Positions 1 to 44,121 of a DNA stretch of 44,121 nucleotides are shown here, piece after piece. Both the position numbers and the translations under genes were made by a program. The stretch lies in assembly GCA_903923135.1 (NCBI GenBank), contig CAIXWN010000060.1, positions 1 through 44,121 on the forward strand, read 5' to 3'. The stretch's first letter is position 1. Each line of letters begins with the position of its first letter. The notes beneath the pieces are model-generated. The model did no database searches, was not told where the DNA came from, and saw only the letters and a program-made list of their open reading frames with translations. Source of the DNA: an uncultured Caulobacteraceae bacterium. GTDB taxonomy: Bacteria > Pseudomonadota > Alphaproteobacteria > Caulobacterales > Caulobacteraceae.

Positions 1-1
1 G

Positions 2-484
2 CTGGACGCCGAGGCCGTGGCGCGGGGCATCCTTCAGCGCGAGGTCGGCGAGACCATCGGCGTGGCGGTGGCCGATCCGTCGATCTTCAGCCAGGACGGC
101 GGCCCCTCGATCGGCGAGCGGATGCGACGGGCGGGGGTGCGTTTCCGCCCGGCCGACAACACCCGCGTGGGCAAGGCCGGGGCGCTGTCGGGATGGGACC
201 AGGTGCGCGCCCGCATCGCCGGAACCGAGGCCGGGCCGATGCTGGCGGTGTTCGACACCTGCCGCGATTTCATCCGCACCGTGCCGGTGTTGCAGCACGA
301 CCGGATGCGGCTGGAGGATCTGGACACCTCGGCCGAGGACCACATCGCCGACGAGACCCGCTATGCCTGCCTGGCGCGGCTGATGGCGCCGAAGATCGCG
401 GCGGGGCCGATGACGGCGGAGGAGCGGTGGCGGCGGGACTGGCCGAAGGAAGGGGCGGGGGTGGCGCACTGGAAGGTGTGGTGA
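2..484 (+). CDS. phage-type terminase large subunit, C-terminal part (partial at window edge)
   Basis: The reading frame is open from base 2, so the gene starts before the window. About 160 residues are visible. They match the C-terminal, RNase H-like nuclease half of large terminase subunits: a DPSIF stretch, a GWDQVRARI block, VFDTCRDFIRTVP, and EDLDTSAEDHIADETRYAC just before the tail. In phages and gene transfer agents this domain cuts the DNA concatemer during head filling. I recognise the family from these motifs; whether this one is a prophage or a GTA gene cannot be told from the fragment. No portal or capsid gene follows. The last 34 codons plus stop are duplicated at 17047-17151, so the gene end is also the left edge of an inserted island. 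Confidence 0.75.
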   Translation: MDAEAVARGILQREVGETIGVAVADPSIFSQDGGPSIGERMRRAGVRFRPADNTRVGKAGALSGWDQVRARIAGTEAGPMLAVFDTCRDFIRTVPVLQHDRMRLEDLDTSAEDHIADETRYACLARLMAPKIAAGPMTAEERWRRDWPKEGAGVAHWKVW

Positions 485-485
485 G
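380..485 (+). repeat. left copy of island-flanking direct repeat
   Basis: Bases 380-485 match 17047-17152 with a single mismatch (T at 479, C at 17146); the first 99 bases are identical. The repeat encodes the end of the terminase (LMAPKIAAG... to the stop codon) and ends one base after that stop. In this copy the last residue is Trp. Outside the repeat the two flanks differ at once on both sides. Confidence 0.95.
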
Positions 486-557
486 GGGGGGCGTCCGCGC
501 CGTCCTGCAGCAGTTCGCAGGCTTCCCCCGTTCGGTGCTCCGCTCGCGACCAAAAAT

Positions 558-598
558 CATGTACACGTCGATGATTTAATGTCGTCAGTGTTGACATT
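558..598. promoter_or_regulatory. operator/promoter of the island TonB receptor gene
   Basis: Bases 578-598 form a 21-bp palindrome with perfect 6-bp arms, AATGTC (578-583) and GACATT (593-598), around a 9-base centre. The same arms occur at three other island promoters. A degenerate related half-site (ATGTACACG, 559-567) lies just upstream. A perfect -35 hexamer TTGACA (591-596) overlaps the right arm; the -10 17 bases later (TTAACT, 614-619) is poor. Occupation of the palindrome would block the promoter, as expected for a TetR-type repressor. The overlap is seen; the protein that binds is inferred. Confidence 0.65.
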
Positions 599-684
599 TA
601 AAACGACGCGAAATTAACTGCCCAGAGCGTCAGCTTCGGACCGCCGCGAGACGGCGGCGCAGGCATAACGAGGGGAATTCGCGC

Positions 685-2988
685 ATGACAAGGCAACGGC
701 GGATCAAGGCGTGGCTGATGGCTTCGGCCTGTCTGGCGATCGGGATGGCGGCGCAGCCCGCACTCGCTGCGGACGCGGCGGCGTCGGCCAGCGCTGCTGA
801 CGGCGGCGCAGCGACGGTGGAAAGCATCACCGTCACGGCCCGGCGGAAGCCCGAAACGCTGTTCAACGTCGCCGCGCCTGTCACCGTGGTTTCCGGCGAG
901 ACGCTCAAGGCCTTCGACATCAGCGACATCATCACTGTGATGAACCTGGTGCCGAACGCGGTGGTGCCGACCAACCCGGACAACTACGTCACCTACATCA
1001 ACATCCGCGGCATCCAGCAGGTCGACGCCCAGGCGCAGCCGAACTTCGGCATCTATCGCAACGGCATGTATGCTGGCGGCGAGCGGCCGAACTACGGCCC
1101 GCTTTTCGACGTCGATCGTATCGAGGTCAATTCGGGCCCGCAGTCCGGTCTCTACGGGCGGGACGCGGTGGGCGGCGCCATCAACGTCATCTATGCGACG
1201 CCGTCATCCAAATTCGGCGGCTATCTCACCGCCGGATATGGCAACTGGGACCGGACCGAGATCCAGGGCGCTGTGAACCTGCCGGTGTCGAGCGCCTTCG
1301 CGGTGCGTCTCGCCGGGTGGTACGAGAACCAGGCCAAGGGGGAACTCTACAACACCTACCTCAACACCTACGTCGACAAGAACCGGGAAGAGGGGCTGCG
1401 CCTAACCGCGAAGTGGCAGCCCACCAAGGACCTCTCGGTCCTGTGGATGGCGGAGTACGCGAACAACACGGGCCCATCGATCCAGACCTATGCGCCGAAC
1501 GGGATCGGCGCACTGATAACGGTCAGCGCGCCGGAGACGCCCACCTCGATATCGCGCAACACCCCGAACGTGAATCACAACCACCAAGTCTATCTGTCGC
1601 AGGACGTGAAGTACGCCTCGTCGATAGGCGTGTTCGAACTGCTTTCGTCGTACAGCGACTACCATCTGTCCGACGTCGAGGACGGAGACCAGACCAGTGT
1701 CGACCCTGCCGGCGGCTTCCTCAACACCTCGCTGGAATTGCGGCGGCACGAGAGCGTGCGGAACATCTATTCCGAACTGCTGTGGCACTCGCCGCCGCTC
1801 GGCCCGGTGGATATCATTTCCGGCGTGTCGTACTTCGACCAGGTGTTCAAATTCGAGCGTCAGTACACGAGCTATGTTGACCTCAACTACCTGAGCGGCG
1901 CGGGCGGAAATACAGCCTGCGCGATCCTGCTGTCGGACCCGACCTGTCCCGGGGTTCCCGGCGGCGCCTTCCCCGCCCTGGGCGTGCAGTCCGCCATCTT
2001 CGAGGTTCCGGGAGGCGGTACGCAGGTCGACACCCAGTCGATCTCGGCTTTCATCGACGGGACCGTCCACCTGACGAAACAGTGGAGCCTCAATGCGACG
2101 GTCCGCTACACGAACGATGCGGAGCATCTGAATTTCCGCCAGTTCGCGACCGCGACAGGGCCCGGGTCGCCCTATATCGCGGCCCTGCTCGCCAACATCT
2201 TTCCGGCCTTGAGCCTGGTGGACAAGCCCTCGTTCCACAACGTCAGCCCCAGCGTCGAAATCAACTACCGGCCGACGAGCGAGTTGAACTTCTACGCGCT
2301 TTACAGCACCGGGTTCCGCGCCGGCGGCTTCAACACGGTGACGACCACGGCCTCCCTGATCCCCTACGGCTCTGAACAGGCGCAGAACTATGAAGTCGGG
2401 GCCAAGACGCTGTGGCTGAACGGACGGCTGGGACTCAATCTCGCGGCCTTCTACATGGCGCAGAACCACCTGCTGACCTACGAGCCCGATCCGATCGCCC
2501 CACCTCAGTTCGGCTTCTTCTATCTCGCCAACGTCGGGTCGGCAGGCACCTATGGCGTCGAGTTCACCGGCGTGGCGCAGCCGACGAGCTGGCTTTCGAC
2601 ATCGGTGACGGTGGGGTGGCTTGACGGTCACTACACCGGAGGGGTGTCCTACGGCGTGTCGCAGGCCGGCCAGCCGTTCCAGAACACCCGCACCTGGACG
2701 GTTAACGCCGAGGCCCAGGTCAGGTACCCGTTGACGGAGGGTTTCGCCCTGATCTCCGGGATCAATTATCACGTCGAGACCGGCGGGGTGCTCGACATCC
2801 CGACCCTGCCGTGGCCGACCCTGAACCGCCTCGACGCGACCTTCGGTGTGGCGCACAACGGGTTGAGCGTGGTGGTCTATGTCAATAACGCCTTCAACAG
2901 CCGCCCGCCCGACTTCGTCTATGGCAACGGCGGGACGACGCTGGTGCAGGGGGCAACCTATGGCGTGCGGGCGACCGCCAAGTTCTAG
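685..2988 (+). CDS. TonB-dependent outer-membrane receptor (island)
   Basis: A 767-residue outer-membrane receptor that imports a substrate with energy from TonB-ExbBD. Residues 1-29 are a Sec signal peptide ending ALA; a TonB-box-like ESITVTARRKPET follows at about 46-58. The plug domain (about 60-175) has the usual NIRGIQQ, DRIEVNSGPQSGLYGRDAVGGAIN motifs. The rest is a beta-barrel with aromatic-rich strands and the terminal Phe (GVRATAKF) typical of barrel insertion. The ATG at 685 follows an AGGGG ribosome site. It is first in a plus-strand run with a hydrolase and an aminotransferase, so it probably imports the compound that the island degrades. The family call is firm; the substrate is unknown. 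Siderophore uptake is possible because the next gene resembles IroE, but no other iron gene is present. Confidence 0.93.
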   Translation: MTRQRRIKAWLMASACLAIGMAAQPALAADAAASASAADGGAATVESITVTARRKPETLFNVAAPVTVVSGETLKAFDISDIITVMNLVPNAVVPTNPDNYVTYINIRGIQQVDAQAQPNFGIYRNGMYAGGERPNYGPLFDVDRIEVNSGPQSGLYGRDAVGGAINVIYATPSSKFGGYLTAGYGNWDRTEIQGAVNLPVSSAFAVRLAGWYENQAKGELYNTYLNTYVDKNREEGLRLTAKWQPTKDLSVLWMAEYANNTGPSIQTYAPNGIGALITVSAPETPTSISRNTPNVNHNHQVYLSQDVKYASSIGVFELLSSYSDYHLSDVEDGDQTSVDPAGGFLNTSLELRRHESVRNIYSELLWHSPPLGPVDIISGVSYFDQVFKFERQYTSYVDLNYLSGAGGNTACAILLSDPTCPGVPGGAFPALGVQSAIFEVPGGGTQVDTQSISAFIDGTVHLTKQWSLNATVRYTNDAEHLNFRQFATATGPGSPYIAALLANIFPALSLVDKPSFHNVSPSVEINYRPTSELNFYALYSTGFRAGGFNTVTTTASLIPYGSEQAQNYEVGAKTLWLNGRLGLNLAAFYMAQNHLLTYEPDPIAPPQFGFFYLANVGSAGTYGVEFTGVAQPTSWLSTSVTVGWLDGHYTGGVSYGVSQAGQPFQNTRTWTVNAEAQVRYPLTEGFALISGINYHVETGGVLDIPTLPWPTLNRLDATFGVAHNGLSVVVYVNNAFNSRPPDFVYGNGGTTLVQGATYGVRATAKF

Positions 2989-3003
2989 GGGACCGGCGGC
3001 GCC

Positions 3004-3117
3004 GGAGCGTTTCCCGATCTGATTGCAACAATCAGATCGGATCCGAAACGCTCCAAGCTTTTGAATCCAGGGCAAATCAATTCCGACCAGATGAGTCCAT
3101 CCGGTCGGAGTTTGCCC
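3004..3117. repeat. two adjacent long hairpins between receptor and hydrolase genes
   Basis: Hairpin 1 spans 3004-3054. Its outer arms GGAGCGTTTC (3004-3013) and GAAACGCTCC (3045-3054) and inner arms GATCTGATTG (3016-3025) and CAATCAGATC (3029-3038) are all perfect. Hairpin 2 spans 3070-3117, with arms GGGCAAA/TTTGCCC and TCCGACC/GGTCGGA. Neither is followed by a T-run, so they are not classical intrinsic terminators. They look like a REP/BIME-type intergenic repeat or an mRNA-stabilising element separating receptor and enzyme expression. Confidence 0.7.
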
Positions 3118-3137
3118 CAAGGGGTCTGGAGTTCTGA

Positions 3138-3965
3138 ATGGTCGAGGTCGTCGAGACGGACAGCTGGCCGATGCGCCGCGCCATCAGCCTCGCCTTCACC
3201 TCGCAGGTGAACGGGCTGGACTACCGCCTGGGCGTTTCGACGCCGTTCGCCGACGCGCCGCCCGCCGGCTATCCGGTGCTGTTCGTGCTCGACGGCGACG
3301 CCAATTTCGGCGCGGCGAGCGAGACGGCGCGGAACCAGTCGATTTTCTCACCCGGCGTCGACGCCGCGGTGGTCGTGGCGATTGGCTACCCGGTCGGCGA
3401 GTTGCGCGACATTCTGCGCCGAAGGTATCTCGACCTGACGACGCCAGCGCCACCCGAACCGATGGCGCCCTCCGACCCCTATTTCGGATCGGTTACCGGT
3501 GGCATGGACGGGTTCCTGGATGTCGTCGAACATGAGATCCTGCCGATAGTCGCCGGACGGTTCCCGATCGACGACGGCCGGCGCGCCCTGTTCGGACACT
3601 CGCTGGGCGGCCTGACGGCTCTGCGGGCGTTGCTCACCCGCCCCGCACTGTTCGACAGTGTGGTCGCGTCGAGTCCGTCGTTGCATTGGGACGATCGGGC
3701 AATTTTCGGCGACGCGGAGAGGTTCCTCGCATCGACGCCTACCGGCGAACGCCAGCCCGCCTTGCTGATCAGTGTCGGGGCGCTTGAGGACGGTACGTTT
3801 CCCATGACCGGCAATGCGCGAGACATGGCCGACCGCCTGAAGCCGGCCGTCGGTTCGCGGCTGCGCGCCCTGTCGCTGCATGTGTTCGGCGACGAAAATC
3901 ACGACAGTGTCGTGCTGCCGGCGCTGAGCCGCGCCGTGCGGTTCGCGTTCAAGACGACCGATTGA
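3138..3965 (+). CDS. alpha/beta hydrolase, esterase of the Fes/IroE (PF00756) type
   Basis: A 275-residue serine hydrolase. The nucleophile elbow GHSLGG places Ser155; the VLDGDANF stretch (50-57) and the late ENHDSVV (His255) fit the enterochelin-esterase/esterase D family, where Ser, Asp/Glu and His form the triad. No signal peptide is visible, so it should act in the cytoplasm. The family includes siderophore esterases (Fes, IroE), S-formylglutathione hydrolases and feruloyl-type esterases. A TGGAG site precedes the ATG. It lies 150 bp after the receptor, past two hairpins, and before an aminotransferase, which suggests that it cleaves the imported compound. The substrate is not deducible; siderophore hydrolysis is the main alternative. 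Confidence 0.8.
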   Translation: MVEVVETDSWPMRRAISLAFTSQVNGLDYRLGVSTPFADAPPAGYPVLFVLDGDANFGAASETARNQSIFSPGVDAAVVVAIGYPVGELRDILRRRYLDLTTPAPPEPMAPSDPYFGSVTGGMDGFLDVVEHEILPIVAGRFPIDDGRRALFGHSLGGLTALRALLTRPALFDSVVASSPSLHWDDRAIFGDAERFLASTPTGERQPALLISVGALEDGTFPMTGNARDMADRLKPAVGSRLRALSLHVFGDENHDSVVLPALSRAVRFAFKTTD

Positions 3966-4041
3966 CGCGACCGCGATGCTTCGGCCCCGCGCCGGAGCGA
4001 CAAGAAATATCCTCGTGCCCACGGGCGATCTGGAGATCCTG

Positions 4042-5142
4042 ATGAAATACGCCCGCATGCCGATCGAAGTCGAATCCCCCGAGGAGTACGGTTACGCCAA
4101 CATCCGTTACAACCTTTCGGAGAGTTCGGTATCGGACCAGACCTTCAAGGGCCTGTCACTGGCGTTTCCGGATCTGACTCTGCTCTATGGCGAACATCGT
4201 GGGTCGGAAGCGTTTCGCGCCTTGATCGCCGCGGAAAGTCCAGGACTCGGCGTCCGGGACGTGCTGATGACCGCGGGCGCGGCGGGCGCACTCTTCATCA
4301 TCGCCACCAGCCTGCTCGAATCAGGGGACCATCTTGTGGTCGTGCGGCCGAACTACGCCACCAACCTCGAGACGCCGCAGGCTATCGGCTGCAGGATCTC
4401 CCATGTAGACCTCACGTTCGAGACTGGCTTCCGGCTCGATCTGCAGGCGGTGGAAAGCGCGCTTACACCCGCGACCAAGCTCATCAGCGTGACCACGCCG
4501 CACAACCCCACGGGGGTGAGCCTGACGAGGCGCGATCTCGACGGTCTCGTCCGGATCGCCGAACGCCATGGCTGTCGGCTGCTCGTCGATGAAACCTACC
4601 GCGACCTCAGCTACGACGAACCGCCGCCGATCGCCGCGGCCCTGAGCACCCGGGCCATCAGCGTCTCTTCGCTGTCGAAGGCCTACGGCGTTCCTGGCGT
4701 CCGAATGGGCTGGATCATTACCCGTTCCCCCGAATTGCAGGAGCTGTTCCTGGCGGCGAAGGAGCAGATAAGCATATGCGGCAGCGTCACGGACGAGTGG
4801 ATCGGCCTGCAGGTGATGTCGCGCAGGCGGGAACTCCTGGACCGAACACTTCCGGAAATGCGCGCACGACTGGCGGAGGTCGAGACCTGGATGGCCGGCG
4901 AACCTCTCCTCGAGTGGGTCAAGCCCAGCGGCGGGGTCGTGTGCTTCCCGCGCATCAAGGAGGCTGCCCAGATCGATCTCGAGGACTTCTACCGAAGACT
5001 TCTAAGCGATCACGGCGCCTACGTTGGCCGCGGCCGATGGTTCGAAATGCCCGATAGCTACTTCCGTTTGGGATATGGCTGGCCGAGCGCGACAGACCTC
5101 ACGGGCGGGCTACAGGCGATCTCCGCCGCGTTGCGTCCATAG
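4042..5142 (+). CDS. PLP-dependent aminotransferase, class I/II (island copy 1)
   Basis: A 366-residue fold-type I PLP enzyme that moves amino groups between amino acids and 2-oxo acids, or does a related PLP reaction. Seen motifs: TPHNPTG (Asn155), LVDETY (Asp183, pyridine nitrogen), SSLSKAYGVPGVRMGW with the Schiff-base Lys213, and a C-terminal Arg in FRLGYGW that would bind the substrate carboxylate. The ATG at 4042 has a GGAG 7 bases upstream; the frame also allows an ATG at 3976, which lacks a ribosome site. It is the last gene of the receptor-hydrolase-aminotransferase run and converges on the aldehyde dehydrogenase. It is a distant relative of the aminotransferase at 15926-17050. Confidence 0.87.
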   Translation: MKYARMPIEVESPEEYGYANIRYNLSESSVSDQTFKGLSLAFPDLTLLYGEHRGSEAFRALIAAESPGLGVRDVLMTAGAAGALFIIATSLLESGDHLVVVRPNYATNLETPQAIGCRISHVDLTFETGFRLDLQAVESALTPATKLISVTTPHNPTGVSLTRRDLDGLVRIAERHGCRLLVDETYRDLSYDEPPPIAAALSTRAISVSSLSKAYGVPGVRMGWIITRSPELQELFLAAKEQISICGSVTDEWIGLQVMSRRRELLDRTLPEMRARLAEVETWMAGEPLLEWVKPSGGVVCFPRIKEAAQIDLEDFYRRLLSDHGAYVGRGRWFEMPDSYFRLGYGWPSATDLTGGLQAISAALRP

Positions 5143-5144
5143 CT

Positions 5145-5175
5145 AAAAACGCCTTTCGTCCGAATCGAAGTTTTT
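5145..5175. terminator. possible bidirectional terminator between convergent island genes
   Basis: Between the convergent aminotransferase and aldehyde dehydrogenase genes, AAAAAC (5145-5150) pairs with GTTTTT (5170-5175) and TTCG (5155-5158) with CGAA (5166-5169). The short stem is flanked by A and T runs, so it could end transcripts from either side. The stem is weak and has a 4-base bulge. Confidence 0.4.
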
Positions 5176-5202
5176 GATCGTTTAACGGCGCTCCGCCGGA
5201 CC

Positions 5203-6627
5203 TCAGCGGCCTCCGAACAACATCTTGGTCTCGAGGTACTCGGCAAGTCCGTAGGCTCCCCACTCGCGGCCGTTGCCAGACTGCTTGTAGCCGCCGAACG
5301 GGGCGCCGTAGTCTGCTTGCGTTTCGTTGATGTGGACCATGCCGCTGCGTAGGCGTCGCGCGAGCTTCGTCGCGCGGGCATGATCGACCGACCAGACCGC
5401 GCCGGAGAGGCCGTAACGTGTGGAATTGGCGATCTGAATGGCCTCTTCCTCGTCGCGCCAGGTCATGATGCACAGAACCGGCCCAAAGATCTCCTCCCGA
5501 GCGATCTCCATATCGGCGGTGACGTTCGCGAAAACGGTCGGAGGGACATAGTAGCCGGTGACCAATCCCTCCGGCGCGGCCTCGCCGCCGGCCACCATCT
5601 GGGCGCCGCCTTGGAGCCCGGAGCGGATAAATCCCCTGACGCGCTCCAACTGGTCTCGGCTGGCGACCGGCCCCATGGTCGTCGCCGGGTCCGCTGGATC
5701 ACCGACTATGACGGTCTGAGCCGCGGCGATGGCGCCCTCGATCGCCTCATCCTGGCGGTCCTCCGGCACGAGCAGCCGGGTCCAGGCGGCGCAGGACTGG
5801 CCGCTGTTGCGGAACAGGCGGGAGGCGGCCATTCGGGCGTGGGCGCGGATATCGACATCGGGCAACAGGATGCAGGCGGACTTGCCGCCCAGTTCCTGCG
5901 CGATGCGCTTGACCGTCGTCGCGCCCGCCTGGGCGACAGCGACGCCCGCCCGGTTCGAGCCGGTGATGGAAACGAAATCGACCTCCGGATGTCGAGCCAA
6001 GGCCTCACCAACCACTGGGCCAATCCCGCCGACTAGGTTGAACACGCCCGGAGGTACGCCAGCCTCGTCGAGGATCTCCGCGAACAACCAAGCGTTCAAC
6101 GGTGCGACCTCGCTGGGTTTGAGCACCATCGCGCAGCCAGCGGCGAGGGCGGGAGCGACTTTGCAGGCGATCAGGCTGATTGGCCAGTTCCAGGGGGTGA
6201 TCAGCGCGCAGACCCCGATCGGCTCCTGGACCACGATGCCACCGGCCCGAGGGGTCTCGAAGGCGTAGGTCTCCAGCGTGCGGGCCGCCTCGGTCAGGTG
6301 AGCCAAGCCCTGCGGCACATGCGATCCACGGGCAATGGCGATCGGGGCCCCCATTTCGGCCGAGATCAGCGCCGCCATTTCCTCGGATCGACGCTCGTAG
6401 ACCGCGATGATCCGCGCTAGCAGCGCGCGGCGCTCCTCTACGGTGGTCAGGGAGAAGGTTTCGAACGCGCGGCGGGCGGCCATCACGGCTCGATCGACGT
6501 CAGTCGCGCCGCCGAGGGATATTCGCGCGATCTCGCGCTCGTTCGCCGGATTGATCACCGGGAGTTCGCCGGCCGCGGCCGGCGCGACCCAACGGCCGTC
6601 GATGAAAAAGTCCCGAGTGTGTCGCAT
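5203..6627 (-). CDS. NAD(P)-dependent aldehyde dehydrogenase
   Basis: A 474-residue aldehyde dehydrogenase superfamily member that oxidises an aldehyde to the acid. All hallmarks are present: PWNWP (Asn148, oxyanion hole), LKPSE (Lys170, cofactor), FVSITGSNRAG at the nucleotide loop, ELGGKS with the general base Glu245, and NSGQSCAAWTR with the nucleophile Cys279. It lacks an N-terminal extension, so it is cytoplasmic. It is third in a minus-strand run: transporter, CocE-type hydrolase, then this gene 8 bases after the hydrolase stop. This suggests that it oxidises an aldehyde released from the imported compound, for example after transamination. The substrate class is not readable from the sequence. 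Confidence 0.93.
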   Translation of the reverse strand: MRHTRDFFIDGRWVAPAAAGELPVINPANEREIARISLGGATDVDRAVMAARRAFETFSLTTVEERRALLARIIAVYERRSEEMAALISAEMGAPIAIARGSHVPQGLAHLTEAARTLETYAFETPRAGGIVVQEPIGVCALITPWNWPISLIACKVAPALAAGCAMVLKPSEVAPLNAWLFAEILDEAGVPPGVFNLVGGIGPVVGEALARHPEVDFVSITGSNRAGVAVAQAGATTVKRIAQELGGKSACILLPDVDIRAHARMAASRLFRNSGQSCAAWTRLLVPEDRQDEAIEGAIAAAQTVIVGDPADPATTMGPVASRDQLERVRGFIRSGLQGGAQMVAGGEAAPEGLVTGYYVPPTVFANVTADMEIAREEIFGPVLCIMTWRDEEEAIQIANSTRYGLSGAVWSVDHARATKLARRLRSGMVHINETQADYGAPFGGYKQSGNGREWGAYGLAEYLETKMLFGGR

Positions 6628-6635
6628 GGCGAGAC

Positions 6636-8510
6636 TCAGCCGGCTGCAGGGATAATCGGGACGACGATGTGCGACGGGCGGTCGGCATCGAGCCAGACCG
6701 TGTTCCGCGCGATCATGGTGTCACCATCGAGCGACGGCGAGCCGCCGGTGTTGGGGTTCCGGTCGAAGCGCGGGAAGTTCGAGCTGGAAATGTCCAGCCG
6801 GATCCTGTGGCCGCGGGCGAACAGATTGCTGGTTGGGTAGAGTTCGATCTCGATCGGATAGACCTCGCCCGGGGTGACCGGACTTGAGTGGCCGGTTCCG
6901 CCGCGATAGCGCAGTCGCAGGATGCTGTCGGTGAGGTTGAGCGCGAAGCCGTCGGGTGTGGTTTCCGATGGTGGATAGACGTCGATCAGTTTGGCGGTGA
7001 AATCCGTGTCGGCTGCGTCGGTGGAAACCCACAGGCGGGCGATGACCGAGCCGGTCAGCTCGACGGGGTCGGCCAGCGGTTCGGTTTCGAACACAAGCAC
7101 ATCGGCTCGGTCCGCCAGCGGTCCGGTCCTGTCACGAAGCCGAAAGGTATCCTCGCGGATACGCTGATCGAAGCCCCCGGCCTTGACGATGCTGACGATC
7201 CTCTGAGCGTGCGGCAGATCGTGATAGGCCGAGATATCCGGCGCGTCGGCGGGCACGTCGGACAGGGACGACACGCTGCCCCCGATCGTGGGCACAGGAT
7301 CGGCTGGGTCGTAGAGGAATTCGCGTGGCGCTGCGCCCTCGGCCGGTGGGGCGGGGCTTAGAAAGCCGTTCGTGTGCAGATGGAGGACGCGATATTCGGT
7401 TCGCGCGAGCGGCCAGTCCAGCTCGTCGCGCCAGACGCCGCCGTGATCCAGCAGGCCGCCGGAGCCGATGGCGCCGGAGCCGCCACCCATAACGAATATG
7501 CGGACAGGCGCCTCCGCCTGGCTCGTCGGCGGAATGCCCTTCAGTTCACCGTCAAACCAGCGCAGCAGGAAGGTCTTGTAGTCGGCCATGGCGGCGGTGG
7601 GCCCGAGATCGACGCCGCCGGACGTCGATTGCTCGACGGTCTGAGTCCCGTGTAGCCAACCTCCCATCATCAGGCGAGCTGGCTTACCGCCCGCATCGCG
7701 ATGGGCCTGGTAAAGCTCGGGGGTCCCCCGGGCATAGCTATCATACCAGGAGCTTATATACAGGGCCGACACCCGCGCGAGGGCCTGAGCATGGCGGCCC
7801 GGCGCATAGGATGGGCTCTCCCAGAGGGGGGAACGATCCTCGTTTCGCATCAGCTCGAACGGCCACTTCCGGTAGCCCGGCGTCAGATCGAGCTGCGTCT
7901 CGCCGGGGGCGATCGGCCAATTTCTCAACCAGTCCTGGAAACGCTTCTCCGGATGGACCAGGGCCGCCTCAATGTCCGGCGTCTTGGCGAGCGCCGCCTG
8001 GGTGTTTTCCGCCGAATGCCAGAAGGCCCAGGCGATCCATCGTAACTCCAGAGCGCCGGCGTGCCGCACGGAACTCGACCAAGCGTCCGAGCCGCTCATC
8101 ATCGGCACGATCGTCTTCAGGCGAGACGAACCCGCCACGGCCATGGCGGTCTGTGTCCAGCCCGACCAGGACGTGCCCCAACTCCCCACGTCGGCGTCGC
8201 CCCACGGTTGGGCTTCGATCCAGCGAAGCGTGTCGAGGCCGTCGAGAGCCTCGGGCTCAAGGAAATCGGTCAAGCCTTCCGACTTGTAACAGCCCCGGCA
8301 GTCCTGCTGTACGACGATATAACCGTGGGCCGCGAACCAGGGCGCGAAGCCCCAGGTCCTCGCCATCTCGTCTTTGCTGTAAGGAGTGCGATAGAACAGG
8401 ATCGGGGGGGGACCGCGAGCCGCCTCGGGGAAGTAGACGTCCGTGGCGAGCCGCACGCCGTCGCGCATCGTCACCATGACATCGTGCAGGATTTTCGTGC
8501 GGGCGGTCAT
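6636..8510 (-). CDS. CocE/NonD-family hydrolase (X-Pro dipeptidyl-peptidase-like)
   Basis: A 624-residue enzyme of the CocE/NonD group, which includes cocaine esterase, alpha-amino-acid ester hydrolases and Xaa-Pro dipeptidyl peptidases; all cleave acyl bonds with a Ser-Asp-His triad. The N-terminal PF02129-type domain starts VTMRDGVRLATDVYFP and has the nucleophile motif GTSWSG (Ser114), preceded by DCRGCYKSEG. The C-terminal jelly-roll (PF08530) is visible in the LIDVYPPSE and HRIRLDISSSNFPRFDRNPNTG region. The ATG at 8510 begins 2 bases past the transporter stop, so the genes are translationally linked. No signal peptide is seen. In this island it is a candidate for cutting an amino-acid ester or N-terminal dipeptide of the imported molecule. 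Confidence 0.88.
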   Translation of the reverse strand: MTARTKILHDVMVTMRDGVRLATDVYFPEAARGPPPILFYRTPYSKDEMARTWGFAPWFAAHGYIVVQQDCRGCYKSEGLTDFLEPEALDGLDTLRWIEAQPWGDADVGSWGTSWSGWTQTAMAVAGSSRLKTIVPMMSGSDAWSSSVRHAGALELRWIAWAFWHSAENTQAALAKTPDIEAALVHPEKRFQDWLRNWPIAPGETQLDLTPGYRKWPFELMRNEDRSPLWESPSYAPGRHAQALARVSALYISSWYDSYARGTPELYQAHRDAGGKPARLMMGGWLHGTQTVEQSTSGGVDLGPTAAMADYKTFLLRWFDGELKGIPPTSQAEAPVRIFVMGGGSGAIGSGGLLDHGGVWRDELDWPLARTEYRVLHLHTNGFLSPAPPAEGAAPREFLYDPADPVPTIGGSVSSLSDVPADAPDISAYHDLPHAQRIVSIVKAGGFDQRIREDTFRLRDRTGPLADRADVLVFETEPLADPVELTGSVIARLWVSTDAADTDFTAKLIDVYPPSETTPDGFALNLTDSILRLRYRGGTGHSSPVTPGEVYPIEIELYPTSNLFARGHRIRLDISSSNFPRFDRNPNTGGSPSLDGDTMIARNTVWLDADRPSHIVVPIIPAAG

Positions 8511-8512
8511 CT

Positions 8513-9883
8513 CTAGACGGCCTGCGCCGGACGCTGCGCGCGCCCCTCCAGACGCCGGCGGACGATTGCGTGCCGGCGCGCGCTCAGAGGGAACATCGCG
8601 ATGAAGACGGCCGCGCAGATAGCCAGGATCCCCGGCACGACCGCGTACGCGAGGGTGAGCGCCATCTCGGCGCCTTGGGAGTTCACCGCTCCAACCTTGT
8701 AGTGCATCCAACCAAGCAGGATGAGGACGCCGCCGGCGCCCAGGGCCGAGGCTGCTTTCCCGACCAGGGTGTAGAGGGAGAAAATGTTGCCGGCCTTGTT
8801 CACGCCAGACCTCATGAAATCGTAGTCGACCGCGTCGGACAGCATGGCCGGCGGCGCGAAATTCGTCGGCACACTAAGGAAGGCGCTGACGCCGACCAGC
8901 GCGGCCATGCCGACGAGGGCGTGACCGGGGGGCAGCAGCAGCACCAGCGGCCTCAGCAGGGCGTCGGTCGCGAGCCCGAAGGCCCAGGCCCGGTTGCGGC
9001 CGAAGCGGTTCGACAGCCACGCCCAGACCGGAGCGGTGGCGATCTGGACAATGAAGAAGCCGATCATCAGGGGCGCGAAGGCGGCCCCGAGCTTCAGGCG
9101 ATCGGTCACGAAGATCAGGAAGACGGACAAGTAGGCGCTCTGGCCCGCGTTCCACAGGATGGCGGCGACGGTGAATATCCGCAGCGGGCGGTTTCGCGTG
9201 GCAGACCAGACCAGCGATTTCAGGGTGAGTGGCGCGGACGCCACCGGAATGCCCGTAGGTACATAAATCGCGGCGAGGACACTGGCGGCCGGCATGATGA
9301 TCGCGAACAGCACCGACATCGCGGTAAGGCTTGCACCCGTTATCTGTGTGGTTCCGGTCAGGCCGGACAGCACGATCGGCGAGAGCCAGAAGATCAGTGC
9401 GCCCGAGATAGCCATCACCGCGAGAATCAGATTGATTGTCGTCCGCTTTTCCTGGTCGCGAGAGATTTCCGTCGTCCAGGCATTTCGTGGAATATCGAAG
9501 AGGCTGAAGCCAAGATACAGAAAGTATGACGAGAGACCGAAGTAGATGACGTCCGATCGATGAGTGGGATTGAACAGGAACAGAATTGATCCCGCGCACA
9601 GAAATCCGCCCGCCAATACCCAGGGTTTACGGCGACCGAGCCTGGATTTCGTACGGTCGGAAAGGACGCCGATCATCGGGTCTGTCAGGACATCGAACAG
9701 CCTGGAGAACGTCGTCACAAGGCCGATCTGCACAAGGGTCACCTGTGTGTGCGCCGCGTAGAAGGCCGGCAGCACGATGTTCAGCGGCATGTTGACGAAG
9801 GCCAGGGCGAAGGTCGGCAAGCCCAACAGGAGCATCTGGGCCATGCTGGGCGTGGTGGCGCGAGGCCTCATTGAACCAGCCAT
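8513..9883 (-). CDS. MFS transporter of the GPH (glycoside-pentoside-hexuronide) type
   Basis: A 456-residue inner-membrane transporter with about twelve hydrophobic segments. The loop DPMIGVLSDRTKSRLGRRKPWVL at about 68-91 is the signature of the MFS_2/GPH family, and a second conserved stretch is FDIPRNAWTTEIS. Members of this family are cation symporters for sugars but also for other solutes in Caulobacterales and sphingomonads. A GGAG ribosome site lies 6 bases before the ATG. The gene is first in the minus-strand operon with the CocE-type hydrolase and aldehyde dehydrogenase, and its promoter region is shared with the divergent epimerase-like gene. It probably carries the compound or a fragment from periplasm to cytoplasm after the TonB receptor step. 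Confidence 0.88.
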   Translation of the reverse strand: MAGSMRPRATTPSMAQMLLLGLPTFALAFVNMPLNIVLPAFYAAHTQVTLVQIGLVTTFSRLFDVLTDPMIGVLSDRTKSRLGRRKPWVLAGGFLCAGSILFLFNPTHRSDVIYFGLSSYFLYLGFSLFDIPRNAWTTEISRDQEKRTTINLILAVMAISGALIFWLSPIVLSGLTGTTQITGASLTAMSVLFAIIMPAASVLAAIYVPTGIPVASAPLTLKSLVWSATRNRPLRIFTVAAILWNAGQSAYLSVFLIFVTDRLKLGAAFAPLMIGFFIVQIATAPVWAWLSNRFGRNRAWAFGLATDALLRPLVLLLPPGHALVGMAALVGVSAFLSVPTNFAPPAMLSDAVDYDFMRSGVNKAGNIFSLYTLVGKAASALGAGGVLILLGWMHYKVGAVNSQGAEMALTLAYAVVPGILAICAAVFIAMFPLSARRHAIVRRRLEGRAQRPAQAV

Positions 9884-9925
9884 TCCAGCTCCCGCGCCGA
9901 GTGCCCCCCGGGGCTACGCACTCTC

Positions 9926-9964
9926 TTGACGACCACCGTCTATATCCACATTGTGGACATTATG
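9926..9964. promoter_or_regulatory. shared divergent operator/promoter (transporter and epimerase-like gene)
   Basis: The palindrome 9941-9961 has arms TATATC and GACATT around CACATTGTG and is the most symmetric copy of the island operator (TCCACAtTGTGGA core). A -35-like TTGACG starts at 9926, 15 bases before the palindrome, the same spacing as at the amidase gene. The right edge of the palindrome touches the ATG at 9962. One bound repressor could therefore silence both directions. Confidence 0.65.
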
Positions 9965-10960
9965 AACCGTTTGTCCATCGATCAAATCTCGATCTGTCCC
10001 CGCTCATTTCCGTTGGCCGCCGCACGGTCGATCTCGCGGGAAACCAGCACCCATGCCGACCTGATCGAGGTGATCGTGACCGGTGGCGGGGTCACGGGAA
10101 TCGGTCAGGCCGGCCCGACGCCCCACTGGGGCGAGTCCGTCGCCGGGGCCCTGGCCGACTTCGCCGCGATCGAGCCCCGGCTGCGGGCGCTTGGCGGCCG
10201 GGCGGATCTGCAGCAGACCTTGCCCGCCGGCGCCCTGCGCAATGCGGTCGACTGCGCCTTTTGGGACCTTGAGGCCAAGCAGACCGGCCGATCCGTGGAA
10301 GCCATCGCCGGCGTCCCGATCGGACCGGTGACAACGGTCTTCACCATCTCCCTGGACACGCCCGAGGCGATGGGCGCGTTGGCCAGGCGCGAACGGGACC
10401 GCCCGGTCATCAAGATCAAGCTCGGCCACTTCGCCGCCGACGCCGAACGGCTGCGCGCGGTCCGCGCCGGCGCGCCGGCCGCCCGGCTGGTGGTCGACGC
10501 CAACGAAGGCTGGAGCCTGGACCAGCTGATCGCCATGGCTCCCGTCATCGCCGAAACCGGTGTGCAGTTGATCGAGCAGCCCCTGCCGGTGCGGGACGAC
10601 GAGGCGCTGCGCGGCCTGACTTTTCCCGCGCCTCTGTGCGCCGATGAAGCCTGTCACGTCCGCACCGACCTGCCGCGTCTGGAGGGGCTGTACACCCTCA
10701 TCAACATCAAGCTCGACAAGACCGGCGGCCTGACCGAGGCGCTGGCGCTGGCCCACGAGGCGACGTCAAGGGGGTTCGGCCTGATGGTCGGGTGCACCTG
10801 GGGAACGACGCTGGGGATGGCGCCGGCCTTCCTCATTGCCCAGGCCTGCCGCATCTCGGACCTGGATGCTCCGCTGTTCCTCGCCGATCAGGAGCGCGAC
10901 CAGTTGAGCTATGACGGATCCAGCATCTCGTTCGCACCCAGCCGGACGTGGGGCGTGTGA
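9962..10960 (+). CDS. enolase-superfamily dipeptide epimerase-like enzyme
   Basis: A 332-residue member of the muconate-lactonizing subgroup of the enolase superfamily. The pattern fits L-Ala-D/L-Glu and other dipeptide epimerases: KIKLG with Lys151/Lys153, metal ligands Asp179 (VVDANEGW), Glu205 (LIEQPLP) and Asp228 (CADEA), and the opposite-face Lys250 (NIKLDKTGG). These enzymes invert an alpha-carbon via a Mg-stabilised enolate. N-succinylamino-acid racemase and o-succinylbenzoate synthase are related alternatives. The ATG at 9962 is the only start that keeps the usual N-terminus; it has no ribosome site and abuts the operator, so the mRNA may be leaderless. An epimerase supports a substrate with D-configured or stereochemically altered residues. 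Confidence 0.85.
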   Translation: MNRLSIDQISICPRSFPLAAARSISRETSTHADLIEVIVTGGGVTGIGQAGPTPHWGESVAGALADFAAIEPRLRALGGRADLQQTLPAGALRNAVDCAFWDLEAKQTGRSVEAIAGVPIGPVTTVFTISLDTPEAMGALARRERDRPVIKIKLGHFAADAERLRAVRAGAPAARLVVDANEGWSLDQLIAMAPVIAETGVQLIEQPLPVRDDEALRGLTFPAPLCADEACHVRTDLPRLEGLYTLINIKLDKTGGLTEALALAHEATSRGFGLMVGCTWGTTLGMAPAFLIAQACRISDLDAPLFLADQERDQLSYDGSSISFAPSRTWGV

Positions 10961-11121
10961 ACCGCTGGTTCGTCGAGCGCAACTTCGGCCCCCGGATGTC
11001 GACTCAAGGCTTGGTGAGCGGCCGATTGCGCGGTAGTCAGGCGCCACCGGAGGGCGGTTCTTGTCGCATTCGGACGCCGCGCGGCGGAACCGTTCCGGTC
11101 GAAGGCAATCAATCCTAGAGA

Positions 11122-11826
11122 ATGGTCGGACAGGTGAACGCTGATCTGCACGGGCGGGATTCGGAGGTCGCGCCGGATGAAGGCGCCGCCGGCCCGGCCC
11201 GCCCCTACCACAAGGGCAATGTCGCAAAGGATCTGCTGAAGGCCGCGACACGGTTGATGCAAAAGGAGCGGCTTGAGGATATTTCCGTTCGCCGGCTGGC
11301 CCGCGAAGTCGATGTCTCGCCGCGAAATTTCTACAACCACTTCGAATCGATGGACGACCTGTTCTTCACCCTGGCCGCCAGGAGGTTCGATCGCCGTGTC
11401 GCGGTGGCGAAGAAGATCATGGCGCAGGAGACGTCGAGGAAGAAGGTCGTCGTCGCCCTGGCCGTCGAGTTCGTCGAGGCCGCGGTGCGGGATCCCGAAC
11501 TGTTCCGTGTGATGTTCGGCCGGATCGCCGCCGGTTCCCGGCACAAGCTGATGGGCCCGGCGTCGGTGGCGTCGTTCCGGCTGCTGGTCAAGGCGGTCTA
11601 TGGCGATGACCGCTACAGGGTGGACGACTTGGCCTGGTCGATCGAAAATTGCGAGACCGCCTACAGCCTGTTCTCCCTGGAATACGGACTGGCCCGCAAC
11701 ATTCTCGACAAGCACATCCGGCCTCAGCCCAACACCGAAGAGACGCGCAGGCGCATCGTCGAGTCCATCGTCGGCAGTTTCGTCAACGGCACCTGCGGCG
11801 ACGTGTTCAGGGAAGCCGCGCCCTGA
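11122..11826 (+). CDS. TetR-family transcriptional regulator, likely regulator of the island
   Basis: A 234-residue regulator. The N-terminal helix-turn-helix (about 33-85) has the TetR pattern: GNVAKDLLKAATRLMQ, ISVRRLAREVDVSPRNFYNHFESMDDLFFTLA. The remaining helical C-terminal domain would bind the inducer and dimerise. TetR dimers bind palindromes, and four near-identical palindromes occur in the island's promoter regions, so this is the obvious candidate binder. It is the only regulator gene in the island. It lies 161 bp after the epimerase-like gene and just before the amidase; its own upstream region has no clear copy of the palindrome, so it may be made constitutively at low level. The ribosome site is weak (TAGAG). 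Confidence 0.9.
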   Translation: MVGQVNADLHGRDSEVAPDEGAAGPARPYHKGNVAKDLLKAATRLMQKERLEDISVRRLAREVDVSPRNFYNHFESMDDLFFTLAARRFDRRVAVAKKIMAQETSRKKVVVALAVEFVEAAVRDPELFRVMFGRIAAGSRHKLMGPASVASFRLLVKAVYGDDRYRVDDLAWSIENCETAYSLFSLEYGLARNILDKHIRPQPNTEETRRRIVESIVGSFVNGTCGDVFREAAP

Positions 11827-11840
11827 GGCGCGTAGGGCGC

Positions 11841-11876
11841 TTGACGGCGGCCGGAAATATCCACATCGTGTACATC
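11841..11876 (+). promoter_or_regulatory. operator/promoter of the amidase gene
   Basis: A third copy of the island palindrome lies at 11856-11876: arms AATATC and TACATC around CACATCGTG. A -35-like TTGACG starts at 11841, 15 bases before the palindrome as at 9926. It lies between the tetR stop and the amidase start (GTG 11898). The right arm is degenerate, so binding may be weaker here. Confidence 0.6.
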
Positions 11877-11897
11877 AACGCGGATGCGGGGTGACGT

Positions 11898-13292
11898 GTG
11901 GTCAGGACAATCATCGAGACGGCGCGGCGGGTCCGGAGCGGGGATCTCACGGCGCTGCGGGCGGTGGACGACGCTCTGGCCGTGATCGCGGCGAAGAACC
12001 CCGCACTCAACGCCTTCATCATGGTCGATGCCGACGGCGCGCGCGAGGCGGCCCGGGTGATCGACGCGAAGGTCGCCCGGGGCGAGGATCCCGGCCCCCT
12101 CGCCGGCGTGCCGTTTGGGGTCAAGGACCTGGAGGACTGCACGGGTTTCCGGACAACGCAGGGGAGCGTCTTCCTTATGGAGACGGCGCCGAAGACCGCG
12201 GATTCCGTTCATGTGGCGAGGCTGCGCGCGGCCGGCGCCATCCCGATCGGCAAGACCAACGTTCCCGAGTTCGGCCTGGACGGAAAGACCGCGCCACGGG
12301 CGTGGGGCGTCACCCGCAATCCCTGGAACACCGATCTTACGCCGGGCGGTAGCAGTGGTGGCTCGTCTGCGGCGGTAGCCGCCGGCATGACGCCCTTCGC
12401 CACGGCGACCGACGGGGGAGGCTCGATCCGTGAGCCCGGCGCCTTTACGGGGTTGCTGGGTCTGAAGCCCAGCCACGGGCGGATCGCCAAGGAGTCCGGC
12501 TTCTCGAACTGGTCGGTTCGCGGCGCCATGACCCTGACCGCCGCTGACACCGCCCGCTATCTCGACGTCGCCGCCGGCCCGAACAATCGTGACCGCCAGT
12601 CTCTCCCTCCGCCCGCCGTCCCTTACGAGGAGGCCATCGAGACCCTCGATCTGCAGGGACTCCGCGCCGTCTGGACGCCGGATTACGGTTACGCCGCGGT
12701 GGATCCAGAAGTCGCCGCCATCGCCGAAGCGGCCGCCCGTCGGCTGATCCAGGCGGCAAGGCTCGCCCTGGTCGACCTGAAGGTGCGGATGACCCCGGTC
12801 ATTCGCCAATGGGGCGTGCTGAACTTCAGCGTGCTGGAAAAGGACTTCACGGCCAAAGGCTATCTGCCGGATGGCTGGGACAAGCTCGCCGAGTCGACGC
12901 AGTTCTACCTATCGATGATGAGGGAGCGGCGGGACGGGCCGTCGGTCGAGGAGTCGTGGCAGGGTCTGTATGCCTGCGAGCAGGAATTCGCGGCGATCTT
13001 TGGCGATGTGGATCTGATCTTCTCGCCGGCGACGGCCTGCCCGGCCTACGGCGCCGAGGCCCCCACGCCCACCGAGATTGGCGGCAAGGACGCCACCATC
13101 GGCGGCGCCCAGCCGTTCGGCATGTTCGCCAACATCTGCTGGAACCCGTCGATATCGATACCGGCCGGGGTGACGGCGGCCGGCCTGCCGGTCGGCCTGC
13201 AGGTGACTGGCCCGCGTCACCGGGATGACATCCTGGTGCGGCTGGCCAGGATCATGGAGAATGTCCAGCCCTGGGAGCACCCCTTCGCATAG
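11898..13292 (+). CDS. amidase-signature family amidase
   Basis: A 464-residue amidase that hydrolyses a carboxamide with the Ser-cisSer-Lys triad: Lys76 in PFGVKDLED, cis-Ser at 152/153 in PGGSSGGSSAAVAAG, nucleophile Ser176 in ATDGGGSIREPG. The motif PEFGLDGKT precedes them as usual. After the nucleophile many family members have IRxPA; here it reads IREPG, a small departure near the active site. The GTG at 11898 is the only plausible start; the ribosome site is poor. It has its own operator upstream and converges with the serine hydrolase gene 20 bp downstream. The substrate range of the family is wide (fatty, aryl and peptide amides), so the role in peptide-like amide cleavage is inference. 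Confidence 0.9.
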   Translation: MVRTIIETARRVRSGDLTALRAVDDALAVIAAKNPALNAFIMVDADGAREAARVIDAKVARGEDPGPLAGVPFGVKDLEDCTGFRTTQGSVFLMETAPKTADSVHVARLRAAGAIPIGKTNVPEFGLDGKTAPRAWGVTRNPWNTDLTPGGSSGGSSAAVAAGMTPFATATDGGGSIREPGAFTGLLGLKPSHGRIAKESGFSNWSVRGAMTLTAADTARYLDVAAGPNNRDRQSLPPPAVPYEEAIETLDLQGLRAVWTPDYGYAAVDPEVAAIAEAAARRLIQAARLALVDLKVRMTPVIRQWGVLNFSVLEKDFTAKGYLPDGWDKLAESTQFYLSMMRERRDGPSVEESWQGLYACEQEFAAIFGDVDLIFSPATACPAYGAEAPTPTEIGGKDATIGGAQPFGMFANICWNPSISIPAGVTAAGLPVGLQVTGPRHRDDILVRLARIMENVQPWEHPFA

Positions 13293-13312
13293 AGGCCTGA
13301 CGGATCGGACTG

Positions 13313-14722
13313 TCAGCGCCGAAAGACGCGGGCGACCTCGCCATTGCCCAGTTCGTGAATCGCCAGTTCGCGCGCCGGGCCCCCGGCCGGGTTGACCGCT
13401 TCCAACGAGAAGATGGAGTCGACGCAGAACAGCCGTCCGTCGGTTCCCTGGCCCATCGGCTCCACGCGACCGTGTCCGCCCGGCCGGCTCAGGCGGAGCA
13501 GACCGTCCTCCATCGCCAGAACCAGGGGCGGGGCAACATCCCCGTCGAACCGGAACTCGCCTTCGAATCGCCTGGCGATCGCCGGAGTGATCGGGACGGA
13601 TTGGCGCGGCCGCGGCGCGAACTCCGGCCAACCGCAAAGAACGGCCAAGCCGTGCGCCGCTTCCAGATAGACGTGTTTCCCGGAATCGGCGTTCGTCATC
13701 GCAACCAGGCCGTCGCCCGATCGAAGCGATAGCCGGGCCATGCTCCGGAAACCCAAGTTGGAGCCCGTATGGCCGAACCCGAGCCCATCGCCAGCCCCAT
13801 AAAGGATCCAGCCGAGGCCGAAATCCCCGCCCTGGGGCGTCAACATGGCCCGGGCGCTGGCCTGGTCCAGCAACCGGTCGTCTTTGCCCAGGGCGGCCTG
13901 CCGGAAGGCGAGCAGGAGCCGGGCGTACTCGGCCGGGGTGGTCCACAGGCCTGCCGCGGCCAATTGCGGCTGATACCGCCAGACGCCGTCCATCGGCTCA
14001 CCGCGCTCGTAGCCGACCGCCGCGTTGGAGCGCGTGCTCAGGTCAAGCGGCTGGGCGAAGGTCGATCGGGACAGGCCGAGCCTGTCGAACACACGCGACC
14101 TCGCCACATCCCCCATCGGCGATCCGGTCAGGTCCTCGATCAGGAGCTGGATCAGTGTGTAGCCGGTATTCGAATAACGCTCCTGAACGCCGGCGGGCCC
14201 GGCGAAGGCCAGCGGAGCGTTCACCGCCGGTGGGCGCCCTTCGAGTACATCGATGGTCGACGGGCGGGGCGCGTCGGGGGAGAGGCTGAGGAAGCGGACG
14301 GTCGTTGCGCCGGAGCGGTGGCTCAGCAGACTTCTGAGCGTCACCGGGGCGCCATCGGGCACGGGCGCCTGCCAGGATGTGAGATGGCGGTTGATGTCGT
14401 CGTCGAGCCCCACCCGTCCTTCGCGTACGAGTTGCAGAGCCAGGATCGCGGCGACAGGCTTGCTCATGGAGGCGGCCTGAAAGAGCGTCTCCACGTCCGC
14501 GGTGCGCGCCACCGCCGCTTCCGCATGGCCCCAGACCGCCGCTTCGGTCACGACGCCGTCGCGGATCAGCGCCAGACTCAGCGCCGGGCATTGGAAGTGG
14601 GCGAGGCGGTCATCGAGGCGATAGCGGCGGTCCTCGCCGGCCAGCGGGGCGATCGGCCGCATCGCTTCGCGCAGCGATGCCAGCACGGGGCCCGGTCGGA
14701 TTCCCTCCGAATGGGCGCTCAT
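13313..14722 (-). CDS. class C beta-lactamase-fold serine hydrolase (D-aminopeptidase/esterase type)
   Basis: A 469-residue member of the PF00144 family (AmpC, D-aminopeptidase, EstB). The catalytic set is complete: SMSK (Ser85, Lys88), YSN (Tyr183-Asn185), and HTG (318-320) in place of KTG. The C-terminal 120 residues look like an added beta-rich domain (ITPAIARRFEGEFRFDGDVAP...), as in D-aminopeptidases and similar enzymes. There is no signal peptide, which argues against a resistance beta-lactamase and for a cytoplasmic hydrolase of D-peptides, amides or esters. I placed the start at the ATG at 14722 because upstream codons run through the palindromic operator; no good ribosome site is visible. 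It is divergent from the cyclodeaminase-like gene and shares its regulatory region. Confidence 0.83.
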   Translation of the reverse strand: MSAHSEGIRPGPVLASLREAMRPIAPLAGEDRRYRLDDRLAHFQCPALSLALIRDGVVTEAAVWGHAEAAVARTADVETLFQAASMSKPVAAILALQLVREGRVGLDDDINRHLTSWQAPVPDGAPVTLRSLLSHRSGATTVRFLSLSPDAPRPSTIDVLEGRPPAVNAPLAFAGPAGVQERYSNTGYTLIQLLIEDLTGSPMGDVARSRVFDRLGLSRSTFAQPLDLSTRSNAAVGYERGEPMDGVWRYQPQLAAAGLWTTPAEYARLLLAFRQAALGKDDRLLDQASARAMLTPQGGDFGLGWILYGAGDGLGFGHTGSNLGFRSMARLSLRSGDGLVAMTNADSGKHVYLEAAHGLAVLCGWPEFAPRPRQSVPITPAIARRFEGEFRFDGDVAPPLVLAMEDGLLRLSRPGGHGRVEPMGQGTDGRLFCVDSIFSLEAVNPAGGPARELAIHELGNGEVARVFRR

Positions 14723-14772
14723 CGCAGGTGGCGATTGCGGGTCGCTGGGGGCCACGTCCACCTCGTCCGTAT

Positions 14773-14820
14773 AATATACACAATGTAGACATTTTGGCGG
14801 ACATCGGGTAAGCCTGTCAA
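14773..14820. promoter_or_regulatory. shared divergent operator/promoter (serine hydrolase and cyclodeaminase-like gene)
   Basis: The fourth palindrome, 14773-14793, has arms AATATA and GACATT around CACAATGTA. For the minus-strand serine hydrolase, a perfect TTGACA lies at 14820-14815 and a -10-like CAAAAT at 14796-14791, 18 bases on, so the palindrome overlaps the -10. The plus-strand cyclodeaminase-like gene starts 160 bp further right. Coordinates and matches are seen; regulation is inferred. Confidence 0.62.
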
Positions 14821-14952
14821 CGCGTTCTCGACGACCGCGCCGTCGCCCAGACGGTCGGCCGAAGAGTTCAAGACCCAGACTTTGCAATCCAATGCTGCCG
14901 CCATGGCCTTTGGGCTTCCCTGCCCCGGCGCGACTTCAATCCGGAGGCGACC

Positions 14953-15912
14953 GTGAATATTCCCATCCTTGATGCGGCGGCGGTGGAAGCGTGGGCGGGG
15001 CGGATCGATTTCGCGCGGGTGCTGCGGGATATGTTCGGCTCTCTGCATGCGGGACGGTCGGCGCAGCCCCCGCAGAGCCTGACACTGTTCCCGGATGGGT
15101 CGGGGGATTTCATCACCTATCAAGGGGTGATGCCCGACGCGGGCGTGTTCGGGGCGAAGCTGTCGCCCTATATCGTCCGCCCGGGCGACCTGCCGCTGAT
15201 CACCGCCTGGACCCTGCTGATGTCGACGACGACCGGCCGACCGCTGCTGCTGTGCGACGCCGCGCGGCTGACGACCGAACGCACGGCCGGCGTGACGGCC
15301 CTGGCCGTCGACCTGCTGGCGCCGGCGGGCGCGCGGCGGCTCGCGATCGTCGGCGCCGGCGCACTGGCCGAGGCGCATCTGCGCCATGTCCTGCCGCTGC
15401 GCAACTGGGAGAGCGTCATGATCGCCTCGCGGCGCCTGGGGGCCGCGCCGGCGGGGGCGTTGGAGCGCTTCACTGCGCGTGACGGGCGGGTGGAGATGCG
15501 CGGCTCGGTGGACGAGGCAGTGGCCGGGGCCGGGGCCGACGTGATCCTGCTGTGCACCTCCTCTGCTGGTCCAGTGGTGGATCCGGAACGACTGGAGCGG
15601 CCGGCCCTGATCTGCTCGATCAGCACCAACGTCCCACGGGCCCATGAGATACCGCCCGCCGCCCTGCCGGGGCTCGACGTCTATTGCGACTATCGCGCCG
15701 CCGCGCCTCTGGCGGCCGGCGAGATGCTGATCGCGCGCGAGGCGCACGGCTGGTCGCCGGACTCGATCGTAGCCGACCTGGGCGAACTGGTCGGCGGCAA
15801 GGTCATCGACCGTGACGGGCTACGCCACGCCTTCTTCCGCTCGATCGGTCTCGGTCTTGAGGACATCGCCGTCGCGGCCGAGATTCACCGCGCCCTGTCC
15901 GCCAATCTCTAG
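14953..15912 (+). CDS. ornithine cyclodeaminase/mu-crystallin-family protein
   Basis: A 319-residue NAD(P)-binding enzyme. The Rossmann motif AIVGAGALAEAHLRHV (131-146), the conserved Lys in GAKLSPY (Lys69) and TTERTAGVTALAVDLLA (107-123) mark the family. Members catalyse ornithine to proline, alanine or lysine dehydrogenation, ketimine reduction, or related amine/imine redox steps, so the exact reaction is open. The GTG start has a GGAGG site 6 bases upstream. It is followed 13 bases later by an aminotransferase, and the pair is likely co-transcribed. In the pathway it could oxidise or cyclise an amino acid released by the hydrolases. Its GC content is visibly higher than in the left part of the island. 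Confidence 0.85.
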   Translation: MNIPILDAAAVEAWAGRIDFARVLRDMFGSLHAGRSAQPPQSLTLFPDGSGDFITYQGVMPDAGVFGAKLSPYIVRPGDLPLITAWTLLMSTTTGRPLLLCDAARLTTERTAGVTALAVDLLAPAGARRLAIVGAGALAEAHLRHVLPLRNWESVMIASRRLGAAPAGALERFTARDGRVEMRGSVDEAVAGAGADVILLCTSSAGPVVDPERLERPALICSISTNVPRAHEIPPAALPGLDVYCDYRAAAPLAAGEMLIAREAHGWSPDSIVADLGELVGGKVIDRDGLRHAFFRSIGLGLEDIAVAAEIHRALSANL

Positions 15913-15925
15913 AAGAACCACGACC

Positions 15926-17050
15926 ATGAAGATCGAACCGTTCGGCATCGAGATGTGGATGAACGAACACGAGACGCGCTGTCTTCACAACGCGGCCGAG
16001 AGTTGCGTCGATTCCGTCACTCTGGCCGAGTTGACAGCCATGGCCGGCAAGACCGGCGTCCTGATGGACGAACTGCTGCCGCTGAAGCTGACCTACGGGG
16101 CGATCCAGGGGTCGGCGCGCCTGCGGCGGGCCATCGCAGCTCTATATCGGGGTCGGACGGAGGACGAAGTGGTGGTGACGCACGGCGCCATCGGCGCCAA
16201 CGCCCTGCTGTACCAGACCCTGATCGAGCCGGGTGACGAGGTGGTCGCGGTCGTCCCCACCTATCAACAGCACACTTCGATCCCGGAGAGCCAGGGCGCG
16301 GAGGTGAAGCGCCTGGTCCTTAGGGAAGAGGAAGGCTATCTGCCAAACCTCGACGAGTTGGCGTCGCTGGTGACGCCCCGCACCCGTCTGATCTCTCTGA
16401 CCAACCCGAACAACCCGACCGGCGCCCTGATCGACGAAGCGAGTCTGCGGGCCATCGCCGAGATCGCCGCACGCCACGATGCCTGGGTGATCTGCGACGA
16501 GGTCTATCGCGGGATCAACCAGACTGGCGACGACCTCTCACCGTCCATCGCCGAGATTTCCGACAAGGGCGTGGCTGTCGGCAGCATGTCCAAGGCCTTC
16601 GCCCTGGCCGGACTGCGCCTGGGCTGGATCGTGGCGCCGCCAGAGCTGTTGCACCGGGTGATGATCCACCGGGACTACGACACCATCAGCGTGGGCGCGA
16701 TCGACGATCACCTCGCCGCCATCGCGCTGGAGAACCGCGACGCGCTGCTGGCCCGCAATCGCGATGTGGTGCGGACCAACCTTGCCAGGCTGGCTACCTG
16801 GATGGAGCGGGAGCCGCGCCTGTCCTGGGTGCGACCCGCCGGCGGCACGGTCACCCTGCTGCGCTACGACGCGTCTATCGGCTCGGTCGAGTTCTGCACG
16901 CGCCTGCTGGAGAAGACCGGGGTGCTGCTGGCGCCGGGGGCGGCGTTTGGCGTGGAGGGGACGGTGCGGATCGGCTTCGGCAACGGCGCGGCGGCGCTGG
17001 CCGGCGGCCTGGAAGGGCTGTCGCGCTTCCTCCGCTCACTCCCCACCTGA
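15926..17050 (+). CDS. PLP-dependent aminotransferase, class I/II (island copy 2)
   Basis: A 374-residue fold-type I aminotransferase. Motifs: TNPNNPTG (Asn163), VICDEVYRG (Asp191), SMSKAFALAGLRLGW (Schiff-base Lys223) and the C-terminal VRIGFGNG (substrate-binding Arg). The ATG at 15926 has an AGAAG site and follows the cyclodeaminase-like gene by 13 bases. The stop codon TGA (17048-17050) is supplied by the right flanking repeat, which begins at 17047. So the natural C-terminus may have been trimmed or replaced by a few residues when the island joined the terminase fragment. All catalytic parts are upstream, so activity is probably kept. It is paralogous in type, not closely similar, to the enzyme at 4042-5142. 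Confidence 0.88.
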   Translation: MKIEPFGIEMWMNEHETRCLHNAAESCVDSVTLAELTAMAGKTGVLMDELLPLKLTYGAIQGSARLRRAIAALYRGRTEDEVVVTHGAIGANALLYQTLIEPGDEVVAVVPTYQQHTSIPESQGAEVKRLVLREEEGYLPNLDELASLVTPRTRLISLTNPNNPTGALIDEASLRAIAEIAARHDAWVICDEVYRGINQTGDDLSPSIAEISDKGVAVGSMSKAFALAGLRLGWIVAPPELLHRVMIHRDYDTISVGAIDDHLAAIALENRDALLARNRDVVRTNLARLATWMEREPRLSWVRPAGGTVTLLRYDASIGSVEFCTRLLEKTGVLLAPGAAFGVEGTVRIGFGNGAAALAGGLEGLSRFLRSLPT

Positions 17051-17151
17051 TGGCGCCGAAGATCGCGGCGGGGCCGATGACGGCGGAGGAGCGGTGGCGG
17101 CGGGACTGGCCGAAGGAAGGGGCGGGGGTGGCGCACTGGAAGGTGCGGTGA
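17047..17151 (+). pseudogene. terminase large subunit remnant (last 34 codons)
   Basis: The right repeat keeps the terminase reading frame from the Leu codon at 17047 to the TGA at 17149-17151, ending in VAHWKVR. There is no start codon context and no upstream terminase sequence, because the preceding DNA belongs to the aminotransferase. It is therefore a remnant left by the insertion, or the original gene end displaced from its 5' part. Confidence 0.85.
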
Positions 17152-17152
17152 G
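17047..17152 (+). repeat. right copy of island-flanking direct repeat
   Basis: Second copy of the 106-bp repeat, offset by exactly 16667 bases from the left copy. It follows directly on the end of the second aminotransferase gene, whose TGA stop (17048-17050) lies inside the repeat. The last terminase codon here reads Arg (CGG) instead of Trp (TGG). Confidence 0.95.
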
Positions 17153-17185
17153 CGGAGGGCGGCAGGGGGATGCGTCGTCCCTTCG

Positions 17186-17215
17186 TTGACGTCGCGCGGC
17201 CCCACCGCCTAGCCT
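17186..17215 (+). promoter_or_regulatory. possible promoter of the GrdB-like gene
   Basis: A TTGACG hexamer at 17186-17191 is followed after about 17 bases by a CTAGCC stretch (17209-17214), which loosely fits the Caulobacter housekeeping pattern TTGAC(G)...GCTANA. It lies just outside the right flanking repeat and 30 bp before the next gene. Pattern match only. Confidence 0.3.
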
Positions 17216-17241
17216 CCCATTGACGTCAAGGACCCACCCCC

Positions 17242-18177
17242 ATGCCGGACACGCCTGACGAGGCCCCGGGCTTCGCCTCCGACGACGATGCGCCGATCCC
17301 CTACATGCAGCGCACGCGCGACTACTACGCCGCCATCGGCTACCCCACGCCCTATCGCTGGGCGCACTACGCCGACGCCCCGTTCCAGCCCCTGCGCAGG
17401 CCGCTGGCGCAATCGCGGCTGGCGCTGATCACCACCGCGGCGCCCTGGCAGCCGGGCAGGGGCGACCAGGGGCCCGGCGCCGCCTACAACGGCGCCGCCA
17501 AGTTCCATCAGGTCTATGACCGCCCGACCGCGGAGGACCACGACCTGAGGATCTCCCACGTCGCCTATGATCGCGCCAACACCGCCGCCGCCGACAGCGG
17601 CGCCTGGAACCCGCTTCCCGCCCTGCGCCGCCTGGCCGCCGCCGGCCGCATCGGCGCCCTGGGGCCCCGCCTGTTCGGCGCCCCCACCAACCGCAGCCAG
17701 CGGGTGACGATCGAGACCGACGCCCCCGACATCCTCGCCCGGTGCCTGGCGGACGGCGTCGATGTGGCCCTGCTGGTTCCCAACTGCCCGGTCTGCCACC
17801 AGACCTGCGCCCTCATCGCCCGGCGGCTGGAGGCCAATGGCATAGCAACGATCATCATGGGCGCGGCGAAGGACATCGTCGAACACGCCGCCGCGCCGCG
17901 GTTCCTGTTCTCGGACTTTCCGCTGGGAAACAGCGCCGGGCGCCCGCACGACGCCAACAGCCAGGCGCGGACCCTGGAGCTGGCGATGCGGGTGCTCGAG
18001 GCGGCGCCGTGCGCGCGCACCACCGTGCAGTCGCCGCAGCGCTGGGCGGCCGACGCCGCCTGGAAGGCCAGCTACAACAATGTCGCCGCCCTGTCGGCCC
18101 ACGACCTCGCACGCCTGCGCGCCGAGTTCGACCGCCAGAAGGATGCGGCCCGCGCCAGCCGCGGCGCCCCGGACTGA
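17242..18177 (+). CDS. GrdB-like (glycine/sarcosine/betaine reductase selenoprotein B family) protein, Cys form
   Basis: A 311-residue protein of the GrdB-related family. Seen features are ISHVAYDRAN (104-113) and the motif VPNCPVCHQTC (Cys182, Cys185, Cys189), where the anaerobic reductase proteins have a selenocysteine/cysteine site. No in-frame TGA occurs, so this is an all-cysteine version. True glycine reductase needs GrdA, GrdC and thioredoxin partners, none of which is here; aerobic alphaproteobacteria carry such lone homologues of unknown role. It is the first gene outside the island and points away from it. A redox role of the CxxC pair is reasonable inference. Confidence 0.75.
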   Translation: MPDTPDEAPGFASDDDAPIPYMQRTRDYYAAIGYPTPYRWAHYADAPFQPLRRPLAQSRLALITTAAPWQPGRGDQGPGAAYNGAAKFHQVYDRPTAEDHDLRISHVAYDRANTAAADSGAWNPLPALRRLAAAGRIGALGPRLFGAPTNRSQRVTIETDAPDILARCLADGVDVALLVPNCPVCHQTCALIARRLEANGIATIIMGAAKDIVEHAAAPRFLFSDFPLGNSAGRPHDANSQARTLELAMRVLEAAPCARTTVQSPQRWAADAAWKASYNNVAALSAHDLARLRAEFDRQKDAARASRGAPD

Positions 18178-18192
18178 CCGGGGCCGTCGCCG

Positions 18193-18927
18193 TCAGCCGC
18201 CGGGGTCGACCTGGCTGAGCAGGCTTCTGGCCTGGTCCACGAAGGCCGTCGCCACCTCGCGCGCGAACGGGTTCTGGGTCTGGATGGCGGTGAACAGTTC
18301 GAAGGTGTCGGCGCCGATCAGGGCGCACAGCTCCAGCAGGTGCTGGTAGGACGGGGTCTTCAGCTGCTCATCCGGAATGCCCATGTTGACCAGCGACCGG
18401 CCGATGAGGTGGGTCAGGGCCTGGACATAGGCCATCTCGCGGTCGTGCTCCTCGGGCGAGGTCACCGTGACCTTCAGCCCGAGCAGACGGCCGAAGGCCG
18501 CCACCTGCCGGTAGCGCCGGCCCCGCACGGGGCAGACCACAAGGCGCAGGCCCGCCAGCCCGTTGCGGGCGCTCTGCGGCCCGAACAGGGGGTGGGTGGC
18601 CACAAGTTCGGCGTGGGCGGGCAGGATGTCGCTCATCCACCGCGCGGGCGCCATCTTCACCGAACCGACATCGACGACGAGGGCGCCGGGCTTCACATGC
18701 GGGGCCATGGCGGTGAAGACCTCGCGCATGGCCGTCACCGGCGCGGCGACGACCACCACGTCGCAGCCCGCCGCCTCGGCCAGGGTCCCGAAGGGCGCGC
18801 CCAGAGCCCTGGCCGCGGCCGCCGCCGCGGGCGCCGGGTCGGTGACGACCAGGTCGAAGCGGGTCCGCAGGCTGGCCGCGGCCAGCCGGCCGAACTGTCC
18901 GAATCCCACAAGGCCCAGGCGTTTCAT
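18193..18927 (-). CDS. prephenate/arogenate dehydrogenase-family protein
   Basis: A 244-residue NAD(P)-dependent enzyme with an N-terminal Rossmann motif (GLVGFGQFG, residues 5-13), VVVVAAPVTAMREV, DVGSVKMAP and ATHPLFGPQSA, the last being the TyrA substrate-region motif. TyrA makes 4-hydroxyphenylpyruvate from prephenate, or tyrosine from arogenate. At 244 residues it is shorter than typical TyrA (about 280-370) and has no ACT or chorismate mutase domain. It stands alone, convergent with the GrdB-like gene 15 bp away, and no aromatic pathway gene is near, so a dedicated TyrA or a specialised paralogue are both possible. Confidence 0.8.
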   Translation of the reverse strand: MKRLGLVGFGQFGRLAAASLRTRFDLVVTDPAPAAAAAARALGAPFGTLAEAAGCDVVVVAAPVTAMREVFTAMAPHVKPGALVVDVGSVKMAPARWMSDILPAHAELVATHPLFGPQSARNGLAGLRLVVCPVRGRRYRQVAAFGRLLGLKVTVTSPEEHDREMAYVQALTHLIGRSLVNMGIPDEQLKTPSYQHLLELCALIGADTFELFTAIQTQNPFAREVATAFVDQARSLLSQVDPGG

Positions 18928-19028
18928 GCGCGGTGCTTAGGCCGGTCATGGCCGTTTCGCAAAGCGTGCGGCGGATCGGCCGGTTTCGGAACGGCGGCCG
19001 TGCTGGAACAGGCGCGCATGGGCTGATA

Positions 19029-19050
19029 AGCTAGCCAGACAGCTAGCTAG
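19029..19050. promoter_or_regulatory. tandem palindromic boxes before the toxin-antitoxin pair
   Basis: AGCTAGC occurs twice, at 19029-19035 and 19041-19047, exactly 12 bases apart, and each contains the perfect palindrome GCTAGC. The boxes lie 14 bases before the antitoxin start and just upstream of its GGAG site. Antitoxins of this type usually bind such repeats to autoregulate the operon. Confidence 0.6.
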
Positions 19051-19063
19051 ATGGAGTCCTTCC

Positions 19064-19306
19064 ATGCATACCGTCGGCGTATTCGAAGCGAAGAACCGCC
19101 TCACCGCCCTTCTTGATGAAGTCGAAAACGGCGGCGAGATCATCATCACCCGCCGCGGGAGACCCATCGCCCGACTGGGACCGCTGGACACAGGTTTCGA
19201 TCGCGTCAGGGCCCGCGCCGCAGCGGAAGGGTTGCGGGCGGCCAGCAAGGGCCAGACCCTCGGCGGTCTGAGTCTCAAGGACCTCATCAGCGAAGGCCGC
19301 CGGTGA
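19064..19306 (+). CDS. Phd/YefM-type (VapB-like) antitoxin
   Basis: An 80-residue antitoxin. The N-terminus HTVGVFEAKNRLTALLDEVENGGEIIITRRGRPIARLGPL is the Phd/YefM DNA-binding fold; the tail after residue 60 would wrap and neutralise the toxin. A GGAG site lies 8 bases before the ATG. Its stop overlaps the toxin GTG by four bases (GTGA), so the two are translationally coupled, with antitoxin first as usual. It probably represses its own promoter through the AGCTAGC boxes upstream. Confidence 0.88.
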   Translation: MHTVGVFEAKNRLTALLDEVENGGEIIITRRGRPIARLGPLDTGFDRVRARAAAEGLRAASKGQTLGGLSLKDLISEGRR

Positions 19307-19719
19307 GTTTCGTCATCGACAATTCGGTCGCGCTCGCCTGGTGCTTCGAGGACGAGCAGACCGCGGGGATCATGGCCCTGCTGGACCGGGTCGCCGATGC
19401 GGGCGCCATCGCGCCGCAGCTCTGGCCGATCGAGGCGCTCAACGGTCTTCTGACGGCCGAGCGACGGGGTCGAATCGACAGCACGGTGCGCCTGCGCCTC
19501 GCCGGCTTCCTTCGACAGCTCCCCATCGACATCGACGAGGACACGGCGAGCCAGTCATGGACGACGACAGCGCGCCTGGCCGAACAGCACCGCCTGACGG
19601 CTTACGACGCCACCTATCTCGAACTGGCGGTGCGACGAGGCCTGCCCCTGGCCAGCCGTGACGTGGCGCTGATCGCCGCCGCGCGCGCCGTCGGCGTGGA
19701 TCTGCTTCCGACCGACTAA
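19303..19719 (+). CDS. VapC-type PIN-domain toxin
   Basis: A 138-residue PIN-domain ribonuclease. The four acidic residues that hold the catalytic metal ions are in place: Asp6 (FVIDNSV), Glu44 (PIEALNGL), Asp102 (AYDATYLELA) and Asp120 (ASRD). Known VapC toxins cut tRNA or rRNA and stop translation when the antitoxin is lost. The GTG start overlaps the antitoxin stop. Length and motif spacing are normal, so it looks intact. The pair stands 1.9 kb outside the island's right repeat and is not obviously part of it. Confidence 0.88.
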   Translation: MSFVIDNSVALAWCFEDEQTAGIMALLDRVADAGAIAPQLWPIEALNGLLTAERRGRIDSTVRLRLAGFLRQLPIDIDEDTASQSWTTTARLAEQHRLTAYDATYLELAVRRGLPLASRDVALIAAARAVGVDLLPTD

Positions 19720-19812
19720 GCCTCGCGGATAAGGCTCGCCTCGCATGCCGAAATGCGCTTGGATCGGCGCGGAGCCTGGCCGCCACGACGCCGGGCCGGG
19801 AGGAGCCTGAAG

Positions 19813-21045
19813 ATGAAATTCGGCGTGTTCTACGAGCATCAGCTGCCCAAGCCCTGGGCCGAGGGCGACGAGGCTCGGCTGTTCCACGACGCCCTCGAAC
19901 AGGTCGTCCTGGCCGACAGGCTGGGCTATGACCACGCCTGGGAGGTCGAGCACCATTTCCTCGACGAATATTCCCACTCCTCGGCGCCGGAGGTGTTCCT
20001 CGCCGCCGCGGCAGCCCTGACGAAGACCATCCGCCTGGGTCACGGCATCCGGCAGGTGATCGCCAACTACAACCACCCCGCCCGCACCGCCGAGTGCCTG
20101 GCCACCCTGGACATCATCTCGCGCGGGCGGGTGGATTTCGGCATCGGCGAGGGCGCCACGCGCCTGGAGCTGGGCGGCTTCCACATTCCGGCGCGGGAGA
20201 AGCGCGCCATGGCCCTGGAGTCGGCCGAACAGATCGCCAACATGATGGCGCTTGATCCCTATCCGGGCTTCGAGGGCAAGAGCTTCTCCATGCCCTGCCG
20301 CAACGTGCTGCCCAAGCCGGTGCAGAAGCCCCACCCGCCGATGTGGATGGCCTGCACCAACCGCGACACCATCCGCGTGGCCGCCTCCATCGGCGTGGGC
20401 GCCCTGGCCTTCTCGTTCATCGATCCGGACGAGGCGCGGGCCTGGGCGGAAATCTATTACGGCATCATCAAGTCGGACGCCTGCCGGCCGATCGGCCATA
20501 CGGTGAACGCCAATATCGCCATGGTCTCCAACTTCTCCATCCATCACGACCGGGCCGAGGCGATCCGGCGCGGGCACGAGGGCTTCGAGTTCTTCGGCTA
20601 TGCGCTCAACGCTCTGGTGGCGCACGACACCGTGCCCGGGCGCACCAATCTGTGGAACGAATACCTGGCCCAGAGGGGCGACCGCACCGAACAGGTGATC
20701 GCCGAGGCGGCGGCCCACGGCGCCCCCTCCACCGGCATCGGCACGCCGGACGACATGCGCCGGCACCTGAAGGCGTTCGAGGAATCGGGCATCGACCAGG
20801 TGATCTTCATGCAGCAGGCCGGCCGCAACCGGCACGACCACATCTGCCAATCCCTCGAGCTGTTCGCCGCCGAGGTGATGCCGGAGTTCAAGGCCCGGGT
20901 GGCGGCGCGCGAGGCGCGCAAGGCCGAACAGCTGGCCCCCTATGTGGAGGCGGCGCTGGCCCGGAAAACCTGGATGAAGCCGCTGGCCGACGACGACATC
21001 CCGGTGGTGCGCGCCTCGGTGGCCAAGGCCCAGGTCGGGCGCTAA
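19813..21045 (+). CDS. LLM-class flavin-dependent oxidoreductase
   Basis: A 410-residue luciferase-like monooxygenase-superfamily enzyme (TIM barrel, FMN or F420). Typical stretches are MKFGVFYEHQLPKPW at the start, LGYDHAWEVEHHFLDEYSHSSAPEVFLAA (about 37-65), IRLGHGIRQV, and LDIISRGRVDFGIGEG. These enzymes oxygenate or reduce small organic compounds with reduced flavin. A GGAGG site precedes the ATG at 19813. The gene ends in a two-base overlap with the convergent crotonase gene. With the neighbouring crotonase, epimerase, SDR and TonB receptor it suggests catabolism of a terpenoid, steroid or similar compound, which is inference from context. Confidence 0.88.
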   Translation: MKFGVFYEHQLPKPWAEGDEARLFHDALEQVVLADRLGYDHAWEVEHHFLDEYSHSSAPEVFLAAAAALTKTIRLGHGIRQVIANYNHPARTAECLATLDIISRGRVDFGIGEGATRLELGGFHIPAREKRAMALESAEQIANMMALDPYPGFEGKSFSMPCRNVLPKPVQKPHPPMWMACTNRDTIRVAASIGVGALAFSFIDPDEARAWAEIYYGIIKSDACRPIGHTVNANIAMVSNFSIHHDRAEAIRRGHEGFEFFGYALNALVAHDTVPGRTNLWNEYLAQRGDRTEQVIAEAAAHGAPSTGIGTPDDMRRHLKAFEESGIDQVIFMQQAGRNRHDHICQSLELFAAEVMPEFKARVAAREARKAEQLAPYVEAALARKTWMKPLADDDIPVVRASVAKAQVGR

Positions 21046-21812
21046 CGGCCTTTCCAGACCGGCGGGCGCTTGCCGGCGAAGGCGGCGGAGCCTTCGGCGC
21101 GGTCCTCGCTGGTCGCCCAGGCGGCGTAGGCGGGATAGGCCGGCTGGGCGCGCATGGCGGCCGCCACGTCCGCTTCGCCCAGGCCGCGCATCACCGTCTC
21201 CTTGGAGGCGCGGATCGACATCGGCGAGGCGCGCAGGATGTCGGCGCACCAGCGCTGCGTGGCCGCGGCGAGCTCGCCCGGCGCGACGACCTCATTGACG
21301 AAGCCCAGGCGCAGCCCCTCGGCGGCGCTCACCCGCCGCGAGGTGAGGATGAGGCCCATGGCCGGCTTGAGGCCGATCTGGCGGGCCAGCCGGTGCAGGC
21401 CGCCGCCCAGCGCCACCGCGCCCACCAGCGGCTCGGGCAGGCCGAAACTGGCTGTCTCCGAGGCGATGATCACGTCGCAGGCCAGGGCCACCTCGAAGCC
21501 GCCGCCGAGCGCCAGGCCGTTCACCGCCGCGATCACCGGCTTGTTCAGGTCGAAACGCTCGATCAGGCCGGCGTAGCCGTTCCTGGGATAGCGGCCGTGC
21601 CGGTCGGCCACCTTCAGGTCGCTGCCGGCGCAGAACGCCCGCTCGCCGGCGCCGGTGACAACGCAGACGAACTGCTCCGAATCGGCGGCGAAGTCGTCGA
21701 AGGCGACCTGCAGCTCGGCGTGCATCTGCGGGTTGATGGCGTTCATCACCTGGGGCCGGTTCAGGGTGACGGTGGTGACGCGGCCGGCGCGGCCGACGGT
21801 GATGAAGTCCAT
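21042..21812 (-). CDS. enoyl-CoA hydratase/isomerase (crotonase family)
   Basis: A 256-residue crotonase. The oxyanion-hole stretches (CAGSDLK, ALGGGFE) and both catalytic glutamates of hydratases are present: the Glu in GGGFEVALACD and the Glu in FGLPEPLVGAVALGGG. It therefore can add water to a 2-enoyl-CoA, though isomerase or ring-opening activities exist in the family. I set the start at the ATG at 21812, because the long upstream extension of the frame lies inside the preceding gene. It is last in a minus-strand run after an SDR and an epimerase/reductase, 14 bases after the latter. Confidence 0.9.
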   Translation of the reverse strand: MDFITVGRAGRVTTVTLNRPQVMNAINPQMHAELQVAFDDFAADSEQFVCVVTGAGERAFCAGSDLKVADRHGRYPRNGYAGLIERFDLNKPVIAAVNGLALGGGFEVALACDVIIASETASFGLPEPLVGAVALGGGLHRLARQIGLKPAMGLILTSRRVSAAEGLRLGFVNEVVAPGELAAATQRWCADILRASPMSIRASKETVMRGLGEADVAAAMRAQPAYPAYAAWATSEDRAEGSAAFAGKRPPVWKGR

Positions 21813-21826
21813 GGGCGGCGGACGTC

Positions 21827-22915
21827 CTAGCCGGGGGCGGGGGCCGTCGGGGCGGCCGCGGGCCGGGTGGCCACCGGCACGCCGGCCACAGCGATCAGCG
21901 ATTCGACGCAGTCGCGGATCGAGTCGTCCAGCGGCCGGAAGCTCACCCCCGTCGCCGCGCGGATCCGCTCGTTGCGCAGCTCGGCCTGGGCCCAGATGGC
22001 GCGGAACTCGCCCTCTCGGGCCTTGAGGCGATCGGGGAAGGGATCGACAGGGGCGGTCCACTGGTGGCGCAGTTCCGGCAGCAGGCGGTCGATGCTGGCG
22101 CAGACGTCCTCGACGTTGCGCGCGTCGGTCGACCAGGCGATGTAGCGCTCGCCGTTCCTCACCGACAGGCTCTCCAGCAGGCCGATATGGCCGGCGGCGT
22201 CGTCGCGCACGTCGACCGTCATCCACGGCCGGTAGACGCCGTTCTGTTCGTAGCGGCCACGCAGCATGCCCTCGATGTGGTGCTGCCAGGGCCCCATGTC
22301 CTTCTGGTGGGCCGACTGGATCGGGCCGACGTTGTCGCCGGGGCAGCAGGTGACCGCGTCCCAGAAGCCGCTGGCGGCGGCGGCCTCGGCGAAGGCCCGC
22401 TCGGCGATCAGCTTGCCCATGGAATAGCCCTGGCCGCGCTCGGGGGTGCGTTTGGGGTTCATCTCGTCGGGATAGCGGTCCTCGTAGAACACCGGCCGGC
22501 GCACGACCTCCTGGAGATCCATTTCCGAGATCACCGCGGCCACCGAGGAGGTGACGATCACCCGCGTGACGCTGCGCGAGGCCTCGACGCTGGCGATGAT
22601 GTGGTCGCAGGTGCGCCGCACATAGCCCTGGTCGTTGTAGTCGCTGATGTGGGCCACGTGGGCGACGCCGTGGCAGCCGGCGAAGATGTCGTCGAAGCAG
22701 CCGGGGCGGTCGAGGTCGGCGGCGTGCAGCGTCAGCCGCCCGGAGGCGTAGCCGGGCATGGCCTTCAGGAAGCCGGTGCGCGCCTCGTCGTCCACGCGTC
22801 GCACGCAGGCGCGCACCCGGTAGCCCCGGTCCAGCAGCAGCCGCACCACCCAGCCGCCGAGGAAGCCGGCGGCGCCGGTGACGGCGATGACGCCGCGTCT
22901 GGGGACGGGCGCCAC
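21827..22915 (-). CDS. NAD(P)-dependent epimerase/dehydratase-family protein (extended SDR)
   Basis: A 362-residue extended short-chain dehydrogenase. The N-terminal VTGAAGFLGGWVVRLLLDRGYRV is the TGxxGxxG nucleotide site; VIVTSSVAAV and YSMGKLIAE (the YxxxK catalytic pair) follow. It resembles the dihydroflavonol-4-reductase/3-beta-HSD-like branch. The GTG at 22915 is preferred: it sits 1 base after the SDR stop with a GGAGG site 7 bases upstream, whereas an upstream ATG in frame lies within the SDR gene. Middle gene of the SDR-epimerase-crotonase operon; it probably reduces or oxidises a ketone/alcohol in the same pathway. Confidence 0.87.
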   Translation of the reverse strand: MAPVPRRGVIAVTGAAGFLGGWVVRLLLDRGYRVRACVRRVDDEARTGFLKAMPGYASGRLTLHAADLDRPGCFDDIFAGCHGVAHVAHISDYNDQGYVRRTCDHIIASVEASRSVTRVIVTSSVAAVISEMDLQEVVRRPVFYEDRYPDEMNPKRTPERGQGYSMGKLIAERAFAEAAAASGFWDAVTCCPGDNVGPIQSAHQKDMGPWQHHIEGMLRGRYEQNGVYRPWMTVDVRDDAAGHIGLLESLSVRNGERYIAWSTDARNVEDVCASIDRLLPELRHQWTAPVDPFPDRLKAREGEFRAIWAQAELRNERIRAATGVSFRPLDDSIRDCVESLIAVAGVPVATRPAAAPTAPAPG

Positions 22916-22916
22916 G

Positions 22917-23885
22917 TCAGCCTCCCACCCGCCAGCCGGTCTGGGTGACCAGGGTCTGGAAGAAGGCCGCCTCATAGGCCTGCTCCGGGTCGGCGCGGAC
23001 CATGGCGTCCAGGGCGTGGGCGTCGTCACCCACCAGGATGCGCCAGTGCTCGGCCTTCACCCCGTCGAGGATCACCCGGGCGGCGTCGGCGGCGGTCATC
23101 GGGGCGTCGTCGTGGAAGCGGCGGGCGGCCTCGGCCATGAAGCCCTGGATCGCCTCGTCGGTGAGGCTGGCCGGGTCGGCGCCCATGGCGACCATGCGGA
23201 CGCGGGCCTGGGCGATGGCCGCCAGGCTCATGGTGTCGGAATCCTCGCCGGTCAGCACCTTGCGCGAGTTGGCGACGATCTCGGTGCCGATGTGGCCGGG
23301 CATCACCACCGAGCACTTGATGTGCGGGGCGTTGAGCCGCAGGTCGGTGATCAGGGCCTCGGTGAAGCCCTTCACCGCGAACTTGGCCGCCGCATAGGCG
23401 GTGTGCGAGGTGTGCGGGCCCAGCGACGCCCAGAAGCCGTTGACGCTGGAGGTGTTGACGATGTGGCCCTCGTCGGCGGCCATCAGCATGGGCAGGAAGG
23501 CGCGGCAGCCGTTGTAGACCCCGCCCCAGCAGATGGCGAAGGTGCGGTCCCAGCCCTCCCGGTCGCCGTTCACGAAGCCGCCGCCGCCGCCGATGCCGGC
23601 GTTGTTGAACAGCAGGTGGATGTGGTCGGTGTCCTGGTCGCGGGCGACGGCGTGGCGGAAGGCGTTCATCGCCGCCTCGTCGGAGACGTCGGCGACGAAG
23701 GTGGTGATCCGCGTGCCCTGCGGCGCGCCTTTCTCGCAGAGCGAGCGGGTGACGGCCATGTTGGCCTCGGAGACGTCGCACATCGCCACGTTGCAGCCCT
23801 CGGCCACCAGCGCGCGGGCCAGTTCGCGGCCCATGCCCGTGCCGCCGCCGGTGATCACGGCGAACCGGCCGGTAAAGTCCTTCAT
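22917..23885 (-). CDS. short-chain dehydrogenase/reductase (SDR)
   Basis: A 322-residue classical SDR that interconverts a ketone and an alcohol using NAD(P). Motifs: TGGGTGMG (cofactor), CDVSE, NNAGIGGGG, and YAAAK with the catalytic Tyr and Lys, with SSVN before it. The C-terminus is longer than the usual 250 residues by about 60, as in several catabolic SDRs. The ATG at 23885 has a GGAGG site 7 bases upstream. It opens the minus-strand operon and is divergent from the TonB receptor gene at 24138, across a 252-bp gap that must hold both promoters. Confidence 0.9.
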   Translation of the reverse strand: MKDFTGRFAVITGGGTGMGRELARALVAEGCNVAMCDVSEANMAVTRSLCEKGAPQGTRITTFVADVSDEAAMNAFRHAVARDQDTDHIHLLFNNAGIGGGGGFVNGDREGWDRTFAICWGGVYNGCRAFLPMLMAADEGHIVNTSSVNGFWASLGPHTSHTAYAAAKFAVKGFTEALITDLRLNAPHIKCSVVMPGHIGTEIVANSRKVLTGEDSDTMSLAAIAQARVRMVAMGADPASLTDEAIQGFMAEAARRFHDDAPMTAADAARVILDGVKAEHWRILVGDDAHALDAMVRADPEQAYEAAFFQTLVTQTGWRVGG

Positions 23886-24137
23886 GGCGTTCCTCCAGAC
23901 GTTCAGCCCCGCCCCCACGCAGGCGGAGGGCTTTGAGGCGGCGGCGGCGCGGCCGCGGCCCTGTCATACGACGGCCCGTGCGCCCGTTTCCATCCATAAG
24001 CGGCGCACGACGTGACAATAGAATCACAGGCCGGCCGTTTTCGCAGCCCAGGGCCGGATTGAAGGGCGGTTCGCTTGACGCTGCCCGCGGGCGGCAGGAC
24101 ACATGAGCGTCACAAAACGGTAACCCGAGATAGGCTC

Positions 24138-26534
24138 ATGCAAACGCACCCTCTGGGACTGAAGCCCGCCGGATGGGCCCTGCTGATGGCCTCGACGATC
24201 CTGGGCGGCGCCCCGGCCTTCGCCGCCGCCGTGGAGACCCCCGCCGCGGCCAGCGGTACGGTGATCGGCGAGATCATCGTGACCTCGCAGAAGCGCGAGG
24301 AGAGCCTGCAGCACGTGGCCATGAGCATCCAGGCGCTCGACACCAAGAAGCTGGACCAGCTGAACGTCACCAACTTCCAGGACTATGTGAAGTACATGCC
24401 CAGCGTGTCCTTCCAGACCGCCGCGCCCAACCAGACCACCGTCTACATGCGCGGCGTCTCGGACGGCGGCAACGGCAACCACTCCGGGCCGCTGCCCAGC
24501 GTCGGCAGCTATCTGGACGAGCAGCCGATCACCACCATCGGCGGCACCCTGGACATCCACATCTATGACGTGGCCCGCGTCGAGGTCCTGCCCGGGCCGC
24601 AGGGCACGCTCTATGGCGCCAGCTCCGAGTCCGGCACCCTGCGGATCATCACCAACAAGCCCTCCACCAGCCATCTCAGCGCCGGCTTCGACGTCGAGGG
24701 CGACACCGTCGCCCACGGCGGCCAGGGCTATGTGCTTGAGGGCTTCGTCAATGTGCCGATCACCCCCAAGGTCGCCATCCGACTGGTGGGCTTTGACGAG
24801 CGTGACGCCGGCTTCATCGACAATGTGCCCGGAACCCGGCTGTTCACCACCTCGGGCGTGACGATCAACAACGCCGCCTCGGTGGCCAACCACATCAACA
24901 AGGTCGAGGTGTTCGGCGGCCGGGCGGCCCTGAAGATCGATCTCGACAACAACTGGACGATCATGCCCACCGTGGTCGGCCAGGACACCCGCGCCCCGGG
25001 CGTGTTCGGCTTCAACCCGGCCACCGGCGATCTGAAGGTCAACCGCTTCCAGCCCGACAGCGACCACGACCGCTGGATCCAGGCGGCGATGAACATCACC
25101 GGCAAGATCGGCCGTTTCGAGCTCACCTATTCGGGGGGCTACTTCAATCGGGCCGTGGACACGCTCTCCGACTACACCGACTATTCGGTGGCCTATGACG
25201 CCGCCTACGGGTCGGGCAATTCCTGGGTGGACAGCGCCAGCAACATCCTGCCCCACCCGCAGCAGGAGATCATCGGCCGCGACCGGTTCGAAAAGGGCAG
25301 CAACGAGCTGCGCATCGCCTCGCCCTCGACCGACCGCTTCCGCTTCATCGCCGGCCTGTTCCAGGAGCGTCAGACCCACTGGATCATCCAGGACTACCAG
25401 ATCCAGGGTTTCGGCTCGCAGGTCTCCGTCACCGGCTGGCCCAACACCATCTGGCTGACCGACCAGAACCGCATCGATCGCGACGAGGCCGCCTTCGGCG
25501 AGGCGTCGTTCGACGTCTCCTCGCACATCACCATCACCGCCGGCATCCGCGGCTATCACTACAACAACACCCTCTACGGGTTCTACGGCTACAGCGCCGG
25601 CTACAGTTCCCACACCGGGGAGTCGCGCTGCATCCCCGGTCTGACCTTCCGCAACGCGCCCTGCGTCAACCTCGACAAGCCCGCCTCGACGGGGTCGGGC
25701 GAGACGCACAAGGTCAACGCCACCTACAAGTTCGATTCCGACAAGCTGGTCTATTTCACCTATTCCACCGGCTACAGGCCCGGCGGCGTCAACCGCAGCG
25801 GCGTCTTCCCGCCCTACCAGGCCGACTCCCTGACCAACTTCGAGGTGGGCTGGAAGACCAGCTGGCTGGACCGCTCGCTGAACTTCAACGGCTCGCTCTA
25901 CGACGAGGACTTCAGCAACTTCCAGTTCGCCTTCCTCGGCCCCAACAGCCTGACGATCATCGAGAACGCACCGTCGGCGCGCATCCTCGGCGTCGAGACC
26001 AGCGTCGACTGGCGGGCCACGAGCCACCTGACGATTTCTGGCGGGGCCTCCTACAACGACGCGGTGCTGACGGCGAATTTCTGCGGCACCGACCAGGAGA
26101 CCGGTCTGCTGATCACCCAGTGCGCCAATGTCGACGCCAAGGCCCTGAAGGGCCAGCAGCTGCCCTACACGCCCAAGTTCAAGGGCAATCTGCTGGCGCG
26201 CTACACCTTCGACCTGATGGGCTGGAACGCCCACGCCCAGGCGGCCGTGGTCTATCAGACCAGCCGCTCGCCGGCCCTGTTCACCGACGACATCCACAAC
26301 CTCGGGACCATGCCCGACTTCGCCACGGTGGACTTCTCGTTCGGGGCGGAAAAGGACCAGCGGACGATGGAGGTGTTCATCAAGAACGCCTTCGACACAC
26401 GCGGCCAGATCAACCGCTACACCCCGTGCACCACCTCGGTCTGCGCGGTCGGCTACACCGGCGTGCCGGCCGCCGTCTATGTCGTGCCGACCCAGCCGCT
26501 CACCGTGGGGATCCGCTTCGGCCAGAAGTTCTGA
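24138..26534 (+). CDS. TonB-dependent outer-membrane receptor (second)
   Basis: A 798-residue receptor. The signal peptide ends GAPAFA; the TonB-box-like GEIIVTSQKREESLQ is followed by a plug domain with VYMRGVSDGG, DVARVEVLPGPQGTLYGASSESGTLRI, and a long barrel ending VGIRFGQKF. The plug and barrel resemble the catabolic, non-siderophore receptors of sphingomonads and Caulobacter. The ATG at 24138 directly precedes the signal peptide; an in-frame TTG at 24075 would add 21 residues before it and is less likely. Divergent from the SDR operon and followed by a TPR-sulfotransferase, it probably imports the substrate of that operon. Confidence 0.93.
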   Translation: MQTHPLGLKPAGWALLMASTILGGAPAFAAAVETPAAASGTVIGEIIVTSQKREESLQHVAMSIQALDTKKLDQLNVTNFQDYVKYMPSVSFQTAAPNQTTVYMRGVSDGGNGNHSGPLPSVGSYLDEQPITTIGGTLDIHIYDVARVEVLPGPQGTLYGASSESGTLRIITNKPSTSHLSAGFDVEGDTVAHGGQGYVLEGFVNVPITPKVAIRLVGFDERDAGFIDNVPGTRLFTTSGVTINNAASVANHINKVEVFGGRAALKIDLDNNWTIMPTVVGQDTRAPGVFGFNPATGDLKVNRFQPDSDHDRWIQAAMNITGKIGRFELTYSGGYFNRAVDTLSDYTDYSVAYDAAYGSGNSWVDSASNILPHPQQEIIGRDRFEKGSNELRIASPSTDRFRFIAGLFQERQTHWIIQDYQIQGFGSQVSVTGWPNTIWLTDQNRIDRDEAAFGEASFDVSSHITITAGIRGYHYNNTLYGFYGYSAGYSSHTGESRCIPGLTFRNAPCVNLDKPASTGSGETHKVNATYKFDSDKLVYFTYSTGYRPGGVNRSGVFPPYQADSLTNFEVGWKTSWLDRSLNFNGSLYDEDFSNFQFAFLGPNSLTIIENAPSARILGVETSVDWRATSHLTISGGASYNDAVLTANFCGTDQETGLLITQCANVDAKALKGQQLPYTPKFKGNLLARYTFDLMGWNAHAQAAVVYQTSRSPALFTDDIHNLGTMPDFATVDFSFGAEKDQRTMEVFIKNAFDTRGQINRYTPCTTSVCAVGYTGVPAAVYVVPTQPLTVGIRFGQKF

Positions 26535-26607
26535 GGCCGCATCGGCGCGGACCCGCAAGGGGCTGACGCCGGTGATGTTCCCGACCGCAACATGCTAGAG
26601 GGCGCCC

Positions 26608-28599
26608 ATGGCTGAGGCTCCCGTCGGTTCCCTGAACGCCGCCCTGGACCGCGCCCTGGCGCTGCTCCAGGCCGATCCCGTCCTGGCCGAGCGCCAGGCC
26701 GGGGAGATCCTGAAGGTCGTGCCCGGCGACCCGCGGGCGGTGCTGATTTTCGGCATGGCCCGTCGCCTGCGGGGCGACGCCGCCGGCGCGCGGGCGGTGC
26801 TGGAGCCTCTGGCCGCGGCCCAGCCCCGTTCGGCCCAGACCCACCATGAACTGGGCCTGACCCTGGCCGGCCTCGGCGAGACCGAAGGGGCCATCGGGGC
26901 CCTGCGTCACGCCGCCAGCCTCCAGCGCGACAGGCCCGAGACCTGGCGGGCGCTCGGCGACCTGCTGACCGCGACGCAGGACACCCGGGGCGCCGACGCG
27001 GCCTATGCCGAACAGATCCGCGCCTCGGTGACCGACCCGGACCTGATGGCCGCGGCCGACGCCCTCTGCGATGATCGCCTGGCCGTGGCCGAGCGCCTGC
27101 TGCGGGCGCATCTGAAGGCCCACCCGACCGACGTGGCGGCCATGCGCCTGCTGGCCGAGGCGGGCACCCGCCTGGGCCGCTATGGCGACGCCGAAGCGCT
27201 GCTCACCCGCGCGCTCGAACTGTCGCCCAGCTTCCTGGGCGCGCGCTACAATCTGGCGATCGTGCTCTACCGCCAGCAGAAGGGCGCCGAAGCCCTGGCG
27301 CAGCTGGACACCCTGCTGGCGAGCGACCCGGCGGACGTCAGCTACCGCAATCTCGCCGCGGCCTGTCTGGGCATCGTCGGCGACTATGAGCGCGCCATCG
27401 CGATCTATGAAGGGGTGCTGAAGGACCAGCCGCGGCAGCCGAAGATCTGGCTCAGCTTCGGCCACGCCCTGCGCACCGCCGGCCGCCGCGGCGAGGCCAT
27501 CGCCGCCTACGGCCGCTGCCTGGAGCTCGCCCCGGGCCTGGGCGAGGCCTACTGGAGCTTCGCCAATCTCAAGACGGTGCCGTTCTCCGCTGGCCAGGAG
27601 GCGGCCATGCGCGAGCAGCTGGGGCGCGCCGATCTGACGCCGGACGACCGGCTTCATCTGCACTACGCCCTGGGCAAGGCGCTTGAGGACCGGGGCGATC
27701 CCGCCGGGTCCTTCGCCCACTACGCCGAGGGGGCCAGGCTGCGCCGCGCCGAGATTCCCTATGACGCCGACGAGGCCCACCAGGCCATGCTGCGCTCGAA
27801 GGCCCTGTTCACCCGGGAGTTCCTCGCCGCCCGCGCGGGCCAGGGGTCGGTGGCGACCGATCCGATCTTCATCGTCGGCCTGCCGCGCTCGGGATCGACG
27901 CTGATCGAACAGATTCTCTCCAGCCACTCGGCGGTGGAGGGCACCATGGAGCTGCCCGACATCACCACCCTGGTCCGCCGGATCGGCCGGCCGGGGTCGC
28001 AGGCGGAAGGGCCGCGGTATCCCGAGGCGATCGCCGATCTCGACGGGGCGGCCCTGGCGGCGCTGGGCGAGGACTACATCGAGCGGACCCGCATCCACCG
28101 CCGACTCGGGCGCGCCTTCTTCATCGACAAGATGCCGAACAATTTCCACCACATCGGCCTGATCCGGCTGATCCTGCCGCGGGCGAGGATCATCGACGCC
28201 CGCCGCGGCGCCATGGCCGCCTGTTTCTCGGCGTTCAAGCAGCACTTCGCCCGCGGCCAGGCCTTCTCCTACGATCTCACTGATCTGGGCCGCTACTATC
28301 GCGACTATGTGGAACTGATGGCCCACTTCGACGCCGTGGCGCCGGGGGCCGTGCATCGGGTGGTCTATGAACGCATGGTGGAGGACACCGAGGGTGAGGT
28401 TCGCCGGCTGCTGGACTATTGCGGCCTGCCGTTCGAGGCGGCCTGCCTGAAGTTCTACCAGAACGACCGGGCCGTGCGTACGGCCAGTTCCGAACAGGTG
28501 CGCCGGCCGATCTTCCGCGAGGGGCTCGACCAGTGGCGGCTGTACGAGCCCTGGCTGGGCCCGCTGAAAGAGGCGCTGGGGCCGGACCTAGCTGGATGA
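26608..28599 (+). CDS. TPR-repeat protein with C-terminal sulfotransferase domain
   Basis: A 663-residue two-domain protein. Residues 1 to about 330 are helical tetratricopeptide repeats (for example AEALLTRALELSPSFLGARYNLAIVLY, AIAIYEGVLKDQP, AIAAYGRCLELAPGLGEAYWSFAN). From about 420 on is a sulfotransferase domain with the PAPS 5'-phosphosulfate loop FIVGLPRSGSTLIEQIL and further on DKMPNNFHHIGLI and ARIIDARR. Such proteins are expected to transfer sulfate to a carbohydrate, tyrosine or small-molecule hydroxyl. It starts 73 bp after the TonB receptor and may be co-transcribed. This receptor-sulfotransferase pairing recurs in Caulobacterales; its biological role is unknown. Confidence 0.88.
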   Translation: MAEAPVGSLNAALDRALALLQADPVLAERQAGEILKVVPGDPRAVLIFGMARRLRGDAAGARAVLEPLAAAQPRSAQTHHELGLTLAGLGETEGAIGALRHAASLQRDRPETWRALGDLLTATQDTRGADAAYAEQIRASVTDPDLMAAADALCDDRLAVAERLLRAHLKAHPTDVAAMRLLAEAGTRLGRYGDAEALLTRALELSPSFLGARYNLAIVLYRQQKGAEALAQLDTLLASDPADVSYRNLAAACLGIVGDYERAIAIYEGVLKDQPRQPKIWLSFGHALRTAGRRGEAIAAYGRCLELAPGLGEAYWSFANLKTVPFSAGQEAAMREQLGRADLTPDDRLHLHYALGKALEDRGDPAGSFAHYAEGARLRRAEIPYDADEAHQAMLRSKALFTREFLAARAGQGSVATDPIFIVGLPRSGSTLIEQILSSHSAVEGTMELPDITTLVRRIGRPGSQAEGPRYPEAIADLDGAALAALGEDYIERTRIHRRLGRAFFIDKMPNNFHHIGLIRLILPRARIIDARRGAMAACFSAFKQHFARGQAFSYDLTDLGRYYRDYVELMAHFDAVAPGAVHRVVYERMVEDTEGEVRRLLDYCGLPFEAACLKFYQNDRAVRTASSEQVRRPIFREGLDQWRLYEPWLGPLKEALGPDLAG

Positions 28600-28633
28600 G
28601 GGGCGGACCGGCTCCGCCTTTCCGGTGTGCGCT

Positions 28634-29437
28634 TCAGGTCACAGGCTCGCCGATGACGTCGAAGCGGGTGAGGACGGTGGGCCCGAAAGCAGTGATGATG
28701 GCGGTGTCCACCGCGTCACGGCCATAGGCCATCAGGATGCGGCCCACCCGCGGGTGGGCGTGGCGGGCGTCGGCGGTGTGCCAGCGGCCGCCCAGATAGA
28801 CCTCGAACCAGGCGCTGAAATCCATGGGCAGCTCGACCGGCACGCCGATGTCGGGCAGCCAGCCGGTGCAGTAGCGCGCCGGAATGTTCATGCACCGGCA
28901 GAGGGCCACGGCCAGGTGGGCGAAGTCGCGGCACACGCCGACGCGCTCGTTGAAGGCCTCCCAGGCGGTGCGGGTGTTGCGCGCATAGGGATAGCCGAAG
29001 GTTATCCGTTCGTTCACCCACTCGACGATGGCCTCCAGCCGCTTCCACCCCGGCGGCGTGCCGCCGAACAGGGCCCAGGCCGGCTCGATCAGGCGGTCGG
29101 TCTCGCAGTAGCGGCTGCCCAGCAGGAAGACGAGCATCTCGCTGGGCAGGTCGTCCACCTCGTGCTGGATGGCGTCGGGGGCGGGCTGGTCGGGACGGCC
29201 GTCGTCGGAGACGATGAAGTCGGCGCTGACGCGGAAGGGGCCGCGGGGCGCCAGCACCCGCGTGCAGACATTGCCGAACCGGTCGGCGTAGGTGCGCACC
29301 GGCAGATTGGGCTCCAGACGCAGGACCTGGGGGGTGACCTGATCGGCCATCCGCTCGGGCCGCAGGCTGAGCATCAGCATCATCGGCGTCGGGGCGGCGC
29401 AGTCCTGGACGATGTCATATCCCACGCGAATGTGCAT
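28634..29437 (-). CDS. transglutaminase-like protein
   Basis: A 267-residue protein of the bacterial transglutaminase-like (protease) family. The N-terminal 70 residues form the small beta domain common in this group; the core has the nucleophile Cys169 (GVCRDFAHLAVAL) and the late Asp223. Where classical members have the catalytic His of HAW, this sequence reads DFSAW (Ser208), with His220 (RWHTADARH) nearby. I believe the Ser-Ala-Trp form is common in an alphaproteobacterial subfamily, so it may be a natural variant. The start at 29437 is the first codon of the conserved domain (MHIRVGYDI). It is divergent from the amidohydrolase-like gene. A peptidase role is inferred. Confidence 0.85.
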   Translation of the reverse strand: MHIRVGYDIVQDCAAPTPMMLMLSLRPERMADQVTPQVLRLEPNLPVRTYADRFGNVCTRVLAPRGPFRVSADFIVSDDGRPDQPAPDAIQHEVDDLPSEMLVFLLGSRYCETDRLIEPAWALFGGTPPGWKRLEAIVEWVNERITFGYPYARNTRTAWEAFNERVGVCRDFAHLAVALCRCMNIPARYCTGWLPDIGVPVELPMDFSAWFEVYLGGRWHTADARHAHPRVGRILMAYGRDAVDTAIITAFGPTVLTRFDVIGEPVT

Positions 29438-29553
29438 ATCGGCAGGGCCTTTGGCTGCAGGACGACGGAGGGGCTGTTCAAACGCCCTGGCGGCGGATCG
29501 GTTCCTCAGGCATGCGAGGGTGTCGAGCGTCTGTCGCCGGGAGGTGAGCCATT

Positions 29554-30324
29554 GTGTCGTCCAGGTCCATGACCCTTCTCGCCGCGGATGACCCGGCGCC
29601 CGCCGTCGCCGAAAATTCGGGCGCCGCATCGCCCTTTCTCCTGGTCTGCGATCACGCCGGGCGCGCCACGCCCCGGCGGCTGGGAACCATGGGCCTGCCG
29701 GCCGCCGGCTGGGAGGAGCACATCGCCTGGGACATCGGCGCCCTGGAGCTGTCGCGCCGGCTGGGAGACGCCCTGGACGCCTGCCTGATCCACCAGGCCT
29801 ATTCGCGCCTGGTGATCGACTGCAACCGCTCGCCGGACCATCCGGCGTCGATCGTCACGGCCGCCGACGGCTGGACGGTGCCGGGCAATGTCGACCTGGC
29901 GGCGGACGAGGCGCAGGCCCGCCGGCTGGCGGTTTTCGAGCCCTATCACGCCCGCATCGGGGCGGAACTGGACGGGCGGGCCGCGCGGGGCCTGTCGACG
30001 CTGCTGGTTTGTGTGCACAGCTTCACCCCGAGCATGGGGGGCGTCTCGCGGCCCTGGCATGTGGGCGTGCTGCATCTGGGCGATTCGCCGGCCTCGACGG
30101 CCATGCTCGACCTGCTTGGCCGGGAAGCCGATCTGGTGGTGGGCGACAACGAGCCCTACGCCATGGACGGCACCGACTACACCGCCCCGTTCCACGCCCG
30201 GCGACGCGGCATCGACGCGGTGGAACTGGAGGTCCGCCAGGACCTGCTGCAGGACCCGGACCAGGCCCTGCGCATGGCCGAGCTGTTCATCCGGCTGCTG
30301 CCCCGGGTGATCGCGCCGGGGTGA
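29554..30324 (+). CDS. N-formylglutamate amidohydrolase-family protein
   Basis: A 256-residue putative zinc amidohydrolase. CDHAGRATP (about 32-40), DIGALELSRRLGDAL, YSRLVIDCNRSP and the late VCVHSFTPSM fit the N-formylglutamate amidohydrolase family, whose best known member (HutG) releases formate from N-formylglutamate in histidine breakdown. No other hut gene is near, so this is probably one of the lone family members of unknown substrate. The GTG at 29554 has a strong GGAGGTGA site 6 bases upstream. Confidence 0.85.
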   Translation: MSSRSMTLLAADDPAPAVAENSGAASPFLLVCDHAGRATPRRLGTMGLPAAGWEEHIAWDIGALELSRRLGDALDACLIHQAYSRLVIDCNRSPDHPASIVTAADGWTVPGNVDLAADEAQARRLAVFEPYHARIGAELDGRAARGLSTLLVCVHSFTPSMGGVSRPWHVGVLHLGDSPASTAMLDLLGREADLVVGDNEPYAMDGTDYTAPFHARRRGIDAVELEVRQDLLQDPDQALRMAELFIRLLPRVIAPG

Positions 30325-30419
30325 CCCTTCAGACGTTCCGGGCGCGTGTTCGCGGCGGGGGTTGCCTCGCGCCGCCGCCCCGGGCGACTGTGCCCGGCGC
30401 AGTCCTGAGGAACCCGGTC

Positions 30420-31058
30420 ATGAACGGTCAGCAGCTTGTCTATTTCGCCGATCCCATGTGTTCCTGGTGCTGGGGCTTCGCCGCGGTGATGGACGCGGTG
30501 CGGGAGACCTTCGGCGAGGCCCTGCCGGTTCGCCTGGTCATGGGCGGCCTGCGCCCGGGGACGGTCGAGCCCATGGCCGAGGCCGCCAAGCGCGAGCTTC
30601 GCGGCCACTGGCGCCATGTCACCGAGGCGTCCGGCCAGCCCTTCGGGCCCAGCGGCCTGGATGGTCCGGGCTTCGTCTATGACACCGATCCGGCGGCGCG
30701 GGCCGTGGTGCTGATTCGCCGCAACCAGCCGCAGAAGGCCGTGGCCTTCCTGGCGGCGGTGCAGCGAGCCTTCTACGCCGGCGGCGTGAATGTCACCGAT
30801 CCGTCGGCGCTGGGCGCCCTGGCGGCGGGCTTCGGCGAGGACGCCGCCGCCTTCGCCGCCGACCTGAAGACCGAGGCGGTGAAGGAAGAGACCTGGCGCG
30901 ACTACGCCATCTCGCGCGGGGCGGGGGTGAGCGGCTTTCCCACGCTGATTCTCGGGCCCCAGGCCGACGGCGCCTATGTGGCGATCTCGCGCGGGTTCCT
31001 CCCGGTCGAATCGGTCCTGCCCGCCATCCGGGGCAGTCTCGCAGCGGCGGCGGCCTGA
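30420..31058 (+). CDS. DsbA-family thioredoxin-fold protein
   Basis: A 212-residue protein with a thioredoxin fold and a CSWC redox motif near the start (Cys14, Cys17 in YFADPMCSWCWGF). The cis-Pro region VSGFPTLIL (about 180) completes the active site. It lacks a signal peptide, so it is a cytoplasmic member of the DsbA/FrnE-like group rather than the periplasmic oxidase. The gene ends one base before the start of the GH84 gene, so both are translated from one message; no functional link between a redox protein and a glycosidase is obvious. Confidence 0.85.
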   Translation: MNGQQLVYFADPMCSWCWGFAAVMDAVRETFGEALPVRLVMGGLRPGTVEPMAEAAKRELRGHWRHVTEASGQPFGPSGLDGPGFVYDTDPAARAVVLIRRNQPQKAVAFLAAVQRAFYAGGVNVTDPSALGALAAGFGEDAAAFAADLKTEAVKEETWRDYAISRGAGVSGFPTLILGPQADGAYVAISRGFLPVESVLPAIRGSLAAAAA

Positions 31059-31059
31059 G

Positions 31060-32136
31060 ATGACCGTCGCCGCGCCGGTGAGGCTGGGACTGATCGAGGG
31101 CTACTACGGGCGGCCCTGGTCATGGGCGGCGCGGCTGGAGACCGCCGCCTTCCTGGCAGGCCATGGCTATGGCTTCTTTCTGTATGCGCCGAAGGCCGAC
31201 GCCTATCTGCGCCGCCGCTGGCGCGAGCCGCACCCGCCCGCCGAGGCCGCGCAGATCCGCGGCTTCGCCGCCGCCTGCGCCGGACTGGGGGTGGAGTTCG
31301 GCGTCGGCCTCAGCCCCTTCGAGATCTATCGCGATTTCAACGCCGAGGCCCGGGCGGCCCTGGCGGACAAGCTGGCGTGGCTGGACGACCTCGGCGTGCG
31401 ACATCTGGCGATCCTGTTCGATGACATGCGCGGCGACCTGCCGGGCCTGGCGGCGACCCAGGCCGACATCCTGCACTGGATCGGATCTCGCACCCGGGCG
31501 AGCCGGCTGATCGTCTGCCCGACCTACTACAGCGACGACCCGGCGCTGGACCTGTTCTTCGGGAACCGGCCGCCGCTCTATCTGGAGGATTTCGGGGCCG
31601 CGCTGGACCCGTCGATCGATGTGTTCTGGACCGGCCCTGAAGTCTGCTCCCTGGAGCTGAAACCTGGTCATCTGGAGCGCATCGCCGGTCAGCTGCGGCG
31701 CACGCCGCTGCTGTGGGACAACTATCCGGTCAACGACGGGTCGCGGATGTCGCCCTTTCTGCACCTGCGGGCGTTCACCGGCCGCTCGGCGGCGATTGCC
31801 GGACATATCGCCGGCCATGCGGTCAATCCGGCGCTGCAGCCGGTGCTGTCCCGCATTCCGGCGCTCACCCTCGTCGAGAGCTACGCCAGGGGCGAGGCCT
31901 ATGACTATGGCGAGGCCTTCGTCCGGGCGGCGGGGGCGGTTCTGGGCGAGGATCTGGCCGAGCAGGTGCGCAGGCGGCTGTCAGCCCTGCAGGATGTCGG
32001 TCTGGAGCGGCTGGGGGAGGGCGCGGCGCGCCTGCGGATGCGGTTCGCCGACGTCGACCATCCCGGCGCCCGCGAGATCGTCGCCTGGCTGGACGGCGCC
32101 TGGGCCATCACGCGGGAGGAGCTGGAGGCCTCCTGA
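31060..32136 (+). CDS. GH84-type beta-N-acetylglucosaminidase
   Basis: A 358-residue glycoside hydrolase of the NAGidase (PF07555) family, related to O-GlcNAcase. GLIEGYYGRPWSW near the start and the adjacent aspartates Asp121-Asp122 (AILFDDMRGDLP) are the family's substrate-assisted catalytic signature. It would remove terminal N-acetylglucosamine from glycans or glycoconjugates. The protein is only the catalytic barrel plus a short helical tail, without the binding modules of the clostridial toxins, and has no signal peptide. It is coupled to the upstream DsbA-like gene with a 1-base gap. Confidence 0.88.
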   Translation: MTVAAPVRLGLIEGYYGRPWSWAARLETAAFLAGHGYGFFLYAPKADAYLRRRWREPHPPAEAAQIRGFAAACAGLGVEFGVGLSPFEIYRDFNAEARAALADKLAWLDDLGVRHLAILFDDMRGDLPGLAATQADILHWIGSRTRASRLIVCPTYYSDDPALDLFFGNRPPLYLEDFGAALDPSIDVFWTGPEVCSLELKPGHLERIAGQLRRTPLLWDNYPVNDGSRMSPFLHLRAFTGRSAAIAGHIAGHAVNPALQPVLSRIPALTLVESYARGEAYDYGEAFVRAAGAVLGEDLAEQVRRRLSALQDVGLERLGEGAARLRMRFADVDHPGAREIVAWLDGAWAITREELEAS

Positions 32137-32158
32137 CCGGGGGCGCCCAGACACGAAA

Positions 32159-32186
32159 GCGCCGCCGGTGTTTCCACCGGCGGCGC
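32159..32186. terminator. strong hairpin between convergent GH84 and PEP-CTERM genes
   Basis: GCGCCGCCGGTG (32159-32170) pairs perfectly with CACCGGCGGCGC (32175-32186) around the loop TTTC: a 12-bp GC-rich stem. Reading the minus strand, it is followed by TTTCGTGT, so it suits the PEP-CTERM gene best. For the plus-strand gene it is a hairpin without T-run. Confidence 0.75.
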
Positions 32187-32213
32187 CAACGTTAAGCTGC
32201 GAGTTTAGTCAGA

Positions 32214-32924
32214 TCAGGCGGCGATGACCGGCTTGCGACGACGGATCATCGCGCCGACGGCGCCGAAGCCGACGAGCATCAGGCCCCAGGCGGCGGGCTC
32301 GGGAACCACGGCCGCGGCCGAGGAGAAGGAACCGGTGGGCACGCCCGAGAAGGTCTTCAGGTTGCCGGATCCGTTGAGGCCGATCGCGTTGTCGAGATTG
32401 CCGATGCTCAGGGTGAAGGCGTTGTCGGTGCCGCCGCCGGCGAGGCCGGTGAAGACGTCCGAGGCATAGGTCACGCTCGAGGGCGGCGACAGGCCGGTGT
32501 CGGCGGTAACGGCGGCGGTCTTCGAACCGGTCAGACCGCTGAGGAGGATTTCGCTGAACGAGCCGCTGAGGATGTTCACGCCGGTGTCATTGCCGTGAGA
32601 ACCATCGAGGCCTTCGATGCTGAACGTCCCGGAGATGGTGTCCTGGATCTTGTACGGACCGGCGGTGTAGGGGGCGACCGTGCTGCTGCCCGTGAAGGTA
32701 AGCAGGGCGACGCCGGTGGTGCCGTCGATCAGGTTGGCCCAGTTCACGTCGGTGGTGATCGTGAACGTGCCGCCGTGGTTTGAGCCACTGGCCTGCGTCC
32801 ACTTGGCGGTCAGAAGGCTGCCCGGCGCATATTGCTGGATGTCGAGGAAGGTCACGGCGTGGGCCGCGGTGGCCAGGCCCAACGCCGCGATGGCGGCCCC
32901 GGCAGTGGTCAGAAACTTGTTCAT
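32214..32924 (-). CDS. PEPxxWA-CTERM-anchored exported protein
   Basis: A 236-residue secreted protein. Residues 1-23 are a signal peptide ending AHA. The C-terminus has the sorting signal VPEPAAWGLMLVGFGAVGAMIRRRK: PEPxxWA motif, hydrophobic helix, basic end, as recognised by the exosortase system. The middle is rich in Thr, Ser, Gly and Asn (for example SGSNHGGTFTITTDVNW) and matches no enzyme that I know. Such proteins are linked to the cell surface or extracellular polysaccharide. I see no exosortase gene in the window. About 245 bp of non-coding DNA lie upstream. Confidence 0.87.
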   Translation of the reverse strand: MNKFLTTAGAAIAALGLATAAHAVTFLDIQQYAPGSLLTAKWTQASGSNHGGTFTITTDVNWANLIDGTTGVALLTFTGSSTVAPYTAGPYKIQDTISGTFSIEGLDGSHGNDTGVNILSGSFSEILLSGLTGSKTAAVTADTGLSPPSSVTYASDVFTGLAGGGTDNAFTLSIGNLDNAIGLNGSGNLKTFSGVPTGSFSSAAAVVPEPAAWGLMLVGFGAVGAMIRRRKPVIAA

Positions 32925-33170
32925 GGCTCGCAGCCCTCTCGCTAGAAACTGTTGCCGCCACACAAGGGACGGTATGAACGGCTTTTAGACCTTCTTGGCG
33001 CCGAGCGCAACACCCTTCCGCCGTCTTTGCGCAGAAAAAGACTGAAAAGCGGCGGAACCTTTTCCTGTGCCATGTTTCTGCCACGATTTCTGCGGGGCCG
33101 GTCCGGGAGCCTGCCCGATCGCATAGGTAACCTATTGGAATATAATGCCTAAAAACGTGTCTGCCGCGGC

Positions 33171-33647
33171 CTAGTCGCCGTGATGGAAGAGCCGGCTCAA
33201 ATGGAATGTGATCCGCTGCACCTGGTCGCCGACGAAAAAGGCGGCGTCCTTGAAGTGGGGGCCGCGCAGATGCAGGGGCGCATTGTTGGAAAAGCCGATT
33301 TTCTCGCGCGGAATGCCCAGCAGATTCTGGTGGACGACGCCCTGGTCGGTCTCGTCGTGGAAGGCCTGGGCGGCGTATTCGCCGGGCGGGGCCTCGATGG
33401 TCACCATCGTCGAGCCCACCGTGGCGGGAGCCTGTCCCTGATAGGGGCACGAATCGGTGAGGAAGGTGTCCTTGGTGCAGAGTTCGACACGGACGTGTCC
33501 GCGGGCCTCGGCGACGCCGGTGACAGAGATCTCCACCATCGCCGCGCGGGCCGCACCGGCGCTCAGGCTGACGACGGCCAGCGCCGCGGCCGCCCGGGCG
33601 CGCAGGCGATTCCGCTGGGTCATGCGGGCGGCGGTGTGCGTCATCAT
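33171..33647 (-). CDS. DUF2141-family exported protein
   Basis: About 158 residues. After a signal peptide (RLRARAAAALAVVSLSAGAARA) comes the DUF2141 domain: VEISVTGVAEARGHVRVELCTKDTFL, PPGEYAAQAFHDETDQG, IPREKIGFSNNAP, FKDAAFFVGDQVQRITFHL. The function of the family is not known; it is a periplasmic beta-sandwich by prediction. The start is uncertain: ATG codons at 33647, 33644 and 33623 all precede the signal peptide, and the only GAGAG lies next to the first two. The gene is separated from the PEP-CTERM gene by 246 bp, in which I see nothing. Confidence 0.8.
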   Translation of the reverse strand: MMTHTAARMTQRNRLRARAAAALAVVSLSAGAARAAMVEISVTGVAEARGHVRVELCTKDTFLTDSCPYQGQAPATVGSTMVTIEAPPGEYAAQAFHDETDQGVVHQNLLGIPREKIGFSNNAPLHLRGPHFKDAAFFVGDQVQRITFHLSRLFHHGD

Positions 33648-33913
33648 CTCTCGCGTGTCGGCCCTCGCCCTGCGGCGGGCGGGTGGAAATCTGGTTCGAG
33701 GAAACCCCCGTGAGCGGGCGATAGATAGGCGTCGTGTTGCGGGTTTGAAACAGGAGCGCGGAAAAAGACAGCGAGTGTGGTCTCGCTGCGTCACCCCGGC
33801 GGGACGGGTCCTCGTGCGCGGCCAGGGTTCGCGCTAGGCACTGCGGCCCGAATGCGCCCGCGCGCGCGTTCAACAAGCGACGGCCCTGACCGAAGGCCCT
33901 GGAGACGGATCCG

Positions 33914-35161
33914 ATGCGCAAAGCCCGATCAATGCGGGTCGCCGCCCTGGCCGGCGCGCTGCTCGCCGCGGGCGGCGCGGCGTCCGCCGGCCCGGTCGCC
34001 TGGGTGCAGATGACGGCCGGGCGCGCCGAGGCGCGACTGGTCACCGACGCCCCGGCCTGCCCCGAGATCCGGGTGGACGGCGCGAGGCGGGCCATGACGG
34101 AACGCGCCGCGCCGGGCGAGGCGTTCCCGGGACGGGTCTGCGCCGCGCGCCTGGAACCGCGCGATCGTCATGTCCTGCTCGCCGGCCAGAGCCTGCGCGC
34201 GCCGGCGCCGCGGCCAAGCCGCGTGGTCGTTCTGGGCGATTCGGGCTGCCGGATGAAGGGGCAGGCCTTTCAGCACTGCAACGATCCCGAGGGCTGGCCC
34301 TTCGCCCGCATCGCCGCCCTCGCGGCGGCCCGGCGGCCGGACCTGGTGATCCATGTGGGCGACTACTACTACCGCGAGAAGCCGTGTCCTGAGGGCAACG
34401 CCGGCTGCGCCAACAGCCCGTGGGGCGACCGCTGGCCGACGTGGAAGGCCGAACTGTTCGATCCGGCGGCGCCGCTGCTGGCGGCGGCGCCGTGGGTGTT
34501 CGCGCGCGGCAACCATGAGGATTGCGCCCGGGGCGGGGCGGGGTGGTTCCGCCTGCTGGACGCCGCCCCGACCGTGACCGCCTGCCCGGCCCAGAGCGCC
34601 ACCTTTTCCGTCGACCTGAACGGCCTGCGCCTGATCGTCGTCGACAGCGCCGACACCGACGATCTGATTGCTCCGGCCGACAAGGTGGCGGCCTTCGGCG
34701 CGCGCCTGGACGCCGGCCGACAGGCCGGCCCCGCCTGGATCGTCACCCACCGGCCGGTGTGGAACTCCTCGCGCCTGGGCGACCTGGTCGGCGACGGCCT
34801 GGTCAACGCCACCGAGAGGGCCGCGGTCCGTGGCCGCGACCTGGCCGGCGTCGATCTGATCCTGTCGGGCCATGTGCACAACTTTGCCGCCCTCGGCTTC
34901 GGGCCGTCCCGCCCGGCCCAGCTTGTCGTCGGCACCGGAGGCGACACCCTCGATCTCGAGGACAGCCCTCCGCCGGCCGCCGGGACGGCGCAGGTGGATG
35001 GCCTGAAGGCGGACATCTTCACCATGGGGCGGTTCGGCTATCTGCTGCTCGAACGACGGGGGCGCGGCTGGACGGGGCGCTTCTACGACACCCGGGACCG
35101 GCTCGCCGCCACCTGCCTTAGTCTCGGCCGGACCCTGTCCTGCCGGGCGCCGAAGGGCTGA
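33914..35161 (+). CDS. exported metallophosphoesterase
   Basis: A 415-residue calcineurin-like phosphoesterase. Residues 1-25 form a signal peptide. The dimetal site motifs occur in order: VVLGDSGC (Asp109), HVGDYYY (Asp150), ARGNHED (Asn200, His201), VTHRP and SGHVHN. The family hydrolyses phosphomono- or diesters; the fold and GDYYY variant recall purple acid phosphatase-like bacterial enzymes. It probably acts in the periplasm on organic phosphates. A downstream Flp-type pilin gene lies 114 bp away on the same strand. No phosphate-regulon box was recognised. Confidence 0.88.
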   Translation: MRKARSMRVAALAGALLAAGGAASAGPVAWVQMTAGRAEARLVTDAPACPEIRVDGARRAMTERAAPGEAFPGRVCAARLEPRDRHVLLAGQSLRAPAPRPSRVVVLGDSGCRMKGQAFQHCNDPEGWPFARIAALAAARRPDLVIHVGDYYYREKPCPEGNAGCANSPWGDRWPTWKAELFDPAAPLLAAAPWVFARGNHEDCARGGAGWFRLLDAAPTVTACPAQSATFSVDLNGLRLIVVDSADTDDLIAPADKVAAFGARLDAGRQAGPAWIVTHRPVWNSSRLGDLVGDGLVNATERAAVRGRDLAGVDLILSGHVHNFAALGFGPSRPAQLVVGTGGDTLDLEDSPPPAAGTAQVDGLKADIFTMGRFGYLLLERRGRGWTGRFYDTRDRLAATCLSLGRTLSCRAPKG

Positions 35162-35275
35162 CAACAGGCCCGCCGGACCGGCTTAACGCATGTTGACATT
35201 TCAGGGCCCGCGGTTCGATTGCCGCGGCGCCGCGAAGAGAATACTGCACGCGCCCTGGCGTTTCAGAGAATCTTT

Positions 35276-35455
35276 ATGCGTAAGCTCAACACGTTCCTGG
35301 CCGACGAATCTGGGGTTTCGGCGACGGAATTCGGCCTGATTCTGGCCTTGATCGCGGCGGCGATCATCGGTTCCCTGGCGTTTCTCGAGGCGCATCCCAG
35401 CGGCGGCGGCGAAAACAGCGCCTCGATGCTTGGACCGGAAGGCTGGAACGCCTAG
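35276..35455 (+). CDS. Flp-family type IVb pilin
   Basis: A 59-residue prepilin. The leader MRKLNTFLADESG is followed by VSATEFGLILALIAAAIIGSLAF: cleavage after Gly13 gives Glu at position 5 and Phe at 6 of the mature protein, close to the Flp pattern (G/xxxxEY). Flp pilins build the tight-adherence pilus. No cpa/tad assembly gene or prepilin peptidase is nearby, so this is an orphan pilin or a minor pilin used by a distant tad locus. An in-frame ATG at 35219 is possible but would put 19 unlikely residues before the leader. Confidence 0.85.
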   Translation: MRKLNTFLADESGVSATEFGLILALIAAAIIGSLAFLEAHPSGGGENSASMLGPEGWNA

Positions 35456-35480
35456 TCAGAAATTTCGATAGATCGTTAAT

Positions 35481-38400
35481 TTAAGGTAAATCTTCCCCAT
35501 CATCTTCCGTCCCCATGGGCAACTGGTCCTCGGGGGGAACGACCACCGGCGGCACACCCGCGCGGCGCAGCCCGGCGTTGACCGCCGGCAGATCCCGGTC
35601 CCGGGCCCCGGTCCAGGCCGCCCACCGCCGGTCGAGCGCAGCCCGCAGCTGATCGCGCGCCGCCGTCTGCGTCGCCGTCGGCGGCAGATCGGCTCCCTCC
35701 AGATCACTCTCGAGCCCGGCCAGGGCGCGTGAGACCTCCAGGAAGGTCTTGCCCTCGGCCGCGACGGTCAGCGATGTCAGGCTGTCGGTCAGGCCCGGAG
35801 CGGCCGCGGCGCCCAGCCGCCGCTTCGCCCCGACCAGGCCCTCGCGCACCGCGGCGGTTTCCCCGTAGCCGCGCCGGGCCAGGGCGAGGTCGCCGGCGAT
35901 CGCGCGAGACAGCGACAGAGAGGCGGTCAGGTCGGCCGCTCCGGCGCGGGAGCGGGGGTCCTGGGTCAGCTTCAGCGGCGCACGGCGGACGACGCCGTCG
36001 ACTGTCAGGACCACGGTGTAGTCGCCGGGCAGGGCCAGCGGGCCCTGCGGGGCCAGGGGCGTGTCGGTTCCGGCTGCGGTCGAGATGGCATAGTTGAAGA
36101 CGATCGCCGGCGGGCGGCTCCAGCGCAGGTTCCACAGCGCATGGCTCAGCCCGGCCCTGCGGCCGAGCGGCGGTTCGGGCCGGATCCAGGCGCGGGCGAA
36201 GTAGGCCTCGGCCGCCGGCGGCGCGGCCGGCTCGCTGGAGAGGCGCTGAACCAGGGCGCCGCCGGCGTCGAGGATGTCTAGGGTGACCGGGCCGCGGGCG
36301 CCGGCCGGCAGCCAGTAGTCGATCACCGCCCCCGGCGGCGGGTTGCGGCCGGCGGGCTCCTCGGCCGGCGCGGGCGTGTCGTGATTGACGTTGGCGCGAA
36401 CCCGCACCGCCGGCGCCGGCGTGAACAGGCGCGTCTCGGTCCAGGCGGCTCCCACCGGCGCCTGCCGCAGCAGGGCCAGGTCGCCCAGGCTCCAGATCGC
36501 CCGGCCCTGGGTCGCCGCCACCAGGTCGTCGCCGTGGACCAGCAGGTCGCGCACCCAGGCGGTGGGCAAGGTCCCCTGGATCGACCGCCAGTGACGTCCG
36601 TCGTCCCAGGAGGCGAAGGCCCCCACGTCCGTGCCGGCGAACAGCAGGCCGGGCCTTTCGGTATCGGCCCGCACCACCGAGACGACGTGACCGTCCGGCA
36701 GGTCGCCGGCGGCGTCCCTCCAGGTGGCGCCGTAGTCGTGGGTCACCCAGGCCTGCGGCCGCCGGTCTGACTGCCGCTGGTTGTCGACGGCGATGCAGGC
36801 GACGCCGTCCTCCAGGGCCGAGACATCGATGGCGGCGATCTTGGCCCAGGCCGGAACGCCGGGCGGCGTGACATTGCTCCAGTGCGCGCCGCCGTCGCGG
36901 GTCAACTGGACCAGGCCGTCGTCGGTTCCCACCCACAGTTCGCCGCCGTGGCGCGGGGAGGGGGTGAGCGACCAGACGCCGCCGTAGCCGCAGGCCCGGG
37001 CGTCGGCCACGGCCACGTCGCCGTCGCAGCGCGGGGCGCCGGGCGTCTTGCCGGTCAGGTCCGGACTGATCACCGACCAGTGCGCGCCGCGATCCGTCGA
37101 GGCCCACACCACCTCGCCGCCGAGATAGAGGGTCGGCGGGCCGGCGCGCGACACGGCGATGGGCGTCACCCAGACGAAGTGGTGCTCGGTGGAGGTCTGC
37201 CGCCGGCCGTAGTTGGCGGCCAGATAGGGCGCGATGTTGCCTGACTGGCCGGTGCGCGCGTCATAGCGGTTGACCCGCCCGCCCAGGCCCGAGGCGTAGA
37301 CGATGTCGGGATCCTCGGGGTCGGGGATGTCGAAGTCGCGTTCGTCGCCGCCCACCGCCGTCCAGTCGCGAAGGCCGATGGTCCCGTAATCCGAGCGGCT
37401 GGCGATGCCGACGGTGCCGCTGTCCTGCTGGCCCGAATAGATCCGGTAGGGGAACCGCTCGTCGGCGGCCAGGTGATAGAACTGGCCGGTGGGCTGGTTG
37501 TACCAGCTCGACCAGGTCGTCCCGCCGTCGACACTGACCTGCGCCCCCTGGTCGCTGGTGACGGCCATGTGGTCCGGATGGGCCGGATTGATCCACACGA
37601 AGTGATAGTCGTCGCCGCCCGGCGCGCCCTTGACGATCTCGCAGGCCCGCCCGCCCCCGGCGCAGCGTCGGATGGACTGCCCGACCAGCCAGACCACGTC
37701 CGGATCCACCGGATCGACGGTGACGCGGCTGGCGTAGTAGCCGGCGAACGCCTTCTCCGCGTTCACCCGTGTCCACGAGGCGCCGGCGTCGTCCGAGCGA
37801 TAGAGGCCGCCCTCGGTGTCGGACTCCGCCACCGCATAGAGCCTCAGGCCCGCCGGGGTGCGGGCCGCCGCCAGACTGATACGGCCGAGCGGGCCGGCCG
37901 GCCAGCCCTTGCCGCCGAGACGGGTCCAGGTGACGCCGCCGTCGGCCGATCGGTAGACGCCGCTGCCCGGCCCGGCGACTGGGGTGAAATAGCTCTGCCA
38001 GGGATATTGCCGCGCCTGCCAGGCGGCGGCGAACACCGTGGCCGGTTCCTTCGGATCGGCGGTCAGGTCCACCGCGCCGGTGTCCGGACCGAGGTCCAGC
38101 GTGCGCGTCCAGCTTTCACCGCCGTCGGCGGAGCGAAAGACGCCGCGGTCGGGGCCGGGGCTGAAGAAGTCGCCGACCGCGGCGACCAGCAGCGTCCGGG
38201 CGTCGCGCGGATCCACCAGGATGCGGCCGATGTGGGCGGTCTTGGCCAGGCCGGCCGCCTGCCAGGTCCGGCCGCCGTCGGACGACCGGAAGACGCCCAG
38301 GCCGGCCGCCACGTCATAGCGCGGCTCGGGCTGGCCGGAGCCCAGGTAGAGGGTGTCCGGATCCGAGGGGGCGAAGGCCACCGCGCCGATGGGGGCGGTG

Positions 38401-38681
38401 GGGCCCTTGTCGAACAGCGGCGTCCAGGTGCGTCCGGCGTCGTCCGTGCGCCAGGCGCCGCCGCCCGCGGCGCCGAAGACGAAGGTGTCCGGCCGGCCGG
38501 GGACGCCCTCGATCATCTCCGCCCAGCCGGCGCGGAACGGGCCAAGCAGGCGCCAGTCGGCCGCGGACGTCGCGGGCGTCGCCGCCGGCGTCGGGGCGAG
38601 CGGGGCGGCCCGTCCGGCGGCGGCGCAGAGCGCCAGCAGGCTGATCGCCGTGAGGGACAGGGCGCGGCGTTGGCGTCGCAT
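35481..38681 (-). CDS. large exported BNR/Asp-box beta-propeller protein (sortilin/VPS10-like)
   Basis: A 1066-residue protein. A signal peptide (to about residue 25, GRAAP) is followed by WRLLGPFRAGWAEMIEGVPG, the usual opening of the WD40/YVTN/BNR-type exported proteins. I count about ten Asp-box motifs (SxDxGxTW), for example SSDGGRTW, SADGGESW, SADGGVTW, SDDAGASW, SVDGGTTW, TRDGGAHW and THDYGATW, which predict one or two beta-propellers. The last 300 residues form a separate domain (VIDYWLPAGARGPVTLDIL...). The FRIP arginine motif of sialidases was not seen, so the common label glycosyl hydrolase or sialidase is not supported. Function unknown. Confidence 0.8.
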   Translation of the reverse strand: MRRQRRALSLTAISLLALCAAAGRAAPLAPTPAATPATSAADWRLLGPFRAGWAEMIEGVPGRPDTFVFGAAGGGAWRTDDAGRTWTPLFDKGPTAPIGAVAFAPSDPDTLYLGSGQPEPRYDVAAGLGVFRSSDGGRTWQAAGLAKTAHIGRILVDPRDARTLLVAAVGDFFSPGPDRGVFRSADGGESWTRTLDLGPDTGAVDLTADPKEPATVFAAAWQARQYPWQSYFTPVAGPGSGVYRSADGGVTWTRLGGKGWPAGPLGRISLAAARTPAGLRLYAVAESDTEGGLYRSDDAGASWTRVNAEKAFAGYYASRVTVDPVDPDVVWLVGQSIRRCAGGGRACEIVKGAPGGDDYHFVWINPAHPDHMAVTSDQGAQVSVDGGTTWSSWYNQPTGQFYHLAADERFPYRIYSGQQDSGTVGIASRSDYGTIGLRDWTAVGGDERDFDIPDPEDPDIVYASGLGGRVNRYDARTGQSGNIAPYLAANYGRRQTSTEHHFVWVTPIAVSRAGPPTLYLGGEVVWASTDRGAHWSVISPDLTGKTPGAPRCDGDVAVADARACGYGGVWSLTPSPRHGGELWVGTDDGLVQLTRDGGAHWSNVTPPGVPAWAKIAAIDVSALEDGVACIAVDNQRQSDRRPQAWVTHDYGATWRDAAGDLPDGHVVSVVRADTERPGLLFAGTDVGAFASWDDGRHWRSIQGTLPTAWVRDLLVHGDDLVAATQGRAIWSLGDLALLRQAPVGAAWTETRLFTPAPAVRVRANVNHDTPAPAEEPAGRNPPPGAVIDYWLPAGARGPVTLDILDAGGALVQRLSSEPAAPPAAEAYFARAWIRPEPPLGRRAGLSHALWNLRWSRPPAIVFNYAISTAAGTDTPLAPQGPLALPGDYTVVLTVDGVVRRAPLKLTQDPRSRAGAADLTASLSLSRAIAGDLALARRGYGETAAVREGLVGAKRRLGAAAAPGLTDSLTSLTVAAEGKTFLEVSRALAGLESDLEGADLPPTATQTAARDQLRAALDRRWAAWTGARDRDLPAVNAGLRRAGVPPVVVPPEDQLPMGTEDDGEDLP

Positions 38682-38815
38682 GGGCGTGAGCTTTCCGAAG
38701 GAACCGGGACTGCGCCTTGTGCGCCCGGTCTCGGCGCCTTCGCAAGGTTCCGCGCCCGGCCAGGCCGGCCGCGACAGGCGAGCGCATTCCCCAGAATCTG
38801 CCCTATAGTGACGCC

Positions 38816-40621
38816 ATGCCCATCCGCCGCCTCCCGCCGGACCTGATCAACCGCATCGCCGCCGGCGAGGTGGTCGAGCGCCCGGCCAGCGTGGTCAAGG
38901 AACTGATGGAGAACGCCCTGGACGCCGGGGCCATGCGCATCGACGTCCAGGCCGACGGCGGCGGTCTGGCGCGGATCCTGGTGGCCGATGACGGTGGCGG
39001 GCTCGGGCCGGAGGAGCTGCCCCTGGCCATCGAGCGGCACGCCACCTCGAAGCTGACGGCGGACGCCGACGGCGGCTACGACCTGCTGCGCATCGCCACC
39101 CTGGGCTTTCGCGGCGAGGCCCTGCCGTCCATCGGATCGGTGGCGCGGCTGTCGATCGCCTCGCGGACCCGCGGCCGGTCCGACGCCCATGTCATCGTCG
39201 TCGACGGCGGGCTGGTGAGCGCCGTGGCGCCCACGGCCTTCGACCAGGCCCACGGCGCCCGGGTCGAGGTGCGCGACCTGTTCCACGCCACGCCGGCGCG
39301 GCTGAAGTTCATGAAATCGGCGCGGGCGGAGGCCATGGCCATCGCCGAGGCCGTCCGCCGTCAGGCCATGGCCGACGAGAGCGTCGCCTTCACCCTCGAC
39401 CTGGATGGCCGCCGCACCCTGCGTCTGCCGGCCGAGGCGGCGGGCCCCGAGGGCCGTCTGGCCCGGCTGTCGGCGGTGATCGGCCGTGACTTCGCCGACA
39501 ACGCCCTGGCCATCGATCAGGAGCGCGACGGCGTGCGGCTCACCGGCTACGCCGGCTTGCCGACCTACAACCGGGGCAGCGCCGCGCATCAGTATCTGTT
39601 CGTCAACGGCCGGGCCGTGCGCGACCGCCTGCTGCACGGCGCCCTTCGCGCCGCCTACGCCGACGTACTGGCCCGCGACCGCCACCCGGCGGCGGTGCTC
39701 TATCTGACCCTCGATCCCACCCTGGTGGACGTCAATGTGCATCCGGCGAAGGCCGAAGTGCGCTTCCGTGATCCGGGGTTGGCCCGGGGCCTGATCATCG
39801 GCGCCCTGCGTCACGCCCTGGCCGGCGCCGGCCACCGGGCCTCCAGCACCGTCAGCGCCGCGGCCCTGGGAAGCTTCCGGGCCGAACCGTCGGCGGCCGG
39901 CTTTTCCGCCTGGGCGGCGGGCGGGTGGACGCCCTCGTCCAGCGGCCGGCTGCCGGGGTTCGCCGGGGTGTCCGCCCGCGCCGAGACCTGGACCCCGCCG
40001 CCCGTCGCGCCGGCCCTGCGGGTCGAGCAGGAGCCCCCGGACTTTCCCTTGGGGGCCGCGCGGGCGCAGGTCCACGCCACCTACATCATCGCCCAGACCC
40101 GGGACGGCGTGGTCATCGTCGACCAGCACGCCGCCCACGAGCGGCTGGTCTATGAGCGGATGAAGGCCCAGATGGCCGAGGGCGGCGTGGCCCGCCAGAC
40201 GCTGCTGCTGCCCGAGGTGGTGGAACTCGATCCCGCCGAGGCCGAGCGCCTGTGCGGCCGCGCCGCCGAGCTGGCCGACCTGGGCCTGCTGCTGGAACCC
40301 TTCGGGCCGGGCGCGGTGCTGGTGCGCGAGACGCCGGCCCTGCTGGGCGACACCGACGTCGCCGGTCTGGTGCGCGACATCGCCGACGACCTGGCCGAAA
40401 ACGGCGCGCCCCTGGCCCTGGGCGAGCGCCTGGCCGAGGTCTGCTCGACCATGGCCTGCCATGGTTCGGTGCGGGCCGGTCGCCGCCTGACCGCCGAGGA
40501 GATGAACGCCCTGCTGCGCGAGATGGAGGCCACCCCCCGCTCCGGCCAGTGCAACCACGGCCGCCCGACCTATGTGGAGCTCAGGCTGGCCGATATCGAA
40601 CGTCTGTTCGGCCGGCGTTGA
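38816..40621 (+). CDS. mutL: DNA mismatch repair protein MutL (endonuclease type)
   Basis: A 601-residue MutL. The GHKL ATPase motifs are complete in the N-terminal half: [28 protein letters not shown]. After a variable proline/alanine-rich linker, the C-terminal dimer domain carries [12 protein letters not shown] (from about residue 436), matching the DQHA(x)2E(x)4E metal site of nicking MutL proteins, and the supporting ACHGSVR and CNHGRPT. So it should nick DNA itself, as expected in bacteria without MutH. The ATG at 38816 begins the conserved [23 protein letters not shown]. It is divergent from the BNR protein gene and convergent with rsmD. Confidence 0.96.
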
Positions 40622-40624
40622 CGC

Positions 40625-41194
40625 TCAGCCCGCGGCGCCGACCTTCAGGAACCACACCCGCGCCGCGCCCCAGCTCCGGCTGTCCAGGAGCGCATAGCCG
40701 GGGGCGTCCGGGGCGGGCTCCGCGGCGCCGCGCTCCACCACCGCCACCGCGCCGTCCGCCAGCCAGCCGCCGGTGATCAGACCGGCCAGGGCCGGCTCCA
40801 CGAGGCCCCTGGCGTAGGGCGGGTCGAGGAACGCGAGGTCGAACGGCCCGCCGGCGTCATCCCGCGTTACGGGCCGGGCGGCGTCGCGGCGGCGGACGGT
40901 GGCGCGGTCCTGCAGTCGCAGGGCGGCGATGTTCTCGGCCATGGCCCCCACGGCGCCCGGATCGCTGTCGACGAACAGGGTGGCGGCGGCCCCGCGGGAC
41001 AGGGCCTCGAGACCCAGGGCCCCGGAGCCGGCGAAAAGATCGATCACCCTGAGGCCCTCCAGGCCCGGACTCCAGGCGGCGTGTTCGAGCACGTTGAACA
41101 CGGCCTGGCGGGTGCGGTCCGCCGTCGGACGGGTCGACTGTCCCTTCGGCGCCACAAGAACGCGCCCACGATGCGCGCCGGCGACAATTCGCAT
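40625..41194 (-). CDS. rsmD: 16S rRNA (guanine(966)-N(2))-methyltransferase RsmD
   Basis: A 189-residue SAM-dependent methyltransferase that modifies G966 of 16S rRNA. It opens MRIVAGAHRGRVLVAPKG with RPTADRTRQAVFNVLEH, the SAM loop VIDLFAGSGALGLEALSRGA (50-69), and the catalytic DPPY (124-127). Length and order are normal. It is convergent with mutL, 3 bases between stops, and its start lies 64 bp from the divergent CPBP protease gene. In many bacteria rsmD neighbours the pseudouridine synthase gene found here at 42265, which agrees with a housekeeping cluster. Confidence 0.95.
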   Translation of the reverse strand: MRIVAGAHRGRVLVAPKGQSTRPTADRTRQAVFNVLEHAAWSPGLEGLRVIDLFAGSGALGLEALSRGAAATLFVDSDPGAVGAMAENIAALRLQDRATVRRRDAARPVTRDDAGGPFDLAFLDPPYARGLVEPALAGLITGGWLADGAVAVVERGAAEPAPDAPGYALLDSRSWGAARVWFLKVGAAG

Positions 41195-41258
41195 CGATTA
41201 TCCTTGGGAATCTGCGGAGTGTGATCGAAGAATACCCCCCAGGGGCAGCGGAGTCTTG

Positions 41259-42254
41259 ATGAACGCACACGGCGTCTGGGCAGGGCTGGCCGAGTCGGTC
41301 TTTCTGGCCGGCGTCGAGGATCGCGAGCGCGATCCCCGGCGGCTGTCCCTGTCGGTGCTCGGCGGCGTCGGACTGGCCCTGGTTGCGGCGATCAGCGCCA
41401 TCCTGCTGATCATGGCGGTCTACGCCATCGTCACCGGTCTGGGCGGGCGCGGCTTCGCCGGACTGGACGACGTGGAGACCGCCTTCGTCGACAGCCGTTC
41501 CGCCGACGCCGGCCTGACGATTCTCCGTCTGGTGATCGCGGCCGTGGTGGACGGCGGCTTCTGGGTGGTGTTCGTCGCCGCCGTGGCCCTGATGATGCGC
41601 CTGCCGCTGCTGCTCTATGTCACCGTCGCGGCGCAGGTGCGCTGGCGGCTGCTGCTGGTGGCCATGGTCCTGTCGGCGGCCGCCCTGGCCCCGCTGGTCG
41701 TGGCCGAATGGCTGCTGGGCCCCCAGACGGCGGCGCCGGTCCTGGCCGTCTCGCCGCTGCCCGGCCCGCGCGTTCTCTACGCCCTGTCGACCCTGTTGCT
41801 GATTCCGGCCGCCGCGGCCGAGGAGCTGTTCTTTCGCGGCTGGCTGCTGCGCCAGACGTCGGTGCTGCTTCGTCGCCCGGCGGTGCTGGTCGCGGTCACC
41901 GCCCTGGTCTTCTCGGCCGCGCACCTCGATTTCACGCCGGACGCCTTCCTCACCCGGGCGCTGATGGGCGCGGGCTTCGCCTATATGACCCTGCGCCTGG
42001 GCGGCATCGAGTTCGCCACCGGCGTCCATGCGGTCAACAACATGGTCATCGCCCTGTTCCTGCAGCCGCTGGACTACGACCAGCCGGCCGGCGCGGCCTT
42101 TTCGGCCTTTTCCCTGGTTCAGGACATGGCCCTGGTCGGGACCTATGTGCTGATCACCGAACTGGTGGCCCGGCTGCCGGCCCTGCGTCGCCTGGCCGGG
42201 GTGAGGATGGAGGAGATCAGCCCATCGCACGACGTCTCCGCCCACTTCGGCTGA
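41259..42254 (+). CDS. CPBP-family intramembrane glutamic endopeptidase
   Basis: A 331-residue membrane protein with about seven to eight hydrophobic segments. The CPBP/Abi signature is complete: EELFFRG (Glu188, Glu189, Arg193), FSAAHL (His222) and HAVNN (His257, Asn261). These residues form the active site of Rce1-like glutamate proteases in the membrane. In bacteria the targets are mostly unknown. A GGAG site precedes the ATG at 41259. It sits between rsmD and the pseudouridine synthase gene, whose stop lies 10 bp from its own stop. Confidence 0.9.
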   Translation: MNAHGVWAGLAESVFLAGVEDRERDPRRLSLSVLGGVGLALVAAISAILLIMAVYAIVTGLGGRGFAGLDDVETAFVDSRSADAGLTILRLVIAAVVDGGFWVVFVAAVALMMRLPLLLYVTVAAQVRWRLLLVAMVLSAAALAPLVVAEWLLGPQTAAPVLAVSPLPGPRVLYALSTLLLIPAAAAEELFFRGWLLRQTSVLLRRPAVLVAVTALVFSAAHLDFTPDAFLTRALMGAGFAYMTLRLGGIEFATGVHAVNNMVIALFLQPLDYDQPAGAAFSAFSLVQDMALVGTYVLITELVARLPALRRLAGVRMEEISPSHDVSAHFG

Positions 42255-42264
42255 GACCGGATCG

Positions 42265-43395
42265 TCAGGGCTTCGGGCGCTTGGGCGGCCGGGCCGGGCG
42301 GAAGGGCCGCGACGGACGGGCGACCAGGGGCGCGGCGTCGGGCTTGGCCTTGCGGGCGCGTGGCGGCCCGCCGGTCTGGGGCTTGATCTTCGGTCTGGCC
42401 CAGCCGGGCTTGTAGGTCTTCGGCGGCGGTGGGGGCTCGCCGGCGGCGATGCGCTCGGCCGCCAGGGCCTTGCCCGTCGCCACGCGCCGGCCGCCGCCAT
42501 GCGGCGACGCCCTGAACAGCGGCCGGTCGGTCTGGGGCATGTTTTCCGGCGCCACCAGGCCGGCCAGCTGTTCGCGGATCACCCGCGGCCCCACCTCCTC
42601 AACGGCGCCCAGCTCCAGCGCCCCCAGGGCGAAGGGGCCGTAGGCCAGGCGTATCAGGCGGTTGACGGTCAGGCCGAGCGCCTCCAGCACGCGACGCACC
42701 TCGCGGTTCTTGCCTTCGGCGAGGGTCAGGGTGATCCACAGATTGGCCCCGGTCGGCCCGTCCCTGGACTTGTCGATCCTCGCCTCGATCGAGCCGTAGC
42801 GGACCCCCTCGACCGAGATCCCGTCCTTGAGCGTGTCCAGCCGGGCCTGGTCGATGCGGCCCCAGGCGCGGGCGCGGTAGCGACGGGGCCAGCCGCTCGA
42901 CGGCAGCTCCAGCGCCCGCGACAGGCCCCCGTCGTTGGTCAGCAGCAGCAGGCCTTCGGAATTGAGGTCGAGCCGGCCCACCGAAATCAGCCGCGGCAGA
43001 CCGGCGGGCAGGGCGTCGAACACCGTCGGGCGGCCCTGCGGATCGTTATGGCTGGTCACCAGACCCGCGGGCTTGTGATAGCGGAACACGCGGGTCGGCT
43101 CGGGGGCGTTCACCACCCGGCCCTCCACGGTGAGGATGTCGCCGGCCTGGACGGTGACCGCGGGGGTGGTCAGCAGCTGGCCGTTGAGCGCCACCTTGCC
43201 GTCCTCGATCAGCCGTTCGACGTCGCGCCGGGAGGCGACGCCGGCGCGCGCCAGCACCTTGGCCACCCGGTCTCCGGCGCGGTCGGGGGTGACGGCGGGC
43301 GACGCCGCCGGCGGGGCCGCCGCCTGGGGAGGCGAGGGGCGCGCGGGTTGACGGGAGGGCCTGGGGCCTCTTGGGTGCTTGGGATGGCCGACCAT
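42265..43395 (-). CDS. RluB-type 23S rRNA pseudouridine synthase with long basic tail
   Basis: A 376-residue enzyme that isomerises a uridine in rRNA. After a 40-residue Pro/Ala-rich start comes an S4 RNA-binding domain (about 41-95: DRVAKVLARAGVASRRDVERLIEDGKVALNG) and the RsuA/RluB/E/F catalytic domain with GRLDLNSEGLLLLTNDG (Asp143). The last 75 residues are very rich in Lys, Arg and Pro (KTYKPGWARPKIKP, RPFRPARPPKRPKP) and probably bind RNA. RluB is the most likely subtype; RluE or RluF cannot be excluded. The ATG at 43395 lies 12 bases inside the divergent tadA gene. Confidence 0.9.
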   Translation of the reverse strand: MVGHPKHPRGPRPSRQPARPSPPQAAAPPAASPAVTPDRAGDRVAKVLARAGVASRRDVERLIEDGKVALNGQLLTTPAVTVQAGDILTVEGRVVNAPEPTRVFRYHKPAGLVTSHNDPQGRPTVFDALPAGLPRLISVGRLDLNSEGLLLLTNDGGLSRALELPSSGWPRRYRARAWGRIDQARLDTLKDGISVEGVRYGSIEARIDKSRDGPTGANLWITLTLAEGKNREVRRVLEALGLTVNRLIRLAYGPFALGALELGAVEEVGPRVIREQLAGLVAPENMPQTDRPLFRASPHGGGRRVATGKALAAERIAAGEPPPPPKTYKPGWARPKIKPQTGGPPRARKAKPDAAPLVARPSRPFRPARPPKRPKP

Positions 43396-43854
43396 GATCT
43401 TCCCACCATGCGCATCGCCCTCGCCGAGGCGCAAGCCGCCGCCGCGCGGGGCGAGGCGCCGATCGGGGCGGTGATCCTCGATCCGCTCACCGGGGCGGTG
43501 GTCGCCCGCGCGGCCAACGCCCCGATCTCCGGTCACGATCCCACCGCCCACGCGGAGATTCTGGCATTGCGCGCCGCCGGGACCGCCCTGGGCAACTACC
43601 GGCTCACCGGCCTGACCCTGGTGGTGACCCTGGAACCCTGCGCCATGTGCGCCGGCGCCATCAGCCACGCCCGCATCGGCCGGCTGGTGTTCGGCGCCGG
43701 CGATGCCAAGGGCGGGGCCGTGGTTCATGGCCCGCGGTTCTTCGAGCAGCCGACGTGCCACTGGCGTCCGATGGTCACCGGAGGCGTGCTGGCCGACGAG
43801 AGCGCGGCGCTGCTGCGCAGCTTCTTCCGCGGCCGTCGCGGCAAGGGCGGCTGA
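43384..43854 (+). CDS. tadA: tRNA-specific adenosine deaminase TadA (cytidine/deoxycytidylate deaminase family)
   Basis: A 156-residue zinc deaminase. Zinc and proton-shuttle residues are in place: HAE (His56, Glu58) and PCAMC (Cys86, Cys89), with AGAISHARIGRLVFGAGDAKGG after them, as in TadA, which makes inosine at position 34 of tRNA-Arg(ACG). Length is typical. The ATG at 43384 overlaps the start of the divergent pseudouridine synthase gene by 12 bases, so each promoter must lie inside the other gene or very near its start. The frame runs far upstream as an open shadow; the ATG at 43384 begins the conserved part. Confidence 0.92.
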   Translation: MADHDLPTMRIALAEAQAAAARGEAPIGAVILDPLTGAVVARAANAPISGHDPTAHAEILALRAAGTALGNYRLTGLTLVVTLEPCAMCAGAISHARIGRLVFGAGDAKGGAVVHGPRFFEQPTCHWRPMVTGGVLADESAALLRSFFRGRRGKGG

Positions 43855-43882
43855 CGCCAGAGGTCTGGTGGATAGACTCTGA

Positions 43883-43917
43883 CCTTTGGCGCCCCCGCCG
43901 CCGCCAAGGGGCGGGGG
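43883..43917 (+). terminator. possible hairpin after tadA
   Basis: CCTTTGGCG (43883-43891) pairs with CGCCAAGGG (43902-43910) with one G-T wobble; an alternative stem CCCCCGCC/GGCGGGGG overlaps it. It lies 29 bases after the tadA stop and has no T-run, so it is only a candidate. Confidence 0.35.
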
Positions 43918-44121
43918 GCTCGTCGATCGCCATTGCCGCAGCGCGGTGGAGCGGACATTCGCGATGCGCGCCGTGGGTGGATTGCAGTCGTAACCAAGGT
44001 GTGTAGGTTCCGCCGATGGCCAACTCGCGGTTTGAGATCAAATCAGGAGCGATGGTATCCCTCGCTTAGAGTCCGTTTGGAAACTCACGGGTGAGCGTTT
44101 CTGCGTAGAAGATTGCCGCCC
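43918..44121. other. non-coding window end, no gene recognised
   Basis: No reading frame here looks like a protein, and no tRNA cloverleaf was seen. Base composition is less GC-rich than in the neighbouring genes. A short GTTTGGAAAC inverted repeat lies near 44070-44079, too short to be called an insertion-sequence end. The next gene presumably starts beyond the window. Confidence 0.5.

Follow-up and report, generated by a model that had tools for sequence, protein, structure and literature searches.

A metabolic block behind an orphan phage terminase gene, bordered by two copies of the gene's 3′ end, in a Caulobacteraceae draft genome

Results

The end of a terminase gene is present on both sides of a metabolic block

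The window analysed here, 44,121 nucleotides long, is the whole of contig C60 of a 4.64-Mb, 279-contig Caulobacteraceae draft genome, and it raises the question of how a large set of metabolic genes came to lie between two copies of the 3′ end of a gene for a large terminase (terL). The initial annotation described a 106-bp terL end duplicated at both borders with an offset of 16667. Comparison of the window with itself reproduces this: positions 380–485 and 17047–17152 are identical at 105 of 106 bases, are spaced by 16667 and correspond to the last 34 codons and the stop of terL. The similarity extends slightly further, to a 112-bp match (380–491 and 17047–17158), in which the stretch 380–478 (99 bp) is exact and all three mismatches, at positions 479 (T/C), 486 and 489, fall within the last 13 bp. 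In the alignment of the two copies, the flanks show no match upstream of 380 or past 491. Apart from this pair, the longest direct repeats of the window measure 31–37 nt at ~70–78% identity; an exact match of 99 bp is not remotely expected by chance in a sequence of 44 kb.

The left copy (380–485, forward strand) closes the terL reading frame with a tail of type A (...WKVW stop). The right copy (17047–17152, forward strand) has no gene body, carries a tail of type B (...WKVR stop) and is read here as a displaced old tip. The tips probably go back to two different alleles and not to the copying of a single target, since they differ in the last 13 bp after 99 identical bp. Direct repeats derived from the end of a target gene are present, as the attL and attR of an integrase-driven island would be. 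A tRNA gene as the target is ruled out, as the window contains none.

The terminase gene belongs to an orphan clade

Contig C60 begins inside terL, and the 5′ part of the gene and the left chromosomal flank lie outside the window. What remains (2–484, forward strand, 161 codons including the stop) encodes a 160-residue fragment that on its own has no Pfam, PHROG or NCBIfam match. It aligns at 82–85% to the C-terminus of a sister protein in the related genome G015 and is called terL because this full-length homologue (501 residues, Walker A motif intact) is a large terminase (Pfam PF03237, PHROG 979 and 2).

Portal and capsid genes are absent after terL both in the window and in its seven clade sisters, whereas in phage contigs and in three contigs of the same genus, portal, capsid or other phage genes come after members of the terL family. 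The eight orphan copies, including that of the window, form one clade with no phage members (tree support 96/95); they reside on C60, C72 and C73 of the window's own genome and at L061, L062, L063, L064 and L066. A small terS-like gene is found upstream of most of them, and the number of terL copies per genome in the genus ranges from none to about three. The six full-length copies of the orphan clade have no stops and show pairwise dN/dS of 0.21–0.28, compared to 0.07–0.10 for pairs of phage terL genes. The intact frames and these ratios indicate that orphan terL is kept by selection, more weakly than in phages, and the conserved clade raises the question of why the host retains it. The initial annotation took the attachment point to be a packaging gene of a phage or gene transfer agent (GTA); at this locus, with no portal or capsid gene after it, terL is part of neither. 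The C73 copy (L057) carries, at ~8265–8367 on the minus strand, an insertion of ~105 bp with a hairpin-forming palindromic sequence, which is absent from the terL genes of the window and of G015.

The block carries metabolic, transport and regulatory genes

The inserted block (486–17046, 16.56 kb) contains 12 ORFs, every one of which is metabolic, transport or regulatory. It opens on the forward strand with a TonB-dependent receptor (685–2988) and an esterase (3138–3965), both assigned by Pfam, and a PLP aminotransferase (3976–5142), followed on the reverse strand by an aldehyde dehydrogenase (5203–6627), a CocE/NonD family hydrolase (6636–8510) and a GPH-type MFS transporter (8513–9844). A racemase of the enolase superfamily, DgcA-like just below the cut-off (9926–10960), a TetR-type regulator (11122–11826) and an amidase (11898–13292) are again on the forward strand, a serine hydrolase with a beta-lactamase fold (13313–14722) is on the reverse strand, and the block closes on the forward strand with an ornithine cyclodeaminase/mu-crystallin family protein (14953–15912) and a second PLP aminotransferase (15926–17050). 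Both aminotransferases are GntC/VioD-like, below the family cut-offs. Together with the racemase, the amidase and the hydrolases, they suggest that the host may utilise an amino-acid-like amide or ester.

The claim of the initial annotation that no integrase is encoded holds: neither a recombinase nor a transposase is found among the 12 ORFs, and the intergenic gaps do not exceed 230 bp, which leaves no room for an integrase or a sizeable remnant of one. The cargo genes lie flush with both terL tips. No IS ends are found at the borders, and no inverted words of 11 bp or more are common to the two ends of the island, so that transposon hallmarks are absent.

The composition of the block is mildly foreign. 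Its GC content is 66.1% compared to ~69.2% in sampled contigs of the genome, where one of 23 windows of equal size is as low in GC and two of 23 are as deviant in tetranucleotides. A search of 390 genomes of the family, 385 of the class, and plasmids yielded no close copy of the island, the best homologue of the CocE protein being 46% identical. The only part of the cargo common to relatives is the cyclodeaminase–aminotransferase pair (14953–17050), a two-gene unit conserved among several Caulobacteraceae (e.g. on contig C43 of G015), of which a second copy with 59% identity is present on contig C165 of the window's own genome.

The right joint coincides with a stop codon

The terminal aminotransferase has homologues of 374–375 residues in six other Caulobacteraceae loci, always beside the same cyclodeaminase gene. 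The protein of the window is 374 residues long and its stop codon is at the same position, and the island gene is therefore complete. The TGA that ends it is at the same time part of the right-hand tip: the identity with terL starts exactly at the aminotransferase stop, and only CTGA (17047–17050, forward strand) is common to both sides of the joint. The stop of the aminotransferase in genome G009 also has the context ACCTGA. The joint looks like an illegitimate one made at a candidate microhomology, for which 4 bp are weak evidence; alternatively, it could be an att boundary that starts at the stop codon by chance.

A related genome has a sister terminase beside the same flank but no island

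The island is absent from near relatives. In G015, contig C82 carries terL at 52117–53556 and, 1.65 kb later, the genes of the right flank with no island in between; these genes are collinear with positions 18175–22925 of the window at 80–90% nucleotide identity. The first of them is a prephenate-dehydrogenase-like gene (18193–18927, reverse strand). The G015 terL is a sister of those of the window and of C73 (tree support 99/95). Its presence beside the same flank implies that terL at this locus predates the island, unless G015 has lost the island. The initial annotation had predicted an empty site in which terL runs straight into base 17153; among the relatives compared none was found, and the nearest is the G015 site with its 1.65 kb.

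In G015, the stretch from terL to the flank encodes a MucR regulator and what reads as a PIN-like protein (no Pfam match); the corresponding place in the window is taken by a PrdB-like gene (17242–18177, forward strand), which is missing at the G015 site. The PrdB-like product matches D-proline reductase PrdB weakly (E 4.8e-23, below the cut-off), a match unexpected in this lineage. Close to the right flank of the island, a two-gene cassette at 19064–19719 resembles an antitoxin/PIN toxin pair. An attempt to link contig C66, the orthologue of the left flank in G015, to the window failed, as C66 ends 0.2 kb after an M28 peptidase gene.

Terminase tips and the DNA behind them vary elsewhere

In the window's own genome, the terL tip occurs on C60 and C73 only; a tip-like match on C267 is a chance one inside what reads as a gene of the outer-membrane efflux type. 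The body of the C73 terL is ~97% identical to that of the window, with the first 132 bp identical, whereas the last 34 bp contain 12 differences as against 15 in the ~450 bp before them (Fisher p 1.7e-8). These last 34 bp are only ~65% identical to the tips of the window, and the DNA after the C73 gene is unrelated. As both the tip and the following DNA differ, terL tips appear to change together with the downstream DNA.

At two loci besides the window, different cargo abuts an orphan terL. In genome G006, a 3.6-kb set of LysR, aldo/keto reductase and MFS genes starts ~30 bp past the terL stop, whereas in its relative G001 terL leads directly into the next shared gene without such an insert. 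At the lysS locus, 12.4 kb of private DNA follow the terL of C72 before synteny with G015 resumes, compared to 2.1 kb in G015. The variable DNA after terL is consistent with a hotspot specific to this gene, but the lysS region varies without terL too. A more general rule, by which the right side of terL is variable and the left conserved, was dropped, because lysS loci without terL vary and the left side varies by ~1–2 kb.

Duplicated or bare terL tips are absent from 12 other terL contigs of the relatives and the same genome, the contigs just described among them. In ~198 terL loci, bare tips are likewise absent except for one case in a phage-like region of Rhodospirillales (L141, 11383–11563). 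There, the terL 3′ end and ~50 bp are tandemly duplicated before the next gene (90% over 124 bp), with short repeats around.

The repeat is unlikely to be an assembly artefact

Reads of two strains or of two terL copies might have been joined via the 99-bp identical stretch. The draft consists of 279 contigs, and C60 starts within terL and has its first 132 bp exactly in common with C73, all of which speaks for such an error. However, the ends of contigs C9 and C11 share exactly 141 bp and those of C7 and C105 share 140 bp, pointing to a de Bruijn assembler run with a final k of 141. Such a k is longer than the 106-bp repeat, and the assembler should have bridged it. Furthermore, an assembler could hardly have been misled at the joint between the aminotransferase and the tip, where long homology is lacking. 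The other phasing of the repeat would give an empty terL site and a 16,667-bp circle, and the island is thus tied to the terL tip either way. We regard an artefact of assembly or strain mixing as quite improbable.

Discussion

How the block may have been gained

The island is best described as a horizontally gained metabolic block sited behind a host-resident orphan terL. In line with the initial annotation, the repeat is best read as a trace left by DNA that was inserted via the 3′ end of terL, given the sister gene of G015 beside the same flank without an island and the low probability of an assembly artefact. The proposal of site-specific integration is left unsupported by the lack of a recombinase, the 12 other terL contigs without bare tips and the stop-codon joint with its CTGA.

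Our tentative explanation, drawn from comparison of the sequences, is homology-facilitated illegitimate recombination at the resident terL, which may account for the island. Incoming DNA, probably linear, would have consisted of a terL 3′ end of type A followed by the cargo. Its terL would have served as a homology anchor and paired with the resident terL of type B upstream of the prephenate-dehydrogenase gene. Homologous recombination inside the gene would then produce a full-length terL with the A tip at its end and the cargo behind it. The far end of the cargo, at the aminotransferase stop, would be joined illegitimately into the resident terL at a point 106 bp short of its end, and the old B tip would be left stranded on the far side. 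The identical upstream parts and differing downstream ends of the tips point to recombination between a cargo-linked and a resident terL allele. The joint change of tip and downstream DNA seen at C73, and the insert of G006 close behind its terL, also speak for this reading. The left end, a full-length terL end with a differing distal tip, fits a joint made in long homology, with neither donor nor crossover seen. Events of this type are known in competent bacteria and in conjugation of E. coli, and the same source reports that they are rare in experiments, which counts against the proposed event (PMC3240628). So does the identity of the two copies in the hypervariable part of the tip (451–478), since donor and recipient must then have carried nearly the same allele. 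The lack of an exact empty site, the mild GC and tetranucleotide signal and the weak 4-bp microhomology are further points against it, and the 390 family and 385 class genomes and the plasmids searched for the CocE homologue yielded no donor in which terL is linked to these cargo genes.

The same map would result from a Campbell-type crossover as from homologous recombination on one side combined with an illegitimate joint on the other. In the Campbell-type case, a 16,667-bp circle with a 106-bp terL attP would have been integrated by a tyrosine recombinase later lost or acting in trans, restoring terL on one side, displacing the old end to the other and giving rise to a CIME-like island. The repeat, the restoration of terL on one side only, the distal differences between the tips and the G015 sister locus without an island all agree with this; there are precedents for integrases with terminase and other prophage late genes as their targets (PMC10111431), and CIMEs keep attL and attR and lose their integration genes (PMC5704250). 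Several points count against such an origin: there is no recombinase or remnant, the cargo genes are flush with the tips, the identity begins exactly on a stop codon, and no second element is found at a terL tip in the 12 other contigs, the tip itself being confined to C60 and C73 in this genome. Because of the missing recombinase, the flush genes, the CTGA joint and the failure to find an integrase-bearing element at a terL tip, we lean towards an integrase-independent event, which fits slightly better; a Campbell-type or CIME-like origin is nearly as likely.

The right tip could also be the remnant of a complete second terL, left when one terL copy recombined, together with its downstream DNA, into the locus of another. 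Genomes with several copies and the nearly identical terL bodies of C60 and C73 make this conceivable, but it is rather unlikely: the last 34 bp of C73 are ~65% identical to the tips of the window, yet these tips are identical to each other for 99 bp, and a deletion of 1.3 kb would be needed whose end coincides exactly with the stop codon of the aminotransferase.

If homology-facilitated recombination at the resident gene is what took place, a leftover phage packaging gene retained by the host serves as a recombination anchor for the gain of large metabolic blocks without a dedicated integration enzyme. Island finders based on integrases would miss such gains, and the displaced-tip footprint would be a simple, searchable sequence signature of them. 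A far more speculative and highly improbable extension is that orphan terS–terL cassettes act as portable landing and launching sites, with metabolic cargo moving between terL copies without integrases. In this scheme, the terminase of a related phage would start packaging the chromosome at terS and continue through terL and into whatever DNA is downstream; the recipients' own terL would provide the homology for uptake of the packaged DNA.

Comparison with known systems

Genomic islands of one class target a tRNA or protein gene and insert at its 3′ end. The island described here resembles them in having a gene-end direct repeat at both borders and an intact gene on one side, and differs in the lack of an integrase and in the unusual target gene. 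Helper-embedded PICIs (HE-PICIs) likewise use a phage packaging gene as the integration site, but they encode an integrase, AlpA and a primase, reside inside prophage late genes and, in the founding case, have an identity block of 10 bp (PMC10111431); here, there are no satellite genes and no prophage, and a 106-bp block lies at the gene end. CIMEs, too, lack integration and transfer genes and lie between two copies of a gene 3′ end (PMC5704250). The island shares with them the presence of repeats and the absence of mobility genes. Unlike CIMEs, it has no ICE or IME remnant genes or other sign of former mobility genes, and no related element was found at the same site. Also similar in outline are the displaced 3′ tips in V. 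cholerae T6SS and Rhs loci, for which the same mechanism, homology-facilitated illegitimate recombination, was proposed (PMC5361080). In both, the gene body is constant and the 3′ tip variable, new DNA lies behind the gene, the old 3′ end is stranded downstream and there is no integrase. There, the cargo is an effector–immunity module; in the window, a metabolic block of 16.6 kb takes its place, an orphan phage terminase is the anchor, and the two tips hardly differ in sequence.
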